Source: Cenococcum geophilum 1.58 (taxonomy: Eukaryota; Ascomycota; Dothideomycetes; Gloniales; Gloniaceae). Taken from it: a stretch of 64,000 bases of DNA. The stretch is taken from assembly GCA_001692895.1 (NCBI GenBank), contig KV748247.1, positions 620,001 through 684,000 on the forward strand. Reading direction: 5' to 3'. Shown here piece after piece: positions 1 to 64,000 of this stretch (the stretch's first letter is position 1; each line of letters begins with the position of its first letter). The position numbers were made by a program, and so were the translations under genes. The notes beneath the pieces were generated by a model. It did no database searches, was not told the DNA's origin, and worked only from the letters and a program-made list of their open reading frames with translations.

Positions 1-1935
1 GGGGGCTTTAGTATCTGCTAAAGACTAGTAATATTTCTTTTTAACTTATAAACCCTTAAATAAATTATATAATCTATTCTAGCAAGCCTTTTACTCTAAG
101 GATATATAGGAGACGCTTATNGGGTACGTTATTATAGGCGCCGCTAATATCTAGGCTAAGCATTAATACTATAAAGCCCCTTCGCATCGCCCATGCAGAT
201 TTAATGGTGGTAGCGAGTAGCGTAAGTACTGGTAGTATTAAGCGGTTCTTTCTTGCCCCTATTTAGCTTTATAGTAGTAGGGCATATTCCTTAGCTGTGT
301 CTACTATATAGTCCGCTATTACCTTTTCTAAGATCTTACTAAGGGTATTTTCTAAGGCAATAGGGCGGTAGCTTCCTGGGATTAAGTAGTTTGCTTTACC
401 TTCTTTTTATAGGATAACCGTTATTATAGATCTTCCGAGTTGTAGGTAGTAGCCTATAGTAAAGTATGCTCTAGCTATATCTATAAGCCAGGGTGCTATA
501 AGTAGTTTATAGGTCTTTAAGGCCTTATTTAAAATCCTATCTAGACCTAATACTATATTATTTAAAAGGCGGCTAATGGTTCTAGCCATTTCCTCTATTA
601 TTATATCGCTGTTAACCCGTAGGCGAGTTACCGGTGCTTTACCTATAATATTACTAAGGTCTACTAGAGCCAGTTAGGGGAAGAACCTTTCTATAAGGAT
701 CTTTACCTTCTTATCGTTATTATTAGTGGCCTATAATTCCCCTACTCTTTATAGGGGTAGTAGGTATAAGTCTTCTGCTAGTTACCCTACCTTTTTCTTT
801 ACCTATTTTACTATAGCCTATAGGCCCTTATTATAGGGGAGGCTTAGGTTAAAAGTATATTTATTTATAAATTATCTCTAGTTATTCCTTACTTCTTTTT
901 TTTAGGGTATTCTTTAACTGGTTTCTTATATCTTTATATTATCTCTTATCTTTAAGGTTATAGCTACTTAAGTATTTCCTTCTTGCTTATTATTGGCTAG
1001 CTATAAGAACTGCGTATTATACGGACTATACGTATTGCGCGTAGGGGCCCGGTCTTAAGACCGGGCAGTACTCTTCTAGCCCATTTTTAATTACTGCCTA
1101 GATCCTTTCTAGTCTTTAGTCGATTTCCTTAGGGGTAGCTAATAAGCCTTACTTGTTTAGTATTGGGTAGATTTCTTCTAGGTCTTAGAGTTATTGTTTA
1201 ACTATATTAAGGAAACTATCTGCCTTAAGTATTCTTATTATATATCTTTTACTATTTAGTTGCGCCTTAATGTTTAAATCTAGCTATATCTGGATAGGGA
1301 TATAGTCTAAGGTAAGTACCTATTCTTTTTTAGGGTTATACCTTTTAAGTCTTTAGTATAGGCCTTCGTCTATAAATATAAGGTTAATTATACTTTTAGC
1401 AGATCCATATTGCCATATAATTGCTTTAGGGGGGGTAGCTAGCTTAAGGCCCTAGGTGTCTATAGCTTTTAGTAGGCACTCTGCCTATTATTTAGTAGCG
1501 ACATAAATACCCCCCTATTGCGGGTAGTAGAGGTTTATATCTCCTAATAGAATAGACTCTATACCTTCGGTTTTAAGTAAGCTTATTACTAATATAATGT
1601 TCTCTGTTTATAGGACTTCTTTAACCCTAGAGTTATATACATTAATGATTTATACCGGTCCTCTATATGTTTAGATTATTATAACTACAATATCTAGATT
1701 AACTGCCTACTATAACTATAAGGACAGGCTAATAGTCTTACTAATTATAAAGTATACGCGTATAGCTGCTTTTAGTTTATATAGGAGCTGGAATCCTTAG
1801 GGGCAGTATGTTAATTATATATAGATATTATAGTACAGCTCTTATATAGCAAGGATATAGTGTTTTTCTAGGTTTAGACTGTCTAGTAAGGGCCTTACAA
1901 GATAGTGGTTTATGTTGCTATAGTTATACTATATA
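1..1935 (-). pseudogene. LINE ORF2: endonuclease plus reverse transcriptase (partial, broken)
   Basis: The N-terminal apurinic-like endonuclease starts near 1930 with a QYNYSNINHYL-type beginning. It shows the catalytic Glu in AIQE (about 1845) and a GDINLYYP box (about 1530-1550), the form of the EEP endonuclease GDFNLHHP motif. The reverse transcriptase follows: SYRPIALENTLSKILEK (about 325-390) and LSLDISGAYNNVP (about 125-165) are fingers/palm motifs of LINE RTs. The stretch 407-589 is a still-open piece of the RT N-terminus. The catalytic YxDD motif lies beyond the window edge. In life this protein would nick the target and copy the element RNA onto it. It is inactivated by many TAA/TAG codons. 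Confidence 0.85.
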
Positions 1936-1999
1936 ATAGATAGGTAGCGAACCCCTAGCAAGGGTCCTTCCCCTTTTTATTATTCTTCGCTTCTTCCAT

Positions 2000-3420
2000 T
2001 TCTACTTTCCCTAGAATATTTAAAGCTTCTATCTCTTATATTTATACCCTAGTTACTACTTATTTTATATAGAGCTTTCTATTTCTATATCTTATGTTCT
2101 TACTAGCGCTTTTATATCTAAATCTATTATTATCTCTAGTTCTTCCCCTATTCTTACTAGTTAGCTATATGCCCTTTAAGAGTTGGCTATAAATGTTATA
2201 TTTGCCGCGTTAAGTCTAATTCTTAATTATCCCGGTCTTAAGCTTGCTATAGCTGTCTATAAGGGTCTTCCTATAGGGCGTCCTCTCCCTTATATCCCCT
2301 ATAACCCTTATATCCCTATATAGTCTAGTAATATCGCATAGCGTCGCTTCTAGCCTGTTAAGGCTTGGGATAGCTAGCCTAGCCCCCTAGTATTAAAGGT
2401 AGGAAACGCTAGAAAGGCACCTGCGCCCCCTTAGCTTATTACCTATTATTTCTATTTATATAACTTAGTGTATAGTTATTCCCGCAGCTATTAAGCGCTT
2501 ACTTTCCGTCTCTTATATTTAATATAGTCTTCTCTCTCCTACGCCTTATATATGCTTCGGTGGTAGTTTACATATTTTATTTAGTCTTAATTTAAACAGT
2601 GTCTTATATTATAGGGGCCTATACAGTGGCCGTAGCATACCTATACTGCGCATGTGGATTAGGTGTACCCCTATTATATACAGTAATAGCATTATTTTAG
2701 GTAGAGTCTATAGTTATAGAGCCTTGCGTTATATATAAGGCTATTTATAATAATACCTCTTTAAATGAGGAGTTTTTACATTCCTAGTGTATATATGCTG
2801 ACGATAAGGGAGCTATATATTTGACTGGCGTTTCCTTAACAAGTCTTTAACGACCCTCGTGTTCTTTTATTATTCTTATTATATACTTAGTTTACATTTT
2901 TCTATTAAAGCCAATAGATTTAGGTAATTTTAAGTCCTAGTATAAGGCGTCCCGTTTATTTTACTATCTTATATATAGTTGCTATATTATCCGCCTAGCG
3001 TCCCTTTTCTACCCTAAGGCTTAGGGGAACCGCTGGGACTTTAACTGGGTAATCTTTATAGAGCACTTTTATACTAATACGTTCTCCTAGCCTATTCCCT
3101 ACTTTAGCGGCTCGTTCCTTTACCTATTAGTCCCTTAAGGTAACTCTAATATCTCCGCTTTTAAGGTGTTAGACTATAATAGCGTTATAGACCTCTTTAT
3201 AAATCTTTATAAGGACTTCTATTTCTAATTATCCCCTAAGCCCCTCTGCTTTTTCTATATTTAGTTATATTATAATTATATACCCAGATATTATCTTTAG
3301 GGGGGTAGGTTCCCTATACTGTAAATATATAGCTATAGTAGCCTAGGTGTAATTCGCCGGTAAGAAGGGGTTTTATTTATTTTTAATTTTACTTAGCTGT
3401 TAGAGGATTTAATTAAGGGT
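2000..3420 (-). pseudogene. LINE ORF1, gag-like RNA-binding protein (broken)
   Basis: Minus-strand translation near 3000-3210 gives a HLKSGDIRVTLRD segment followed by a DYPVKVPAVPLSLRVEKG segment, typical of ORF1 proteins of fungal I/Tad-like LINEs. At about 2610-2720 two zinc-knuckle-like units follow, with one or more Cys turned to Tyr (YxxC..GY..STC, then CYGHC...RHC). The protein would coat the element RNA and lies directly upstream of ORF2. The stretch from about 2460 down to 1940 has no motif I recognise and is probably the ORF1 C-terminus and the ORF1-ORF2 junction. Start and stop cannot be fixed because of stop codons. Confidence 0.7.
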
Positions 3421-3789
3421 TTACTAGAGGGGCGCTTAAGGTTTACTGGACTAGCGGAGCCATTCTACTAGCTATATTAGTTTATTATAGCTAATAGTTA
3501 CTCCCCCGTAACTGCGGATACTAGACACGTCTAATAGGCTTTATATTTTATTAGATGCCTTCTTAATAGAGGTCTTTTCGCTTTATAGTATAGTATTTAC
3601 CCGTTCTTATTATAGAGGGCTATTACTAGGCGTAGTTCTAGTGGACGCGCGCGAGTATAAACCACCGTTATTTAATATATGCCTCCCTTATAATGCATAT
3701 ATCTTAGGGGGTTTCTCTAGGTATTTTTTAGGGTTCTTTTAGTTGGTTTTAGTCTTTTGGGCTAGGTGCAGCAAGAGCTCCTAACTAGC

Positions 3790-4656
3790 ATTTTATTAAA
3801 AGATTAAAGGCTTTTTTGTAATTATATATAGACTTAGTAGTAAAGCTATACTCCCTAACGCCTTAAGCCGGCTACTAGAAATAAAACCTAAGAACGCTAA
3901 TAATAAACGCCTCCGCTACTAAGCCTAAGTCGTTATACTGCCCTAAAAAGTTAACCCTATAATTTTAAAAGAATTACTATATAAGTCCCACAACTTTAAC
4001 AACGTGAAGTTTATAGCCGCTCTAGACTCTAAAATAGTCGAAAAGTTACTAGATAAGCTAATCTAGTTAGAATACTAGGAGAACGAACTTATAAAAGATA
4101 TAATGGCAGCCCTACGAGATTAAAAAGCTCGCCGTTAGCTAAAGAAGATTAGAAAATTACTCCGTTACAATAAGTTAGAATATAGTATTATTAATAGACA
4201 GACCTACTTTTACTAACACCCCTTTATCTATAACGCCCTAGACTTCTACCTAAAAGTTATCCACCAATTTTATAGCAGCGGCCCTGCTAGTTACCCTAGC
4301 CGGGTTAAAACTCTTAACCTCCTAAACTAAATATACTAGTAGCTAGAAATCTCCTAGTTTACAACTACCTTTATTAAAAACTATGCTCTATACTTTTGTA
4401 CTAAGACCCCCTATTCTGCCCTGCCTGGTTTTTTAAAGCTACTAAAACTACCTACTTACTTATAGACAGATATTTTGATTAACTATATTATAACACTGCC
4501 AGTATACTAACGCTATGGTAAGGTATATAAATATATCTTTATTATTATAGACCGCTTAACTAAAATATAATACCTTGTTTTAGTAATAAAACTCTTAATA
4601 AAGGAGCTAGTTAATAGCTTTATTAATAACGTATATAAGCTCTATAGTATACTAAG
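3790..4656 (+). pseudogene. Gypsy/chromovirus pol, RNase H end to integrase N-half (left part of a split gene)
   Basis: Plus-strand translation gives an RNase H C-terminus (YRLSSKAILPNALSRL), the spacer, and a zinc-binding integrase N-terminus in which SGPASYPSRVKTLNLLN stands for the usual SGHPGxxKTLxLL. The start of the catalytic core follows (PTYL-TDILINYIITLP, then IIIDRLTK with the first catalytic Asp near 4545). The frame stops abruptly at 4656 inside the integrase. The continuation resumes at 13567, so the two pieces were one gene before family X inserted. Gag, protease and RT of this element are missing on the left, where LINE sequence abuts. Confidence 0.85.
4643..4656 (+). repeat. 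Left 14-bp target-site duplication of family X copy 1
   Basis: TATAGTATACTAAG here is repeated exactly at 13553-13566. Removing the intervening DNA and one copy restores a continuous integrase reading frame (LYSILS followed by the residues ahead of FISDF). Confidence 0.8.
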
Positions 4657-4876
4657 TAAAGGAATATTAAAATCGAGATCCGACCTATACGGTCCTATAG
4701 GGGTTCTTTTCCGTCTTATCTTATCCGTATGGTTAAGCTAAGAGTAAGGATCTCGTCTGTTACTAATGTAGTAGCGTTATATTGTAGCTAGAGGGGGCCT
4801 TTAAATACTTAACCCTTGACGCTGTTAGAACAGTAGAGTTTTTATAGGCCTTGGCGCCAAAGACTAGTTAAAAAGA

Positions 4877-5030
4877 CTGTTCCGACTAATACCGGTATAT
4901 ATAATATTCCGGAACATTTCTGCCTTATTCTAGAACAAGTCGTCCTTATTCTAGAATAAGTTGTGTATTGCTTTAATCGACCTTATTCTGGATTGCTTGC
5001 CTTATTCCGGAAAAGATCTTTAAAGGTTAG
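4877..5030 (+). repeat. Left terminal inverted repeat
   Basis: This arm contains several copies of a CCTTATTCTRGAAYAAG-like submotif, itself nearly palindromic around TTCCGGAA, so the arm is an array of small repeats. Confidence 0.75.
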
Positions 5031-6239
5031 GCTAATTACTAGGTAGTACAGTAGGTAGAGGCTCGCTAACGCCCACACGTATACTACAAGTCGTAAAGTT
5101 CTTCAAAATAGATTTATTTTATGCTTTTATTTTTCTTCCTTTATAGGTTTAATTGGTAAATAGTTATTATATAGGGTCTAGAATAACCTTAAATTACGCC
5201 AACTATGCCTATATAACGTCGCCAAAAGATCTACTTAATAAGTGTACATTTAGTAGTTGAATAATATTTTATAATTAAGCGTAAGGCATTTTGCAGAGCT
5301 CTTGTAAGCTCCTTTGTAGTGTTAATTTTGCTTAAAAATCGCCTAATTAGGCTTAGCGTAGGGGCTGTCGCGAACTTTAAAAATCTTTTATTAATCCTTT
5401 CTTACCTACCGCCTCTACGTACGACTTAATTAGATCCTTAACAATATACGTGCCTTTTCTATAAGTTCTAAATATATATTTGGCTCTACTGCCAGCTTAA
5501 ATCTAATACTAGCAATAGTAATATCGTCCTCCGCACTTACCTCCGCGCCCGCACCTAATATAGCTCCCTTACCTCCTACCAATACTCCTACCGCGAGCCT
5601 ACCTACTATAGGTGTAGATAAGGATATAATGATTAACGGTATAGCTGTTGAAAAGGAAATATAGAGTATTCGCGCAAGCTAAAGAAAGGAGAATAATAGT
5701 AAGTAAGGTAACCGCAATCGCGCCAAACCAAATTAGGTAATCAGTCTATGGCCGGTAAAACGTCAGAGAGCCCGGCTTTTAACAGATCTTAGTAGGTTTA
5801 AAGCTTTACGCAATTTACAAATTTTGGTGTTAGGGAACGCGATCGACCACCCCCTACCTAATTGGTTTCTACTACTTATAGACTATATCTATAATATAGA
5901 AAGGCCTTTAAATACACCTATAAACCGCAGCGTAACCTAGTTTAGATAAAATCTAATAGTGTTGTAGTGGTTTAGGGGGTGTTAAAATTTAATCTCTAGA
6001 GCAATAGAAAATCTTATTAGAAAATCAAAATCTTATATTTTTATACCAGATATCGCGACTATGCTCTACTAAATGACAGATTATAATATCTAAGATATAT
6101 AACCACTTATTTTACAGCCGGAATCAGATTAATTATATATTGGTCCTTATTTACAATTATTAAGAAATAGGCAAAATCTATATATTTATCAAGAAGTTAA
6201 AAAAGCTCTATTAAATCTCAATATAGCTTTAAATCTTAA

Positions 6240-6413
6240 TATAGCTTCAAATCTTTTCTGGAATAAGGCAAGATCTTTTCCAAAATAAGTTAAGCAATCC
6301 GGAATAGAGCCGATCAAAGTGATATACGACTTATTCTGGAATAAGGACAACTTGTTCCGGAATAAGGCAGAAATGTTCCGGAATATTATATATACCGGTA
6401 TTAGTTAGAATAA
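6240..6413 (-). repeat. Right terminal inverted repeat
   Basis: This is the reverse complement of the arm at 4877-5030. The differences I compared are mostly transitions, as expected from RIP. Confidence 0.75.
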
Positions 6414-7204
6414 AGACGACTCTAAAAAAGCGACTTCTATACCCCCATGCGGTAGAGCCCGGGAACCTAGCAGCTACTATTAATGTTCTATTTAGATTGT
6501 GTTAATAGACTATTAGAGCGAACGCAGAGACGTATATACGGCTGCGCAGCGCCTACGCAGCGACGCAGTAGTAATGCGAAAAATTTTTCACTAGGGGGTG
6601 AGCCTCAGCAAAAGTTTAAATACTGCTACTACGTCTTTAACGTATATATTCGGGACATTTAAATCGATAAGTATTATTCCTTTAGCGTACCCCCTCCCTC
6701 CTATAAATACTATATACATCGTATAGTATCCATATACATACGCATGTAATCCGCGCCCTAAGCGTAGCAAAGGCCCCCTATTTTAACATTATCCGGCAAC
6801 CTAAGTATCTAGTTATAGGGATTAGGCCCCCTATTAAATACTAGAGTGTCCTCCTATACCTAATATATAGGTACAAGGGCCTAGGTTTAGGTACTAGGGT
6901 AAAAGCGATACTAAGTTATATATACCCCGTTATAAAAACCCTTTAATAAAGAAATGGATAAAAGACCTTAGTATATAGGCCTAGGCGGAATATAAGTGCT
7001 ACTATTACAGGAGATATTTACAGGAGACTTAGAAAAGGAGCTAGGGATAGGCATATAACTTTATATAGGCAACAGCAGACGTAGCAAAAATGGTTTAAAT
7101 GGCAAATGGGGCAAGATAGGCATTTTAGACACTCCCGTATAAAGGAAGTCTTAAAGCAGTAATCTGACGGTGTTTTTCCTCCCATTAATATAGTACGGAT
7201 GCTA
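6414..7204. other. Middle part of family X copy 1, no gene
   Basis: I see no coding frame or motif here. A GAGCGAACGCAGAGACG stretch at about 6506 matches 22172 in copy 2. The GC-rich words GCGCAGCGCCTACGCAGCGACGC (split here as GCGCAGCG and CTACGCAGCGACG, about 6545-6570) survive with CpG intact, which is unusual for this window. Confidence 0.5.
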
Positions 7205-7209
7205 TTTGG
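7205..7209 (+). repeat. Target duplication of Gypsy-1, left
   Basis: TTTGG directly precedes the LTR and pairs with TCTGG at 13400-13404. One C/T transition separates them. Confidence 0.7.
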
Positions 7210-7420
7210 TGTTACAGCTTAAATAAATACCTCTAAACCAAAGCTTAAACGAATGCTATATTACAAAGATACTAAGCTAAAAAGAAGGAAAAGGGGTCGC
7301 TAGGACCAATATAAACAAATATATAGGGTAAGCCGCCAAGGCGCTAGCTTTAGGCGGGCTAATCGCAAGTTGGCAGAATATAGCAGAATTTAGCAGGTAA
7401 CGTGCGATAGCGCCGTTACA
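7210..7420 (-). repeat. Gypsy-1 3' LTR
   Basis: The LTR is 211 bp, reading TGTAACGGCGC... to ...GCTGTAACA on the minus strand, with TG...CA ends intact. A degenerate partial copy lies at 40436-40570. Confidence 0.92.
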
Positions 7421-7436
7421 TCACCCCCCTCTTTAA
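7421..7436 (-). other. Polypurine tract of Gypsy-1
   Basis: On the minus strand AAAGAGGGGGGTGA directly abuts the TGTAACGG start of the 3' LTR. This is the position and composition of a plus-strand primer, and it fixes the element's orientation. Confidence 0.75.
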
Positions 7437-7740
7437 AAGAAAGCCTGCCCTTAGGCTTAGTTAGAAAAAATAAGGTAGCACTAGGCTTATAAACGTAGGA
7501 TTATAAAAATATAAAATAAGGAGATAAAGGGGATACAAGTCCGTCCTAACTAAGTATAAAGGGCGATTATAGGCTAAGTGGAAGCACTAGGCTAGAAAAA
7601 GTAGCCGCTAAAAGTCTTAGCACGGATCTAACTAATTAGATAACTTTAACCAGCGGTTAAAGTTCCTAGACATCTAAAATTTTTCTAGTACTAGCAGAAA
7701 ACGGCAGAATATGGCAAAATTTGGCAGATAGCTGTATTAG
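7437..7740 (-). other. Gypsy-1 3' untranslated region with an LTR-like block
   Basis: No gene is seen. The minus strand at about 7616-7690 matches the chromovirus LTR near 14583-14640, including the palindromic AACTTTAAC..GCGGTTAAAGTT and the following TTATCTAATTAG-TAGAT. This is either a shared cis element or a captured fragment. Confidence 0.5.
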
Positions 7741-10700
7741 GGCTTTAGGGCGTTTTTGTCCCTATATTCTTCCGATAACTTATTATCTTTATTATACTAG
7801 CATTCCATCTATTTATCTAGATACTTTAGGGGTCTAGGCGTATTAGGGTATTAGTTATAGAATTCTTTAAGCTTTTAAGGGTAGCCTATAAAGTTCTATA
7901 TAGGGTACCAGGTTAGGTTAGGATTATAGCCCTTCTATTAGATATAGTATTTTAGCGCTCTCCGTACTATCTTACAGGCCAGTATTTTATTAACCTCCTA
8001 TTTATTGTCACCGTTTACTTAAACTAGTAGAGGAGGCTCGTTCTTTTATCTAGGTAATAGGTCGTTTATAGCTTTCCGTAACTTATCTAATAAAAAAATA
8101 GGGTAAACCCTAATTAAGTCTAGGAGCTTTATCTTATACGAGTTGCCTATCTTCTTAAAAACCTTATATGGTCCTGCTATCTAGTAGTCTAGCTTATAGC
8201 TAGGTCGTTTGGTCCTCCAATTCCTTATTATAACCCAAACTATATCACTAGGGGCAAAATCGGGCTCTCGACGGTGTTTATTCGCCTACTATTCTATTAA
8301 CCTTTAAGCTTTTTCTAGGTTCTTGCGGGCTACCATCCAGGCCTCCTCTAATTATTTGGCGTACTATTAGGCCTTAGTATAGGATAGCTTCTCTTATACA
8401 GTCTAGGGTTCTTCTAGCCTTTTTTAGTTAAAGCTTATACGGGGTAAGTATCCCATTTCTAGCTAAATTAGGGCAAACCCTATAGAGTTATAGGGTAGGG
8501 TTACTTGCGCGTAGTCTATTAAGGGTAGTAGTTTAGACTAGTTATCCTAGAAATAGTTAATAAAGGGCCTAAGCCTCTAGTTTAGGTACTGATTTACAAT
8601 CTCTATCTAACTATCTATCTGGGGGTAATAAGCCGTAGAAAGCTTTAGCTTAATGCCTAGGATCTAGGTAAACTTATTCTAAAAGGCCGATATAAACTAT
8701 AGCCTATAATCGGATATAATAGTATCTAATAGTCTATAGATTTGGTAGACGTAATAGATATATAGCTAGGCTACCTCTTTAGCATCAATATTCTTATAAC
8801 ATGGAATTAAAAATAGGCGTTTACTAAAGCGGTTAACTATAACTATAACCATATTATATCTGTTACGGTCCCTAGGTAGTTTATAGAAGTCTATAAAGAT
8901 ATACTACTAAGGGCGCTCTAGTATTAAGAGTGGCTTAAGTAGTCCTAGGGTCTTATCCCGTGGGATTATAGCTCTTTAGCAGTCTTCGCAGTTCCGTATA
9001 TATTAATTAATATCCGCAACTATTCTCGGCTAGTAGTAGCGGCAGTTAATAATTTTACGGGTCTTATTCTTACTAGGGTATACTATAAAGACTTAGCAAT
9101 AAGCTTTGCGGATTAGTTTAGTCCATAGATTATTAACGTTAGAAACTATAAGCCGCTCCTAATATAGGAGCAATCCTTCCTCCGTCTTAAAATCGGGGTC
9201 TCCCTTTACGGCTTATTCGCGGAGGGCCTTTAGGGCGTTAACCGTGCGGTTTGCAATTAAGAGGCGGTTAATTAGCCCTATTAGCTTATCTAAGGACTCC
9301 TCTATTAGTGCTAGCTCGTTTTACTAGGAGTCTAGCTTCTTAAGAATCCGCGGGTTAAGCTATTCTAGATAGAGGAGGGCGCGCGTCTAATATTAGGTCT
9401 TTAGCTTATCCTAGGGTCCTACGTCTTATTCTCTTTAGGTTAGGGTATTAGCCTTAGAGTTTTACTTGCTAGAACAATATATAATCGTAAAGAAGAATTA
9501 GGAGAGTATTTTAGCCTACTAGGCTTATTACCCTATAAGCTACTTTATAGTTATAAAGTACTCTAGGGCTTTATAATCTATATATATCTTAATCCGGGAG
9601 TTTATACCTTTAAGCTCTACGCGCTATTAGGAGAGTAATTAAATAATAACTAGTATTTCTTTATCGTGTACTTTATAGTTACACTTAGCCGGGTCTATTA
9701 TCTTTAAGAAAAAAGCTATAGAGTACTATTCGCCGTCTAGATATAACTATAATAGGATTCCCGCTATAACCCTATTAGAGGCGTCTATTTCTAGCATTAA
9801 TTTAAAATCTAGGTTATAGTGATAAAGGATTAGGGAAGAGATAAGCCAATTCTTTACCTCTTTAAAGGCCTCTATATAGCTATTATTAAAGACAAAAGGC
9901 GTGTCCTTCCTAGTTAGTTATATAAGAGGTTTTACTATAATTCCGTAGTTAGGGATAAACCAGCGGTAGAAATTATAAAAACTAAGAAAGGACTAGATTC
10001 CTTTTACTATATAAGGGGGCTTCTAGTTACGGATTGCCTCTACCTTCTTAGGGTTAACCTTAATTCCTTCTATAGTTACGATAAACCTAAGGTATTTTAT
10101 ATGTTTTACCCTAAACTCGTATTTCTTAATATCGACTTATAAGCCCGCGTTCCGTAGTTTCTCCAGGACCTTTTTAATATAAACTTAATACTTAAGTTTG
10201 TCGTCTAAGTATATAAGAATGTCGTCTAGGTATACCGTGTAGAATTTGTTAAGGTAATTAAAAAAAACGTTATTTATATACCTTTAGTATGTAGCCAGTC
10301 CGTTTATTAATCCAAAAGGAAGAACTTTATATTTATAAAAACTATAGCGGGTACAGAACGTTATTAAATCTTTAGATATAGGGTCTATCCTAATTCGGTA
10401 AAAAGCTTGGCGGATATTAAGTTTAGTAAAGATCTTTACCTAGCTTAGACGTGTAAGGGTCTTGTTAATTAAAGAAATAGGATACTAGTTCTTTTAAGTA
10501 ATAGCGTTTAGCTTTTAATAGTTAATATAAAAATAAAGGCCTCTATTAGGCTTTTTTATAAATAGAATAGGGGAAGTAAAAGGGGCTTAACTTAGCTCGA
10601 TAAACCCTTTATCCAGGTTATTAATTAAGTACTACTTTATTACTTTTAGCTTATCCGTTAATTAATGGTAGAGGGGGCTATAGCCTAGCAAGTTATTGGC

Positions 10701-11790
10701 CTCTAATTAAATCTTATAATTGTATATTTAGTAGAGGGGTAACTTATCTAAGGCCGCCTTTAAGAATGCATCCTTATAGCCTATATAAATAGTAAGAAGA
10801 AGGCGTTTAACTAGTTCCTTATTAGTTTCCTTATCTAGCCTTTCCTCTCTATTATTAATAATTTAGTTAATCTTATATAGGCTTATTATAAAGACCTCAT
10901 TGTCCTTCCAGTATATATTAAAGTGGAACGCTATAGCGCTAATTACGGCGATGTTTATAGTAGGGGGGTTAACTAATAATAGGGGCGTATATGACTTTAG
11001 GGACTTCCGGAGTACTAGCGTTATCATTACTCCTTTTAGCTCCTATTACATCTTTTAAAGGTTATCCCTTATATCCTATTAATATGTTCTTTTCTATAAC
11101 GGTTAGATCTATGCGATTTAGATATTATCTATATTATTATCTATCCCACTTCTGTATATAGAGTCCTCTTTAAATATAGCGCTTTAGAAAAGTATCTTTA
11201 TTAGTACGGAGTTCTTTCTAGCTTTACGGCGGGCGTCCTCTTAGGTAAAGGCTAGGTCACGGGCCCGGACATCCTACTAGTAGGTAGGGTCAGCCTATAC
11301 AGCTAGTGTCTTATAGTTAGTTCGGATCTTCCTAATAAAGAAGGGTAACCTTAGTCTATCCTCCGGCTAAATAAACCGTCTTTTTTATATATTTAACCAA
11401 ATATTAAAATAGGACATCTATTTTCGTCTAAGGATTATATTATAGGACCCTAGGTCTAGGATACAAAAGGGGATACTATATTAGCGTTATCCGTTAAGAG
11501 CAATATATAACTTTAAGACGTGGGTAACGGGCTAACCGGCTTAGCTATTATAGCCCTTTACCTAAACAGGCTTCTCTAGTTAGATGGCTTCTATATTTAG
11601 AAACTTAGTAATATTATTTATATAGGCAGTATTTATAAAGGCGAAGCTATTTGCTTTAGTATTAATAAGGGCAGTTATATTAACTTTATATCTATTTCGA
11701 GATACTATATATAGAACTATAAAATGCTTTCCACCCATTAACTAACTAAGATTAATCTCTTTGAGATCGATAGGGTACCCTAGGGGGGAG
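7741..11790 (-). pseudogene. Gypsy-1 pol (protease/RT/RNase H/integrase), broken
   Basis: Reading down the minus strand, the RT active site appears as YLDDILIYLDD (about 10200-10240), retaining both Asp. RNase H follows with IYIDYKALEYF (about 9530-9600, normally IYTDHKALEYF). The integrase zinc region (YYWPRI..DI-QYIRNCEDC, about 9000-9090) and core (YIFIDFYKLP; TIISDYRL; LSTAYYPQIDS) span roughly 8400-8990. This is a canonical fungal Gypsy pol. Protease should lie near 11.3-11.7 kb but I could not identify its DTG motif. TAG/TAA codons are spread through every domain, so no product is expected. Confidence 0.9.
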
Positions 11791-11799
11791 TCTTTCCCT

Positions 11800-12958
11800 A
11801 GGGTTCTTCTTTTCCCAACTTATCGGACGTTTCTCCTTCCTCTATCTCCTTAATATCGCCTATATCCTTTAGCTTAGGGCAGGATAAGGTAAAGTAACCT
11901 TACTTATTGTAGTTAAAGCATATAGCCGAGGTAGGGTCAATTAGAGTATTACGGTAAATACTAGTTAATGGCGTAGTACGTAGCTAGTTGGGCGAGGCTC
12001 GCTAGTATATAGTTATAACCGCCTTTAGTATAAAAGTAGTTATAACTTATCTTCCTACTCTAGCTTTTATAGGTATAGCTAGCGAGTTCTAATTATTATA
12101 GAGTCGCTTCTACTAATTAGGGTAGGCGTTAATCCGCTTTAGTTTTAAGTCTAATAATAGGTAATAAGCTGCAAGTCTTTTATAGGTTAGTAGGTTATTT
12201 AAGGTTATAGCAATCTTTTCTTATAGCTAGATTATCAGCTTATCGTATAGGTCTAATTAGTAGTTCTTAAGGGGAACCTAGCCTTCTCCTACAAGGTATA
12301 GGAATTAAGTCTAGAATTCAGCAAAGGGTTAGTTCGGTTTTATTATTAGGTAATTATAGTTATAACGGGCATCCTGTACTTTATTTAGGTTAATATAAAT
12401 AGCCACTAGGTGCCGTATTATCTTATTAACAAATATAAATTAGACAGAGAAGTTGTCCTTAAACTTAGCTTAAAGGTACCATTAGGTATCCCTAGTGGTT
12501 CGACTAAAGAGGTAAAGCATTTTAGCTTCTTTAGAAAGGAAATAGTTGTAGTTAACGCGGAACTTTCCTTATACTTAAATCCTCTAATTCTTAAAGGTAG
12601 GGTCTATCCTATTAGATAGTAGTAGGGGGTTAAGAAACTTAACGGACTTTAATTACTTCGTTATTATATCCGTACTCCCTAGTATATCACATTTAGTAGA
12701 GTAAACAGGTCAGCTAGGGCTTTAAGAAGGGGAAGTTAGGCTATTTTATAGGGCCGTAAGGCTTTTTAGGATCTCTTATAGGGTCTCTTATATATTTCTC
12801 GCTTTAAGACAATTGGCTTCCTAGCTAGCTACAAGGGCGCGAATCTACTCGCGTATATTTATAACATTATTATTATCTTTAATTTCTGATCCTAATTGGA
12901 TCTTAGGTTCCTCTTAGGTAGAGGCAGCTCTCTTAAATAAGCTTGCTTTAGGTGCCAT
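11800..12958 (-). pseudogene. Gypsy-1 gag, broken
   Basis: A start is visible at 12958: ATG followed by APKASLFKRAAS, a typical short basic gag N-terminus. The capsid-like body follows. Near 11880-11925 a CCHC zinc knuckle reads CFNYNK-GYFTLSCP, in which the second Cys and the His have both become Tyr, as G-to-A changes on the coding strand would produce. The protein would form the virus-like particle. A fragment at 12410-12619 that is open on the plus strand is only an antisense shadow. Confidence 0.85.
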
Positions 12959-13188
12959 TGTTAGCTTCCTAAGGTTTATTAGTATTATACGCTTTAGTTT
13001 TAATTCTGGGGGTATAGGTCTAGTCCTATCTAGCTTATAAGGTGGGATATTATTTAGGCCTTCCCAGGCAATATAGAGTTGTTTTAGTATCTAAGTATAG
13101 CGTGTTAATGCGTCATTATAGACGAAGTTTCTTTGGGGTGGGATATTATTAAGGCCTTCTTAGGCAAGGTAGGGAGAGCTTAGTATAA

Positions 13189-13399
13189 TATCACGGCTTA
13201 AATAAATGCCTTTAAACCGAAGCTTAAACGAATACTATATTACGAAGATACTAAGCTAAAGAGAAGGAAAAGGGGTTACTAGGACCGATGTAAACAAATA
13301 TATAGGGTAAGCCGCTAAGGCGCTAGCTTTAGGCGGGCTAATCGTAGGTCGGCAGAATATGGCAGAATTTGGCAGGTAACGTGCGATAGCGCCGTTATA
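13189..13399 (-). repeat. Gypsy-1 5' LTR
   Basis: The LTR is 211 bp, the same length as its partner. The differences I compared are all transitions (A/G or C/T). The terminal TG..CA is mutated to TA..TA on the plus strand, and TCTGG follows at 13400. Confidence 0.92.
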
Positions 13400-13404
13400 T
13401 CTGG

Positions 13405-13552
13405 AGTATTACCTCTCACGTCTCCCCTAGGGGTTTTTTGTTCACCTAAAAATGGGCTTTTTCTCTATAAATAAGGAGGTTTTTCCCATAGGCATTAGTC
13501 TGTGTGTCCGCATTAGGGGGACTGGGTTGGACGGTAAATTAAATCTTATATA
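13405..13552 (+). other. Right end of family X copy 1
   Basis: Noncoding. It contains an AGGGGTTTTTTGTTCACC block and ends GACGGTAAATTAAATCTTATA before the 14-bp duplication. Similar blocks end copy 2. Confidence 0.55.
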
Positions 13553-13566
13553 TATAGTATACTAAG
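13553..13566 (+). repeat. Right 14-bp target-site duplication of family X copy 1
   Basis: Exact repeat of 4643-4656. Confidence 0.8.
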
Positions 13567-14530
13567 CATAATTATCTCTAATTATAGTATATAATTTATT
13601 AGCGACTTCTAGTAATAACTAAGTAAACGCCTTAAAATAACCCTATAACTAAGCTTAGCCTAATACTTAGAAATAGACGGCTAAACTAAAATTATTAACG
13701 CTGCTATAAATAAGTACCTTTATGCTTTTATTAGCTTTATATAGGATAACTAGGTTAACTATCTACCGCTTACTAAGTTTGCTATAAATAACTAAGTTAA
13801 TAAGAGTATAGGCATTTCCCTATTCTTTACAAACTATAGCTTTAACCCTCGCCTTAGAATTAAGCCTACTAGCTCCCGCCTACTAATACTATTAGTATAA
13901 GTAAAGAAGGCGTTCTTTTACGTAAACTCTATAGCCAACCGCTTTAAGCGGATATTAATATAGCTTAAGGCCCTAGCCCGGATTTTATAATAACGCTATA
14001 AAAATAATGCTAATACTTATAGAGATAAGAGCGTGTTATTCTACGAAGGCAATATAGTTATAGTTAGCTTAGAAAATATAAAAATAAATAAACTTAAAAA
14101 GAAATGGGATAATAAATGGGACAGCCTATACCCCGTACTTATAGTATACTAAGGGGTAGTTATAGTAGACCTCCTAAACCATATCTAAGTAAATAAATCC
14201 TTTTATATATTTAAGGTCCGCCTCTAAGCTACTAAAGAGATCCCTAGCTAAGCAAATATTAATATTATAGAGCGCCGTAATATATAAGGACAAGTAGTAA
14301 AGAGAGATAATAATAGCAATATAGAAGATAAATGGGAGTTTAAGAAAATCCTTAATATATATAACGAAGACCCCTAAGGCCTAACTTATAAGATTAAATG
14401 GAAATATTATAAGGATACAACCTAGCAGCTAAAAAAAGGCCTAAAGGGTTATAAATAAGCTATATAGCGCTTCTATAAGCAACACCCTAAGAAGCTAAAA
14501 CCCCTAGACTAGGTATAAGATAAGAAAAAG
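13567..14530 (+). pseudogene. Chromovirus integrase C-half with chromodomain (right part of the split gene)
   Basis: The integrase core resumes: the block before FISDF contains the second catalytic position, which reads SNY instead of SDR, so Asp has become Asn. LEIDG-TKIINAAINKYL contains the third, where Glu has become Lys. LPLTKFAINN and the C-terminal GNIVIVSLENIKINKLKKKWDNKW (about 14060-14120) follow. Near 14340-14500 a chromodomain appears (YKIKWKYYKDTT-QL-KGLKGY, normally YLVKWKG....TWEP..L). Chromodomains steer integration into heterochromatin. The gene ends shortly before the LTR at 14558. With both catalytic residues lost and many stops it is dead. Confidence 0.88.
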
Positions 14531-14557
14531 TCACGCTAAGGTCGTAGCCGACCACCG

Positions 14558-14950
14558 TGTTAAAATTTATAGTGGTTAAGATGTTATAGAACTTTAACTA
14601 GCGGTTAAAGTTATCTAATTAGCTAGATTCTTGCTAAGAAGCGCTATACGGATTAGTTTAGGTGGCGGTATAAAGTTTTACTAATATTACTTACTAAACT
14701 AACCAATTAGGATTTTTTATGCCCGGTATAGAAAATTACTATTAGCTTAGTTAAGGGCGGTAAGCGGAATTAATATCTTTATAGTAAAAAAAACAGGTAA
14801 CCCTATATACTGCCTATTTTAGAGTTATCTATTTAGTTTAGGGACTAAACTATCTAGGGGAGAGAAGTACTATTACGGCACTAACCTAACGCATACTGTT
14901 TTATACTATCTTATACTATTTCCTACTATTAGCTAGCCCACCACTAGTGC
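14558..14950 (+). repeat. Chromovirus 3' LTR (right end uncertain)
   Basis: TGTTAAAATTTATAGTGG starts just after the pol end and a GACCACCG tract, as an LTR should. It includes the palindrome AACTTTAACTAGCGGTTAAAGTT (split AACTTTAAC/GCGGTTAAAGTT, about 14592-14614). No partner LTR is in the window, so the right end is a guess. Confidence 0.5.
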
Positions 14951-15059
14951 CTTAGCGGCTAGCCCTACTATTTGTATATAATACCCCCTTTTTACCTTTT
15001 CCTCTTTATACCACAACGTAGTTATTTAATCTACTTTATTATAGCACTATAATACTATT
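14951..15059. other. Junction between chromovirus and Gypsy-2 array
   Basis: AT-rich sequence with no gene or repeat I can assign. Confidence 0.3.
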
Positions 15060-17044
15060 AGTGCCTTAAACTTTTAATTTTGCTATTATACTAGTATATT
15101 TAGGTATTGATATTAAATTCCTTTAAAGGTCTAAGGTTTTATTACTAGCTCCCTTTAGTTCTATAAGCTTTCCCTTTTTCTAACTATTAGCTACTAGATC
15201 CTATTTATACTTAGTCCTCCTTAGGCTAATACTTAATTTACTTCTTTTTCTTAATATACTATAGATATATATTTTTAGTATACTCCTACTACTATTATCT
15301 ATCTAAGCATTCTTCCGTAAGGAATCTTCCTAGTTAAAGTATTAAGTCGTCTAACTTTAAACTTCCACTAGATACTATCTATATATATACTTAGCATTTC
15401 TAAACCTTCTTTTATTTGGTACTTATAATTCTTTTCCTTTAGTGCTTTATATATACTATATATATTATCTATATATGCAATCTATAATAATATATAATAC
15501 GTTTAATACTTTAGGTTAATTTATAGCTTATTTTCTTTCCAAAGTTTAAACCTTTATCGCGCTAATCTAAGTGTTGCTATATCATTTGCTAGTACCAATA
15601 TTTATATTATCTCTCTTTAGTCTATAGCCTGTTCCTCTAGATTCTTTAATATTATAATTAATGCCCCTTTAATGCAACTTATTTATCTCTCTAATATAGC
15701 TTAATTTGTTATGGCTTTCTTATCTAGCTATATATAGAAATCTTCCCACTTATCATTCCTTTGTTATCTATGCTACTTTTAGTATAGCTCTATAAGTATA
15801 TGCAATCTATCTATAAGGAAATATCTCTTTATTACTATATTATTATAACCTTTTATATATAGTTCCGCGAGCCTAGTTAAAATCCCTAAATTCTTTTCTT
15901 ATTCTAGTTTAACTAACTACTTAGCCCATAGTATTCCTACCCTTAGCCTATTAGTAACTTTTTATATAAGTAATCTATCGCTTATACGGCCTAGTATACT
16001 AGATCTTTAGTTTAGTTTCTATTCCTACTATATAATGATTTATTATTTAAATTATTCTATATTTTCTCTTAGTCCCTATCTTATAAGTAAATATTTAAGG
16101 TTTATATTCTTCTTAATTATTTTATTAACATTTTATCTTTAGGCTATATACTACGTTTACCTAGAATTATTAAAGACCTTATTAATTTTTTTTAAAATCT
16201 TGGCTTTCTAAAAATCTTTTTCCTATACTTATATAAAACGCTTTAAACTAAACTACTACCTTCCCTACCAATTATTGTTATTTATTGGTTTTTAGGTCTC
16301 TCTTATCTCTTCTTAAGAAATTTAAGCCTATGGCCTTTTACCTTTATTAAGTGGTAAGCTAGCACTAGCAGTTATCTACTTGCTTAATCCTTCTAAAATA
16401 CTTTTCCTTCCGTCTTATAAAGTAATAGATGCTATATCTAACAGTATTATAACGGCCGTTACTAAGTCGTGTTCTATAGCGGTTTTAGTTTTTACTTTTA
16501 ATATAACTTCTTTAAGATCTATATGTTTCTAGTAAACTGCCCTTATTATCTTATTATTAGTAAACGTTTTACCTATATTAAATTTATCGTTTTTAATATC
16601 TAATCTGCGTAATGGTTTATTAGTTTTTTTAAACTCTAATAACTTTAGCTCCTATAGTTAATAGCTTACGCTATACTTAGCGTCCTTATAAATTTAGTAT
16701 ATATTATTATAATAAAAAGTAAAGTGCTTAATTAAACACTCCTTAGTCCCACGCAATATACTTATATCTATATTATCGTCCTCTAACGACCTAGTGCCTT
16801 TTACTACGTAGTTACTCTAACTACCTTTACAGTCTCTAGCAAAATAACCCTATTTTCTATAATTTATATAATCTCCTTCTTTAAACTATTTATCTTACTA
16901 TAGAGTCCACCTAAATGCTTTCTGCTTTTAAGATCCCTAGTTTAGCCTCTGCTCCTTAGACCTCTAATTACTTAATTCTTATCCTTTAGGTTTCTATAGT
17001 TTCTTATTTTATCTTTTAGATTCTTTAGTACTACTTAGGTCTAT
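15060..17044 (-). pseudogene. Gypsy-2 gag / gag-pol junction, truncated copy
   Basis: This block parallels 21480-24660 of the full copy but lacks its last 870 bp upstream (the gag N-terminus), joining the LTR directly to the DLSGT/KESK region of gag. A zinc knuckle near 16835-16880 reads YINYRK-GYFARDCK, with two Cys and the His changed to Tyr. The lower part (15.1-16.8 kb) corresponds to the stretch between knuckle and RT, where protease should be, but no DTG motif could be made out. RT and integrase of this copy are missing. Confidence 0.75.
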
Positions 17045-17463
17045 TATAACAAAGCCTTATAGAAAATACTACGGTAGACTTTTTAATAGGCTAGGTATAT
17101 AGGTAAATAAGAAGTTAACAATATAATAATAACTAGTGGAGTAGTTGCCTAATAGATTAACTTTAATTATATTCTAAGATTTACTACAAGGAGAGAACTA
17201 TCTAAGTAGGGACTGTGGTCCTTTAAATACATAACTATACTCCTAAAAAATCCTCCTTATATATAATATACGTAATATATATATTATACGTACGTATTCT
17301 ATATATTTTGCGTATACTATATATAATATTATATAACCTTAATTACTATTCCTTATTATATAGTTCTACCGGTTCTATTCTAGACCGTACTTTATTTAAC
17401 TAAATAGCTACTTTTAACTTCTCTTCTAGTAGTCGTAACATTATACTTAAAGCGTCTGTAACA
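17045..17463 (-). repeat. Gypsy-2 LTR A (shared)
   Basis: On the minus strand it starts TGTTACAGACGC and ends GTTATA (from GTTACA). It acts as 3' LTR of the full copy and 5' LTR of the truncated one. A purine tract (AAAGAGGAGAGGGATAG, 17464-17480) abuts its TG end. Confidence 0.78.
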
Positions 17464-17480
17464 CTATCCCTCTCCTCTTT

Positions 17481-20400
17481 ATCTTCGTTCTTAAAGATCC
17501 TTAATATCTCTAAGTCGTCTACTAAAGGTATAATGTCCGTTTAATTAATTTAGTTAATATTGTTACTTATTATACCTAAAGCTTCTTCTTCTTCGTAAGC
17601 GCAACGTTATGCTTATACTATTACTGCGATACTATTATTAGGTAAGATTATGCCATTTCTATATTCTTATTATTCGAAAGAGGGGTTAGTTTATATTGCG
17701 TTGGCGAGTTCTTCCTTATAATAACCGTCCTCTTATTTAAAGTGCACTAAAGCAAACGTTTGATTATCCTATAATGTCCGCTCTATCTCTAACGCTAAAT
17801 ATACGCGTTCTATTACTCTTAATAGTTATTTTATACCCTAGTTAATTTGCCTTAGGGTCTTATATTTAATTTACTACTATAAAGCTTAATAGTAAGCTTT
17901 TATAGGCTTTTATAGAGCTAGAGCGTTCCTATAATGCGGAGTAAAAGGCCCTAAAGGTCCGAGTTACTATATCTGCTTATTTACTTTGTCTTAAGAAAAT
18001 TTATAAAAAGGTTTGTTTTAAGGAGTAGAAACTTATAAAATAAGGTTTATAGGAACTTGGTAATAAAAGAACGAGTTCTCTCTAATAGAGAAGGAAATAA
18101 CTCTAAGTAGTTTAGTAGTCGCTCTTCTTTCTAGGTCCCCCTTAGGTAACTCGTTCTTTAGTAATTCCCTATTTATATTACCTAACCTATTCTCTTCTAA
18201 TACTTCTATACCTTTCTCCTAGCGTTTTTTTAGATTCTATAGTAGTTTCTAGATAGTCTTATTATAGCCTATCCGCTTAACCTTATACTATATTTTATTA
18301 TTAATATCCTTATAACTAACGGTCTTTAAAACTTACTATTTATCTTCCTTTTATCCTCTATATATGTCTGCTTTATAGATTAGTGGCTTAATATTTCCAT
18401 ATACTAGCTCTAGTATTACAATATACTATATAGGGTAGATCTTTATCTTAGCTGGCAGGTTTAACTTAAATATAACTAGTAAAATTTTCTACATAATTTT
18501 AAAAGGTCCTAGTCTAACATAATCTAACTTCTTACTTAGTCGTCAACTCTTAAAAAATTTGTGTAGTAGCTATACTTTATCCCCCTCCTTAAGATCTAGT
18601 CCCTTAGATCTCTTAGCGTTATAGTACCTTTTTATCCTTTCTTATACTTTCTTTGCTAATTCTATAAGGTCTATATAAAGATTTATTAATATCTTTACTC
18701 TTTCTTTAGCTATACTACTTATTTTTTCGCTTATTATAGTAATAACGATATTCTTAGCTTATATCTATAATTTGCCTTAAATAGTAATATACCTATTCCT
18801 TTTTACGGTGTTATATTATATGCAAACTATATAACTAGTAATAATTATACCTAATTATTCTGTGCGTGATTAATATAATATCTTAGATACTATTCTAATA
18901 TCTAATTTAATCTTTCTATCTATCCGTCCGTCTGCAAATAATATATAGTAAAAGTTTCTACTCTAACTCCTTATTCCGCTAAGAATACCTCCTAAAATGC
19001 TACTATAAATCTTAGATCTCTGTCTAATATAATCTTACTTAATACTCTATATTTTATAAATACTTCTTTAATATAGATTCTAGCGATATCTTTTACTAAG
19101 ATTTCTTCTATATATACTATGGAGTAGCCCTATTTAGTTAACTTGTTTACTATTATAAGGATTACATTATACTCCTATCCGGTAATAGGATCTCTTAACT
19201 TTAGTAACTTAATAATAAAGTCCTATAATATAACCTCCTATAGTTTCTCTAGTATTTTAATAGGTTATAGCCCTCTATATAGCTTATGCCTTATTAGTTT
19301 ATTTCTTTACTAATTTAGATACTCTTTTATTACTTATCTAGTAATACCTTAGATTTTATTAATAATATATTCTTTCTAAAGTCTTAACACTAAGCCTATT
19401 ACTCCGTTGTGTTCTTAAGTTATTCCCTTATAGAAATCTTTTACAAAATGCTCTACTATACTTCTTAGAATATACTTTACTTCTTAATTTTTATATATAT
19501 CCACTTATAGATCTTCTAGCTATACTTTTAGAATTCTCTATACCTAGAAGCTCTCTAGTGTCTTATAAAATTTTTTTAGTTCTCTATCCTCTTAAGTTAC
19601 TACTATCTTAAGGTGGTTATATCTAATTAATCTATCCTTATTTTTGCGTAGTATTACTCCTAATAGTTTCTTATTATTTTATAGTTTAGCCTTTCTGCTT
19701 AATGCGTCTACTTTTATATTCTTAGTGCCTTTAGTATACTAAATTTTAAAACAGTAATCTATAAGCATCTCTACCTATCTAACTTATATTTAATTAAGTT
19801 TTTTTATTATTAGGAACCCTATTAGGTTCTTATAGTCCGTCTTAACTATAAATAGTTTTTTTACGTCTTATAAGAATGCTTTCTATTTTTTAAGTTCTAC
19901 GACTATACCTAATAACTCTTTATTATAGATATTATGGTTTAACTTTAGTAGTGTTATCTTCTAACTATAGTATGCTACTAGGTACTATATATTTTTATAC
20001 TTTTATAGCAAATATACTAGTATAAAGTCTAATATATCTATCTCTACAACCGTATCTAGTCCTAGTTAATAGATTTTAAGGATTGGCTCCTAGGTAAACA
20101 ACTCCTTAAGTTCTTTAAATAACTTTCTTTACTTATTTCCCTATATCCACGGTTTCTCTTTCTTTATAAGCCTAGTAAATAATTTAATATTCTTTAACCA
20201 CTATACTATAAACCTCCTATAGTAGTTGCAAAACTCTAGGAATAACCTTAACTATATTACATTCTCTAGTTTTTGCTAACTTACTATAGCTTTAATCTTC
20301 TTTAAGTCTATACTAATATAACCTAGTCTAATAATAAATTTAACAAAATCGGTCTTCCTTATAAAGAACTCGCATTTTTTAATTGCTACTAACATCTGTT

Positions 20401-21480
20401 CTTCTTATAGTCTCTTTAAAACCTATTTAATGTATTCTTTATATTCTTCCTTAGTTATTAAATAGATAATAATATCGTTAAGGTATACTATAATAAACTT
20501 ATTAAGGTGTTCTCTTAATATACTATTAATTTATTTCTAGAATGTTGCTAGTATATTTATTAATCTAAATTGCATAACTAATAGCTTATATAGTCCTTCC
20601 TTTAACCTAAAAGCTGCCTTTTATTTATTGCCTTCCTTAATTCTAATCTAATAGTACGCCTATCTTAGATCTATTTTTATAAAGATTTGCGCATTACCTA
20701 TCTAATCTTAGATTTTGCTAATTAAGTGTAAAAAATATATATCCTTTTTAGTAATACTGTTTAACTGTCTATAATTAATATATAGTCTAAGTTTTCCGTT
20801 CTTCTTTAGTACAAATAGTACTAGATATTCTATTAATAACTATAATAGTCTAATATATTCCTTTTATAGGTTTTCTAAAATAAACTCCTTAAGTGCTCTT
20901 TACTCCTTTTAAGTAAGCTTATAGGTTAGAAAGAACCTTAGACTTATTTCTAGTTCTAACTTTATCTTATAGTCCTATGCTATATAATCTACTAGCTTTT
21001 TACTTTCTAGGCTTTATAGCTTTTCGCTATACTTATAGTATCTCTTTAGTATATATAATATCCCTTTCTTAGTTTCTTTATATATTGCTCTAACTTAGTA
21101 CTATACTAACTTGGTCTATTATTATATCCTACGTTATTAAGTATCTCTAATATTGACCTAGCCTATAATCTAATTAATCTTTAGATTATATTTCTATAAC
21201 TAAGGTATTTCTAATACTACCTTATCCCGTCTTAATGGTAAAATATTAAAAAATATCTTAATTCGTCTCCCTTAAATGGTTATCTAAATTAGTCCTATTT
21301 TAAGATTAATAATCCCTCCTTTATAGGCTATTAAATCTCCTAAAATTATAACTAATAGGTAAAGTTGCTCCTTCTGCCTATAAGGTAATCCCATTCTTTT
21401 AACTGCCGCTAGTAAGATATGGTTCCTTATTACTCTACTATCTATTAGCGCTTTAAACTATTAATCTTACTAATTAATTT
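17481..21480 (-). pseudogene. Gypsy-2 pol (RT/RNase H/integrase), broken
   Basis: The minus-strand RT shows FIIVYLNDIIIYL at about 20463-20500, the YLDD box with its first Asp changed to Asn. RNase H occupies roughly 19.7-20.2 kb. The integrase zinc region and core lie between 18.75 and 19.46 kb: DFIIKLLKLRDPITG, ILIIVNKLTK-GY (catalytic Asp to Asn), KIILDRDLRFI (Asp kept), and YYLQTDG-IERLN (Glu kept). The block fits Ty3/Gypsy pol and directly precedes the polypurine tract and LTR A. The protein family differs from Gypsy-1. Stops are dense throughout. Confidence 0.88.
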
Positions 21481-22091
21481 ATAAATTTAGGTATTACCCT
21501 TAAATTCCTTTAAAGGTCTAAGGCTCTACTACTAGCTTCCTCTGGTCCTATAGGCCTCTACTTTTTCAAACTATTAGCTACTTAATTCTATTACTCTTAG
21601 CTCGCTCTTTAGCCAATATTTAGTTCGCTTTTTATAATTTATATACTATAGATATATATTTTCTAGACATTCCCACTACTATTATCCATTTAAGCATTCT
21701 TCTATAAGGAATCTTCTTAGTTAAAGTATTAAGTCTCCTAATTTTTAAACTTCTACTAGATACTATCTATATATATACTTAGCATTTCTATACTATTGCT
21801 TCTTTAGCGCTTAATATATCCTTATAGAGTACTTCTAATTCTGTTCTTTTAGATACTTATATATATTATATATATTATCTATATATACAATCCACGCTAA
21901 TATATAATACGCTAGGTGCTTTAGATTAACTCTTAACTTATCTTTATCTTTAAGTTTAAACATCTATCTTATTAATCTAAACATTATAACTTTATTTATA
22001 GGTACTAATATATACCTCTTACTTTTCTAGTCCTCTAATTATTCCTTTAGATTCTTTAATATTATAATTAAGGCTCCTTTAATATAAGTTA

Positions 22092-22105
22092 TAGCCTTCT
22101 TTATA
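22092..22105 (+). repeat. Left 14-bp target-site duplication of family X copy 2
   Basis: TAGCCTTCTTTATA, repeated exactly at 23126-23139. Confidence 0.75.
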
Positions 22106-23125
22106 GGCCGTCGAAATCGGACTCTACACCTATACGCGGTAACGGCTACGAACCTAGGTCTTTAAAGATTAGACTTAGAGCCAACGTAGAGACGTTATAC
22201 AGCGTGCTAGTGGGCCTAGTGGTGGTTGTACGCGTTATAGGGCGTAGTGAAAAGTTTTTACATGGGATGGTAAGATCTTGAAAACCACTACTAATAGTAC
22301 CCCTTTACAATACAGCCGCTACTGTTCCCCTACTAAGCACCTATACAATCCAACATAGATACACGGCATTTAATAATATCCCCCTAACCTATAACGGAAA
22401 GTATTAATAACCTTATATTAATAAACGAATAAATATAAACAAACGAATGAGCAAATATACGGCCCCTCCTAACCCCTAGGCTAATTGCCCGTAGAGCATA
22501 CAGTCACTCACCATACTGCCGTAACACTACTAAAACTAGCAGCTGGATAACCCCCTATGGTTTTCCTTGTCTCCTTTTAACAGAGTAGTGCCTGTAAAGA
22601 GGGCCTAGCGACTAGGGCCTAGGTATAAAAGATACCTAAATACACATATATATATCCTACTTTTGTTTTTAGTATTAGAATAGTAGAATAAATGAATTCC
22701 CCTTACGCCTTTAATAGGCCTTAGGGGGGGGGAGGCAAGGNGTATATAGTAATAGTTAACAAGAGATAGTATATAGGGGGTGGTTAAGATATAGGAAATA
22801 ACAGTATAGCAATTAAATAGCAAGGCCTAGCTAGGACGTAGTAAACCCTAGCTTTAAATAAGCTAAAGAAGGAAGTAGTGGTTCTTAAGGAGTTTAAACA
22901 TCTAAGGAGGATAAGACGTAGCCGTAGGCCTATAGGGCCGCCGCTATGGACGGACATAGCAAAATAGGGGTTTTTTATCCTACTAAGGTGGCTTATAGGG
23001 TTTTTCCGTCCCCTATATCAATAAGGGTTTTCTTCTTATTAATTTATAAGTTTCCCTTATATACGGAGTAATCTATATAGGCCTAGATAGGATCCGTATT
23101 AGACGTTAATTAAAGAACTTACTAC
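22106..23125 (+). mobile_element. Family X insertion, copy 2
   Basis: This 1.02-kb noncoding block breaks the Gypsy-2 alignment and is flanked by an exact 14-bp duplication. It shares start, internal and end blocks with copy 1: GAGCCAACGTAGAGACG at 22172, GGGCCTAGGT at 22611, AGGGGTTTTTT at 22968 and GACGTTAATTAAAGAACTTA at the end. A purine/G run and an N lie near 22728-22741. It contains no transposase or RT motif. The short open frame at 22605-22823 is a chance frame across the N and is not a gene. Confidence 0.65.
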
Positions 23126-23139
23126 TAGCCTTCTTTATA
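23126..23139 (+). repeat. Right 14-bp target-site duplication of family X copy 2
   Basis: Exact repeat of 22092-22105. Confidence 0.75.
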
Positions 23140-25525
23140 ATTAGGTGGTTTTAAACAACTTTTTTATCTAGCTATATATAGAAATCTTCCTACTTATTAT
23201 TATATCGCTATCTATACTACTTTTAATATAGCTATTAAAGTGTATATAGCTTATCTATAAGGAAGTATCTTCTTATTACCGTATTATAATAGCCCCTTAT
23301 ATATAATTTTTTTTAAATCTAGTAAGGATCCCTAGATCCTCTTTATTTTCCAGTTTAATAAGCCATTTTGCTCTTAGTATACCTACTCTAAGCCTATTAG
23401 TAATTCTTTATATAGGAGCTCTATCCCTTATATAACTTATTATACTAAATCTTTTATTTAGTTTCTATTCCTACTATACAATAATTCTTTATCTAAATTC
23501 TTCTATAGTTTCTTTTAGTTTTCGCCTTACAAGTAGATCCTTAAAGTCTTCTTACTTCTTAATCTTAGTATTAATTTTTTAATCTAGTTACTAAGCCTTA
23601 CTTATAATTTCTTTAATAGTCCTTATTTTATTACTAAAATCTTAGTCTTATAAGATTCTTAATCCTAAGCTTACTTTTATCTTAAGCTTAGCTCTAGCCT
23701 TAGTCTAATTAGGTTTTTATAGTATTCTTATCTCGTCTTAAGAGTCTTAAATCTTACTTATCTTATCTTAAAAAATTTATACCTTTAGGAAGCTTTATCC
23801 CGAGCTTATTTATATATTACTAAACTAAGCTATTACTTTACTCTATTAGTTTTTATCCGTTATAGGTCCTTAAGCGTATCTTATCTTATCTTAAAAATTT
23901 TAATCATCTCTTATCTCGTCTTAAGAATCTTAAGCCTGTAGCCTTTTGCCTTTATTAAGTAGTAAGCTAGCACTAGTAGTCGTTTGCTTACTTAATCCTT
24001 TTTATTAAATATTTCTCCTTTTATCTTATAAAGCAATAAATGCCATATCTAATAGTGTTATAATTTCTATTACTAATCCCTATTCTATAAAGATTTTAGT
24101 CTTTACTTCTAATATAACTGTTTAAGGTTTATACGCTCCTAGGAAGCTGCCTCTATTACCTTATTATCTATAAATATTTCGCCTACGTTAAATTTATTGT
24201 CCTTAATGTCTAATCTATAAGATTATTTATTAGTTCCTCTAAACTTTAATAATTTTAGCTCCTATAGCTAATAGCTTGCGCTATACTTAGCGTCTTTATA
24301 AATTTAGTATACGTTATTATAATAAAATATAAAACTTCTAATTAAATACTCTTTAGTTTCTTATAGTATACTATTATCTCTATATACATATATATCTTCT
24401 ACTAGTTTAGTTCCCTTTACCGCATAATAACTTTAACTATCTTTATAGTTTCTAGCGAAATAACCCTATTTTCTATAATTTATATAAGCTCCGTCTTTAA
24501 ACCATTTTTTTTACTATAGAGTCCGCCTAAACGTCTTCTACTACTAAAATCCCTGGTTTAGCCTCTGCTCCTTAGACCTTTAATTACTTAATCCTTATCC
24601 TCTAGGTTTCTACGGTTTTTTATTTTATCTTTTAGATTCTTTAGTACCACTTAGGTCCATTAGCTCTGCGCTATACTATAGTTTTTAACTTTAACTTTAT
24701 TTTTGCGTGCCTTACGCCTTATATAACTATAAAACTCTATCCTAACCTTTCTTAGTCTATTCCCTCTAGTAAATCCTATTATTAATCTTAATTACTTAGT
24801 TAATTAGTTCTTTAAGGGTGTCCGCATTTTCTATTAGAATAATTATATCCTAGACTTTTACTTTAAGTCCCTGCTTATACTATACCATAAGCGCTTTATT
24901 ATTCTATTTAATCTATATTACTAATATTTAAAACTAGATTATATATTTAATTACTAAAGTCCTTTATACTAGGTTTTAAAGCTTTTTCTTTACTATTATA
25001 GTTACCTCCGGGTCTTTAAATATCTATATTAATTATTCCGCGAACCCATTTTAACTTAAGAATATATTATACCTCCTAGTTAGTAGTTATTATACCATAT
25101 TTCTATACTTCTATTAAATAAGGTTTAAACTACTTAAGTGCCCTTCCTATTAAAAATAATCCTATATAAGCAACTTAATCTATAAGCGTTTCTAGATTTA
25201 CTCCTTCCTATATAACCTTAAAGTGTATTTATATAAGGAATCCTTTAAGCTTTAACTTCTCCCCTAAGAATCGTTTAATTAAGGGTAACTTAACCTTTAC
25301 TACTCCTATCCTATTAATCTTTTTTTTTAAGTATTCTATTATTATCTGTTAATCAATTAACTATCCCCTATTACTGTTTAACGGTAACTAGTTACGAGTT
25401 AGTGTTTACTATACTAGTATCGTTACCTAATCCTAATATAGTTGCTACCGTTAACGGCGTCATAGCTACTACTTTTAGTGGTATATTATTTAACTTTATT
25501 AATACTATAACCTTAGTAATAAATA

Positions 25526-25944
25526 TATAACGAAGCCTTATAGGAAATACTACGGTAGACTTATTAATGGGCTGGGTATATAGGTAAATAAGAAGTTAAT
25601 AATATAATAATAACTATTGGAGTAATTGCCTAATAGATTAACTTTAATTATATTTTAAGATTTACTATAAGGAGAGAACTATTTAGGTAGGGACTGTGGT
25701 TCTTTAAATATATAACTATACTTCTAAGAAACCCTTTTTATACGTAATGTACGTAATATATATATTATACGTGCGTACTCTATATATCTTGCGTATACTG
25801 CGTATAATATTATATTACCTTAATTACTATTCCTCGTTATATAGTTCTACTAGTTCTATCCTAAACTGTACTTTATTTAACTAACTAGCTACTTTTAACT
25901 CCTCTTCTAGTAGTTATTACATTGTACTTAAAGCGTCCATAATA
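25526..25944 (-). repeat. Gypsy-2 LTR B (shared)
   Basis: 419 bp, the same length as LTR A. It is the 5' LTR of the full copy. Its TG end has become TA (TATTATGGACGC on the minus strand). Confidence 0.75.
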
Positions 25945-26777
25945 TCTATTTGCTTTAGTCCGCTATTCTATAGTTTCTAACTCTAACTTTATTACTATAT
26001 ATTTTACGCCTTATATAATTATAGAACTTTATCTTAATTCTTCTTAGCCTGTTCCCTCCAGTAGATCCTATTATTAATCTTAATTGCTTAATTAATTAGT
26101 TCCTATAGGGTATCTACATTTTCTATTAAAATAATCATGTCCTAGTCTTTCGCTTTAAGTCCTTATTTATACTATACCATACGCTCCCTATTATTCTACT
26201 TAACCTATATAATAATCGTTTAAAACTACATTATATACTCGATTATTAAAGTCCTTTATACTAGATTTTAAAGCTTTCGTTCTACCATAGTTATTATTTT
26301 TAGGTCTTTAAATATTTGCGTAAGTTAGTTTACAAATCCTTACTAACTTAAAAAAATATACTTAACCTTCTAGCTAGTAGTTGCGTTTCTATATTCCTAT
26401 ATTTTAGTAAAGTAAGGTTTAAACTACTTAAGTGCTCTACCTAATAAGAACAATCCTATATAGACCACTTAGTCTATTAGCGTAGCAAGTTTTACCCCTT
26501 CTTATATTACCTTAAAGTGCATTTATATAAGGAATTCTTTAAGTTTTAACTTTTCTCCTAAGAATCGCTTTACTAAGGGTAACTTAACCTTTACTACTCT
26601 AATTCCATTAATTCTGTCTTTAAGTATTTAGTTATTATCCGTTAACTAATTAACTATTTTCTATAACTATCTAACCGTAACTAGTTACAAGTTAGTGTTT
26701 ATTATATTAGTATTACCACTTATACCTAAGGTAGTTACTACTATTAATAGCGTTATAACTAGTGCTTTTAGTGGCAT
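25945..26777 (-). pseudogene. Gypsy-2 gag N-terminal fragment between two LTRs
   Basis: This repeats 24661-25493. The ATG at 26777 is intact (MPLKALVITLL), which shows where gag starts in this family. The fragment includes the capsid C-terminal block and ends where LTR B begins, so pol is absent. It is the product of a recombination or deletion inside the array. Confidence 0.7.
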
Positions 26778-26818
26778 ATTATTTGACTTTATTAATACTA
26801 TAACCTTAGTAGTAAATA

Positions 26819-27243
26819 TATAATACAGCCTTATAGAAAATACTACGGTGAACTTATTAATAGGCTGGGTATATAGATAAATAAGAAGTTAATAATGTAA
26901 ATATAACTAGTAAAGTAGTTGCCTAATAGATTAACTTTAATTATATTCCGAGATTAACTATAAAAAGAAGAACTATTTAGGTAGGGACTGTGGTTCTTTA
27001 AATATATAATCCTACGCCTAAGAAATATATTAAGTACGTTAGTATATTAGTATATTAGTATATCCCTTACGTTCCCTCATTCCCACATTCCTATATTCCA
27101 AACTTATAACGTAATTAGCTACGTAACTTAGCTACCCCTTATCCTATAGCTCGATTAGTTCTATTCCCTCTTATACTATTTTAACTAACCCGTTTATATC
27201 TTCTCTTAATAGTCGTACTACTGCTAATATAAGGTCTATAACA
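26819..27243 (-). repeat. Gypsy-2 LTR C (outer 5' LTR)
   Basis: 425 bp. The minus strand begins TGTTATAGACC at 27243. It is the most diverged of the three, with small indels (TATTAGTATATTAGTATATTAG repeats, each under 10 bp, near 27040-27060). Confidence 0.65.
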
Positions 27244-27850
27244 CTGCCTAAATCTTATTCTACTTTATATACGTATTAACTAAACAACTAAGTTAACGAT
27301 ATATACCCTTTCTCCCTACTTCCTTACCTTCTTTTCTTACGTAACGTCTTAACTTTATTTTACAGTTTATATATATAGCTTAATAATATTTACTTCGCTA
27401 TATATTATTACCGCCTATATATATACTTACTTTATAATAGGCAATTAAATATATAGATAAGATTAAGTTTTATATAGTAGCGAGCTTTATTTAATTAATT
27501 TAGTATTTTTAAAATTAACGGGAGCAGGTACTAATTCTTAATAATAATAGCGCTAAGAGCTTAGTAGTCTATATAGAAGCGTAAACTACTACTAGGTTTT
27601 TTGATAAAGATTATAGGTATAGTTATAGGCAAAGAGCTTACTTTAATAAATCCTTTATATAGGTATTCGTCTAAGTACTTCCGCAGTACTTAATATTTAT
27701 TTTAGGGCATTCTATATAGAGGTCCAAATCCTAGCTATTTCCTTTCTTAAGTATAATCTTATGGTTATATAGTTAGTACTTTACTAACTTATTAGCTTTC
27801 TTTTATAAGAATACATTAAGGTTCTTATAGTAGTATACTAGTACTATACC
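27244..27850 (-). pseudogene. Gypsy-3 reverse transcriptase N-terminal fragment
   Basis: Minus-strand translation at about 27425-27800 gives NHKIILKKGNS at the upstream end, then YRKYLDEYLYKGFIKVSSLP, then PIIFIKKPSSSLRFYIDY-AL and LLPLILKILN-LNKARYYIKLNLIY. These are the conserved RT fingers region of Ty3/Gypsy elements (normally FVKKPDGSLRFCVDYRALN). The catalytic YxDD part and everything after it are missing. It differs from Gypsy-1 and Gypsy-2 in sequence and is a stand-alone truncated relic. Flanking sequence up to 27430 is AT-rich with no further motif. Confidence 0.8.
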
Positions 27851-28599
27851 CTATCGTCAATTCCATCCTGCCCTCTATACCTTTTCTCCCCCTCTTATTC
27901 GCTCGCTTGTTTTAATAGGGTATTGGTGCATTGGTACCTCTCCACTACCGACCTACCGATCTAAATCGATCCGTGTTAACGACTTTATCAACCAACTACT
28001 TTAATAATTAAATCGACCGGATTTATACCAAGACTAATACTAGAGGCGACGCGCTCTATACGCATAAGAGGATATTTTAGAAGCCTTCCGAAAAACAACC
28101 AAGTAAAAAGGNGGGGGGGGGGGGGATTTGTTATGGGACTCACCCGTTTTTAACGTTCCTTACCTATGCTCACGTTTCGTCCCGTCCCCTTATAACCCCT
28201 ATTTATATACACCTGGTATATAAAGTCTTCTTCTTTATTTAAATATATACGAAGTCTTCCTAATTACTACTTTGTTTAGTATATTGTATTCGCTTATACC
28301 TACTCCGTAATAGGGATAAATCTAAAGCTCTAATAGGAATGCAAAATAAACGTGCCCCTTAGGCCCTGCAATTTTATTTTCTAGATAATCCTTTTAAGCT
28401 ACTAACTCGAGGAAATTAAATCTATAAGCCTTTTACCACATTAGCAAAACCACTATTAATTTCGCGTATTTTACACATTTACTTATTATAGACGTAAACC
28501 TCTATTAATCCTATATCGCCCTTTTTAATTTCCTTAGCCCTTATCTACTTATTTTTAAGACCTTTTTGCTATTTATAGCTTTACTATTTGTATAAATAG
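27851..28599. other. Intergenic stretch with the first palindrome and a G-run at an N
   Basis: No gene is recognised. CpG and CpA words survive better here than to the left (for example ACCGACCTACCGATC near 27950), so RIP is lighter. The G-homopolymer with an N at 28112-28125 is probably an assembly or sequencing artefact. Confidence 0.5.
28075..28095 (+). repeat. Palindrome copy 1
   Basis: TTTTAGAAGCCTTCCGAAAA, upstream of the first zinc-finger/recombinase-like gene. Confidence 0.8.
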
Positions 28600-31372
28600 A
28601 TCTCTTTTAATATTTAGAGTATTACTAAGTATGGGTATACGATTCCTACGGGTTTACTGTTAAGCTAAACCACTATAAAGCCTACCTAATAACTCGCCAC
28701 TCTAATTACCTAAACCTTAGTTGTAAGGAGAAAGTGTAGCTTATAATTACAGAGCTTATATAGAAGCCGCTATCCGATCCCTAAACTACCCGCGTATTAA
28801 CCCCTACCGTAGCCCCGTGTGCTATACCTTTTCTTCCAATCTATAATGGCCTTGCTTGCCTATAGTGTCCGTATATTATATAAGCGGAAAAAAAAATGGC
28901 TAACTATTGCCGAGAGGAGTATATTTCGAGCAAAGGCCGCAGAGGCCGCCTACCTAAGTCTCTTACGCCAGCACTGCTACGTTAGAAGAAGGTAATATAC
29001 CAACGTCTTTTTATTAGTAGCGCAGGGAGTTACTTCTTCGCTGTTATTTCGCCAGCTTAGCTAGAGGAAGAGAAAGGCACGTGGTAACGTTAGGAGATGG
29101 CGTAAGCTTTACCTAAGGCGGACTTTATAAAGGGTTAGGTCGATAAGTTACTAAAGGATAGTCTATAGGAGATTAATGCGTTGGAGGATATTATTTTAGA
29201 CAACGCTGCCTAGACGGAGACGTCTCCGTGGCTTAAGATAACTCGTTGGCCTTAATACCTCTAGGGTTATAGCTTTAAGGAAGTTACTCCCTTAGCCTCT
29301 CTAGCTGACCCTATAACGGAGCCTTTACTTATAGAGTTTTCCTAAAGCCTTAAGCGGATTATTAAGGAATCGCACCACTCTATATGCGCCGATAAAGTAA
29401 ACGTATTTAACCAGGCATGAATTAATAGCTTTATCTAGGGTAGAAGAGCTTAGGACTATCTACTAATGATTAAGCTTAAGAAGGCGATATTTAGAGGGTA
29501 TAAGCTAGTTTTCTAGCGACTAATATACTTTGCATTTTGCACCGTCTAGCCAGACCAGCGTATTGTGTTATTATACTAGCTAACCGCCGTATAGCTTACT
29601 TATCTAGACCGAATGATAGGGTATAGAGAGGAGCTGTTAGCCGTAAAAGCGGAGGAGAAGCAACGGGTAAAGAAGGATTGAAACTGATATAATATGCTTC
29701 TTAGGGACATCGAGTCCCAGCTAGACCGTGCCTGCCTCTTATTTTATATCTTGCTGCTAGATTATACTTTAAAAGGCGATCTTTTTAAGAGCGCCATAGT
29801 TGGGTTTTTAGCCGTATTAGGTGTAGACCTAGAGAAGAAGATTTTTAGGGGCGCGCATTCGTATATAAGTTACCTATTGGCGTTTATTAAGATAGCGTAG
29901 ATGCTCGTTATATAACGGGCCGTAATTATAGCAGAAGAAGGGGATATTAACTATTTAGTAGATATTTTAGACAAAATAAGAGAGTAATTTATGATCTACG
30001 GGAGCAGATCGCCCTTTAACTGGGTGCTGCGACTATAAGTATACGGTAAAAAAATCCGGAACACGACTATAAGCCTAGGCTATATCTATTAGTTGGATGA
30101 CTACGAGAAGCTAACGTATAAGACGCTTAAAATAACTATAACCGACTTTAAGAACTTTGTTTGTACGTAGGTAGAACTAGTGCAGTTAGAACTAGAATAA
30201 CTTTTTCTTTTATATAATAATAAAAAGCGGAAGGATGTAATACTAACTTTTCAGCTACGCGACTTAAAGGATAATCTAACTTAAAACGCTAAGGGGTAGA
30301 GTTTTCTTAAGGATACCTGGAATAAAGCCAGTTTGCCTAACGGTAAATAATAAATACTTAATCGCGTACTTAAGACGGATTGGCTATAGGTAGAGTTCCT
30401 AGAGGTGCGGAAGAAGGACGCGAAAGTAATATAGAAGCTAGCGGCGATAAAGGAGTACGTATTCTAGATTAATAACTTTTTTAAATAACTCCTCCTACTT
30501 ATCTATTTTACTTTGGGCCAACCTACTCGCGGCACAGAAATCCTAAGCTTATGGCATTTTAATACCGTATACGGGCACTACCGGAGCATTTTTATTAAGG
30601 ATAGGCTGGTTAGCACGGTAACGGCTTACTATAAGGGTTATAGTATTATTGGTAATACTAAGATTATCTACCGCTATCTGCTAAGGGAGGTAGGCGAGCT
30701 GGTTATCTACTACCTATAGTTAATTCTCCCGTTCTAGCAGAAGCTAGAGTTACTTACGTTCGATAAGAAGGATCGCCTATTGCTGTTTCTTTAGGCCAAG
30801 GGCGAGGAGGGCTAGGACAGTCCCTGGCTAATTATAGTGCTTAAACGCAAGGCGGAGAAGCATTTAAAAACGTATATAAATATTACCTTTTACCGGCACG
30901 CCGCGATTATAATATCCCGCGCTTACCTAAAGTATAGTAGCTTTAAGCGCGACTATAGGATAGACGATACCAGCGTAAATAACCAGGCAAGCCATATATT
31001 ATAGATTACTAGCACAATTTACGCATAAGGGCTAGAGGAGGCTCTAGGCGCGGTTAAGGCAAGGAGGGTAGAGTATTGAGTAATTAGTTGCGAGTGGCAT
31101 AACTTTCTTAGGTTTTAGGTTTACTTGGCGGTAAGGAAGCGGCCAGTATCTAAGTTAATTAATAATAGCGAAGCCTAGGCCGGTAAGGCGGCTAAAAGGT
31201 AAAGGCGTACCACGTCCTATAGAGAGGAAAGGGAAATTTAGTAACTAGAAGAGTTGTATATAGGGCTAAATACAATTAGTGGTAGGGTATATAAATAGTA
31301 ACGCACACTTCCTAGCTTATGTAGGGAGTATTTTCCGAAGCCTTCCTAAAAATGCCTATTACTTAAGTTGTA
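28600..31372 (+). pseudogene. Gene A: DUF3505-like zinc-finger protein with tyrosine-recombinase-like domain (broken)
   Basis: One plus frame runs from at least 28611 to about 31345. The N-terminus has a zinc finger with both Cys now Tyr (VYDSYGFTVKLNHYKAYLITRH), then LPIYNGLACL-CPYI..EKKMANYCREEY, the second C2H2-like unit of DUF3505 (family known from OrsD-type fungal proteins). A helical middle follows (29.3-30.4 kb), including the open piece from 29694. From 30513 the C-terminal domain reads GQPTRGTEILSLWH...YRHAAIIISRAYL...QASHILQITSTIYA, which resembles the R / HxxR-region / GHSS..T..Y boxes of tyrosine recombinases. No helicase follows. It is a paralogue of the front half of gene B. 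Catalytic assignment is inference; family identity is from memory. Confidence 0.75.
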
Positions 31373-31412
31373 ATCTATAGTAAGTATACTAAATAGGTAT
31401 ATATGCGAAATA
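31325..31412 (+). repeat. ~90-bp direct repeat, left copy
   Basis: GGGAGTATTTTCCGAAGCC onward, including a palindrome copy at 31331-31352 and a TAATCTATAGTAAGTA block. It recurs in the same orientation at 33830-33915, bracketing gene C. Confidence 0.75.
31331..31352 (+). repeat. Palindrome copy 2
   Basis: At the 3' end of gene A, within the left direct repeat. Confidence 0.85.
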
Positions 31413-31419
31413 ATTAAAC

Positions 31420-33650
31420 ATAGTTAAACTTTAAGAGCTAATGCGCGTTATTTAAGGCGTAAAGTATATCTAAGGCGTAAAGCAACTTACCCTATTACGA
31501 TATTTTAAACCAGATTATATAGTCGGCAGATTATTAGAAGACTCGTGCCCTTATCTCCGCCCTATCCTTTAATCAATTGCTTAACGCCCAATTTAATATC
31601 TTTACAGCTATTATACCCCAGAATAATGCCCTTAAGCCCTTACCTAGATACTATTATATACTATTATTAATTCCAATTATTATAAGCCTTTTTAGTACCG
31701 TACCATAGGTGGAACTAATTTTTGCTGGCTAAGGTTTCTAACTAAAAGGTAGGGTAGAACTATTTACAAAACTATAAGGGAATTGTACCCTAAACGAGCT
31801 CCGATCCGGATACAATTTCAATAAAGCCTATAGCTATACCTTAGCTGCAATCCTACCCATCTAAAATTCTAAAATCCCACCAATATCTATATACGGTCGC
31901 AATATAGTAAAGTGGTTAATTTGGGTTTGGATAAAAAGGGGAATTAGGGAATAGTTACACCGATCCGACTTACGTGCGCTAAAATTACAGTGCCAATAAG
32001 AGATAAGGCTGTAATTCGCCGTGCGCCCTAACCAGTACGTTAAATAGCGCCGACCGCCTAATTTAAGCTACGACTTAACGTACTAAGCCTTAATCGGCAG
32101 ATTTTTAGAAAGGCTTTTATAAAATGTCTATATTTACTAATATACACCCAATAATACTACTATAATAAAAGAAATTAATCCCACCAACTTAAGGAATAGG
32201 TAAGAAAGAAATATCCTTAATAGCTAGCACAGGATGACGGTTAAACAGCTAGAGCACGTCGGAAAGATCCATTTCCTACAGTTAATTATTACTTATATCT
32301 TTAATAGGAAGATAACTATAAGGTAGCTGCCGGCCCGCTAATATATTTTGCATAAAGTCTTTTATTAGTTAACTAAACTTAACGGCGTCTGGGTAAAACC
32401 GCTAGATAAGGTTAAGAAATACGTTAAATATACCTAATAAGAGCCGCTCTATAAAAGAATAAGGTATTTTAGATATAGGAATAAGAGCAAAAATGCTAGA
32501 ACTAAGTGCCTCCTATATATAATACCATCGATAGCCCTTATAAAGACACTTTGTAAAGTACCGCTATTACTTATTAGATAGAGCAGAGGAGTTGGCCAGC
32601 GATAAAGAAGGCGTATCCGTGGATGGGTAGAGTGCCTTAAAGAGCTGCTGCTTAACTAAAGACGCGTTACTAATACCTCTACCCTATATACTTAATCGCG
32701 TATAATCTAGAAGTGCTTCCGCATTTCGATAGCAATTGTAGAGGTGTGCGAAATAATGATGATAGAGAATCTCCTAAAGTATTCCGGTTGCTTTAATACT
32801 AGTAATGTTAAAGAAAGCCTTTTAGAAGCCTAATAGCGCCGCGTTTATATTCTAGCTGCTAGATATAGAAGTAACTAAAGACTATAATGATGATTAGGGA
32901 GAATATGAGGATAACTAGGGACCAGTCTACCGGTTCAAATCTATAGTGCCATTTTTTCGCCAGTGGGTAAGTATAGCCTTAACGTTCTTAACAGCTTCGC
33001 CGCTACTAATAGCGCTTACCCTGTAGACTAACGCCAACGCCTCTTATCTACCCATTCCTATATAGTTAGCCTATTTGGCTAACTAGCCAAGCTTCCTTCC
33101 GTTCTCCCGCATATATATATTCTATATACTATCCTCTTCCTTAATTATAAATACCTCTAAGAGCTTATTTTCTAACCTCCTACGCCTATTCTTTTCCTTA
33201 CGCCTGTTTATATTACCGACCATTATAATATACTCCGGGCCCGGTATAGTTATATAGTCCTAAGCACGCCTAGCAGGCGGTTAAGATAAAAAAGCATCAG
33301 ATATTAGCCTTAGCCTTTTGCCCCTATAGCAGGCATTCTTATCGCTTATATCCCGTGGACTATCGTCTATAACACTAGCCGTGGACTAAAACCGTACTAG
33401 GCTACCGTAGTTGCTGTCGTCCTTACTTTACGGCTAAGAGTTTAGACTAGCGTTATCTGCATTAACTGGTTTGGGTTTAAGTTATAGAAGCACTTTAGGC
33501 CTATAGGACCAGCGGATCTACTATAACGCATTTTCTAGTAACTTTGTAATAAAGAATAAGAGGCTAGGGTTAGTACTGTCGCGCACCTACACTATAGGCA
33601 TATTGGTGCTAATAAACAATGCCGGAAGTAAACGTAGAAGGAATGTCTAT
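31420..33650 (-). pseudogene. Gene C: unknown protein, minus strand (broken)
   Basis: I do not recognise this protein. The minus-strand frame gives protein-like composition over about 2.2 kb: a polar, acidic and then very basic N-terminal part (NINRRKEKNRRRRLENKLLE near 33.15 kb) and a longer body with segments such as KALYPSTDTPSLSLANSS (about 32.62 kb), QLPYSYLPIKDISNN and EMDLSDVL-LFNRHPVLA (about 32.25 kb). The plus strand of the same region can also be read with few non-Gln stops but has poorer composition, so strand choice is a judgement. The gene is bracketed by the two ~90-bp direct repeats, each carrying a palindrome, which makes it look like a unit inserted between genes A and B. 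Confidence 0.4.
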
Positions 33651-33829
33651 GTCTCTTAAGGCGTCACGCCTAGGGCTAGAATTAATGCAGCTATAGCGGT
33701 AGGATATTATTAAAGTAGGAAATCGCGTTAAGGAATTGCATTAAGGCTAAACTTCGGCTACGCGCTTTTATACCTTCCCCCTAAGAACCGAAACTAGAAC
33801 ACTATAAATAGCAATATAAAACTTACCAG

Positions 33830-33915
33830 GGAGTATTTCCGGAAGCCTTCCTAAAAATGCCCTTAGCTGAAGTTATAATCTATAGTAAGTACACTAAATA
33901 GCTATATATAGGGAA
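33830..33915 (+). repeat. ~90-bp direct repeat, right copy
   Basis: Matches 31325-31412 and contains palindrome copy 3 at 33836-33857. Confidence 0.75.
33836..33857 (+). repeat. Palindrome copy 3
   Basis: TTTCCGGAAGCCTTCCTAAA, directly upstream of gene B. Confidence 0.85.
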
Positions 33916-33929
33916 ACAGCATTTATTAA

Positions 33930-36900
33930 ATATATAGAGAATCTAATCTATCTACTGGAATACCAAATTATTATCTGTACCGCTCCCAATTATTAACATA
34001 CAGTATAGCCTTCCGAAGTCTGCTAACATTTTAGCGGCATTTACTACCGGCTAGATAAAGTTAAACTCTAAGAACTAGCACGCCTTATCTAAGCCTTAGA
34101 CCAACTTGTCCGCAAACCTAATAAGTTACTAAATCTTCGGACCCTTAAGCAACCTATTCCTTACCTAAATATATATTATAACGGGCTCCTCTACTAGCTT
34201 ATACCGGAAATCTGCCGATATATATATAGAAGTACGAAGAAAATGGCTACACACTGCCGAGATTAACACTTGTGGAAGAAATACGCGTGTAAGGGCCGCC
34301 TAACTAATACTACCAGATGACTAACTAAACGGACTATACCTAATCCCTAAAAGCAAACCGCCTATTAAAGGCTATTCCTAAGCCGATATAGCTTAAGCTT
34401 CTTTGCCGTTAATATAGCTATAACTAATATGGAGGCGGACAACGTTACTAAAGCCAGCAACTATAATTTCCTAGCATTTATGCACGGTAGTCTTGTTGCC
34501 TATAACGAGAAGGAATAAGTGATAAACACCTATATAGACTGCCGAAATGTCTTTAAGATAGACCCCTAGGTAAAACGTGCTAGGTAGTATAACTACCTTA
34601 ATACCGCCGAGTTAGAATTACTCCTGGCCTTAATTAATAAACCTAACCCAGATAATAAGTCAACCCTTACTGTAATATAGAACGCTATGGCTAAGCTCTA
34701 CTAGACCTATAACGAAACTATAGCCTTAAAGGCCGGCATCTTTCTATAGACCGAAGCTATCCGGGACTAGGTATACTAGGACTAATACCGACCCCTCTAA
34801 TCGTACTAAGGCAAGAAGCCCCCTAACAACTACTATAGACCGTGGCAGATGGTGCTTATGTTCTTTAGACGGACATAGCCCGTAGTAGATAGAGTTAGCC
34901 CTAAATATACACTTAATAACCAACAAGAGCGTGCCTAGTTAGCGCTACTACGTACCGTAGAGCGTAGTACCGATACCCCTACCGGGTTATACGAGGGCAA
35001 TATACTTAGCCCCTTAGCTAAGGCTTACCTAGTGTTTTATCTTTCACTTCTAGACTAAAGAGTACGCAGTACCGAGTATAAGAGTCCCTTAGTATGTGCA
35101 TTAGCCCTATAGGGTATAACAGCAGCGGGGTAGAAGGAGTGCGGCGTATATACTAAAACACTATCGGCTATAATAAAGCTTAGTTAGTTTATAGTTGTGC
35201 AAGCTACCCTAATTGCTAATATAGACGCCGTCTGTAGCAATACCCACCAAGACATACTAAAGGGAAGATGCCTAAAGTCGTTAACTAAGATAATAAATAA
35301 GTTTATAGTGCGAGGGACCAAGGGACCGATATAGTGGATGCTAGACCTTTAAACCTACGGCCTAAAGGTGCACTTCGAAGCAATAATTAAGGGTGAGGTA
35401 AAATGGGTTAACGACGAGCTACTCTACAAAACCATTCGTTTTACAATGCCTAAGTTTCGCAGTTTTGTCTATAGCCTTATTAAAGACGTAAAACGTTTAG
35501 TCTATTAAGACCTACTATTTAATAAACGACGTACTAGTACCCCAACCGTGCGGATTAAAGCCCTTTAGGACGACCCCAGTAACTCCGTTCCTGGCTAGAA
35601 CTTTCTTTAAGACCCCTACAATAAGCATATTTTCTATACCTAGGACTAGCTTATAAACTATATTGCGCTAGATAAACAGCGCTAGGCTATATTTAAACTT
35701 TAAGGCCCAAAAGGTAGACCAAATAAGTCCGGTATTAAAACCTACCTTAACCAAGTTAAAGCGCTTTTATATAAGCTTCTAGTGCTTATACACGTTATAG
35801 AGGGCTAGCCCGCGAGAGGCACTAAGATATTAAGCATATACTATAGCAACACCATTGCAGGCAAACATTAAAACATTTTTATTATCTACGGTATGGTCGC
35901 ATTTGTACCTTAATACTCTAAGGGCTCCTACTATACCGGATGGTCTAAGGTTATTTACTAATTTATACCTAGCGAGGTCGGGAGATTAGTTGTTCTATAC
36001 CTCTAGCTTATATTACTATTTTAGCGCGCGCTAGAGCAGATGCTCCGGCTAGAGAACATTATATCGCATAAAATGTGGCCGCCTAACGCGTAAGGCACTA
36101 AATGGAACTCCGGCCGCTTTACCTATACCCTTTAGCAAGAAACGGAGGCTGGCCTAGGATATAGGCTTAATATCCAAACATACCGCTAGGTTGCGATTGC
36201 TATCGGTTAAAAGTACCTAAAGACTTAGTCTGCCTTTATTAAGAGTAGTAACGACAGTAGCTTAGAAAAGGATAAGCTAGGATCTTTTAATATAATATAT
36301 AAAGAGCAGGCAGGCCATATAGCCTAAATAGGCGAGACTGTATATGCGCGTCTTATAGAAGAGTTAGTTAAAACTACCGCAAGCAAAAGGTAACAATTCT
36401 AAAGATTAAGTACCAAGTAGCACGCCTTCCTAGCTTTTCTCCCACGTAGCGCTATAAACACTTCCTCTAAATCCTAAAAGCACGTTATACCTATAGATCT
36501 AACCGGCAACGCTAAGCGGATAAGATGGCGCGGCCTAAGAACCGTTAACGCTATAATATAGTTAAAAGCTATATGCGGAGAGCAAGCTAAATTTTAGAGT
36601 GTGTAATAGATTGGTATCCACGCAATCTTATATAGGAAAAGTCTAGTGGTTATTGTTATGCTAATAGGCGGTGGCAAGAGTCTAATATTTATATTGCCGG
36701 CCGCTTATAACAATACAGGCCTTACTATTGTTATTATTCTGCTACTCTCTCTCTAATAGGATCTTCTGCGAAGATACAAGTTGGCTAGACTATAGGCCGT
36801 GGCATAGGATGGGCGCAGCCCTACTAACATAGCATCGATAGTATTTATAACGCCTAAGGCGGTTAAAGCAGACAGCTTTTAGATATTTATAAATAAAATA

Positions 36901-38443
36901 CAAGTTATAGGCCGCCTAGTATAAATTATAATTAATAAATACCACACTGTACTAGATAAGAGCAGTAAGTTCCGCGCGCCTCTACAACGCCTAGGTCGTC
37001 TAGCAGCCATGTAAATATAGATAGTGCTCCTAATAGCTACTCTCCCCCCCAACAAAAGAGCAGCGGCTTTGGCGTAAGATATACTTTACCGCCAAGAGTG
37101 TTAAGTTAATTAGGGCGCCTACTACCAGACGTAATATACGCTACGCTATTATTAATATAGATAAGGAGCCGGTACAGAGCCTGATTATAGCCGCCATTAA
37201 CTAAGCTACTTAAGTTATCAGCCGCTATATTACGGGTCTACTAGAGCTATAGGGGAAAGTAATTATATACTACTACGCGAGATAGATGACTAACAGTCTT
37301 AGCAAAAGCCTCTACTATACAGCCTACTATTCCAAATTAATTAACCAAGAGGATATGCTTAAGCGCTTTATTTCTAGTAATAATGGGACCATTATCGCCA
37401 CGAGCTTACTAGGTTTAGGCGTTGATATACTTAATATAGACGCAGTACTGCACCTAAGAGCTCTAAGGTTAGTTAAAGACTACGCCTAAGAGAGCAGAAG
37501 AGTAGGCCGCGATAGAAGGGTAAGCCAGGCTATTATTTTTCTTAGTAATAGGCTCGATGCGCCTACGGATAGCAATTAAGGCCGTAGGGTAGCTCTACTA
37601 GACTATCTCTAAAGGAAAGCAGACGTTAAAACCTACCGTAGGGTAGTACTTAATAAATACCTAGACAGGAAAATAGACGGGATACTAATCCGGAATAGTT
37701 GCACTGACAGTAAGGAGCTATATAATATCTACGCTGCCAAACAGCTGGACGGTTAAGAGTTAGACGTACCTGTTCTTTTAGACGCTAATAAGGCCGAGTT
37801 TATAATACAGGAAGCGCGGATAAGCGTTTAGCGATTAAAAGTAACCGCCTCGGTAAGGGCAGAACAGCTTACGCTAGAGCAGCTAAGACACTGTCTTATC
37901 TAGTAGATGACACACTGCCTAATATACATAGCCCAGGCTAGCGAAGCCTTATATAATATACGCACCTATATTACGCCCTTAGCGGGCACCGTTTGGGATA
38001 CCGCTAGGAGGTTATAATTAATATTACACTTTACTAAGTTTAGCGGGTGTTATTACTATATGGTGCCTTAAGAGCTATATAACTGGTGGATAAAAAATCC
38101 TACCTAGGGCTAGAAACGAAGTGGAGTTAACCAGTACTAATATAGCGAGCTTATATTAAGCGTTATTCTAGGTATAATAGCGGCTATAGGGGATGTTAAA
38201 CAGGCCTAGGTAGAGCACTTATAGTGATATAGTACTAACTCTAAGGATATAGAGAGCATAGCAGCGTTCTTATCGGCAAAAGTAGACGCTAATCGATTAG
38301 AGGTTCTTAAATTATCGCTTAAGTTAGTATAGTTAACCTAAGTAGTAAAGCAACGCTAAGTTAAGGGATTGCTACCTTAATAAGGGTCTTAAATGGTGTT
38401 ATAGACGGCAGAGGTAAATAGTAATATAGATGGTAGATAGTAA
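33930..38443 (+). pseudogene. Gene B: DUF3505 - tyrosine-recombinase-like - RecQ helicase fusion (broken)
   Basis: The frame opens near 33955 with the DUF3505 start (LEYQIIICTAPNY) and second finger (ICRYIYRSTKKMATHCRD-H, about 34200-34270). A recombinase-like domain follows at 35.8-36.4 kb: PARGTKILSIYYSNT, YR-VAIAIG, then QAGHIA-IGETVYAR. A RecQ-type helicase occupies 36.6-37.6 kb: motif I MLIGGGKSLIF (36658), motif II IIINKYHTVLDKS where DECH has become NKYH (36913), motif III LLIATLPP (37027), motif V LLGLGVDILNIDAVLH and motif VI DYA-ESRRVGRDRR. One net frame change occurs between about 37070 and 37109. The tail ends at TAA 38441-38443. The order resembles the RecQ-like proteins of fungal subtelomeres (TLH type). 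Dead by RIP. Confidence 0.85.
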
Positions 38444-38452
38444 TTAAGGCAG

Positions 38453-38475
38453 TTTTTTAGAAGCCTTCCTAAAAG
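38453..38475 (+). repeat. Palindrome copy 4
   Basis: Lies 10 bp after the apparent stop of gene B and opens module R1. Confidence 0.88.
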
Positions 38476-38499
38476 TTACCCCAGCTAACAGCCTAACTA

Positions 38500-40135
38500 T
38501 AGTATAATATTAATATATTTGCCCCAGTGATATAAGTAGTATAGATCGGTTCTAAAAATAAGGCCAAAACCAGTCTAAAATTTGAATTGAACCTTTAATA
38601 TGGCTGCTTTGCCTAAGGGTATAAAATATCACTATGCTTGCGTATCCAAGTTAGGTAATTCTTTTCCTTAATAACGTTCTAAATTCGTTTTACTTAGCTA
38701 TATATTAAGTTAGCTAATTTATAGAGGAGGGAATACTAGCCTTATAACTTTCCCTCTTTATTATAACGGACGCGATATATCTTATATAGTAGCTCCTAAA
38801 TAGTTAGGGGGTTAGCTAAGTCTTTTTCTATGTCCATAGTAATATAGAATAAGATTTGGTTTAGCTCTAGGGCTTAAAACGGCTTAATATGGGCGTAGTG
38901 TTTCCTAAATTCTAAACTATCGGTTAAACGTCCTGTAAAAGCAAAATATGCCTTAATAGCGTTGGTGTACTCAAAAGGGTCCCGACTAGTAAATTCGTTT
39001 ACTCAAAGTTTAAGAATTATATATTTTGGCTGGTGTTTAGCACTAGAGGGGTTTAATATTATAATATATAGATAAGGGGTATTAGCCTTTAGTTATTTAG
39101 GATTTTTAGGTAGTTAGAAGTATAGGGAAATTGCTTAGCTACTAGAAGCGTCGGCCACTATATGCACGCAGCCACCTTATGTACGTTATTACGGCCTAGC
39201 GGAACAGCAACCAATAAGAGACCTAGGTGGTGGTAAGATTGGTTTACCTACGGGACTAATAGATACTTATTATAAATTAATAATAGGGTATCTACATAAG
39301 TGTAAATAAACCAACCGTTAGCACGGGTCATGTGACCTATTTATTAGTACTATTATAGAAGTAGTCCGCGACTCCAGTTAAGGTTATTAGGACTTAGCAA
39401 GGTAAGCTAACAGATTATAATAGAGGAATAATATAGAATATGGCACGACTACTATTACGCTTATAGAGTAACAATTCTTCTTAGACGGTTTTTTAGTAAA
39501 TATCGCATCTTACTTCGCCCTTTAAGCCCATCTCCTAAGGTATTATAAGGTAGGAAGTATATTAATCATTGCCTCCTTATACCCCAGGCCTTATAGACCT
39601 ATAATACTACTACTATTTTAACCTAAACCCGAACCGGGCTACCTATTTATTAAGTCCTTAGCGCTAAAGTTTTATACATTACACCTAATCCTTAGTTATA
39701 CCTATTACTAAGTACGTATCTAGATATAATTACTGCGAATGCTTAGAGCTTAGAGGAGATAGGCCATAATAAGGTGGATATAAACCAGCTAAGTCTTGGT
39801 CTTATATATTAAGGGCTTATAGAAGATCTTATATAGATCCACTTACAGGCATATAAATTTCTTAGTTAGGGCGTACAAGAGCCACTAAATATCTAACGTA
39901 ATAATAGGGATAGAGATGGCCATAATCCTAATAATAATAGCAACATTGCTCGCATATTTTAAAGAGAATAAATTAGAGTAAGATCTAGGCGGCGTTAAGA
40001 AGGATAGTATAGCCTTAGTAGGGTGTTTATAAGGACTGACTCCGCACTATATAAAAGGTTTATAGAGTCGGGCATTACTACTACCCGACGAGGCGCTACC
40101 TTAGTAGCATTATACGACACTAGGCTATATAGCAT
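38500..40135 (-). pseudogene. Unknown repeated gene, copy R1 (broken)
   Basis: I do not recognise the family. A start is possible at 40135 (ATG, then LYSLVSYNATKVAPRR). The most protein-like part is the C-terminal third, read on the minus strand at 38640-39050: KLRVNEFTSRDPFEY, then NAIKAYFAFTGRLTDSLEFR, then HYAHIKPF-ALELNQILFY and KDLANPLTI-ELLYKIYRVRY. The same segments recur in R2, R3 and R4 with mostly conservative or transition differences, which supports real coding origin. The middle (39.1-39.8 kb) is poorly readable and may contain introns or frame changes. It is flanked by palindromes at 38453 and 40605. Confidence 0.5.
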
Positions 40136-40236
40136 TAGGGGTAGGGGAGTACTACTTATATAAAAAAATGCACATAACGGGGGTGATAAAGGCGATATTT
40201 AGTGCTGAAGAGAAATTCGTTTTACTAATCTCTACT

Positions 40237-40384
40237 ATCCCTTCCGCTGGTCCTACGAGAGGCGGACCGTGCGCGAATAATAGAATTAAAAGTACACGTA
40301 TGGTCGCGGGGTCTCGATCGTATTGATTCTATTAGCCAGCTCTTATTAATAATAGTAAGACGGAATATACTAGCGGAAGGGATA
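40237..40384. mobile_element. Small (~150 bp) inverted-repeat element, MITE-like
   Basis: The ends are inverted copies: CTATCCCTTCCGCTGGT at 40235-40251 and ACTAGCGGAAGGGATAG at 40369-40385. The equivalent site in R2 (about 44311) reads CTACTATAGCG without the insert, and in R4 (about 47446) carries only a 10-bp remnant, so the sister modules give empty or footprint versions. The TA dinucleotides at the junctions fit a TA-targeting (Tc1/mariner or similar) MITE. Confidence 0.7.
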
Positions 40385-40435
40385 GCGTAACCTCTAGGGC
40401 GAGAAATATAAATGCTTTTATAAACCTTTGCTAAG

Positions 40436-40570
40436 TGTTACAGCTTAAACAAATGCTTCTAAATTAAAGCTTAAACGAATGCTATATTACGAAAATACTA
40501 AGCTAAGGAAAAGGAAAGATATAAAGAAATATATAGGCTAGTTACTAAGGCGCTAGCTAAGCCGAGGGAT
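40436..40570. repeat. Gypsy-1 LTR fragment
   Basis: TGTTACAGCTTAAACAAAT onward matches the first ~135 bp of the plus-strand LTR at 7210 with an internal deletion. A shorter remnant is at 46553-46600. Confidence 0.7.
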
Positions 40571-40604
40571 TGTTACCTAGATAGTAGATAGCAAATTAAG
40601 GCAG

Positions 40605-40627
40605 TTTTTTAAAAGCCTTCCTAAAAG
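40605..40627 (+). repeat. Palindrome copy 5
   Basis: Preceded by the same AATTAAGGCAG leader that precedes copies 4, 6, 7 and 8. Confidence 0.85.
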
Positions 40628-41005
40628 TCCTTATATTAGTAGCAGCGCAGCGCGCATAGCTAAAGTAAGGAGGTCGGCAATAAGAAAAGTATTACATAAA
40701 GAGGCCGAATTAGTTAAATAAGGTGTCTAGAATTAGTTAGGATTAATATAATACACCGGCGATTCTATGCCGCCATATAGCGAGTATAGGAGAAAAGGCC
40801 CTTTATATATATACTGCTATTAAAATTACCTTTATAGCGTCGGCGCGGATAACTAGGTTTTTAGACCTCGGTCGGCGCAGTCTTACCCTACTAATATCCT
40901 CGCATAGGCCAACTGCCGCAATAGAATGTAATAAAATTAACTTCCTTAAATTTTAGTTACTTTCCCGTTTAAGTTACACTATTCTATCGCATATACTATA
41001 TTAAG
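40628..41005. other. Upstream region of the 41-kb gene
   Basis: No motif recognised. A CGGTCGGCGCAG-type CpG-containing word near 40870 shows lighter mutation. It may contain a promoter, but nothing is diagnostic. Confidence 0.3.
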
Positions 41006-42238
41006 ATGTCTCCTTTTACGCAACTACTCTTTAATAAGATATAAATGGATAACTTTAGCACTAATCCGGCTTGGGTAATACTTTAGATCTATATAACGGA
41101 CCTGCCTGGATACCCTTAAAACCGTTACAATACTCTTACAGACATATTCTGTCGTTAATTTCTTAACCGGCAATACTATTATAAACCACAGCTTCTAGCT
41201 TACGACTATATATATATACCTCCGTATTTTGACACAGACAAACCTATATAAAAGTGGTTTATTTTAGACCTTAACGTTTAAAGCCACCTAAGCAGAGACG
41301 AAGTGCTTTCTCTTCTATATATAGTATACTTAGTATCTTAGCAAGAAAACCAATAGTATATTAACCGGTTATTACATTTATCTATAACGGGCTAATATGT
41401 CGCAACAGGCTGTTCATCCCTTAAGAACGTTATATTAAGAAAGTAAAAGCGTACTACTATACTTTCTATTAGGGAGGGAGACAGGAGCAAGAATTAGTGG
41501 CGAAACTAAAACTCGATGCATTATAATAACAAAAATAAGCTTAAAAGTTCTTAGGTACGAATAGATAAGCAGCTAGTAGTAAGGGAGATTAGAATAGCTC
41601 TTAACTCTATTAACATAAACACTATAAAGTGCGTTAATATCTAATATTAACATAGGACGTGTTTATCCGTATCTCTATAATTCTTGCTATTACCCTAAGC
41701 TAGAAGTTATATACTCCTAGGGAGTTTTAGGTAGCGTCTCCCCTTGGTATTTAGGACAGTTAATACTGTCGTCGTTTTCTTAAAGGACATATTTACGGTC
41801 TTATAGCGGAGGATAAAGAGGACCACCTAGTAGGACATTTGTGTATTTTATATAATGCTTAAATCAAAGCGGATCTTCTCCCCTTTATTTATAGATAGCT
41901 ACGCAGCGAAATTAAGCGACAACGTCTTAACACATACTGTATAATTCTAGCAAAATTTAAGTTGTTAGAGAACTACTATTCTTACTTTAGAGGATTTGGA
42001 ATACTAGAATTTACAAATTATTTATATAAGGTTGGCCTAGGAATATACTAAAAACATTTCTACCCTTAAATCTATCCTACCGGGCATCTAGCCGGGCGGT
42101 TAGAGGAACATCGCCTTTCTGCCAAAAGTATTAATACGCCAGAATTTAGCAGCGCTAAACGCCTAATTTTGGCCACAACCTAACGCACTAACTCTTAGCC
42201 TCTCTCTTCTCTCTAGCTTATATGCTCTAGCCCCCTAA
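41006..42238 (+). pseudogene. Unknown protein of about 410 codons (broken)
   Basis: I do not recognise the family. From the ATG at 41006 the frame reads MSPFTQLLFNKI-MDNFSTN, then WVIL-IYITDLPGYP, then YIYIPPYFDTDKPI-KWFIL and SHLSRDEVLSLLYIVYLVS. Composition is protein-like (Pro, Asp, Tyr, Trp retained) and the frame can be followed without obvious shift to TAA 42236-42238, although stop codons inside make that weak evidence. It lies between palindromes at 40605 and 42723, so it occupies one inter-palindrome segment by itself. There is no signal peptide or clear domain. Confidence 0.45.
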
Positions 42239-42479
42239 AATAGGGAATAAAAAGGAAAAAAGAATAAAAAAGAATAAAATTGCAATATAGAAGGCATTGT
42301 AAGACGCTTTAAGAACGCGATATAAATCCATTTATATATAACCTCTCTCCTCTCCCCCCCCAGCCATACTATATTGTCTTTTATCCCTACTTACAGATCT
42401 TTTCAACTATCTCCCTAATTCTGGCGTACTTATCTATATATCTTACAGATTAGGGGTGCTACTAACTTACCTTAGAACC
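42239..42479. other. Post-gene noncoding stretch
   Basis: It holds an A-rich run (AAAAGGAAAAAAGAATAAAA, about 42248-42275) and a C-run near 42350; nothing else. Confidence 0.3.
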
Positions 42480-42670
42480 TACCTGCGTACGCATTATATA
42501 AACTATACTAAGCACTTACTAGGTAGCAATATACAAAGCAATATTTAGAAAGCCTTTTAAGAAATGGTCCTAGTATATAACCTATAAAGTGAAGTTCCCT
42601 AAAAGTCTATAAGACGTGGGGGCTTAAGCGTTAAGTGTTATGAGAATAGGCTAGCAAATAGTATTACGGA
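42480..42670. repeat. Block S, copy 1
   Basis: Contains ACTTACTAGGTAGCAAT, TTTAGAAAGCCTTTTAAG and AAGTGAAGTTCC. Related blocks lie at 44478-44590 and 47490-47665. It includes a degenerate palindrome. Confidence 0.65.
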
Positions 42671-42722
42671 CTGCAAACAATAATAATATTCGCTACTACG
42701 TCACTTTAGATAGTTAAGGCAG

Positions 42723-42745
42723 TTTTTTAAAAGCTTTTCTAAAAG
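42723..42745 (+). repeat. Palindrome copy 6 (degenerate)
   Basis: Same leader and spacing as copies 4, 7 and 8; the central C/G pair is lost. Confidence 0.7.
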
Positions 42746-42769
42746 TTCCCCTAGCTAACGGCCCAACCG

Positions 42770-44214
42770 TAGTACAATATTAATATATTACTTTGCCCTA
42801 GTAATATAAGCGGTTTAAATTAGTTATAAAAATAAGGCTAAAACTAGTCCAGAATTCGAATTGAACCTTTAACATCACTACTTTGCCTAAGGTAATAAAA
42901 CATTAGTGTACTTGCGTATCTAAGTTAAGTAATTATTTTCCTTAATAACGTTCTAAATTCGCTTTACTTAGCTATATACTAAGTTAGCTAATTTATAAAA
43001 GAGGGAGTACTAGCCTTATAACTTCCCCTCCTTATTACGACAGACGCGATATATCTCATACGGTAGCTTCTAAATATTTAGGGAGTTGGCCGAGTCTATC
43101 TCTATATCCATAGTGATATAAAATAAGGTTTAGTTTACCTCTGGGGCTTAAAACGGCTTAATATAGGAGTAGTGTTTCCTAAATTCTAAATTATTGGTTA
43201 AACGTCCTACAAAGGCGAGATATGCCTTAATGGCGTTGGTGTACTTAGAAGGGTCCCGACCGGTAAATTCATTTACTCAAAGTCTGAGAATTACACGTTT
43301 TGGCTGGTGTTTAGCACTAAGGGGGTTTAACATTATATGGTATATAGATTGGGGGTTAGCCTCTAGTTGTTTGGGATTTTAAGCGTAGGGAAATTGCTTA
43401 GCTATTAGAAGCTTCGGCCACCTTACGCATATACACTCTATAATGGCCTAGCCAAACAGTAACTAATAGGAGACTTAGGCGGTAGTAGGATTAGTTTACT
43501 TACGGGACCAATAGATACCTATTACGAATTAATAATAGGGTGTCTATATAAGTGCAAGTAATAATTCTTCTTAGACAGTTCCCCAGCAATTATCGCATCC
43601 TACTTTACCCTTTAAGCCTATCTCCTAAGGTATTATAAGGTAGGAGGTGTATTAATTATTGTAATTGTATACTCTAGGCCTTATAAACCTATAACACTGC
43701 TACTATTATAACCCTTACCTAAACCGGGCTAGCTATCTATTAAGTCCTTAGCGCTAAAGTTATATACATTACACCTAATCCTTAGTTATACCTATTACTA
43801 AGTACGTATTTAGATATAATTACTACAAACCCTAAGAGCTTAAAGGAGTTAGGCTAGAATAAGGTGGATATAAACCAGCTAAGTCTTGGTTTTATATATT
43901 AAGGGCTTATAGAAGATCTTAAATAAATCTACTTATAGGTATATAAAGGGTTCGGTTAGGGCGTACAAGAGCCACTAAATATCTAACGTAATTATAGGCA
44001 TTCAGATAGTTACACCCTTAATAATAATGGCAACGTTGCTCGCATATTTTAAAGAGAATAAATTAGGGTGAGATTTAGGGGGTATTAAAAAGAATAGTAA
44101 GGTATTTATAAGGACTGACGCCGTACTATATAAAGGGGTTGTAAAGTTAGGCATTGTTACTGCCCGATAAGGCGCTACCTTAGTGGTATTATACGACACT
44201 GGGCTACATAGCAT
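42770..44214 (-). pseudogene. Unknown repeated gene, copy R2 (broken)
   Basis: Parallel to the R1 gene. The first 70 codons from ATG 44214 are free of stops (MLCSPVSYNTTKVAPYRAV and onward), so this is the best-preserved start of the family and argues that MLxS-VSYNxTKVAP is the true N-terminus. The C-terminal RVNEFTGRDPSKYTNAIKAY block lies near 43210-43290. An open frame on the opposite strand at 43194-43382 is a shadow. Confidence 0.5.
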
Positions 44215-44333
44215 TGGGGGTAGGGGAGTACTACTTACTTAAAAAAAATGTACATAATGGAGGTAATAAAGGCGATATTTAGTACTTAAGAGAAACTTGT
44301 TTTACTAATTTCTACTATAGCGTAACCTCTAAG

Positions 44334-44475
44334 TGTTATGGTATTGGCAAATTGCGGCAGATTACGGTAGATTGCCGTAGGTTGCGGTTACGTGACTTAA
44401 AGATTGTATAAATCTTTAAGCGGTGCTGCTTATCCTCTCCTTTCCTTTTCCTTAACTTTGGATCTTCGTTAATAG
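44334..44475 (-). repeat. LTR fragment of the family seen as solo LTR at 60019
   Basis: TGTTATGGTATTGGCAAATT onward. The GGTTGCGGTTACGTGACTT and GGATCTTCGTTAATAGAC parts match the reverse complement of 60019-60348, less an internal deletion. Confidence 0.65.
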
Positions 44476-44477
44476 AC

Positions 44478-44590
44478 CCTTCTAAGAAATAGTCTTTATA
44501 TATAACGTAATGCCTATAACTAATAGAAGGGTATATATAAAGTGAAGTTCCTAAAAGTCTATAAGGGCGTAGGACTAAGCGGGCAGTAAA
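44478..44590. repeat. Block S, copy 2 (short)
   Basis: AAGTGAAGTTCCTAAAAGTC matches 42580 and 47600; the left part is altered. Confidence 0.6.
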
Positions 44591-44790
44591 AGCAAACGCC
44601 GATCAATTAGAGGTTCTTAGATTATTGCTTAAGTTAATTTAGTTTACCAAAATAATTAAGCAACGCTAGGTAGGTCCTATATAACAGGTCTATATAGATT
44701 AGCTAAAGGATTTACTACCTTAATAAAGTTTTTTTTAAACGGTATTTAAAACAACAATATTTGCTACTACGTTAGTTTAGATAGTTAAGG
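44591..44790 (+). pseudogene. Duplicated 3' tail of the RecQ fusion gene
   Basis: GATCAATTAGAGGTTCTTAG and the following LL-KLIQ/TKIIKQR-type codons match gene B at 38285-38445, followed by the same AAGGCAG leader and palindrome. So the R modules were duplicated together with the end of gene B. Only tails remain, with no helicase motifs. Smaller remnants precede R4 (46600-46655) and palindrome copy 5 (40571-40604). Confidence 0.75.
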
Positions 44791-44808
44791 TAGTAATGGT
44801 TAAGGCAG

Positions 44809-44831
44809 TTTTTTAGAAGCCTTCCTAAAAG
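44809..44831 (+). repeat. Palindrome copy 7
   Basis: Opens module R3; identical in the core to copy 4. Confidence 0.85.
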
Positions 44832-44849
44832 TTCCCCTAGCCAACGGCC

Positions 44850-46514
44850 TAATCGTAGTATAATATTAATATTACTTTGCCCCAGTAATGCAAGCGGTTT
44901 AGATTAATTCTAAAGTCTAAAATCTAAATTAAACCTTTAATATGGTTGCTTTGCCTAAAGGTATAGAAATATCACTATACTTGCGTATCTAGAGTTAGGT
45001 AATTCTTTTCCTCAACGTTCCTTAGTTCGTTTTTACTTGGCTATACCTTCCTTAATTACGATGGACGCGATATATTATTATGCGGTAGCTCCTAGATAGC
45101 TAGGGGATTAGGTAAGTCTTTCTTTATATCTATAGTAATATAAAATAGATCTAGTTTATATCTAGGGCTTTAAAACGGCTTAATATAGGGCGTAGTGTTT
45201 CCTAATTCTAAATTATTAGTTAAACGTCCTGTAAAGGCGAGATATACCTTAATAGCATTGATGTACTCGGAATAGTCCCAACTAGTAAAATTGTTTACTT
45301 AAAGTCTAAGAATTATACGTTTTTGGCTAGCGTTTAGCACTAGGGGTTTTATTAATATATAGGGGCGTTTAACATTGGTTGCGGTCTAAGGATTTTAGGG
45401 GTTAGAGTAGGGAAATTGCTTGGCTATTATAAGCTTCGGCTACGTACGCTACTACGGCTAGCTAAGTAGCAACCTAATAGGAGATCTAGGTGGTAAGTAA
45501 TGCTTAGATTCGCCTATAAGAATTCAGTTACTTATATGAAACTATAAATACGGATATCTATATAGCGTAACTAAACTAACTAATTCAGGTATGTAGGTTA
45601 TATAAACCCTTTAATATTCATGTATAAATTATCCTATATAGGTGTATAGATAATGGAATTCTAAACGCACTAACTTTAGCTTTTATATTTAGTTAAAAAA
45701 TAACTTTATATATAATAAGTTATAGCAGAATCTATATAATAAAATATTAAAATTTATAGAAGTATAAGTAAGTCTACACCCTAAATGCTATATATTTAGG
45801 CCTAAAAATAATTAACAAAGAGGAACTTATATATGATTTTTGGGACTAGGTGAATCTTTCTTAAACAATTTTATAAATTATTTTTAAGATATAGAGGCGT
45901 TTATAAACACTCCNTAGGACTACTAAATAAGGAANTTCGCAATAACTAAAACAGCCCTTTNNCTAAAAAACACGTGTTGGCTTATAAAATTTCCACCCTA
46001 AGGCAAAATATGCAAATAGACGTCAGATAAAAGTTAATCTTTAATAATATTAGATATGGGTTTAATATACATGCTATGTCTACTTCCCCTAAACACCATT
46101 AAAGGGCAAGTATTTAGAGGTGGTATAGGTGGGAATGAATAAACTAATCAAAAGTCTTATTATTTAGTGAAGAATTTAGTATAACGCTTAATTAATTGAG
46201 CGTATAATAAGAAGGTTAATATATAATCCACTTATAGGCACATAAACTTCTTAGTTAGGGCGTGCAAGAGCTACTAAATATTTAATATAATAATAGGGAT
46301 AGAGATAACCACAATCCTAGTAATAATGGCAACGTTACTTACACATTTTAAAGAAAATAAATTAGAGTAAGATCTAGGCGGCGTTAAGAAGGATAGTATA
46401 GCCTTAGTAGGGTGCTTATAAGGACTAAGGCCGCACTATATAAACAGTTTATATTACTGCTGCCCAATAAGGCGCTACCTTAGTAGTATTATACGACACT
46501 AGACCACATAGCAT
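44850..46514 (-). pseudogene. Unknown repeated gene, copy R3 (interrupted and broken)
   Basis: The C-terminal block and the N-terminal start region (near 46514) are recognisable by comparison with R1 and R2. The centre is replaced by 45500-46209. No additional function can be read. Confidence 0.45.
45500..46209. other. Unassigned ~700-bp insert within R3
   Basis: AT-rich, with several N (45914, 45935, 45961-45962). CA/TG dinucleotides are more frequent than around it (for example AAGGCAAAATATGCAAATAG near 46000), suggesting less or later mutation. I see no coding frame, terminal repeats or target duplication. Confidence 0.4.
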
Positions 46515-46552
46515 TAGGGGTAAAAAAGTACTACTTATTTTAAAAAAACATA

Positions 46553-46600
46553 GGCTAGCTACTAAGGCGTTAGCTAAGCTAAGGGATTACTACCTTAATA
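46553..46600. repeat. Gypsy-1 LTR remnant
   Basis: AGGCTAGCTACTAAGGCGTTAGCTAAG (split AGGCTAGCTACT/AAGGCGTTAGCTAAG) corresponds to 40545-40567. Confidence 0.5.
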
Positions 46601-46671
46601 AAGGTCTAAAATGGTATTATAGACGGTAAAGGTAAATAGTAATATAGAGAGTAGATAGCAAATTAAGGTAG

Positions 46672-46694
46672 TTTTTTAGAAGCCTTTTTAAAAG
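46672..46694 (+). repeat. Palindrome copy 8
   Basis: Core decayed to AGAAGCCTTTTTA. Confidence 0.75.
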
Positions 46695-46714
46695 TCCCCC
46701 TAGCTAGCGGCCTA

Positions 46715-47440
46715 ACTATAGTACAACATTAATCTATTACTTTGCCCTAGTAATGCAAGTGGTTTAGATAGGTTCTAGAATAAGGCCAAAACTAGTCTAA
46801 AATCTAAATCTAACCTTTAATATGGCTGCTTTGCCTAAGGGTATAAAACATCACTATACTTGCGTATCCGAGTTAGGTAATTTATTTCCTTAATAACATT
46901 CTAAATTTGTTTTACTTAGCTATATACTAAGTTAGCTAATTTATAGAAGAGGGAATACTAGCCTTATAACTTTCCCTCCTTATTATAATGGACGCGATAT
47001 ATCTTATATAGTAGCTCCTAGATAGTTAGGGGGTTAGGTATATCTTTTTCTATATTTATAGTAATATAAAATAAGATCTAGTTTATATCTAGGGCTTAAA
47101 ACGGCTTAATATAGGCGTAGTGTTTCTAGAATTCTAAATTATTAGTTAAACGTCCTGTAAAGGCGAGATATACCTTAATAGCATTGATGTACTCGGAATA
47201 GTCCCAACTAGTAAATTTGTTTACTTAAAGTCTAAGAATTATACGTTTTGGCTAGCGTTTAGCACTAGGGGGTTTAGTACTAGGGGCGTTTAACATTGTG
47301 CGGTCTAAGGATTTTAGGGGTTAGAGTATAGGGAAATTGCTTGGCTATTATAAGCTTCGGCTACGTACGCTACTACGGCCTAGCTAAGTAGCAACTAATA
47401 GGAGATCTAGGCGGTAGTAATGCTTAAAAGGAATCCGTTC
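46715..47440 (-). pseudogene. Unknown repeated gene, copy R4 (C-terminal part)
   Basis: Matches the 38640-39150 segment of R1 (VNKFTSWDYSEYINAIKVY-type reading near 47170-47230). It has no start region. Confidence 0.45.
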
Positions 47441-47490
47441 TACTATTCCTTACTATAGCGCAACTTATAGAAAATACGGATGCTTTTATA

Positions 47491-47665
47491 AACCTTAACT
47501 AAGTACTTACTAGGTGGTAATGTACAAGGCAATATTTAGAAAGCCTTTTAAGAAATAGTCCTAGTATACAACGTTATCCGATAAAGGTGTATATAAAGTG
47601 AAGTTCCTAAAAGTCTATAAGGCGTGTAGGCCTAAGCGTTATATATTACGCGAACAGGCTAGCGT
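47491..47665. repeat. Block S, copy 3
   Basis: Matches 42500-42660 closely, including TTTAGAAAGCCTTTTAAGAA. Confidence 0.65.
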
Positions 47666-48193
47666 ATAACCCTAGGATTTTCGCTAAACTACTTTATAAG
47701 TGTATAGCGCAACATTTATATATAAACATCGCAATCCTATACCCAATTCACACGGTATATTTATAGAAATTTACAATTTAAATAAATAAAAAAGTTAAAG
47801 GCTTGGCGATTATATAAGCTCGCTAGTCTAAATTAGAATCTTAAGAGGTCTATAAACCTAAACTTCTAAATCTTCGACTACTTTTAACTTAAATTCGCAT
47901 TTTTTAAGTTAACTAATTTAGCCATTCCTAACCCAGCATTTTGGATTTTGGATTTTGAATTTTAGATTCTATTGTTTAAGCAACCGTTTATACTGCTAAT
48001 ACTACACTTTTAGCCTAACACGCGTTTAGGCGGCTTTGTGCCGCATCTGCTCTAGCTACTTTAGTCTTTTTTAGAAGCCTTTCCAGATTTCCTTTTATAA
48101 GTCTTACTAAACCCTTGCCTTTTTTTTTATTATTAAGGCTGCGCGCAATACTAACCGTGGATAGATTAAGCCGTAAAGTTAGTTAAATTACAC
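47666..48193. other. Intergenic region before the SNF2-like gene
   Basis: No gene seen. It contains simple TTTTGGATTTTGGATTTTG repetition near 47940-47965 and palindrome copy 9 at 48067-48090. Confidence 0.4.
48067..48090 (+). repeat. Palindrome copy 9
   Basis: Upstream of the SNF2-like gene; right arm imperfect (CCTTTCCAGA). Confidence 0.7.
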
Positions 48194-51100
48194 TTAGTTA
48201 ATTAAGATAGACAATAACCCAGCGGACGGTATTAACTCGCCCCGCGATCCCGATATGGCTATACCTACTACTAAGAATAAACACGTAAGCCTAGTAGCTC
48301 CCTTAATGGCGTTAAGCATATTACCGCTAAAGGAACATTTATAGAAGCCTTCTGTAAATAGTCCTCTACCTAAAACCGTAACGTTATTACTATTACCAGC
48401 ACGCTCTCTTTTCGCGCCGCCGTTAGACCTGTAGTGGGATTTTAATAAGGCACTTAGCGGCATTAACAATTTAATAACGGATGCTACTAAAGTAATTACT
48501 ACAGGCGGTGACGCGGCAGCTACTAACCCTGCTGATTTAGATGCGGACAGCGCAGACTCCCTTTAGGATTTTAACCTAAAGGATATTAAAACTATAGTAG
48601 AAGCACCAGATACCGAAGAGGGTAAGGACGCTAATATCGCCAGAAGCTTACCCAAACTGGCCAACTTCTATAATCTCTTTACTTGAGAACTAAGCCATAT
48701 TATAGAGAACGAACCATTTATATCTATATTTAAGGCTATTAACGAAGCCGTCTTTTAGCTAGCTCATAAGGTGTCTATACACACGCAGAAACCTTAGCCC
48801 CGCATATTTAACCTAAAAACGGTTGTCTATACACTGTCTGCGGGAGAGTATTACGGCAACTAGAAGTTCTCTAATCCTTAGTTAGAAAAACAGGACGGAT
48901 AGAGCTCTATCGACCACTATGCCAATTTTCTATATAAAATAAGACAAACCTTCTACTTTAGGAAAGGAGGATTTCTCTTTAGTAAAGGCTTAACTAAGGA
49001 TATAGCTAACCAGCGCATCTGGTTAATTCTTAAGCGCGCTAATGCATATAATGCTCCTTCTAGGGTTATAAAACGCAAGCATAAAGCAAATAAGCGCAAG
49101 CTTAAGGGTTTAGAAAATAATACCCTAGGTAAGAGGCGATCGCGCGCAGGGAAGAAGACTTCTAGGAAGCCTTCCAACAAAAACCTAAACAGTACCTTTA
49201 GTGATGCCTTGCCGGCGGATAGCAACGATGACTATAATAAAGAAGAACTGGACATAGTAGACCCGCAATTAATAATTGAGGATATAGCCGTTAGTCCGGC
49301 AACATTTAATATAGGTAATAATGACGATAACTACGTCCGTGGGTTAATAAAGCTTAAGCTGCCCCCCGAGTTTCGCTAAGTAGCAAACTATAAATACTAA
49401 TACTGGTAATATGCCTATATGCGCTAGCTTATAAAGACGTATTATAAAGCAATAGCCGTTACTGAGCGGATGCAGTTAGGACTTAACAACGCCGCGGCCG
49501 CGAGGATAGATAGGTTAGGCATAGTAGATAGCTAGGCATAGGTTATAGAGGACAATGCTACTAAAAAAGACAATGACGATAAAGACCTTAATAGGGCCGA
49601 TAATATAGTTTGTATAGGCTAGCCTACAGTAAAGGATCTTAAAAACCTGGCTAAGCTAAGTAAGCTAATAAACAATGCCAAATACCAATAGGACAATATT
49701 AAAGAGTCTATGCAAAACCTTTGGATTAAAGATTAACGTAAACCCCGTCTCCTTCGCTAGTCGTTATCAACGCCGCTTCGCTAGTAGCAGCTCGTTGGGA
49801 TAAATACTATTATAAACGCACGTGAGCACAGAAAGATGCGGGGAATAATACTAGCGGACATTATTAGTCTGGGTAAGACTTTTCAGCTTACCGGCTATAT
49901 ATTATATATAAGTTGCTACTACCACCTATGCTAAAGGAGACTTTCCAGAAGGCTTCCTAAAATTGTTCTTATTTACTAACTAGCTCTTAAACAATTAATA
50001 AGTAGGAAAAGGTATTCCGCCGCGCCACCAAAAAACGTAACGCTGCTGCGCTTAAAGTAATTAGTCCAGCAAAGCCATTCCTAGTAGTCGTCCCGCTTAT
50101 GCTTATTAAATAGTAGATTAAAAAGCTGCAGCGATTCTTACCCGTCTTCGATATCTAGGTGTACTATAATAAATCGTTAACCTAAAAATCCGCCGCTGCT
50201 AATGTCTAGCGTTAAAATGAAATCCTTACGTAAAAGTATAAACTGTTTAACGGCGATCGCGCCAACGCACGCGTTATTGTTATTAGTACATACGGCACTA
50301 TTACATTACGTCACGGCCCGAGCGCACTTAAGAAGTAGCGTAAGAAAACCTATAGGGCGACGTTTAAGGCGAGGGGGTCGGTATATTAGCCTATTAACTG
50401 GTTTAAGACACTAGACAGGAAATGGCCCAGGGATCTCTTAGGTCGATAGTATAGCATTCTACTTAATAAAGCTTATTACGTAAGGAATAACAATTCCCTA
50501 GCGCATATTGCCATTAAGTTTATAGATTGTCCTTTCACCGTACTCTATAGCGCCACCCTACTATTTACAGGTATTAGGGACAACTTTAGCCTAGCGGCGC
50601 TAATTAAGCCTCGACCGAAGCTTAACTTCCTAATTAGAACTCCTAATAGCGCCGTCTTTAAGAAGAACGACGACCCCTTTAAGGTGGCGGACGATTACCT
50701 AGCGGCTATACTACGACTAACCTTAGCGTTATTCGCTGCGTTCGTCCTTAGCCTAAAGGATAGCGTTAAGTAGGGCCGTAGGCTTAAGCAGATTTGGTCG
50801 CAATATCTTATATATTAGCGGTACACGTCGTCCTATCCTATTAGTTCTACCCAAAATATAATTAGCTAGGCGCTCCCTCGCTATAAAAGCATCGTTCTTA
50901 ACCTTAACAATCCGCTAATGGCTTAAGCTATCTATAACACATTCGCGGAAGCCTTCCTTAAAAAGCTTATAGTAACGGACACCACTTGTATAGGGGACAG
51001 TCGCGTTATTATAAACGCTAACAGCTACTACGCGCTCGTGCTAATATCTACTTAGCCTATACTGGTACTCTCTTACTTAGCTATAAATCCACCTAAGAAG

Positions 51101-52396
51101 AGCAAAAAGGGCTGGTTAAAGAACCCTTATATAATCTATACCATTCTTAAACAAATAGCGAAGTCCCTAGAGCTTCCCGCGGCTATATAGCCGTATAACG
51201 TCCCGCCGGCATCTAATATTCTACCACTTATTGGGGCTATTCTGCAACACTTATCCCGGTTAAGCGCCCTAGTCGCTAATATAGCCGACCAGGTTATTAA
51301 ACGTAAGGAAAAGGCAATTGTTTAGTCGCTATACCCGCTAGAGCAGCTAATCATCCGCGAGATATTTGTGTCTTTTAGTATCAATACCCGCGTACTAGCC
51401 TCCGACCTCACTTAGGGCTAAAAATCCGATCTTATTAAAAATTTCAACTCGCTAAACGTCTACCAGGTCCTAATTGCCAGCTATATAGTAAATGGTACCG
51501 GTCTAAACTTGTAGTAAAGCTGCTATAATATCCACCTATTTAACCTAGCGCCTAGCGCAAACGCGTAGAAACAAGCAATTGGGCGTATATATTAATTAGG
51601 ACAGCCCCACAAGGTCATAGTTGTTAAATACTACGTGCGGCGGACGTTTAATAAAAAGGTAGTAAATACCTAGATCCTTCGCGCCCTTCCTAGTCTAATA
51701 GCCATAATTAATAAAGATTAAGTTTCTAAAACCTATATATACAATTACACAACGCCCAGGCTAGAGAACGTCCTTAATTTAATATCCCTAAAAGGTTTCC
51801 ACCTAAACAATAAAGGGAAACTATGGCATTTATTAAATCCTAATATCCTATAAGAGCTACTAGACAAACCCCTACTCAAACCTAAGAAAGTTCTAATCCA
51901 GTTCTTTACAACTTAACGCGGCCGCCAGGCTATCTAATATGGAGGTTTTAGTAAAGCCTTTTAGGAAAACCTCTATCTAACCGTAGAATCCGATCTGGAA
52001 GTCCAATCGGAAATAAAAGACGATGAGGATAAAGGTCCTAAGCGCAAGCCAAAAGCATTAAGACGTAAGCGTAAGGCTACGCCTAGTGAGGTTAAAGACA
52101 ACGAAGATATAGGTTCTAATACCGGTGCGGCGCCCGTAATAGCTATATAGAAGACACACTTACGCGCAGCAGGCAAAAAACCTATTAAGGCTGCCGGCCC
52201 TAAGGTACGAGCCAAAAAGGCGCCTATTATTAAGACTAAAGCCAGCAAACTAAAAATATTACGGGCTAAGTAGTAAAACACCGGGCCCGCTACTTCTGCT
52301 ACTACTACGGTATCCTCTAGCAAAAACCTATGGAAGCGCGCCAAGGTCGACCTAAACGTTAGTAGAATGACTACCCCTAACAATAAGTACGCATAG
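48194..52396 (+). pseudogene. SNF2-family DNA-dependent ATPase/helicase (broken)
   Basis: The frame includes an N-terminal region with KRKHKANKRKLKG and a further Lys/Arg run (about 49070-49180, nuclear-signal-like). Motif I GIILADIISLGKTFQLTGY is at 49842, where the Walker GLGKT has become SLGKT. Motif Ia KPFLVVVPLMLIK lies at 50072, motif II LLNKAYYVRNNNS at 50462 (DEAH changed to NKAY), and the C-lobe GLNL--SCYNIHLFNLAPS with KQAIGRIY-LGQPHKV at 51500-51640, the SNF2 motif V/VI block. A charged tail (PKRKPKALRRKRK, about 52030-52080) follows, with a stop at 52394 or slightly beyond. Motif I is in one frame and Ia onward in another; the change falls at about 49940-49990, at palindrome copy 10. 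Minus-strand open frames at 48194-48469, 48953-49225 and 51973-52383 are shadows. Confidence 0.87.
49942..49963 (+). repeat. Palindrome copy 10, inside the SNF2-like gene
   Basis: TTTCCAGAAGGCTTCCTAAA, G-centred. It lies between helicase motifs I and Ia, where the reading frame changes. Confidence 0.8.
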
Positions 52397-52431
52397 TCCT
52401 ACTTACCCAATACCGCAATTATTAGTTAGAC

Positions 52432-52453
52432 TTTTATCGGAAGGCTTCCTAAA
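52432..52453 (+). repeat. Palindrome copy 11
   Basis: 36 bp after the first possible stop of the SNF2-like gene. Confidence 0.8.
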
Positions 52454-52479
52454 TAAGTCCATATTGGTATTTTCACAAG

Positions 52480-53260
52480 TCTTTATAATTTTCTATATTC
52501 TCTACTACTGGAATCCCTGCCTAAATTAGGTTTTCACTAAGCATCTTTCTTTAATAGGGTTAGTATTACCATCTTCCTACTTAGACGCTGATTTCCCGTT
52601 GGCCCACTCTTAGCTTCGCTCTTATACTAACCGCTAGCATTAGCGCGCCGGATTTTTGGTCTTATTGCCTCCTTATAGATAACCGTAATAGCCTCTAGTT
52701 AGCTTTTTAGAAAGGCTTCCCGTATTTCTTTCTTGCTCTAGTTAGATCTCTTAGGTATTATTCTAACGGCCATCCTTTTGTATTCCCTTTTAACGGTATA
52801 CCGTCTAAATGTTTCCTTTTTCACTTCCCTATCTTGCTTTCTTACTTTTTTACTTTCTTACTCTAGCATCTAGTGCTGATACCTCTGGGACCTTAAAATT
52901 GCTTAGTTAACTAACAGACCTATTTACTCCTAGTGGCGTTAGCTAAGATTCTTTTGTAAAAGGCTCCTAATAAAGCACTAACTAATCCGTGCTCTAGCAC
53001 TTATTCACTAGCGTATATCCCTACTTAGACTTTAGTTATTATTACCACTAGCCCCCCTATATAAAAGAGGTAGTTAGCAATACGAAGACTTCTACCTTAA
53101 TTAATAACTGTGTAAGTGATACCTATTTCGTCTTATGCACTTAACATACTATAAAAAACATTTGTCCGTTATTAGCAGCTTGCGTTAACTAGCCATTATA
53201 CTTACGTGCTTCTATACTATGTCGGTATCTACGGTATATATCCGTTGCTTTATAACTAAC
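52480..53260 (-). pseudogene. Unknown minus-strand coding relic
   Basis: Not recognised. The best segment (about 52560-52900, minus strand) is highly basic: ESKKVRKQDREVKKETFRRY, then KREYKRMAVRIIPKRSN, then KKEIREAFLKS and EAIRPKIRRANASG. The EAFLKS word is palindrome copy 12 (52704-52724) read as codons. The upstream part (52.9-53.26 kb) is less convincing. It could be the tail of a DNA-binding protein, but there is no domain to support this. Confidence 0.35.
52704..52724 (+). repeat. Palindrome copy 12
   Basis: TTTTTAGAAAGGCTTCCCG. Lies within the basic minus-strand relic. Confidence 0.7.
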
Positions 53261-53272
53261 GCTTATGGGCAT

Positions 53273-53295
53273 GTTCTAGAAGGCTTTCTAAAAAG
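53273..53295 (+). repeat. Palindrome copy 13
   Basis: TTCTAGAAGGCTTTCTAAAA, between two minus-strand relics. Confidence 0.75.
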
Positions 53296-53439
53296 CTCCC
53301 TGGCGTTATTACGGCAATGCTATCTAAGCAGATATTAACCATTTGGCCGTACTACCGGGTATAGAGAGATATATAAGCATATACTGTACTAATCTAGCCT
53401 ATTACCTAGAGTAAAGCCTACAAACATTATAGTATCTAG

Positions 53440-53860
53440 GACCACGACTATTTATTACTATTACACTCGACCATTACTATCTTCCGCATCCCAGCCACTG
53501 TTCTCATCTTAGAAGGACTTATTTAGGGCTATACATGTTTATTCATTTAAGCGTTAATAATTACGTCCTTAAGCTTCTCGCGGGCAGTATAGGCCTTGCT
53601 AGACCAGCGCTGTATAAGTAAAGCCTGGATACCCTTAACAACGGTACGCAGTAAAGTAGCTTCCTTTAACTTTATATGCCTGGTAAGGTCTTTAGAAACC
53701 TGCTACATATTAGCCTATATAACGCCACTTTAGGTTAGCTAATTATAAACCGCACAGCTATCATCCCTAAAGGTCGCTGCATTGTTATAATAAGGAACGT
53801 TAATGCTAACAGCCTACGTGCTATTATTAACACTGAGTATATTAATATATCATAGTTACT
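53440..53860 (-). pseudogene. Unknown minus-strand coding relic, ~140 codons
   Basis: Not recognised. One minus frame reads SINVPYYNNAATFRDDS, SGVI-ANM-QVSKDLTRHIK, LKEATLLRTVVKGIQALLIQ and RWSSKAYTAREKLKDVII with few stops. The alternating charged and hydrophobic pattern suggests an alpha-helical protein. It occupies the segment between palindromes at 53273 and 53942. Confidence 0.45.
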
Positions 53861-53941
53861 CTATATTTAGGTCCTTACTAGAATTTTATTAGCTGCGTAA
53901 TACTGTTAACCTTTCTAAAGTTCCCTTTACCTATATTATAC

Positions 53942-53965
53942 TTTTTAGGAAGCCTTCTAAAAAAA
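53942..53965 (+). repeat. Palindrome copy 14
   Basis: TTTTTAGGAAGCCTTCTAAA; the only C-centred copy in the right half. Confidence 0.8.
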
Positions 53966-54649
53966 TATCTATTATTGTAGAACTTACCTATAATACCTAT
54001 TTCCACTACTTTCTATCTATTTTCTATTTTAACTATATTCTACCCTCCCTACTAATTAGAACTTACCTATTGCATATTTTTAAATTTAATATCTAGTTAA
54101 AGGATCTCTCCCTAATTTATTATCTTATAATTGATTAAACCTAATTACTACTCTAAACTACTCTTCCTTCCTTAACTTATCCTTTACCTACTTATACCTC
54201 AGCCATTTATAAAATTAAGTATTATACCAATTATATGTAGTGTTGTCTTTCTTTTATTTTTACTATAGCTACTACTTAGATTTTTATCTAAAGGCTTTCC
54301 TAGAAGTGTTCTTAGTACCTTAGTTATAGGCCATAGCCTTTCTTACCTATACTATTGTTTATAAACTAATGATTAACTATATGTCCTTTACTTAGTTAGA
54401 TCCTTTATTAGTAAAAATAAATTTATTCTTTCCTAAGTAAAATGGACTTAGAAGAATAGATATAAAATTTAAATTATAAAAATTATAAAAAATAGTTAGT
54501 TAAGAGCTTATATAATCATACTATATTAATTATTTATTTTTCTAAATTTAAAGCTAAACTTCTATTCCCTTAACAACTTAATTCAATTTCCATTTTCCAA
54601 ATTCTACCTTCTAAATTTCTATCTACCAGCTATTAAAAATCTTGCGAAA
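53966..54649. other. AT-rich noncoding stretch
   Basis: Contains palindrome copy 15 (54281-54306) and low-complexity AT; no gene. Simple CTA/CTTA-rich sequence dominates. Confidence 0.45.
54281..54306 (+). repeat. Palindrome copy 15
   Basis: TTTATCTAAAGGCTTTCCTA; upstream of gene D1. Confidence 0.7.
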
Positions 54650-55487
54650 ATGAACTACCTATAGAATTATAATCTAACACTTGCACATACACGCGTTTAT
54701 GCTGTTAATTATGCTAAGCCTAATCCCAATCTATGTCTAGGCTGCACAATTCGTGCACTGGAAAAGGTTATACATAGCCTTAATCCTATATGGTGCAACT
54801 TTGTATATAAGGATTAAGTCCGTTTCTTTACTGACCCCAACTATCCCTATCGACAATACATTAATTACTTTATTCTAGACAATAACTGCTATTAAGTAAG
54901 TTTATACTAATATACACTTTACTACTCTAACTTATAATAAATAGGTCCTTAAGAAGCATGCTAATACCGTAAAGGCCGTAATAGGCAGATTACTTATTAA
55001 TGGGAAGCCACCCTTAGCTAGAGCCAATATACACCCTAGACTATAGGCTAATAACGAGTGGCGCTATAAGACTAAAGAACTAGCACTAGCTCTAATGCGA
55101 ACGTAAGTCCACNATATATTATAACCCTAACATTATAATAACTAATATAGTATGTCTATTAAAAAATATNGACCNNGTTCTCAAATTATATTNCACTCTG
55201 GCGCTANNTCCTTTATTAATAATAAAGCTAAGACNAAACCTTATATAAATGCTACTATGGTCGGTTATTAATCCTAAGCTATACTAGCTTAGTAAACTAA
55301 TGTTTATTAGGATATCTATAAGGAGTTTGGCAATAGTTACCCTAATACTACAGCAGTTAATAAAGCGGCGCTAATAGTTGCACTTGCGGAAGGGGTTAGG
55401 ACATTACTTTTTAGGCATAAGTCTAAACAGTATAAAGCGGCTAGTGCAGAGCTAGAGGCTACGGTAGATAGGTTTAAGTTAGAGTAA
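54650..55487 (+). pseudogene. Gene D1: small Cys-containing protein with introns (lightly damaged)
   Basis: Not recognised. Exon 1 starts at ATG 54650 (MNYL-NYNLTLAHTRVYAVN) and contains AKPNPNLCLGCTIRALEKV, a CxxC pair, then PIWCNFVYKD. A fungal-type intron follows at 54896-54944 (GTAAGT, CTAAC branch site at 54927, TAG). Exon 2 to 55102 (KKHANTVKAVIGRLLINGKP) has a single stop. A second GTAAGT at 55103 begins another intron through a stretch with several N. The last exon ends FRHKSKQYKAASAELEATVD...KLE and TAA at 55485-55487. Far fewer stops than elsewhere, so mutation here is light. It is a paralogue of D2. The CxxC pair may bind metal; no known domain is visible. Confidence 0.6.
54896..54944 (+). 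other. Spliceosomal intron 1 of gene D1
   Basis: 49 bp, GTAAGT donor, CTAAC branch-site consensus 14 bp from the TAG acceptor. Length and signals are typical of filamentous fungi, and the frame continues in phase 0. Confidence 0.7.
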
Positions 55488-56204
55488 CTCTAAGTTTACT
55501 TCTTTAGATATAGGGTTAATGGTTTCAAATTGCATATAGAGGACTTCTTAAGTTNGGTATTAGAGATATCCAATATCAATTCAAAATTGGTGATCGGGTT
55601 TATAGAGTAATTGGATATATNNTATTATAATAAAGATGTCTCTATAAAGTGGAAATAAATGGTAGTATATTATAATGGATTAATATATTATATAACATAG
55701 ATTAAAGGGAGTTTTTAGAAAGGCTTCCTAAAAATGTCTATAGGTAGTATACTAGGAAATAAAATATAGTATATATTGGACCAAAGTATTCTAAAAAGGG
55801 TGGTTATATTTAAAATATATAATAGGTAAGTTCTAATAGTAGATTAGTACAATATAGTTTAGAAAATAGTAGAAAATAGATTAATAGGTATAAAGTAGTA
55901 GAAAAAGAGGTATTATGGATAAGTTCTATAATATATATATTTTTATTTAGGGATTTTAAAAAAGGGTATACAGTTTAGAGAAGTGTAATATAAAATATAG
56001 CGATATAGTATTATTAGTAGTAAGGTAGTTTTAAAGGATAATAATTGGATTTAAATTATATAATGGATCGCTTACATAATCTAAAGTATATAAATTTTTT
56101 TTTTTTAATTAAAATCCTAAACTTCTAAAAGCTTGTTACGGAATAGAACCTAAATATTAAATTTGACTCTATTCTAAGCATCCTTTATTAATTTCAATTT
56201 CGGG
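55488..56204. other. Intergenic region between D1 and D2
   Basis: AT-rich; holds palindrome copy 16 (55712-55735), N at 55555 and 55621-55622, and a 12-T run near 56097. No gene seen. Confidence 0.45.
55712..55735 (+). repeat. Palindrome copy 16
   Basis: TTTTTAGAAAGGCTTCCTAA, nearly midway between the paralogues D1 and D2. Confidence 0.85.
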
Positions 56205-57118
56205 ATGCTATAGATACTGCTCTCAGCCCTACTCGCTCAAAGGCCCAACCTGGCATTCCTTAACATCCTTAAACAACGACGTAATGATGTAATCTTAAAG
56301 GCAAAGCCAAACGCTAATATATGCATGGCATGCTTAATAACGGCATTTAAAGCGTTCTAGGTCAATCGTGTTCCTAACTAGTGCACATTTGTCAGCGTAG
56401 AAAGCTATAAATACTTCAACCTTAATCTTACCAATAGCGCTCGACTATGTTGCTCATGCCTTTAAGACAAAAATGAATGCTTTTAGGTATAAGATAGCTA
56501 TATTATATGGTTCTAATATATACTAATATATATAGATGCCCGAATCGCTAGTACTGATGACAAAGAGTATTATAAGTCGATTTATAGTTAATAGAGTACT
56601 TCTTAAAGCTAAGAGCCGGATGCCGGAGGAACTCGCCAAAGATAAAGCATGGGTTAGCGAAGTTGAGGAGCTGCAAAAGCGGGTAATTCCGTTATTAGTA
56701 TAGGGTTATAATATAATAGCAGTGTACTAAGTAATATAGGATCTCAATAGGGATGTATAAAACTCCATTTAACGTCCCACGGTATACAGGACAAGAAGTA
56801 TATATTGGGGTTTATATTAAGTTCCAGTAAATTAGATTTACAAATACTAAATTATAATAGACGAGTGAGAAGAACCAACACTATAAGGGTATAGGAGGTT
56901 AGCAATTAGATCTGTTATTAGCAATTAGTAAAGAAGTGCAGACATTACTAGCTAATGAAGACTTAGAGGAAGCTATTAGTATTAGCAAGGGTATTTAGGA
57001 AGCATTAACGAAGATTAGAGGCAACTAGTGGTAGATTTTGATAAGAGGTAGAAATAGGGTAGGTAGTATACTCTATATAAGATGGAATTATAGGATAGTA
57101 GATTCTATAGTGTAATAA
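56205..57118 (+). pseudogene. Gene D2: paralogue of D1 (lightly damaged)
   Basis: Not recognised. ATG 56205 opens a frame with AQRPNLAFLNILKQRRNDV, then AKPNANICMACLITAFKAF, aligning with AKPNPNLCLGC of D1, then CTFVSVESYKYF and two more Cys clusters (LCCSCL, NECF). Intron 1 (56487-56535, GTATAAG...CTAAT...TAG) begins after the same relative residue as in D1, a Gln codon now TAG. Exon 2 (MPESLVLMTKSIISRF, RMPEELAKDKAWVSEVEEL) is open for 55 codons. A later piece near 56910-57030 (LLAISKEV-TLLANEDLEE) is probably the C-terminus; the middle is unclear. The 3' boundary is approximate. Confidence 0.6.
56487..56535 (+). other. Intron 1 of gene D2
   Basis: GTATAAG donor, CTAAT branch-like word, TAG acceptor, 49 bp: same length and position as in D1. 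Confidence 0.6.
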
Positions 57119-57155
57119 AGGGGTTATTACAGAAGAGAAGGTTATAAGTAGAGGA

Positions 57156-57178
57156 TTTCTAGAAAGGCTTCCGAAAAA
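57156..57178 (+). repeat. Palindrome copy 17
   Basis: TTTCTAGAAAGGCTTCCGAA, just after D2. Confidence 0.82.
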
Positions 57179-57475
57179 TCCCCCCTTATAGTACCCCTTC
57201 CCCTAGTGGATTTCGTCCTAGTATTATTAATAAGAGCTAGGCAATAGAATTAATAGGATTAAGGCTCTATAGCTATATAGATAATTTTAATTCTAGTATT
57301 TATGTATGGTCTAAGTGTTATAGGACATTAGTAGGGGAAGGGGCGGCGGTAAAAAGTAATCGGACACTAATGCTTTAGGCAAAAAATACGACGGTATTAA
57401 GAAATGATCAATTCTAGTATTAAATTAACTCTAACTCTAGTACTAATTACAGTATAAAAAGTTTCGTGCTTAAAG
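57179..57475. other. Intergenic stretch
   Basis: No gene recognised; CCCCTTCCCCTAG near 57180-57200 and GGGGAAGGGG near 57330 form a weak inverted pair. Confidence 0.35.
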
Positions 57476-57832
57476 TTAGGTCTTTATTATTCTTCTATAA
57501 GGTTTAAAGGCTTCCTCTACAGCGACGTAATATTACTATTTCTTACAATTCTCCTTATTAAGTGTGCAAGTCTTAAAGATATCTATAAGGTCATTAGCTA
57601 ATAAAACCAAAGGTCTTCCGTTCTTCTCCTTTACAGAAACTAAATAATGGATTTTAGGAGGTAGAAGGCTAGCAGCAAGGGGCTCTTCTTAAACTGTAAG
57701 AGATTGTTTCTATATATTAGCAGGTATTAATTTTGCAAGGTTATAGAGGTTTACGGGGTCTCTTCTAGTATTCCAAGACTTACGACAGGTTAAATATTGA
57801 GGTTTTCTAATATGGGAAGTATAAGGAGGCAT
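57476..57832 (-). pseudogene. Gene E: small unknown protein of 118 codons (few stops)
   Basis: Not recognised. From ATG at 57832 the minus frame reads MPPYTSHIRKPQYLTCRKSW, then NTRRDPVNLYNLAKLIP, PLAASLLPPKIHYLVSVKEK, NGRPLVLLANDLIDIFK and ends RRIIKT before TAA at 57476. Only four internal stops occur in 118 codons, all TAA or TAG in positions that fit mutated Gln. Two of the Cys are in LTCRKS and KTCTLNKENCKK. Convergent with D2 and between palindromes 57156 and 58333. It looks like one of the youngest or least exposed genes in the window. Confidence 0.55.
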
Positions 57833-58431
57833 TCTACTAAGTGTTAAGTAAGTAGAGTAGAAGTAGAGTTAGTTTTTATAGTATAGGGGCGAAAAAAAGA
57901 GAATTTTTGGTGGGGTTAGATTGTGTTAGTAAGTTATAGTATTAGATTACGTTTTACTAGGGCGTTTGTAATGTTATATATATTAGTTATATATATTATA
58001 TTATAATATGTTTTAAATTTAGGCTTAGGTATATTCGGTTAAGATAAAGTTTCTTAATATTTTTAATATTTAATAATTATATTTTCTNTNGATGTAGAAG
58101 TTTTATAAGTTTATTAGGATTACTGTTAATTATAAAAAGTAGGTTAGAAAAGGAGAAGTTATAAAAAAAAGAGAATATATATATATAGGTATTAGTTAGG
58201 GAAAGGAAAGGGAGGAGTATATAATAGGGAGTTAGTAAGTAAGTTAAGTAGGTTAATAATATAAGTTAGGTTAATAATTATATTATATATATTAGCAGTT
58301 ATAAGGAAACGGCTATAGGATAATAGGGGATATTTTCAGAAGGCTTCCGAAAAATGGCCATTATAGGTATATATTTATAGGATAGTAGTATTTAGTAGTA
58401 ATTTAAATAGTAATAATAAGTAAAATAATAT
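57833..58431. other. AT-rich stretch with last palindrome
   Basis: Purine-biased AT DNA with N at 58088 and 58090; palindrome copy 18 at 58333-58354. No gene seen. Confidence 0.4.
58333..58354 (+). repeat. Palindrome copy 18 (last)
   Basis: TTTTCAGAAGGCTTCCGAAA. No further copy is found to the right. Confidence 0.82.
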
Positions 58432-58588
58432 TAACTAGGACGGGGTAACCGGGACAGGGTAACTAGGACGGGGTAACTAGGACAAGGTAACTAAAACAGA
58501 GTAATTAGGACGAGGTAATTAGGACGGGGTAATTAGAATAGGGTAATTGGGACGGGTAACTAAGACGGTAGTAGTAACCGGGACGAGG
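58432..58588 (+). repeat. 14-bp minisatellite
   Basis: About ten to eleven tandem units of consensus TAACTAGGACGGGG. Eight units in a row keep exact 14-bp spacing; one is 13 bp and the last is separated by TAGTAG. Most variants are transitions. Confidence 0.88.
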
Positions 58589-59130
58589 AGAGTAAGAAGG
58601 GAGAAAGAGGGAAAAAGTAGTAAATTAGGTAGTGATAGGGATAAGAATTAAAGGTATAGGATAGGGGGGTAATGGGGATAGTAATAAGGGTAAAGGAGTT
58701 GAAGGTTAAATAGTAGGTAAAGGTTAGAAATAAATTTAGGAGTTTCGGGTATTTAAAGATCTAGAATAACTTAAAACTACTACTACGCTTATCTAAATTG
58801 TAATATAGGCGTTATGGTGGAAAATATAGTTAATTAAAGATATATATTCTGGTGTGTCCTTCCTAATTTAGTAAGGCCGGTCGCAATTNCNACCTATCNA
58901 AATTAGGGTTTTTTNAGAATTAAGTTTAATAAACCTCTAANACCTTTATAAGGCACTATACTAGGTATTTTTTTTATTGCAGAAGTAAGTCCTAGATTAT
59001 TACTATATGTTACTAAGCAGCGGCCATATAATAGGCCTCCTGCGCCTATCTACTGTGTGCTATGCCCTAAAGAGCAGCAAACTATATAACGCGATAAGCC
59101 TAGTTATAGTAAGAATGTCTCGGTGAAACA
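58589..59130. other. Spacer between minisatellite and satellite
   Basis: Purine-rich AT sequence with scattered N near 58889-58941. An ATTAGGGTTTTTT-AGAATTAAG word near 58901 resembles part of the 189-bp unit, so a decayed unit may begin here. Confidence 0.4.
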
Positions 59131-59766
59131 CTTAATATAAGATGTCATTCTTAAATAAAATCCAACGCTTTAATTAAATTTTACTAAATTCTGCCAACCT
59201 AATCAAACTCTATTACATCTATAGGTAGGCGACCTTAATACGCTAACCGGTTTAGGGTTTTTTTAGAATACTAGTTGGGCTAGCTACGAACCACTACTAT
59301 AGTACTACTATAGTAAGAACTTAATATAAGATGTCATTCTCAGATGAAATCCAACGCTTAAATTAAATTCTACCAAATTCTACTAACCTAATTAAACTCT
59401 ATCGCATATATAGGTAGGCGGCCTTATTACGCTAACCAATTTAGGGTTTTTTTAGAATACCAGTTGGGCTAGCTATAAACCACCGCTATAGTACTACTAC
59501 AGTAAGAACTTAATATAAGATGTCATTCTTAGATAAAATCTAACGCTTTAATTAAATTCTGCTAAATTCTACTAACCCAATCAAACTCTATCGCATATGC
59601 AGGTAGGCGGCCTCGTTACGCTAACCAATTTAGGGTTTTTTTAGAATACTAGTTAGACTAGCTATAAACTACTGCTATAAACCACTACTACAAAACACTT
59701 AATATAAGATGTTATTCTTAAATAAAATCTAACGCTTTAATTAAATTCTGCTAAATTCTGCCGACC

Positions 59767-59945
59767 CAGTCTGTTAAAATGTAATGCTTAATTCTACTAC
59801 CAATACCTAACTACCTTTTAGCATGTTAACATGCCAAAATATTAAAATATAATGTTTTAACTTAATTTATCTATCTAGGGAAGGCTAATTTACCAGCCGC
59901 CTTATGCCACTAGAAGATTAATTCTTAACACGATCGAACTCTATT
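59767..59945. mobile_element. Solo LTR 1 with target duplication
   Basis: TGTTAAAATG...TTCTTAACA, 169 bp (59772-59940), flanked by CAGTC (59767-59771) and CGATC (59941-59945). The same site in other units reads YAATC. It interrupts the fourth satellite unit. Confidence 0.8.
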
Positions 59946-60013
59946 GCATACAAATATTCAACTATAGGTAAGTAGCCTCGCTACGCTAACCTGTTTAGGG
60001 TTTTTTTAGAATG

Positions 60014-60353
60014 CTAGTTATTAGCAACTTGGTTAATTAAGATATAAGCATAGCAAGAAAGATGTATATAAGCCTATATAATTGGATTGTCTATAAACGA
60101 AGATCTAAAGCTATAGAAAGGAAAGGAGAAGAATAATAATACTGCTTAAAGTAGAGATTTTATATAATCTAATCGTATATCTACCGTAATCTACTATTTT
60201 TCTATTAGCCCATAATAATTGGCTTTTTTAGCATATCAACATACCAAAGTCACGTAACCGCAATTTGCAGTAATCTGCTAGTACTGTAATAGTTCTACTA
60301 TCTGCTAAGTTCTACCACGTTCTACCAAATTCTGCCAGTGCTGTAATACCAGT
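60014..60353 (-). mobile_element. Solo LTR 2 with target duplication
   Basis: 330 bp (60019-60348), TATTAGCAAC...GCTGTAATA, that is TG..CA ends with transitions. It is flanked by CTAGT (60014-60018) and CCAGT (60349-60353); intact units read ACCAGT there. A fragment in the other orientation is at 44334-44475. Confidence 0.82.
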
Positions 60354-60789
60354 CGGGCTAGCTACAAACCACTACTACAGTGCTACTACAGCAAGAACTT
60401 AACATAAGATATCATTCTTAGATAAAATCCGCGCTTTAATTAAATTCTGCCAAATTCTACCGACCTAAACGAACTCTATCGCATCTACAGGTAGGCGGCC
60501 TTATTACGCTAACCAGTTTAGGGTTTTTTTAGAATACCAGTTAGGCCAGCTATAAACCACTACTATAGTAAGAACTTAACATAAGATATCATTCTTAGAT
60601 AAAATCCGACGCTTAAATTAAATTCTGCCAAATTCTGCCGACCTAAACAAACTCTATTACATCTACAGGTAGGCAGCCTCATTACGCTAACTAGTTTAGG
60701 GTTTTTTCAAAATACCAGTCGGACTAGCTATAAACCACCGCTACAGTACTACTGCAAACTATTTTACAATAAATCCCCAAAATTATTTA

Positions 60790-63700
60790 AAAAAGCTTAG
60801 TAGTAAGCCAAGGAAATACCTAACTCCTTAAGACGCAGCAAAAGCTAAAAAGCAGAGCAATTAATAACGATATTAACGAAACCTCCAACCTTAGGGACTA
60901 GCAGATTTCATTGCATATAAACCTCCACTCTATCAAAATATTCTAGCAAAAACCCCCCAAACCGGCCTTTAAATAAGCCTTAATATTTAAATTCCTTAAA
61001 ATAGCGATACTTAATAAGGCGATACTTAATAAGGCGATGTTCCTTAATCCCTATAACTAAACTATATATAACTAAGCGAGAGCGAAAGCGAGAGCGAATT
61101 AGATACCGACCTTACTAGGCAGATCCAGTAGGTATAAATAAATAAGGAGAAACATAACGCTAAACAGGAAGAATATAAGGCGGAAGTTTCCTAACGGCTA
61201 AATAAAATGCATGCGATAACCGCCAAAATTATACCGTAACTAGATAATGTAAATAAAGCTAGCACACCCAGCAATTTGGCGACATTAGGCTTGCAGGCAA
61301 TAGAAGGGTTAAAAATTACCGCCAGAATAAAAAGGGCTAGCGAAAAAGAGTTACGGCGTTCTTTTTTAAAAGCTGCTTCTATAGATAAACCAATATTATT
61401 AGATAATAATAGCGTTAGTGCTTCACGTGCTTTAAACAAATTAGTAGATACCTAAAAATCATAAAAAGCAAGAACCCTATCGCAGACACTAAACCAGCGC
61501 AGCTTACCTTCCCTACAATTATTAAATGGAAGTCTTACTAAATAAAGCAAGTCGTTCCTAGCTTAAACCAATAATCTCTTATCCTAGATAAAATCTTTAC
61601 TAGTAAGAGCACCTATATATAACACGCTAACCTTACCAGTTATCTAAAGATCTCTAAGCACTGCTTTATCTTTATATCTTCATCTAACCGAAGAAACAGT
61701 CCCGCCTACACCTACCTAACCCATAAGTTAAGGAACACTACTAACGGCTTCTATCCCGCCCATAGTCTCTCCCACACAAGCTGCCGCTCCGCCCGTTACA
61801 GCCCTAACTCTAGCTATAATAGCACCCCTAGAACCGATAGAGCGGACGGCTTTTAAGCTTGCTAAACAACTTCGGAGTTTTCAAAACTGCACCCATAAAC
61901 AGTATAAAGAGGCAGATTAATTACACCAACAGCACCACTAACGCCCTAACGTACATTCCAAGTGTTCTTCTTTATAGCAGATTACTACTATTATCCGCGG
62001 GCAGTATAATGGAGGAACGCCACTTCTAGACATACTAAGTAGTACTAAAATAATAAAGCTAGCGGACCTCCGTAATGTTGACTACCAGGGGGCTTTTAAG
62101 GGCATAAGTTGCTTTACTACCCCCAAAGATATTAGGACTCATAATAAGAACCTACCTAAAAACCTATACCTATTATAACACTACTCTACTAGTAACAAGA
62201 ATCGCCGTACCAAAGTAACGTTTAATATTAATAGCATCTGCTGCTTTTCTAGCAGCTTAGGAATTACTCATTATGGGATTAATTGGTTTCCTAAAGCCCA
62301 TCCTATTCTCAATATTATTGCGGATATATACTTTAGCCTAAAAGTACCTATATATAATAGTAGAGGAGCATTATCTAAGAAGTACGTCCCACTTCATAAA
62401 ATACCTCACTACTATTTCGGCACTATTATTGGTATAGAGACACTCTTTATATTCATCTTTTTTCCAGCGCTCTATTTAGAAAGCGACTATAAGCACTCCA
62501 TATACCTTAGTAAAGAAGATTAACAGCTTTAGTATAATGCGGTTCTCAGTCCTGCTTTAACCAAGACAATTAAATACTTAAATATTTTGTAGCATTATCC
62601 CGCTTCCGCCCATATTGCTAATGCAGATTCGGCTAGAGTAGCCGCGGAGTCTCTTACCCGAAAAGAATATGCTAAGAACCAGCTTTTAAAACACGCACTA
62701 TAGCCTTAATACCTTAATCCTCTTTGGACCTATATACTTAAGACTATTAAGGATAATCCTAGCTTCTAGCGGTTCTAAGGTGCAACCCTCTTTATAAACG
62801 GAAAAAATACAAAACTTAAATATATGGACCCTAGTTTAATGGGAGCATATATAAGATAGGAAAATTACTAGTCCAAGGCAACCAACCCCTAATTCTATAA
62901 TAAGGATCGGACTTTTATAAACCTCGCAAAGCAGGTGACCTCGGAAGATAGTGCTTTACTATATAATTAAATACCAGATAGCTATAAGGCAGAAGTATAT
63001 CTATAGAGGAGTTGCTGCCTTAAAGCGTATTCTTAGACTTAGGAAGTCCTTAATGCCAATAGAAGCTAAGCTAGGGGCAATCCTAAGCGCACCAAATACT
63101 CCTGGGCAATAATGCGAGATTCAATAAGCCAGACTATATTTACTACACCATATAGAAAGGAGAGTACGGATAGACTAATTTATTCCCAATTTTATTTACT
63201 AATAAAGGGTCTATTTAACACATTAAAGACGTATATCTTTAATAATAAATCTCTTAAAAATCTTGCGTTGGACTCTGGGTATATTCGGTCACTATAGTAA
63301 GAAGGCAAAAGCATTACGTTTTCTAAGGCTATCTGCGAGTTTGGTTACCTTTATGGAAAGAGGCGAGCTTATAGCAATCTAATTAACAATTAGTGGAAAT
63401 CATATAGGATTAGGGAAGAGCACCGTATTTCTCTTATAATAGTAGGTAAGATTTATAAGCAGTGGCGTGAGTAGGACTTATACAATAATAATAAAATTAA
63501 TTATAGCTAGTACGCCCTTCCTTATTATATTATCCCAACTTAAGAGACCCTTAGTTTTCTATACGCCTAGATTAATAAGTACTGCTTCCTCTTTAAGCAT
63601 ATTCGTATATATACCGCTATAACATATTCCTTACCGGAGACAATAGTTATAGTTATTGCCCTATAAGTACTCCGGTTCTGCTATAGCAGTAATCTTCTAT

Positions 63701-64000
63701 AACGGGAATTACTTTTATATAAAGATCGCTGGGAGCAAGAACGTAATTATAAAATTACGGTTAAAGAAGGGCTTAGTATACATAATAGCATAGAGCGTTA
63801 TAGTCTTAGCTAGTTTCTACCAAAGTTTAATTAGGCTATATGGCGGCTAGCACCACTATATAGCGAGAATATCCTGGTTAAAAATATACTAATGCACGAA
63901 GAGTATAAGCGGAGGTGGAAAGCGGTTAAGGATCTCCGGGATATCTTTATCCGCTTTAATCAGGCCAAGTCATAGTATAACCGCTACAATGTTTAAAGAA
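60790..64000 (+). pseudogene. Large unknown fungal protein, 3' end outside the window (broken)
   Basis: Function not recognised. One plus frame can be followed from about 61090 to the window end, more than 2.9 kb: ESESELDTDLTR at the start, a Pro/Thr-rich linker (61.7-61.85 kb), then THYGINWFPKAHPILN, YNSRGALSKKYVPLHKIPHY, HYPASAHIANADSARVAAES, GATLFINGKNTKLKYMDPSL, the open stretch 63112-63297, and FGYLYGKRRAYSNLINN near the end. The upstream part (60.79-61.07 kb) reads in another frame and contains a 15-bp duplication (GCGATACTTAATAAG). Many Trp and Gln positions are stops. Proteins of this look recur in fungal repeat regions as I recall them, but I cannot name a domain. The minus open frame at 61191-61439 is a shadow. 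Confidence 0.65.

Follow-up and report, generated by a model that had tools for sequence, protein, structure and literature searches.

A family-specific palindrome in a multicopy OrsD, tyrosine-recombinase and RecQ element of Cenococcum geophilum: a candidate DNA-recognition site

The window analyzed here, a 64,000-nucleotide stretch of Cenococcum geophilum 1.58 (contig KV748247.1), contains a 30-kb run of mutated genes that forms part of a multicopy, RIP-mutated element, of which 20 further copies were matched. Judged from its sequence, this element has genes for three products: a tyrosine-recombinase (YR) protein with OrsD/C2H2 domains, a fusion of OrsD, YR and RecQ, and an SNF2 ATPase. Gene A (28596..31208, + strand) is a relic of the OrsD plus YR protein, in which Pfam OrsD was matched with stops read as X, P0001 aligned at 52% over 871 aa and the YR residues are present, with a fold match via the homologue P0017. 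Since 6 of 6 full-length gene A copies seen carry at least 17 stops, the activity of the element cannot be read from them. Gene B (33937..38356, + strand) is a relic of the OrsD, YR and RecQ helicase fusion (Pfam OrsD, DEAD and Helicase_C, with OrsD and DEAD both below cut-off in the window; homologues P0063 and P0065-P0069), and OrsD/DUF3505 occurs together with the RecQ-like helicase both in window frames and in the intact homologue P0067. Related tandem repeats, termed R modules, and the segment at 41 kb follow (38475..48067, + strand assumed), recognized as repeat families and giving no match in a Pfam scan; the 3′-end of gene B is duplicated here at 44588 and 46513. The SNF2-type ATPase relic (48390..52393, + strand, 5′ limit estimated) matches P0070 at 71% in the window and at 76% in the C36 copy, which scored for SNF2-rel_dom (4e-11) and Helicase_C (1.5e-5). 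Tyrosine-recombinase-like proteins had been predicted in this region, and the alignment bears this out: six catalytic residues (R645, E648, K680, R767, H800 and Y809 in P0001 numbering) are invariant in 26/26 aligned homologues, and the His of the HxxR motif is not conserved among them. The YR catalytic fold was found in P0017, a naturally shorter homologue, with the integron recombinase structure 2a3v among the fold matches; modeling P0001 in full led to no useful fold match.

A palindromic motif, the family-1 dyad TTTTNNGAAGNCTTCNNAAAA, recurs throughout this run. In a window scan at up to 3 mismatches it occupied 20 distinct places within 28.0–58.4 kb and one outside (3548), compared to a mean of 0.37 and a maximum of 2 in Markov-1 surrogates (60 runs); at up to 2 mismatches, 15 sites fell inside this interval and 0 in the rest of the window. 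The original prediction, at least 17 copies between 28.1 and 58.4 kb and none elsewhere, is confirmed as to the clustering. Its 13-mer, AGGAAGNCTTCCT, gave 17 window matches at up to 2 mismatches, where chance would yield 3.1, and 15 of them fell within 28.2–57.2 kb; the matches at 30388 (gene A) and 36419 (gene B) lie in coding parts without a match to the longer site, and those outside the run (9169 and 61527) are at chance level. The longer dyad is the cleaner marker. The left arm is frequently TAGAAG, with TGGAAG or CGGAAG in less mutated copies, a difference that RIP would explain. Offsets 1–3 from the dyad center are invariant in 9/9 non-redundant, hand-picked sites. Furthermore, the sites are retained relative to their surroundings in the C75 relatives (60 transversions over 697 positions in the 33-bp site vs 738 over 4457 in the flanks), a comparison in which sites were picked for matching the motif and two exonic pairs were included. 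A strict perfect-palindrome search recovered the motif of neither this family nor the second family described below, the latter being revealed by a repeat finder.

The family-1 sites, listed here without strand, lie mostly in non-coding DNA and mostly at gene boundaries, as had been proposed, with sites 41–123 bp past mapped gene ends; this placement fails at 49942, which lies in an SNF2 intron, and at two weak sites (49160 and 50942) within SNF2 exons. Only 1 of the 15 sites at up to 2 mismatches falls in the coding sequence mapped for genes A, B and SNF2 compared to 5.4 expected (P = 0.011), a count that uses estimated SNF2 exon borders and in which 48338 becomes coding if SNF2 begins further left. 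Along the run, the first site (28074..28094, 1 mismatch) precedes gene A by 502 bp, and the next (31331..31351, 0 mismatches) lies 123 bp past the mapped end of gene A. A decayed site follows (32103..32123, 3 mismatches; 2 at the corresponding place, C75:286385), and then a site just 5′ of gene B (33836..33856, 1 mismatch), directly after which stands an ATG, a putative start codon to which the first residues of P0065 map; the leaders after the 31331 and 33836 sites correspond at 83% over 60 bp. Past gene B, by 98 bp, is the site at 38454..38474 (0 mismatches), and four more lie between R modules: 40606..40626 (1 mismatch), 42724..42744 (3 mismatches in the window, with an unmutated form elsewhere among the copies), 44810..44830 (0 mismatches) and 46673..46693 (1 mismatch to the symmetric pattern). 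Two weak sites, 48068 and 48338 (48068..48358; 3 and 2 mismatches), stand by the 5′ side of SNF2, and weak matches occur close to their counterparts in C75. In the SNF2 intron, whose splice signals were judged by eye, the order is GTAAGT (in the C75 copies; ATAAGT in the window), palindrome (49942..49962), TACTAAC and TAG, and this intronic site is also found in three C75 copies. The SNF2 gene is followed after 41 bp by the site at 52434..52454 (2 mismatches). Further sites lie at 53273..53293 (weak, 3 mismatches), 53943..53963 (0 mismatches to the symmetric pattern), 55713..55733 (1 mismatch; counterparts at C75:267065 and C75:302592), 57157..57177 (2 mismatches) and finally 58333..58353 (0 mismatches), the C41 copy of which is fully symmetric.

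Across the genome, the exact half-match GAAGSCTTCCKAAAA occurs 73 times compared to 2 for the reversed pattern, and 72 of the 73 lie in element copies or adjoin them, so that the motif is tied to the RecQ, SNF2 and OrsD gene set rather than scattered among unrelated genes; each element carries it ~15–20 times. The unit itself measures about 27–31 kb. Its left edge (ATTATAAGCC..., 31678..31700, + strand) was recognized as a shared match start, at 31675-31678 in 10 of 12 long family-1 matches (best 15 of 888 candidates scored), with five different left neighbors read. Because this edge falls inside it, the interval from 28.1 to 58.4 kb does not form a single unit; in 6 copies, gene A precedes gene B. 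Head-to-tail copies exist, and in 12 of 13 copies on contigs >400 kb the right end points toward the nearer contig end, many of them 70–210 kb inside, in an assembly that contains no telomere repeat. A 14-bp repeat at 58432-58568 was considered as a telomere and rejected, as the shared sequence runs past it on C41, C52 and C75.

A second OrsD-YR family lacks the family-1 motif and carries a dyad of its own, TTTTGGCATRTTAAYATGCCAAAA, with 304 sites genome-wide compared to 0 for the reversed pattern. In C148, of which 25 kb were read, there are 0 family-1 motifs at up to 3 mismatches and 10 sites of the family-2 dyad (surrogate mean 0.04, maximum 1, 25 runs). C122, C142, C148, C150, C151, C152, C155 and C156, which have OrsD-YR matches, are all among the family-2 dyad matches listed, and one family-2 palindrome lies in the window itself (59816..59839; 0 mismatches to the relaxed pattern, 1 to the strict). 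Each family thus probably uses a private DNA address, and the presence of two dyads in one genome points to element-encoded readers rather than to a single host factor.

We tentatively favor, at a little short of an even chance, the reading that fits these observations best, namely that the dyad is a family-specific DNA-recognition site with an element-encoded reader and a candidate boundary or regulatory role. The palindrome would be a two-fold symmetric, double-stranded recognition site private to one large, subtelomere-oriented family; an element-encoded protein, most likely OrsD-YR, would bind it as a dimer, and its main role may lie in coordinating how the element's genes are expressed or packaged in chromatin. 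What is observed in favor of this reading is the dyad itself, its confinement, its invariant center, its matching places in diverged copies and the different dyad of the second family. Sites past stop codons and in an intron go beyond what a plain promoter operator would need.

A weaker but serious contender, which we consider rather doubtful, is recombination: the tyrosine recombinases that the element encodes would use the palindromes as their core sites, whether to exchange modules, to resolve arrays or to integrate. In its favor are the YR proteins themselves, the pairing in each family of a distinct set of OrsD-YR genes with a distinct dyad, and the head-to-tail copies. A flank-pair test found left and right neighbors consistent at 67 sites (some counted twice, as the loci overlap); three exchanged junctions were supported, a fourth was ambiguous and 32 sites went unassigned. 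At C75:295593, the left side of 44810 joins the right side of 40606 cleanly at the palindrome, with no consistent alternative; C75:279067 combines 38454 left with 44810 right (alignment score 247 bits vs 214, among similar modules), and C44:1328018 combines 42724 left with 38454 right (293 vs 240, likewise among similar modules). At C75:290833, the sequence jumps, at a point 103 bp past the palindrome, to the segment starting directly after palindrome 40606. The consistent neighbor pairs stand against recombination, as does R-module order, which is collinear in the 10 family-1 places scored (best 10 of 1727 candidates). Furthermore, the element edges (31675/31678, 45797-45799, 53474-53480 and 54494/54802) all lie away from palindromes, the gene A edge ~330 bp from one, and a large insertion in several copies, an LTR-type element, is 190 bp from one. 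The exchanged junctions are all confined to the R modules. Since most palindromes there have 40–250 bp of similar flank in common, homologous exchange or gene conversion could yield these junctions. Cassette-like exchange at the palindromes, as first suggested, is therefore possible, and the outcome for the segment gains and losses expected from it is mixed. By themselves, the three R-module junctions that mix neighbors suit recombination better than the regulatory reading.

Bacterial integron cassette arrays likewise set a tyrosine recombinase beside segments divided by imperfect palindromes, a likeness extended by 2a3v among the fold matches; unlike such arrays, most copies of the element keep one order, with few exchanged junctions, those among similar modules. 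Among fungal elements that carry a YR, Starships have a DUF3435 captain gene and Cryptons are short, with a GCR1_C domain. The element differs from both: its unit is at least 27 kb, and neither DUF3435 nor GCR1_C was found in six-frame Pfam scans of 28.05–58.05 kb (stops as X, of low sensitivity in relics), both also being absent from the Pfam scans of the C36 copy and the intact P0067. Subtelomeric fungal RecQ elements might be YR elements of a dispersed-site kind, unlike integrons, Starships or Cryptons, in which a private palindrome per family is read by the family's own recombinase, both marking DNA and allowing module exchange at chromosome ends; we regard this wider proposition as doubtful.

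Other readings fare worse. A host-factor binding site (for an insulator, origin, heterochromatin or telomere protein) would suit an element oriented toward contig ends with dispersed sites mostly in non-coding DNA, but is improbable given that the motif is almost missing from the remaining genome and that a different dyad serves the other family that this genome contains. Marginally less probable still is an RNA hairpin acting as a 3′ processing, termination or 5′ leader signal. The sites shortly past the mapped ends of A, B and SNF2 agree with it, and of 7 copies folded, two symmetric ones gave stable structures (−8.5 kcal/mol with z −3.1, and −10.6 kcal/mol with z −4.2). The remaining 5, however, gave z from +0.66 to −2.0, one site is intronic, another directly precedes a putative start codon, and offset 1, although invariant, sits unpaired in the loop when the two most symmetric copies are folded. 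An Rfam scan of the window gave no match at the gathering threshold. A mobile palindrome (MITE- or introner-like) spread within the element, once held an equally good reading on which the many intergenic copies and the intronic one could draw, is very improbable given the confinement of the half-matches to the element or its borders, the corresponding places of sites in diverged copies and flanks in which no target duplication was evident by eye.

Subtelomeric RecQ genes in fungi have been reported since the 1990s, and the portion of PMC5576322 consulted names no enzyme for their spread. The Colletotrichum higginsianum subtelomeric repeats described in that portion (DHX_G198, DHX-chim_G203 and DTX-chim_G199, 11.3–18.5 kb) resemble the element in being long and in combining a RecQ-like helicase with DUF3505 (OrsD); they lie at chromosome ends in one orientation, and one of the families represents a variant that carries an LTR-Gypsy insertion (PMC5576322). 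They are shorter than the element, which has SNF2 and R modules, and they contain TTAGGG, whereas (TTAGGG)5 with at most 1 mismatch is absent from the whole assembly here; the same portion makes no mention of a YR domain or repeated palindrome (PMC5576322). The telomere-linked RecQ helicases of Mycosphaerella graminicola, as described in the part of PMC4522978 consulted, are likewise AT-rich, multicopy and near telomeres; the helicase here is fused to OrsD and YR, and neither 'tyrosine recombinase' nor 'palindrom' occurs in the PMC4522978 text. The excerpted account of crustacean endogenous nimaviruses (PMC10871703) describes YRs that likewise join a C2H2 zinc-binding domain to the recombinase in large elements and insert in telomere repeats; these are viral and animal, no RecQ fusion is mentioned in that excerpt, and the likeness is drawn at the level of domains and insertion habit. 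A viral origin was rejected, as no relative turned up when viral contigs were searched with P0063 and P0001; the bare 21-mer occurs in five viral contigs, with flanks that by eye are unlike element sites. A search of the open-licence PMC literature found no paper in which either OrsD/DUF3505 or subtelomeric RecQ was connected to a repeated palindrome or to a tyrosine recombinase. The YR domain of these RecQ-element proteins is a candidate enzyme for their spread, with the family-specific dyad as its candidate substrate or as a candidate operator. Because a single genome contains both families, each with its own dyad, specificity can be tested directly.

The original prediction of a near-palindrome concentrated in the 30-kb run of gene relics was borne out: its 13-mer occurs 17 times in the window at ≤2 mismatches, where 3.1 are expected, and 15 of these occurrences fall within that run. 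The form TTTTNNGAAGNCTTCNNAAAA was found at ≤3 mismatches in 20 distinct places in 28.0–58.4 kb and in one place outside in the window (surrogate sequences: mean 0.37, maximum 2, n = 60). Among nine non-redundant sites, hand-picked from family 1 (the multicopy element of window ~28–58 kb), the letters at offsets 1–3 from the centre, on both sides, were the same in 9/9, A/T tracts occupied offsets 7–11, and offsets 15–16 carried CC on the right in 8/9 and GG on the left in 6–7/9. Across the genome searched (177,193,698 bases, 162 contigs), in which the window spans C72:620001–684000, the 21-mer matched 279 and 276 times on the two strands, where its reversal gave 23 and 19, and exact GAAGSCTTCCKAAAA matched 73 times (some sites being counted on both strands), compared with 2. 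The motif is tied to the element: 40 of the exact matches lie within scored element matches, 25 at most 12 kb away and 8 farther, and 7 of these 8 could be assigned to element copies from retrieved sequence or neighbouring genes. The remaining match, C86:563643 (C-numbers denote contigs), is without the left arm, in DNA without a match to the window.

A query spanning 48300–53900 recovered 20 copies besides the window on 15 contigs (86–90% identity, some split in two), and two copies lie head to tail in C36:1–60000. Of the 12 long family-1 matches among the best 15 of 888 candidates, ten share a left edge at 31675–31678 (C52 begins from 31667, C76 from 31853), and the left neighbours differ among the window, C36, C75, C93 and C128. 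Gene A, an OrsD–YR (DUF3505–tyrosine recombinase) relic at 28596–31208 (+), is present in six copies. By manual count, the right end faces the nearer contig end in 12/13 copies on contigs >400 kb; (TTAGGG)5 at ≤1 mismatch was absent across the whole genome, so that telomeres are either unassembled or of other sequence. Nine alignments end at window 53480, and seven resume from 53474 after some 6–17 kb. This LTR-type insertion site (53474–53480) has a related end piece at 60019–60166, and its insert, read in C93 and C52, is like the retrotransposon-like sequence at window 7.7–11.5 kb and has ~230-bp repeats at both ends. Copies also vary at 45.2–45.8 kb, within an R module (one of the related tandem repeats in 38475–48067), where C36 and C76 have ~1.4–2.5 kb absent from the window, including an R-like piece of ~74% identity.

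A second OrsD–YR element family with its own palindrome was also observed, on eight contigs and at C72:773–820 kb. The homologous protein P0001 gave 53 genome matches (52 of 72 candidates scored), with OrsD–YR on C122, C142, C148, C150, C151, C152, C155, C156 and C72:773–799 kb; the exact family-1 half-site was absent from these matches on all eight contigs and from C72:773–799 kb. C148 was chosen in advance for the search for a separate palindrome, and 25 of its 26.9 kb were read. This stretch held no family-1 motif at ≤3 mismatches, and repeat finding yielded TTTTGGCATRTTAAYATGCCAAAA at 10 sites (surrogate mean 0.04), 0 of them inside the three mapped YR-type genes. Genome-wide, the family-2 dyad has 304 sites compared with 0 for the reversed pattern, and all eight contigs are represented among the 100 matches listed. 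In the window it occurs at ≤3 mismatches only at 59816 and 60226, in tandem repeats of 189 and 178 bp right of the element (59130–60746); similar repeats occur on C52, C76 and C114.

The plan TTTT-GG...CC-AAAA is common to both families' dyads. A separate dyad in each of two families whose proteins are related fits family-specific DNA recognition by a putative element-encoded protein, for which OrsD–YR would be the best candidate. A YR catalytic domain occurs in fungal OrsD/DUF3505 proteins, alone or RecQ-fused (window 28596–38356; P0001, P0063, P0067); a Pfam scan of P0001, P0063, P0067 and P0014 did not report it, and no report of a YR–RecQ fusion or of repeated palindromes was found in the open-licence literature searched. 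Excerpts of published work describe Colletotrichum higginsianum subtelomeric repeats carrying both helicase and DUF3505 domains (PMC5576322), a helicase/OrsD pairing also present in the window element, RecQ genes linked to telomeres in further fungi (PMC4522978) and YRs of crustacean nimaviruses that insert at telomeres (PMC10871703); the excerpt of PMC10799480 held nothing on OrsD.

We tentatively suggest that reading of the dyad would serve expression of the element genes. The predicted placement at gene boundaries was mostly correct. Sites 31331, 38454 and 52434 (named by first window base) lie 123, 98 and 41 bp past the last mapped bases of gene A, gene B (an OrsD–YR–RecQ relic, 33937–38356 (+)) and the SNF2 ATPase relic (48390–52393 (+)), and site 33836 ends 81 bp ahead of the mapped start of gene B at 33937. 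An ATG directly follows site 33836, where the first 23 residues of the homologous protein P0065 map, and P0066 starts with the same eight residues. Sites 49160 and 50942, however, lie in SNF2 exons, and 49942 lies between the helicase motif I exon and the P0070-mapped exon, with splice-like signals around it.

That the dyad is read for exchange seems to us less likely. For palindromes in C36, C75, C93, C52 and 3-kb loci, the 220 bp on either side were matched to the flanks of window palindromes; 67 sites were consistent, 5 entries (4 places) inconsistent and 32 without assignment, some sites being counted repeatedly in overlapping loci. All assigned pairs in C36 were consistent. C75:295593 joins the left of 44810 to the right of 40606, with no alternative pairing; C75:279067 joins the left of 38454 to the right of 44810 (247 bits vs 214), C44:1328018 the left of 42724 to the right of 38454 (293 vs 240), and the mismatched pair at C75:283647 is weak and ambiguous. 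All three supported junctions fall within R modules, and because neighbours there are alike, homologous exchange may explain them; 295593 alone has dissimilar right neighbours, its shared patch barely exceeding the palindrome. At C75:290833, the copy switches 103 bp beyond the palindrome to the sequence following palindrome 40606. Edges at 31675/31678, 45797–45799, 53474–53480 and 54494/54802 lie away from palindromes; one C75 alignment end, at window 32101, adjoins site 32103, and homology resumes past it. For the predicted gain and loss of segments at the motif the evidence is mixed: the three junctions would fit it, the 67 consistent sites would not, and the R modules are collinear in the ten family-1 places scored, the best 10 of 1727 candidates (seven spanning gene B into R3, the others part).

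The whole window shows the signature that RIP leaves in filamentous fungi: a shortage of CpA/TpG (observed/expected 0.23–0.62 per 2-kb interval) and an excess of TpA. One stop-to-stop frame reaches at least 150 codons in the 64 kb, and the genes are, judged by their sequence, relics. Other copies carry TTGGAAG or TCGGAAG, so that the frequent left-arm TAGAAG has the look of RIP damage. Diverged relatives at C75:264–310 kb (L052–L056) lie in both orientations, with R modules rearranged and 65–89% identity in aligned blocks. RIP does not make transversions; these occupy 60/697 positions in the 33-bp site vs 738/4457 in flanks, a comparison biased toward conservation by the selection of 23 site pairs for a matching site (one unaligned at the motif, one partial). 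Transitions are similar (11.8 and 12.3%), and site 52434 has no match at ≤3 mismatches near its expected place in the plus-strand C75 unit. Binding of the palindrome by a putative host factor, set beside a separate dyad in each element family, seems improbable, and an RNA hairpin slightly more so; a mobile palindrome, given the element-bound distribution, is very improbable. Left of the element, window 14–28 kb is an AT-rich block (26–33% GC) with strong CpA depletion.
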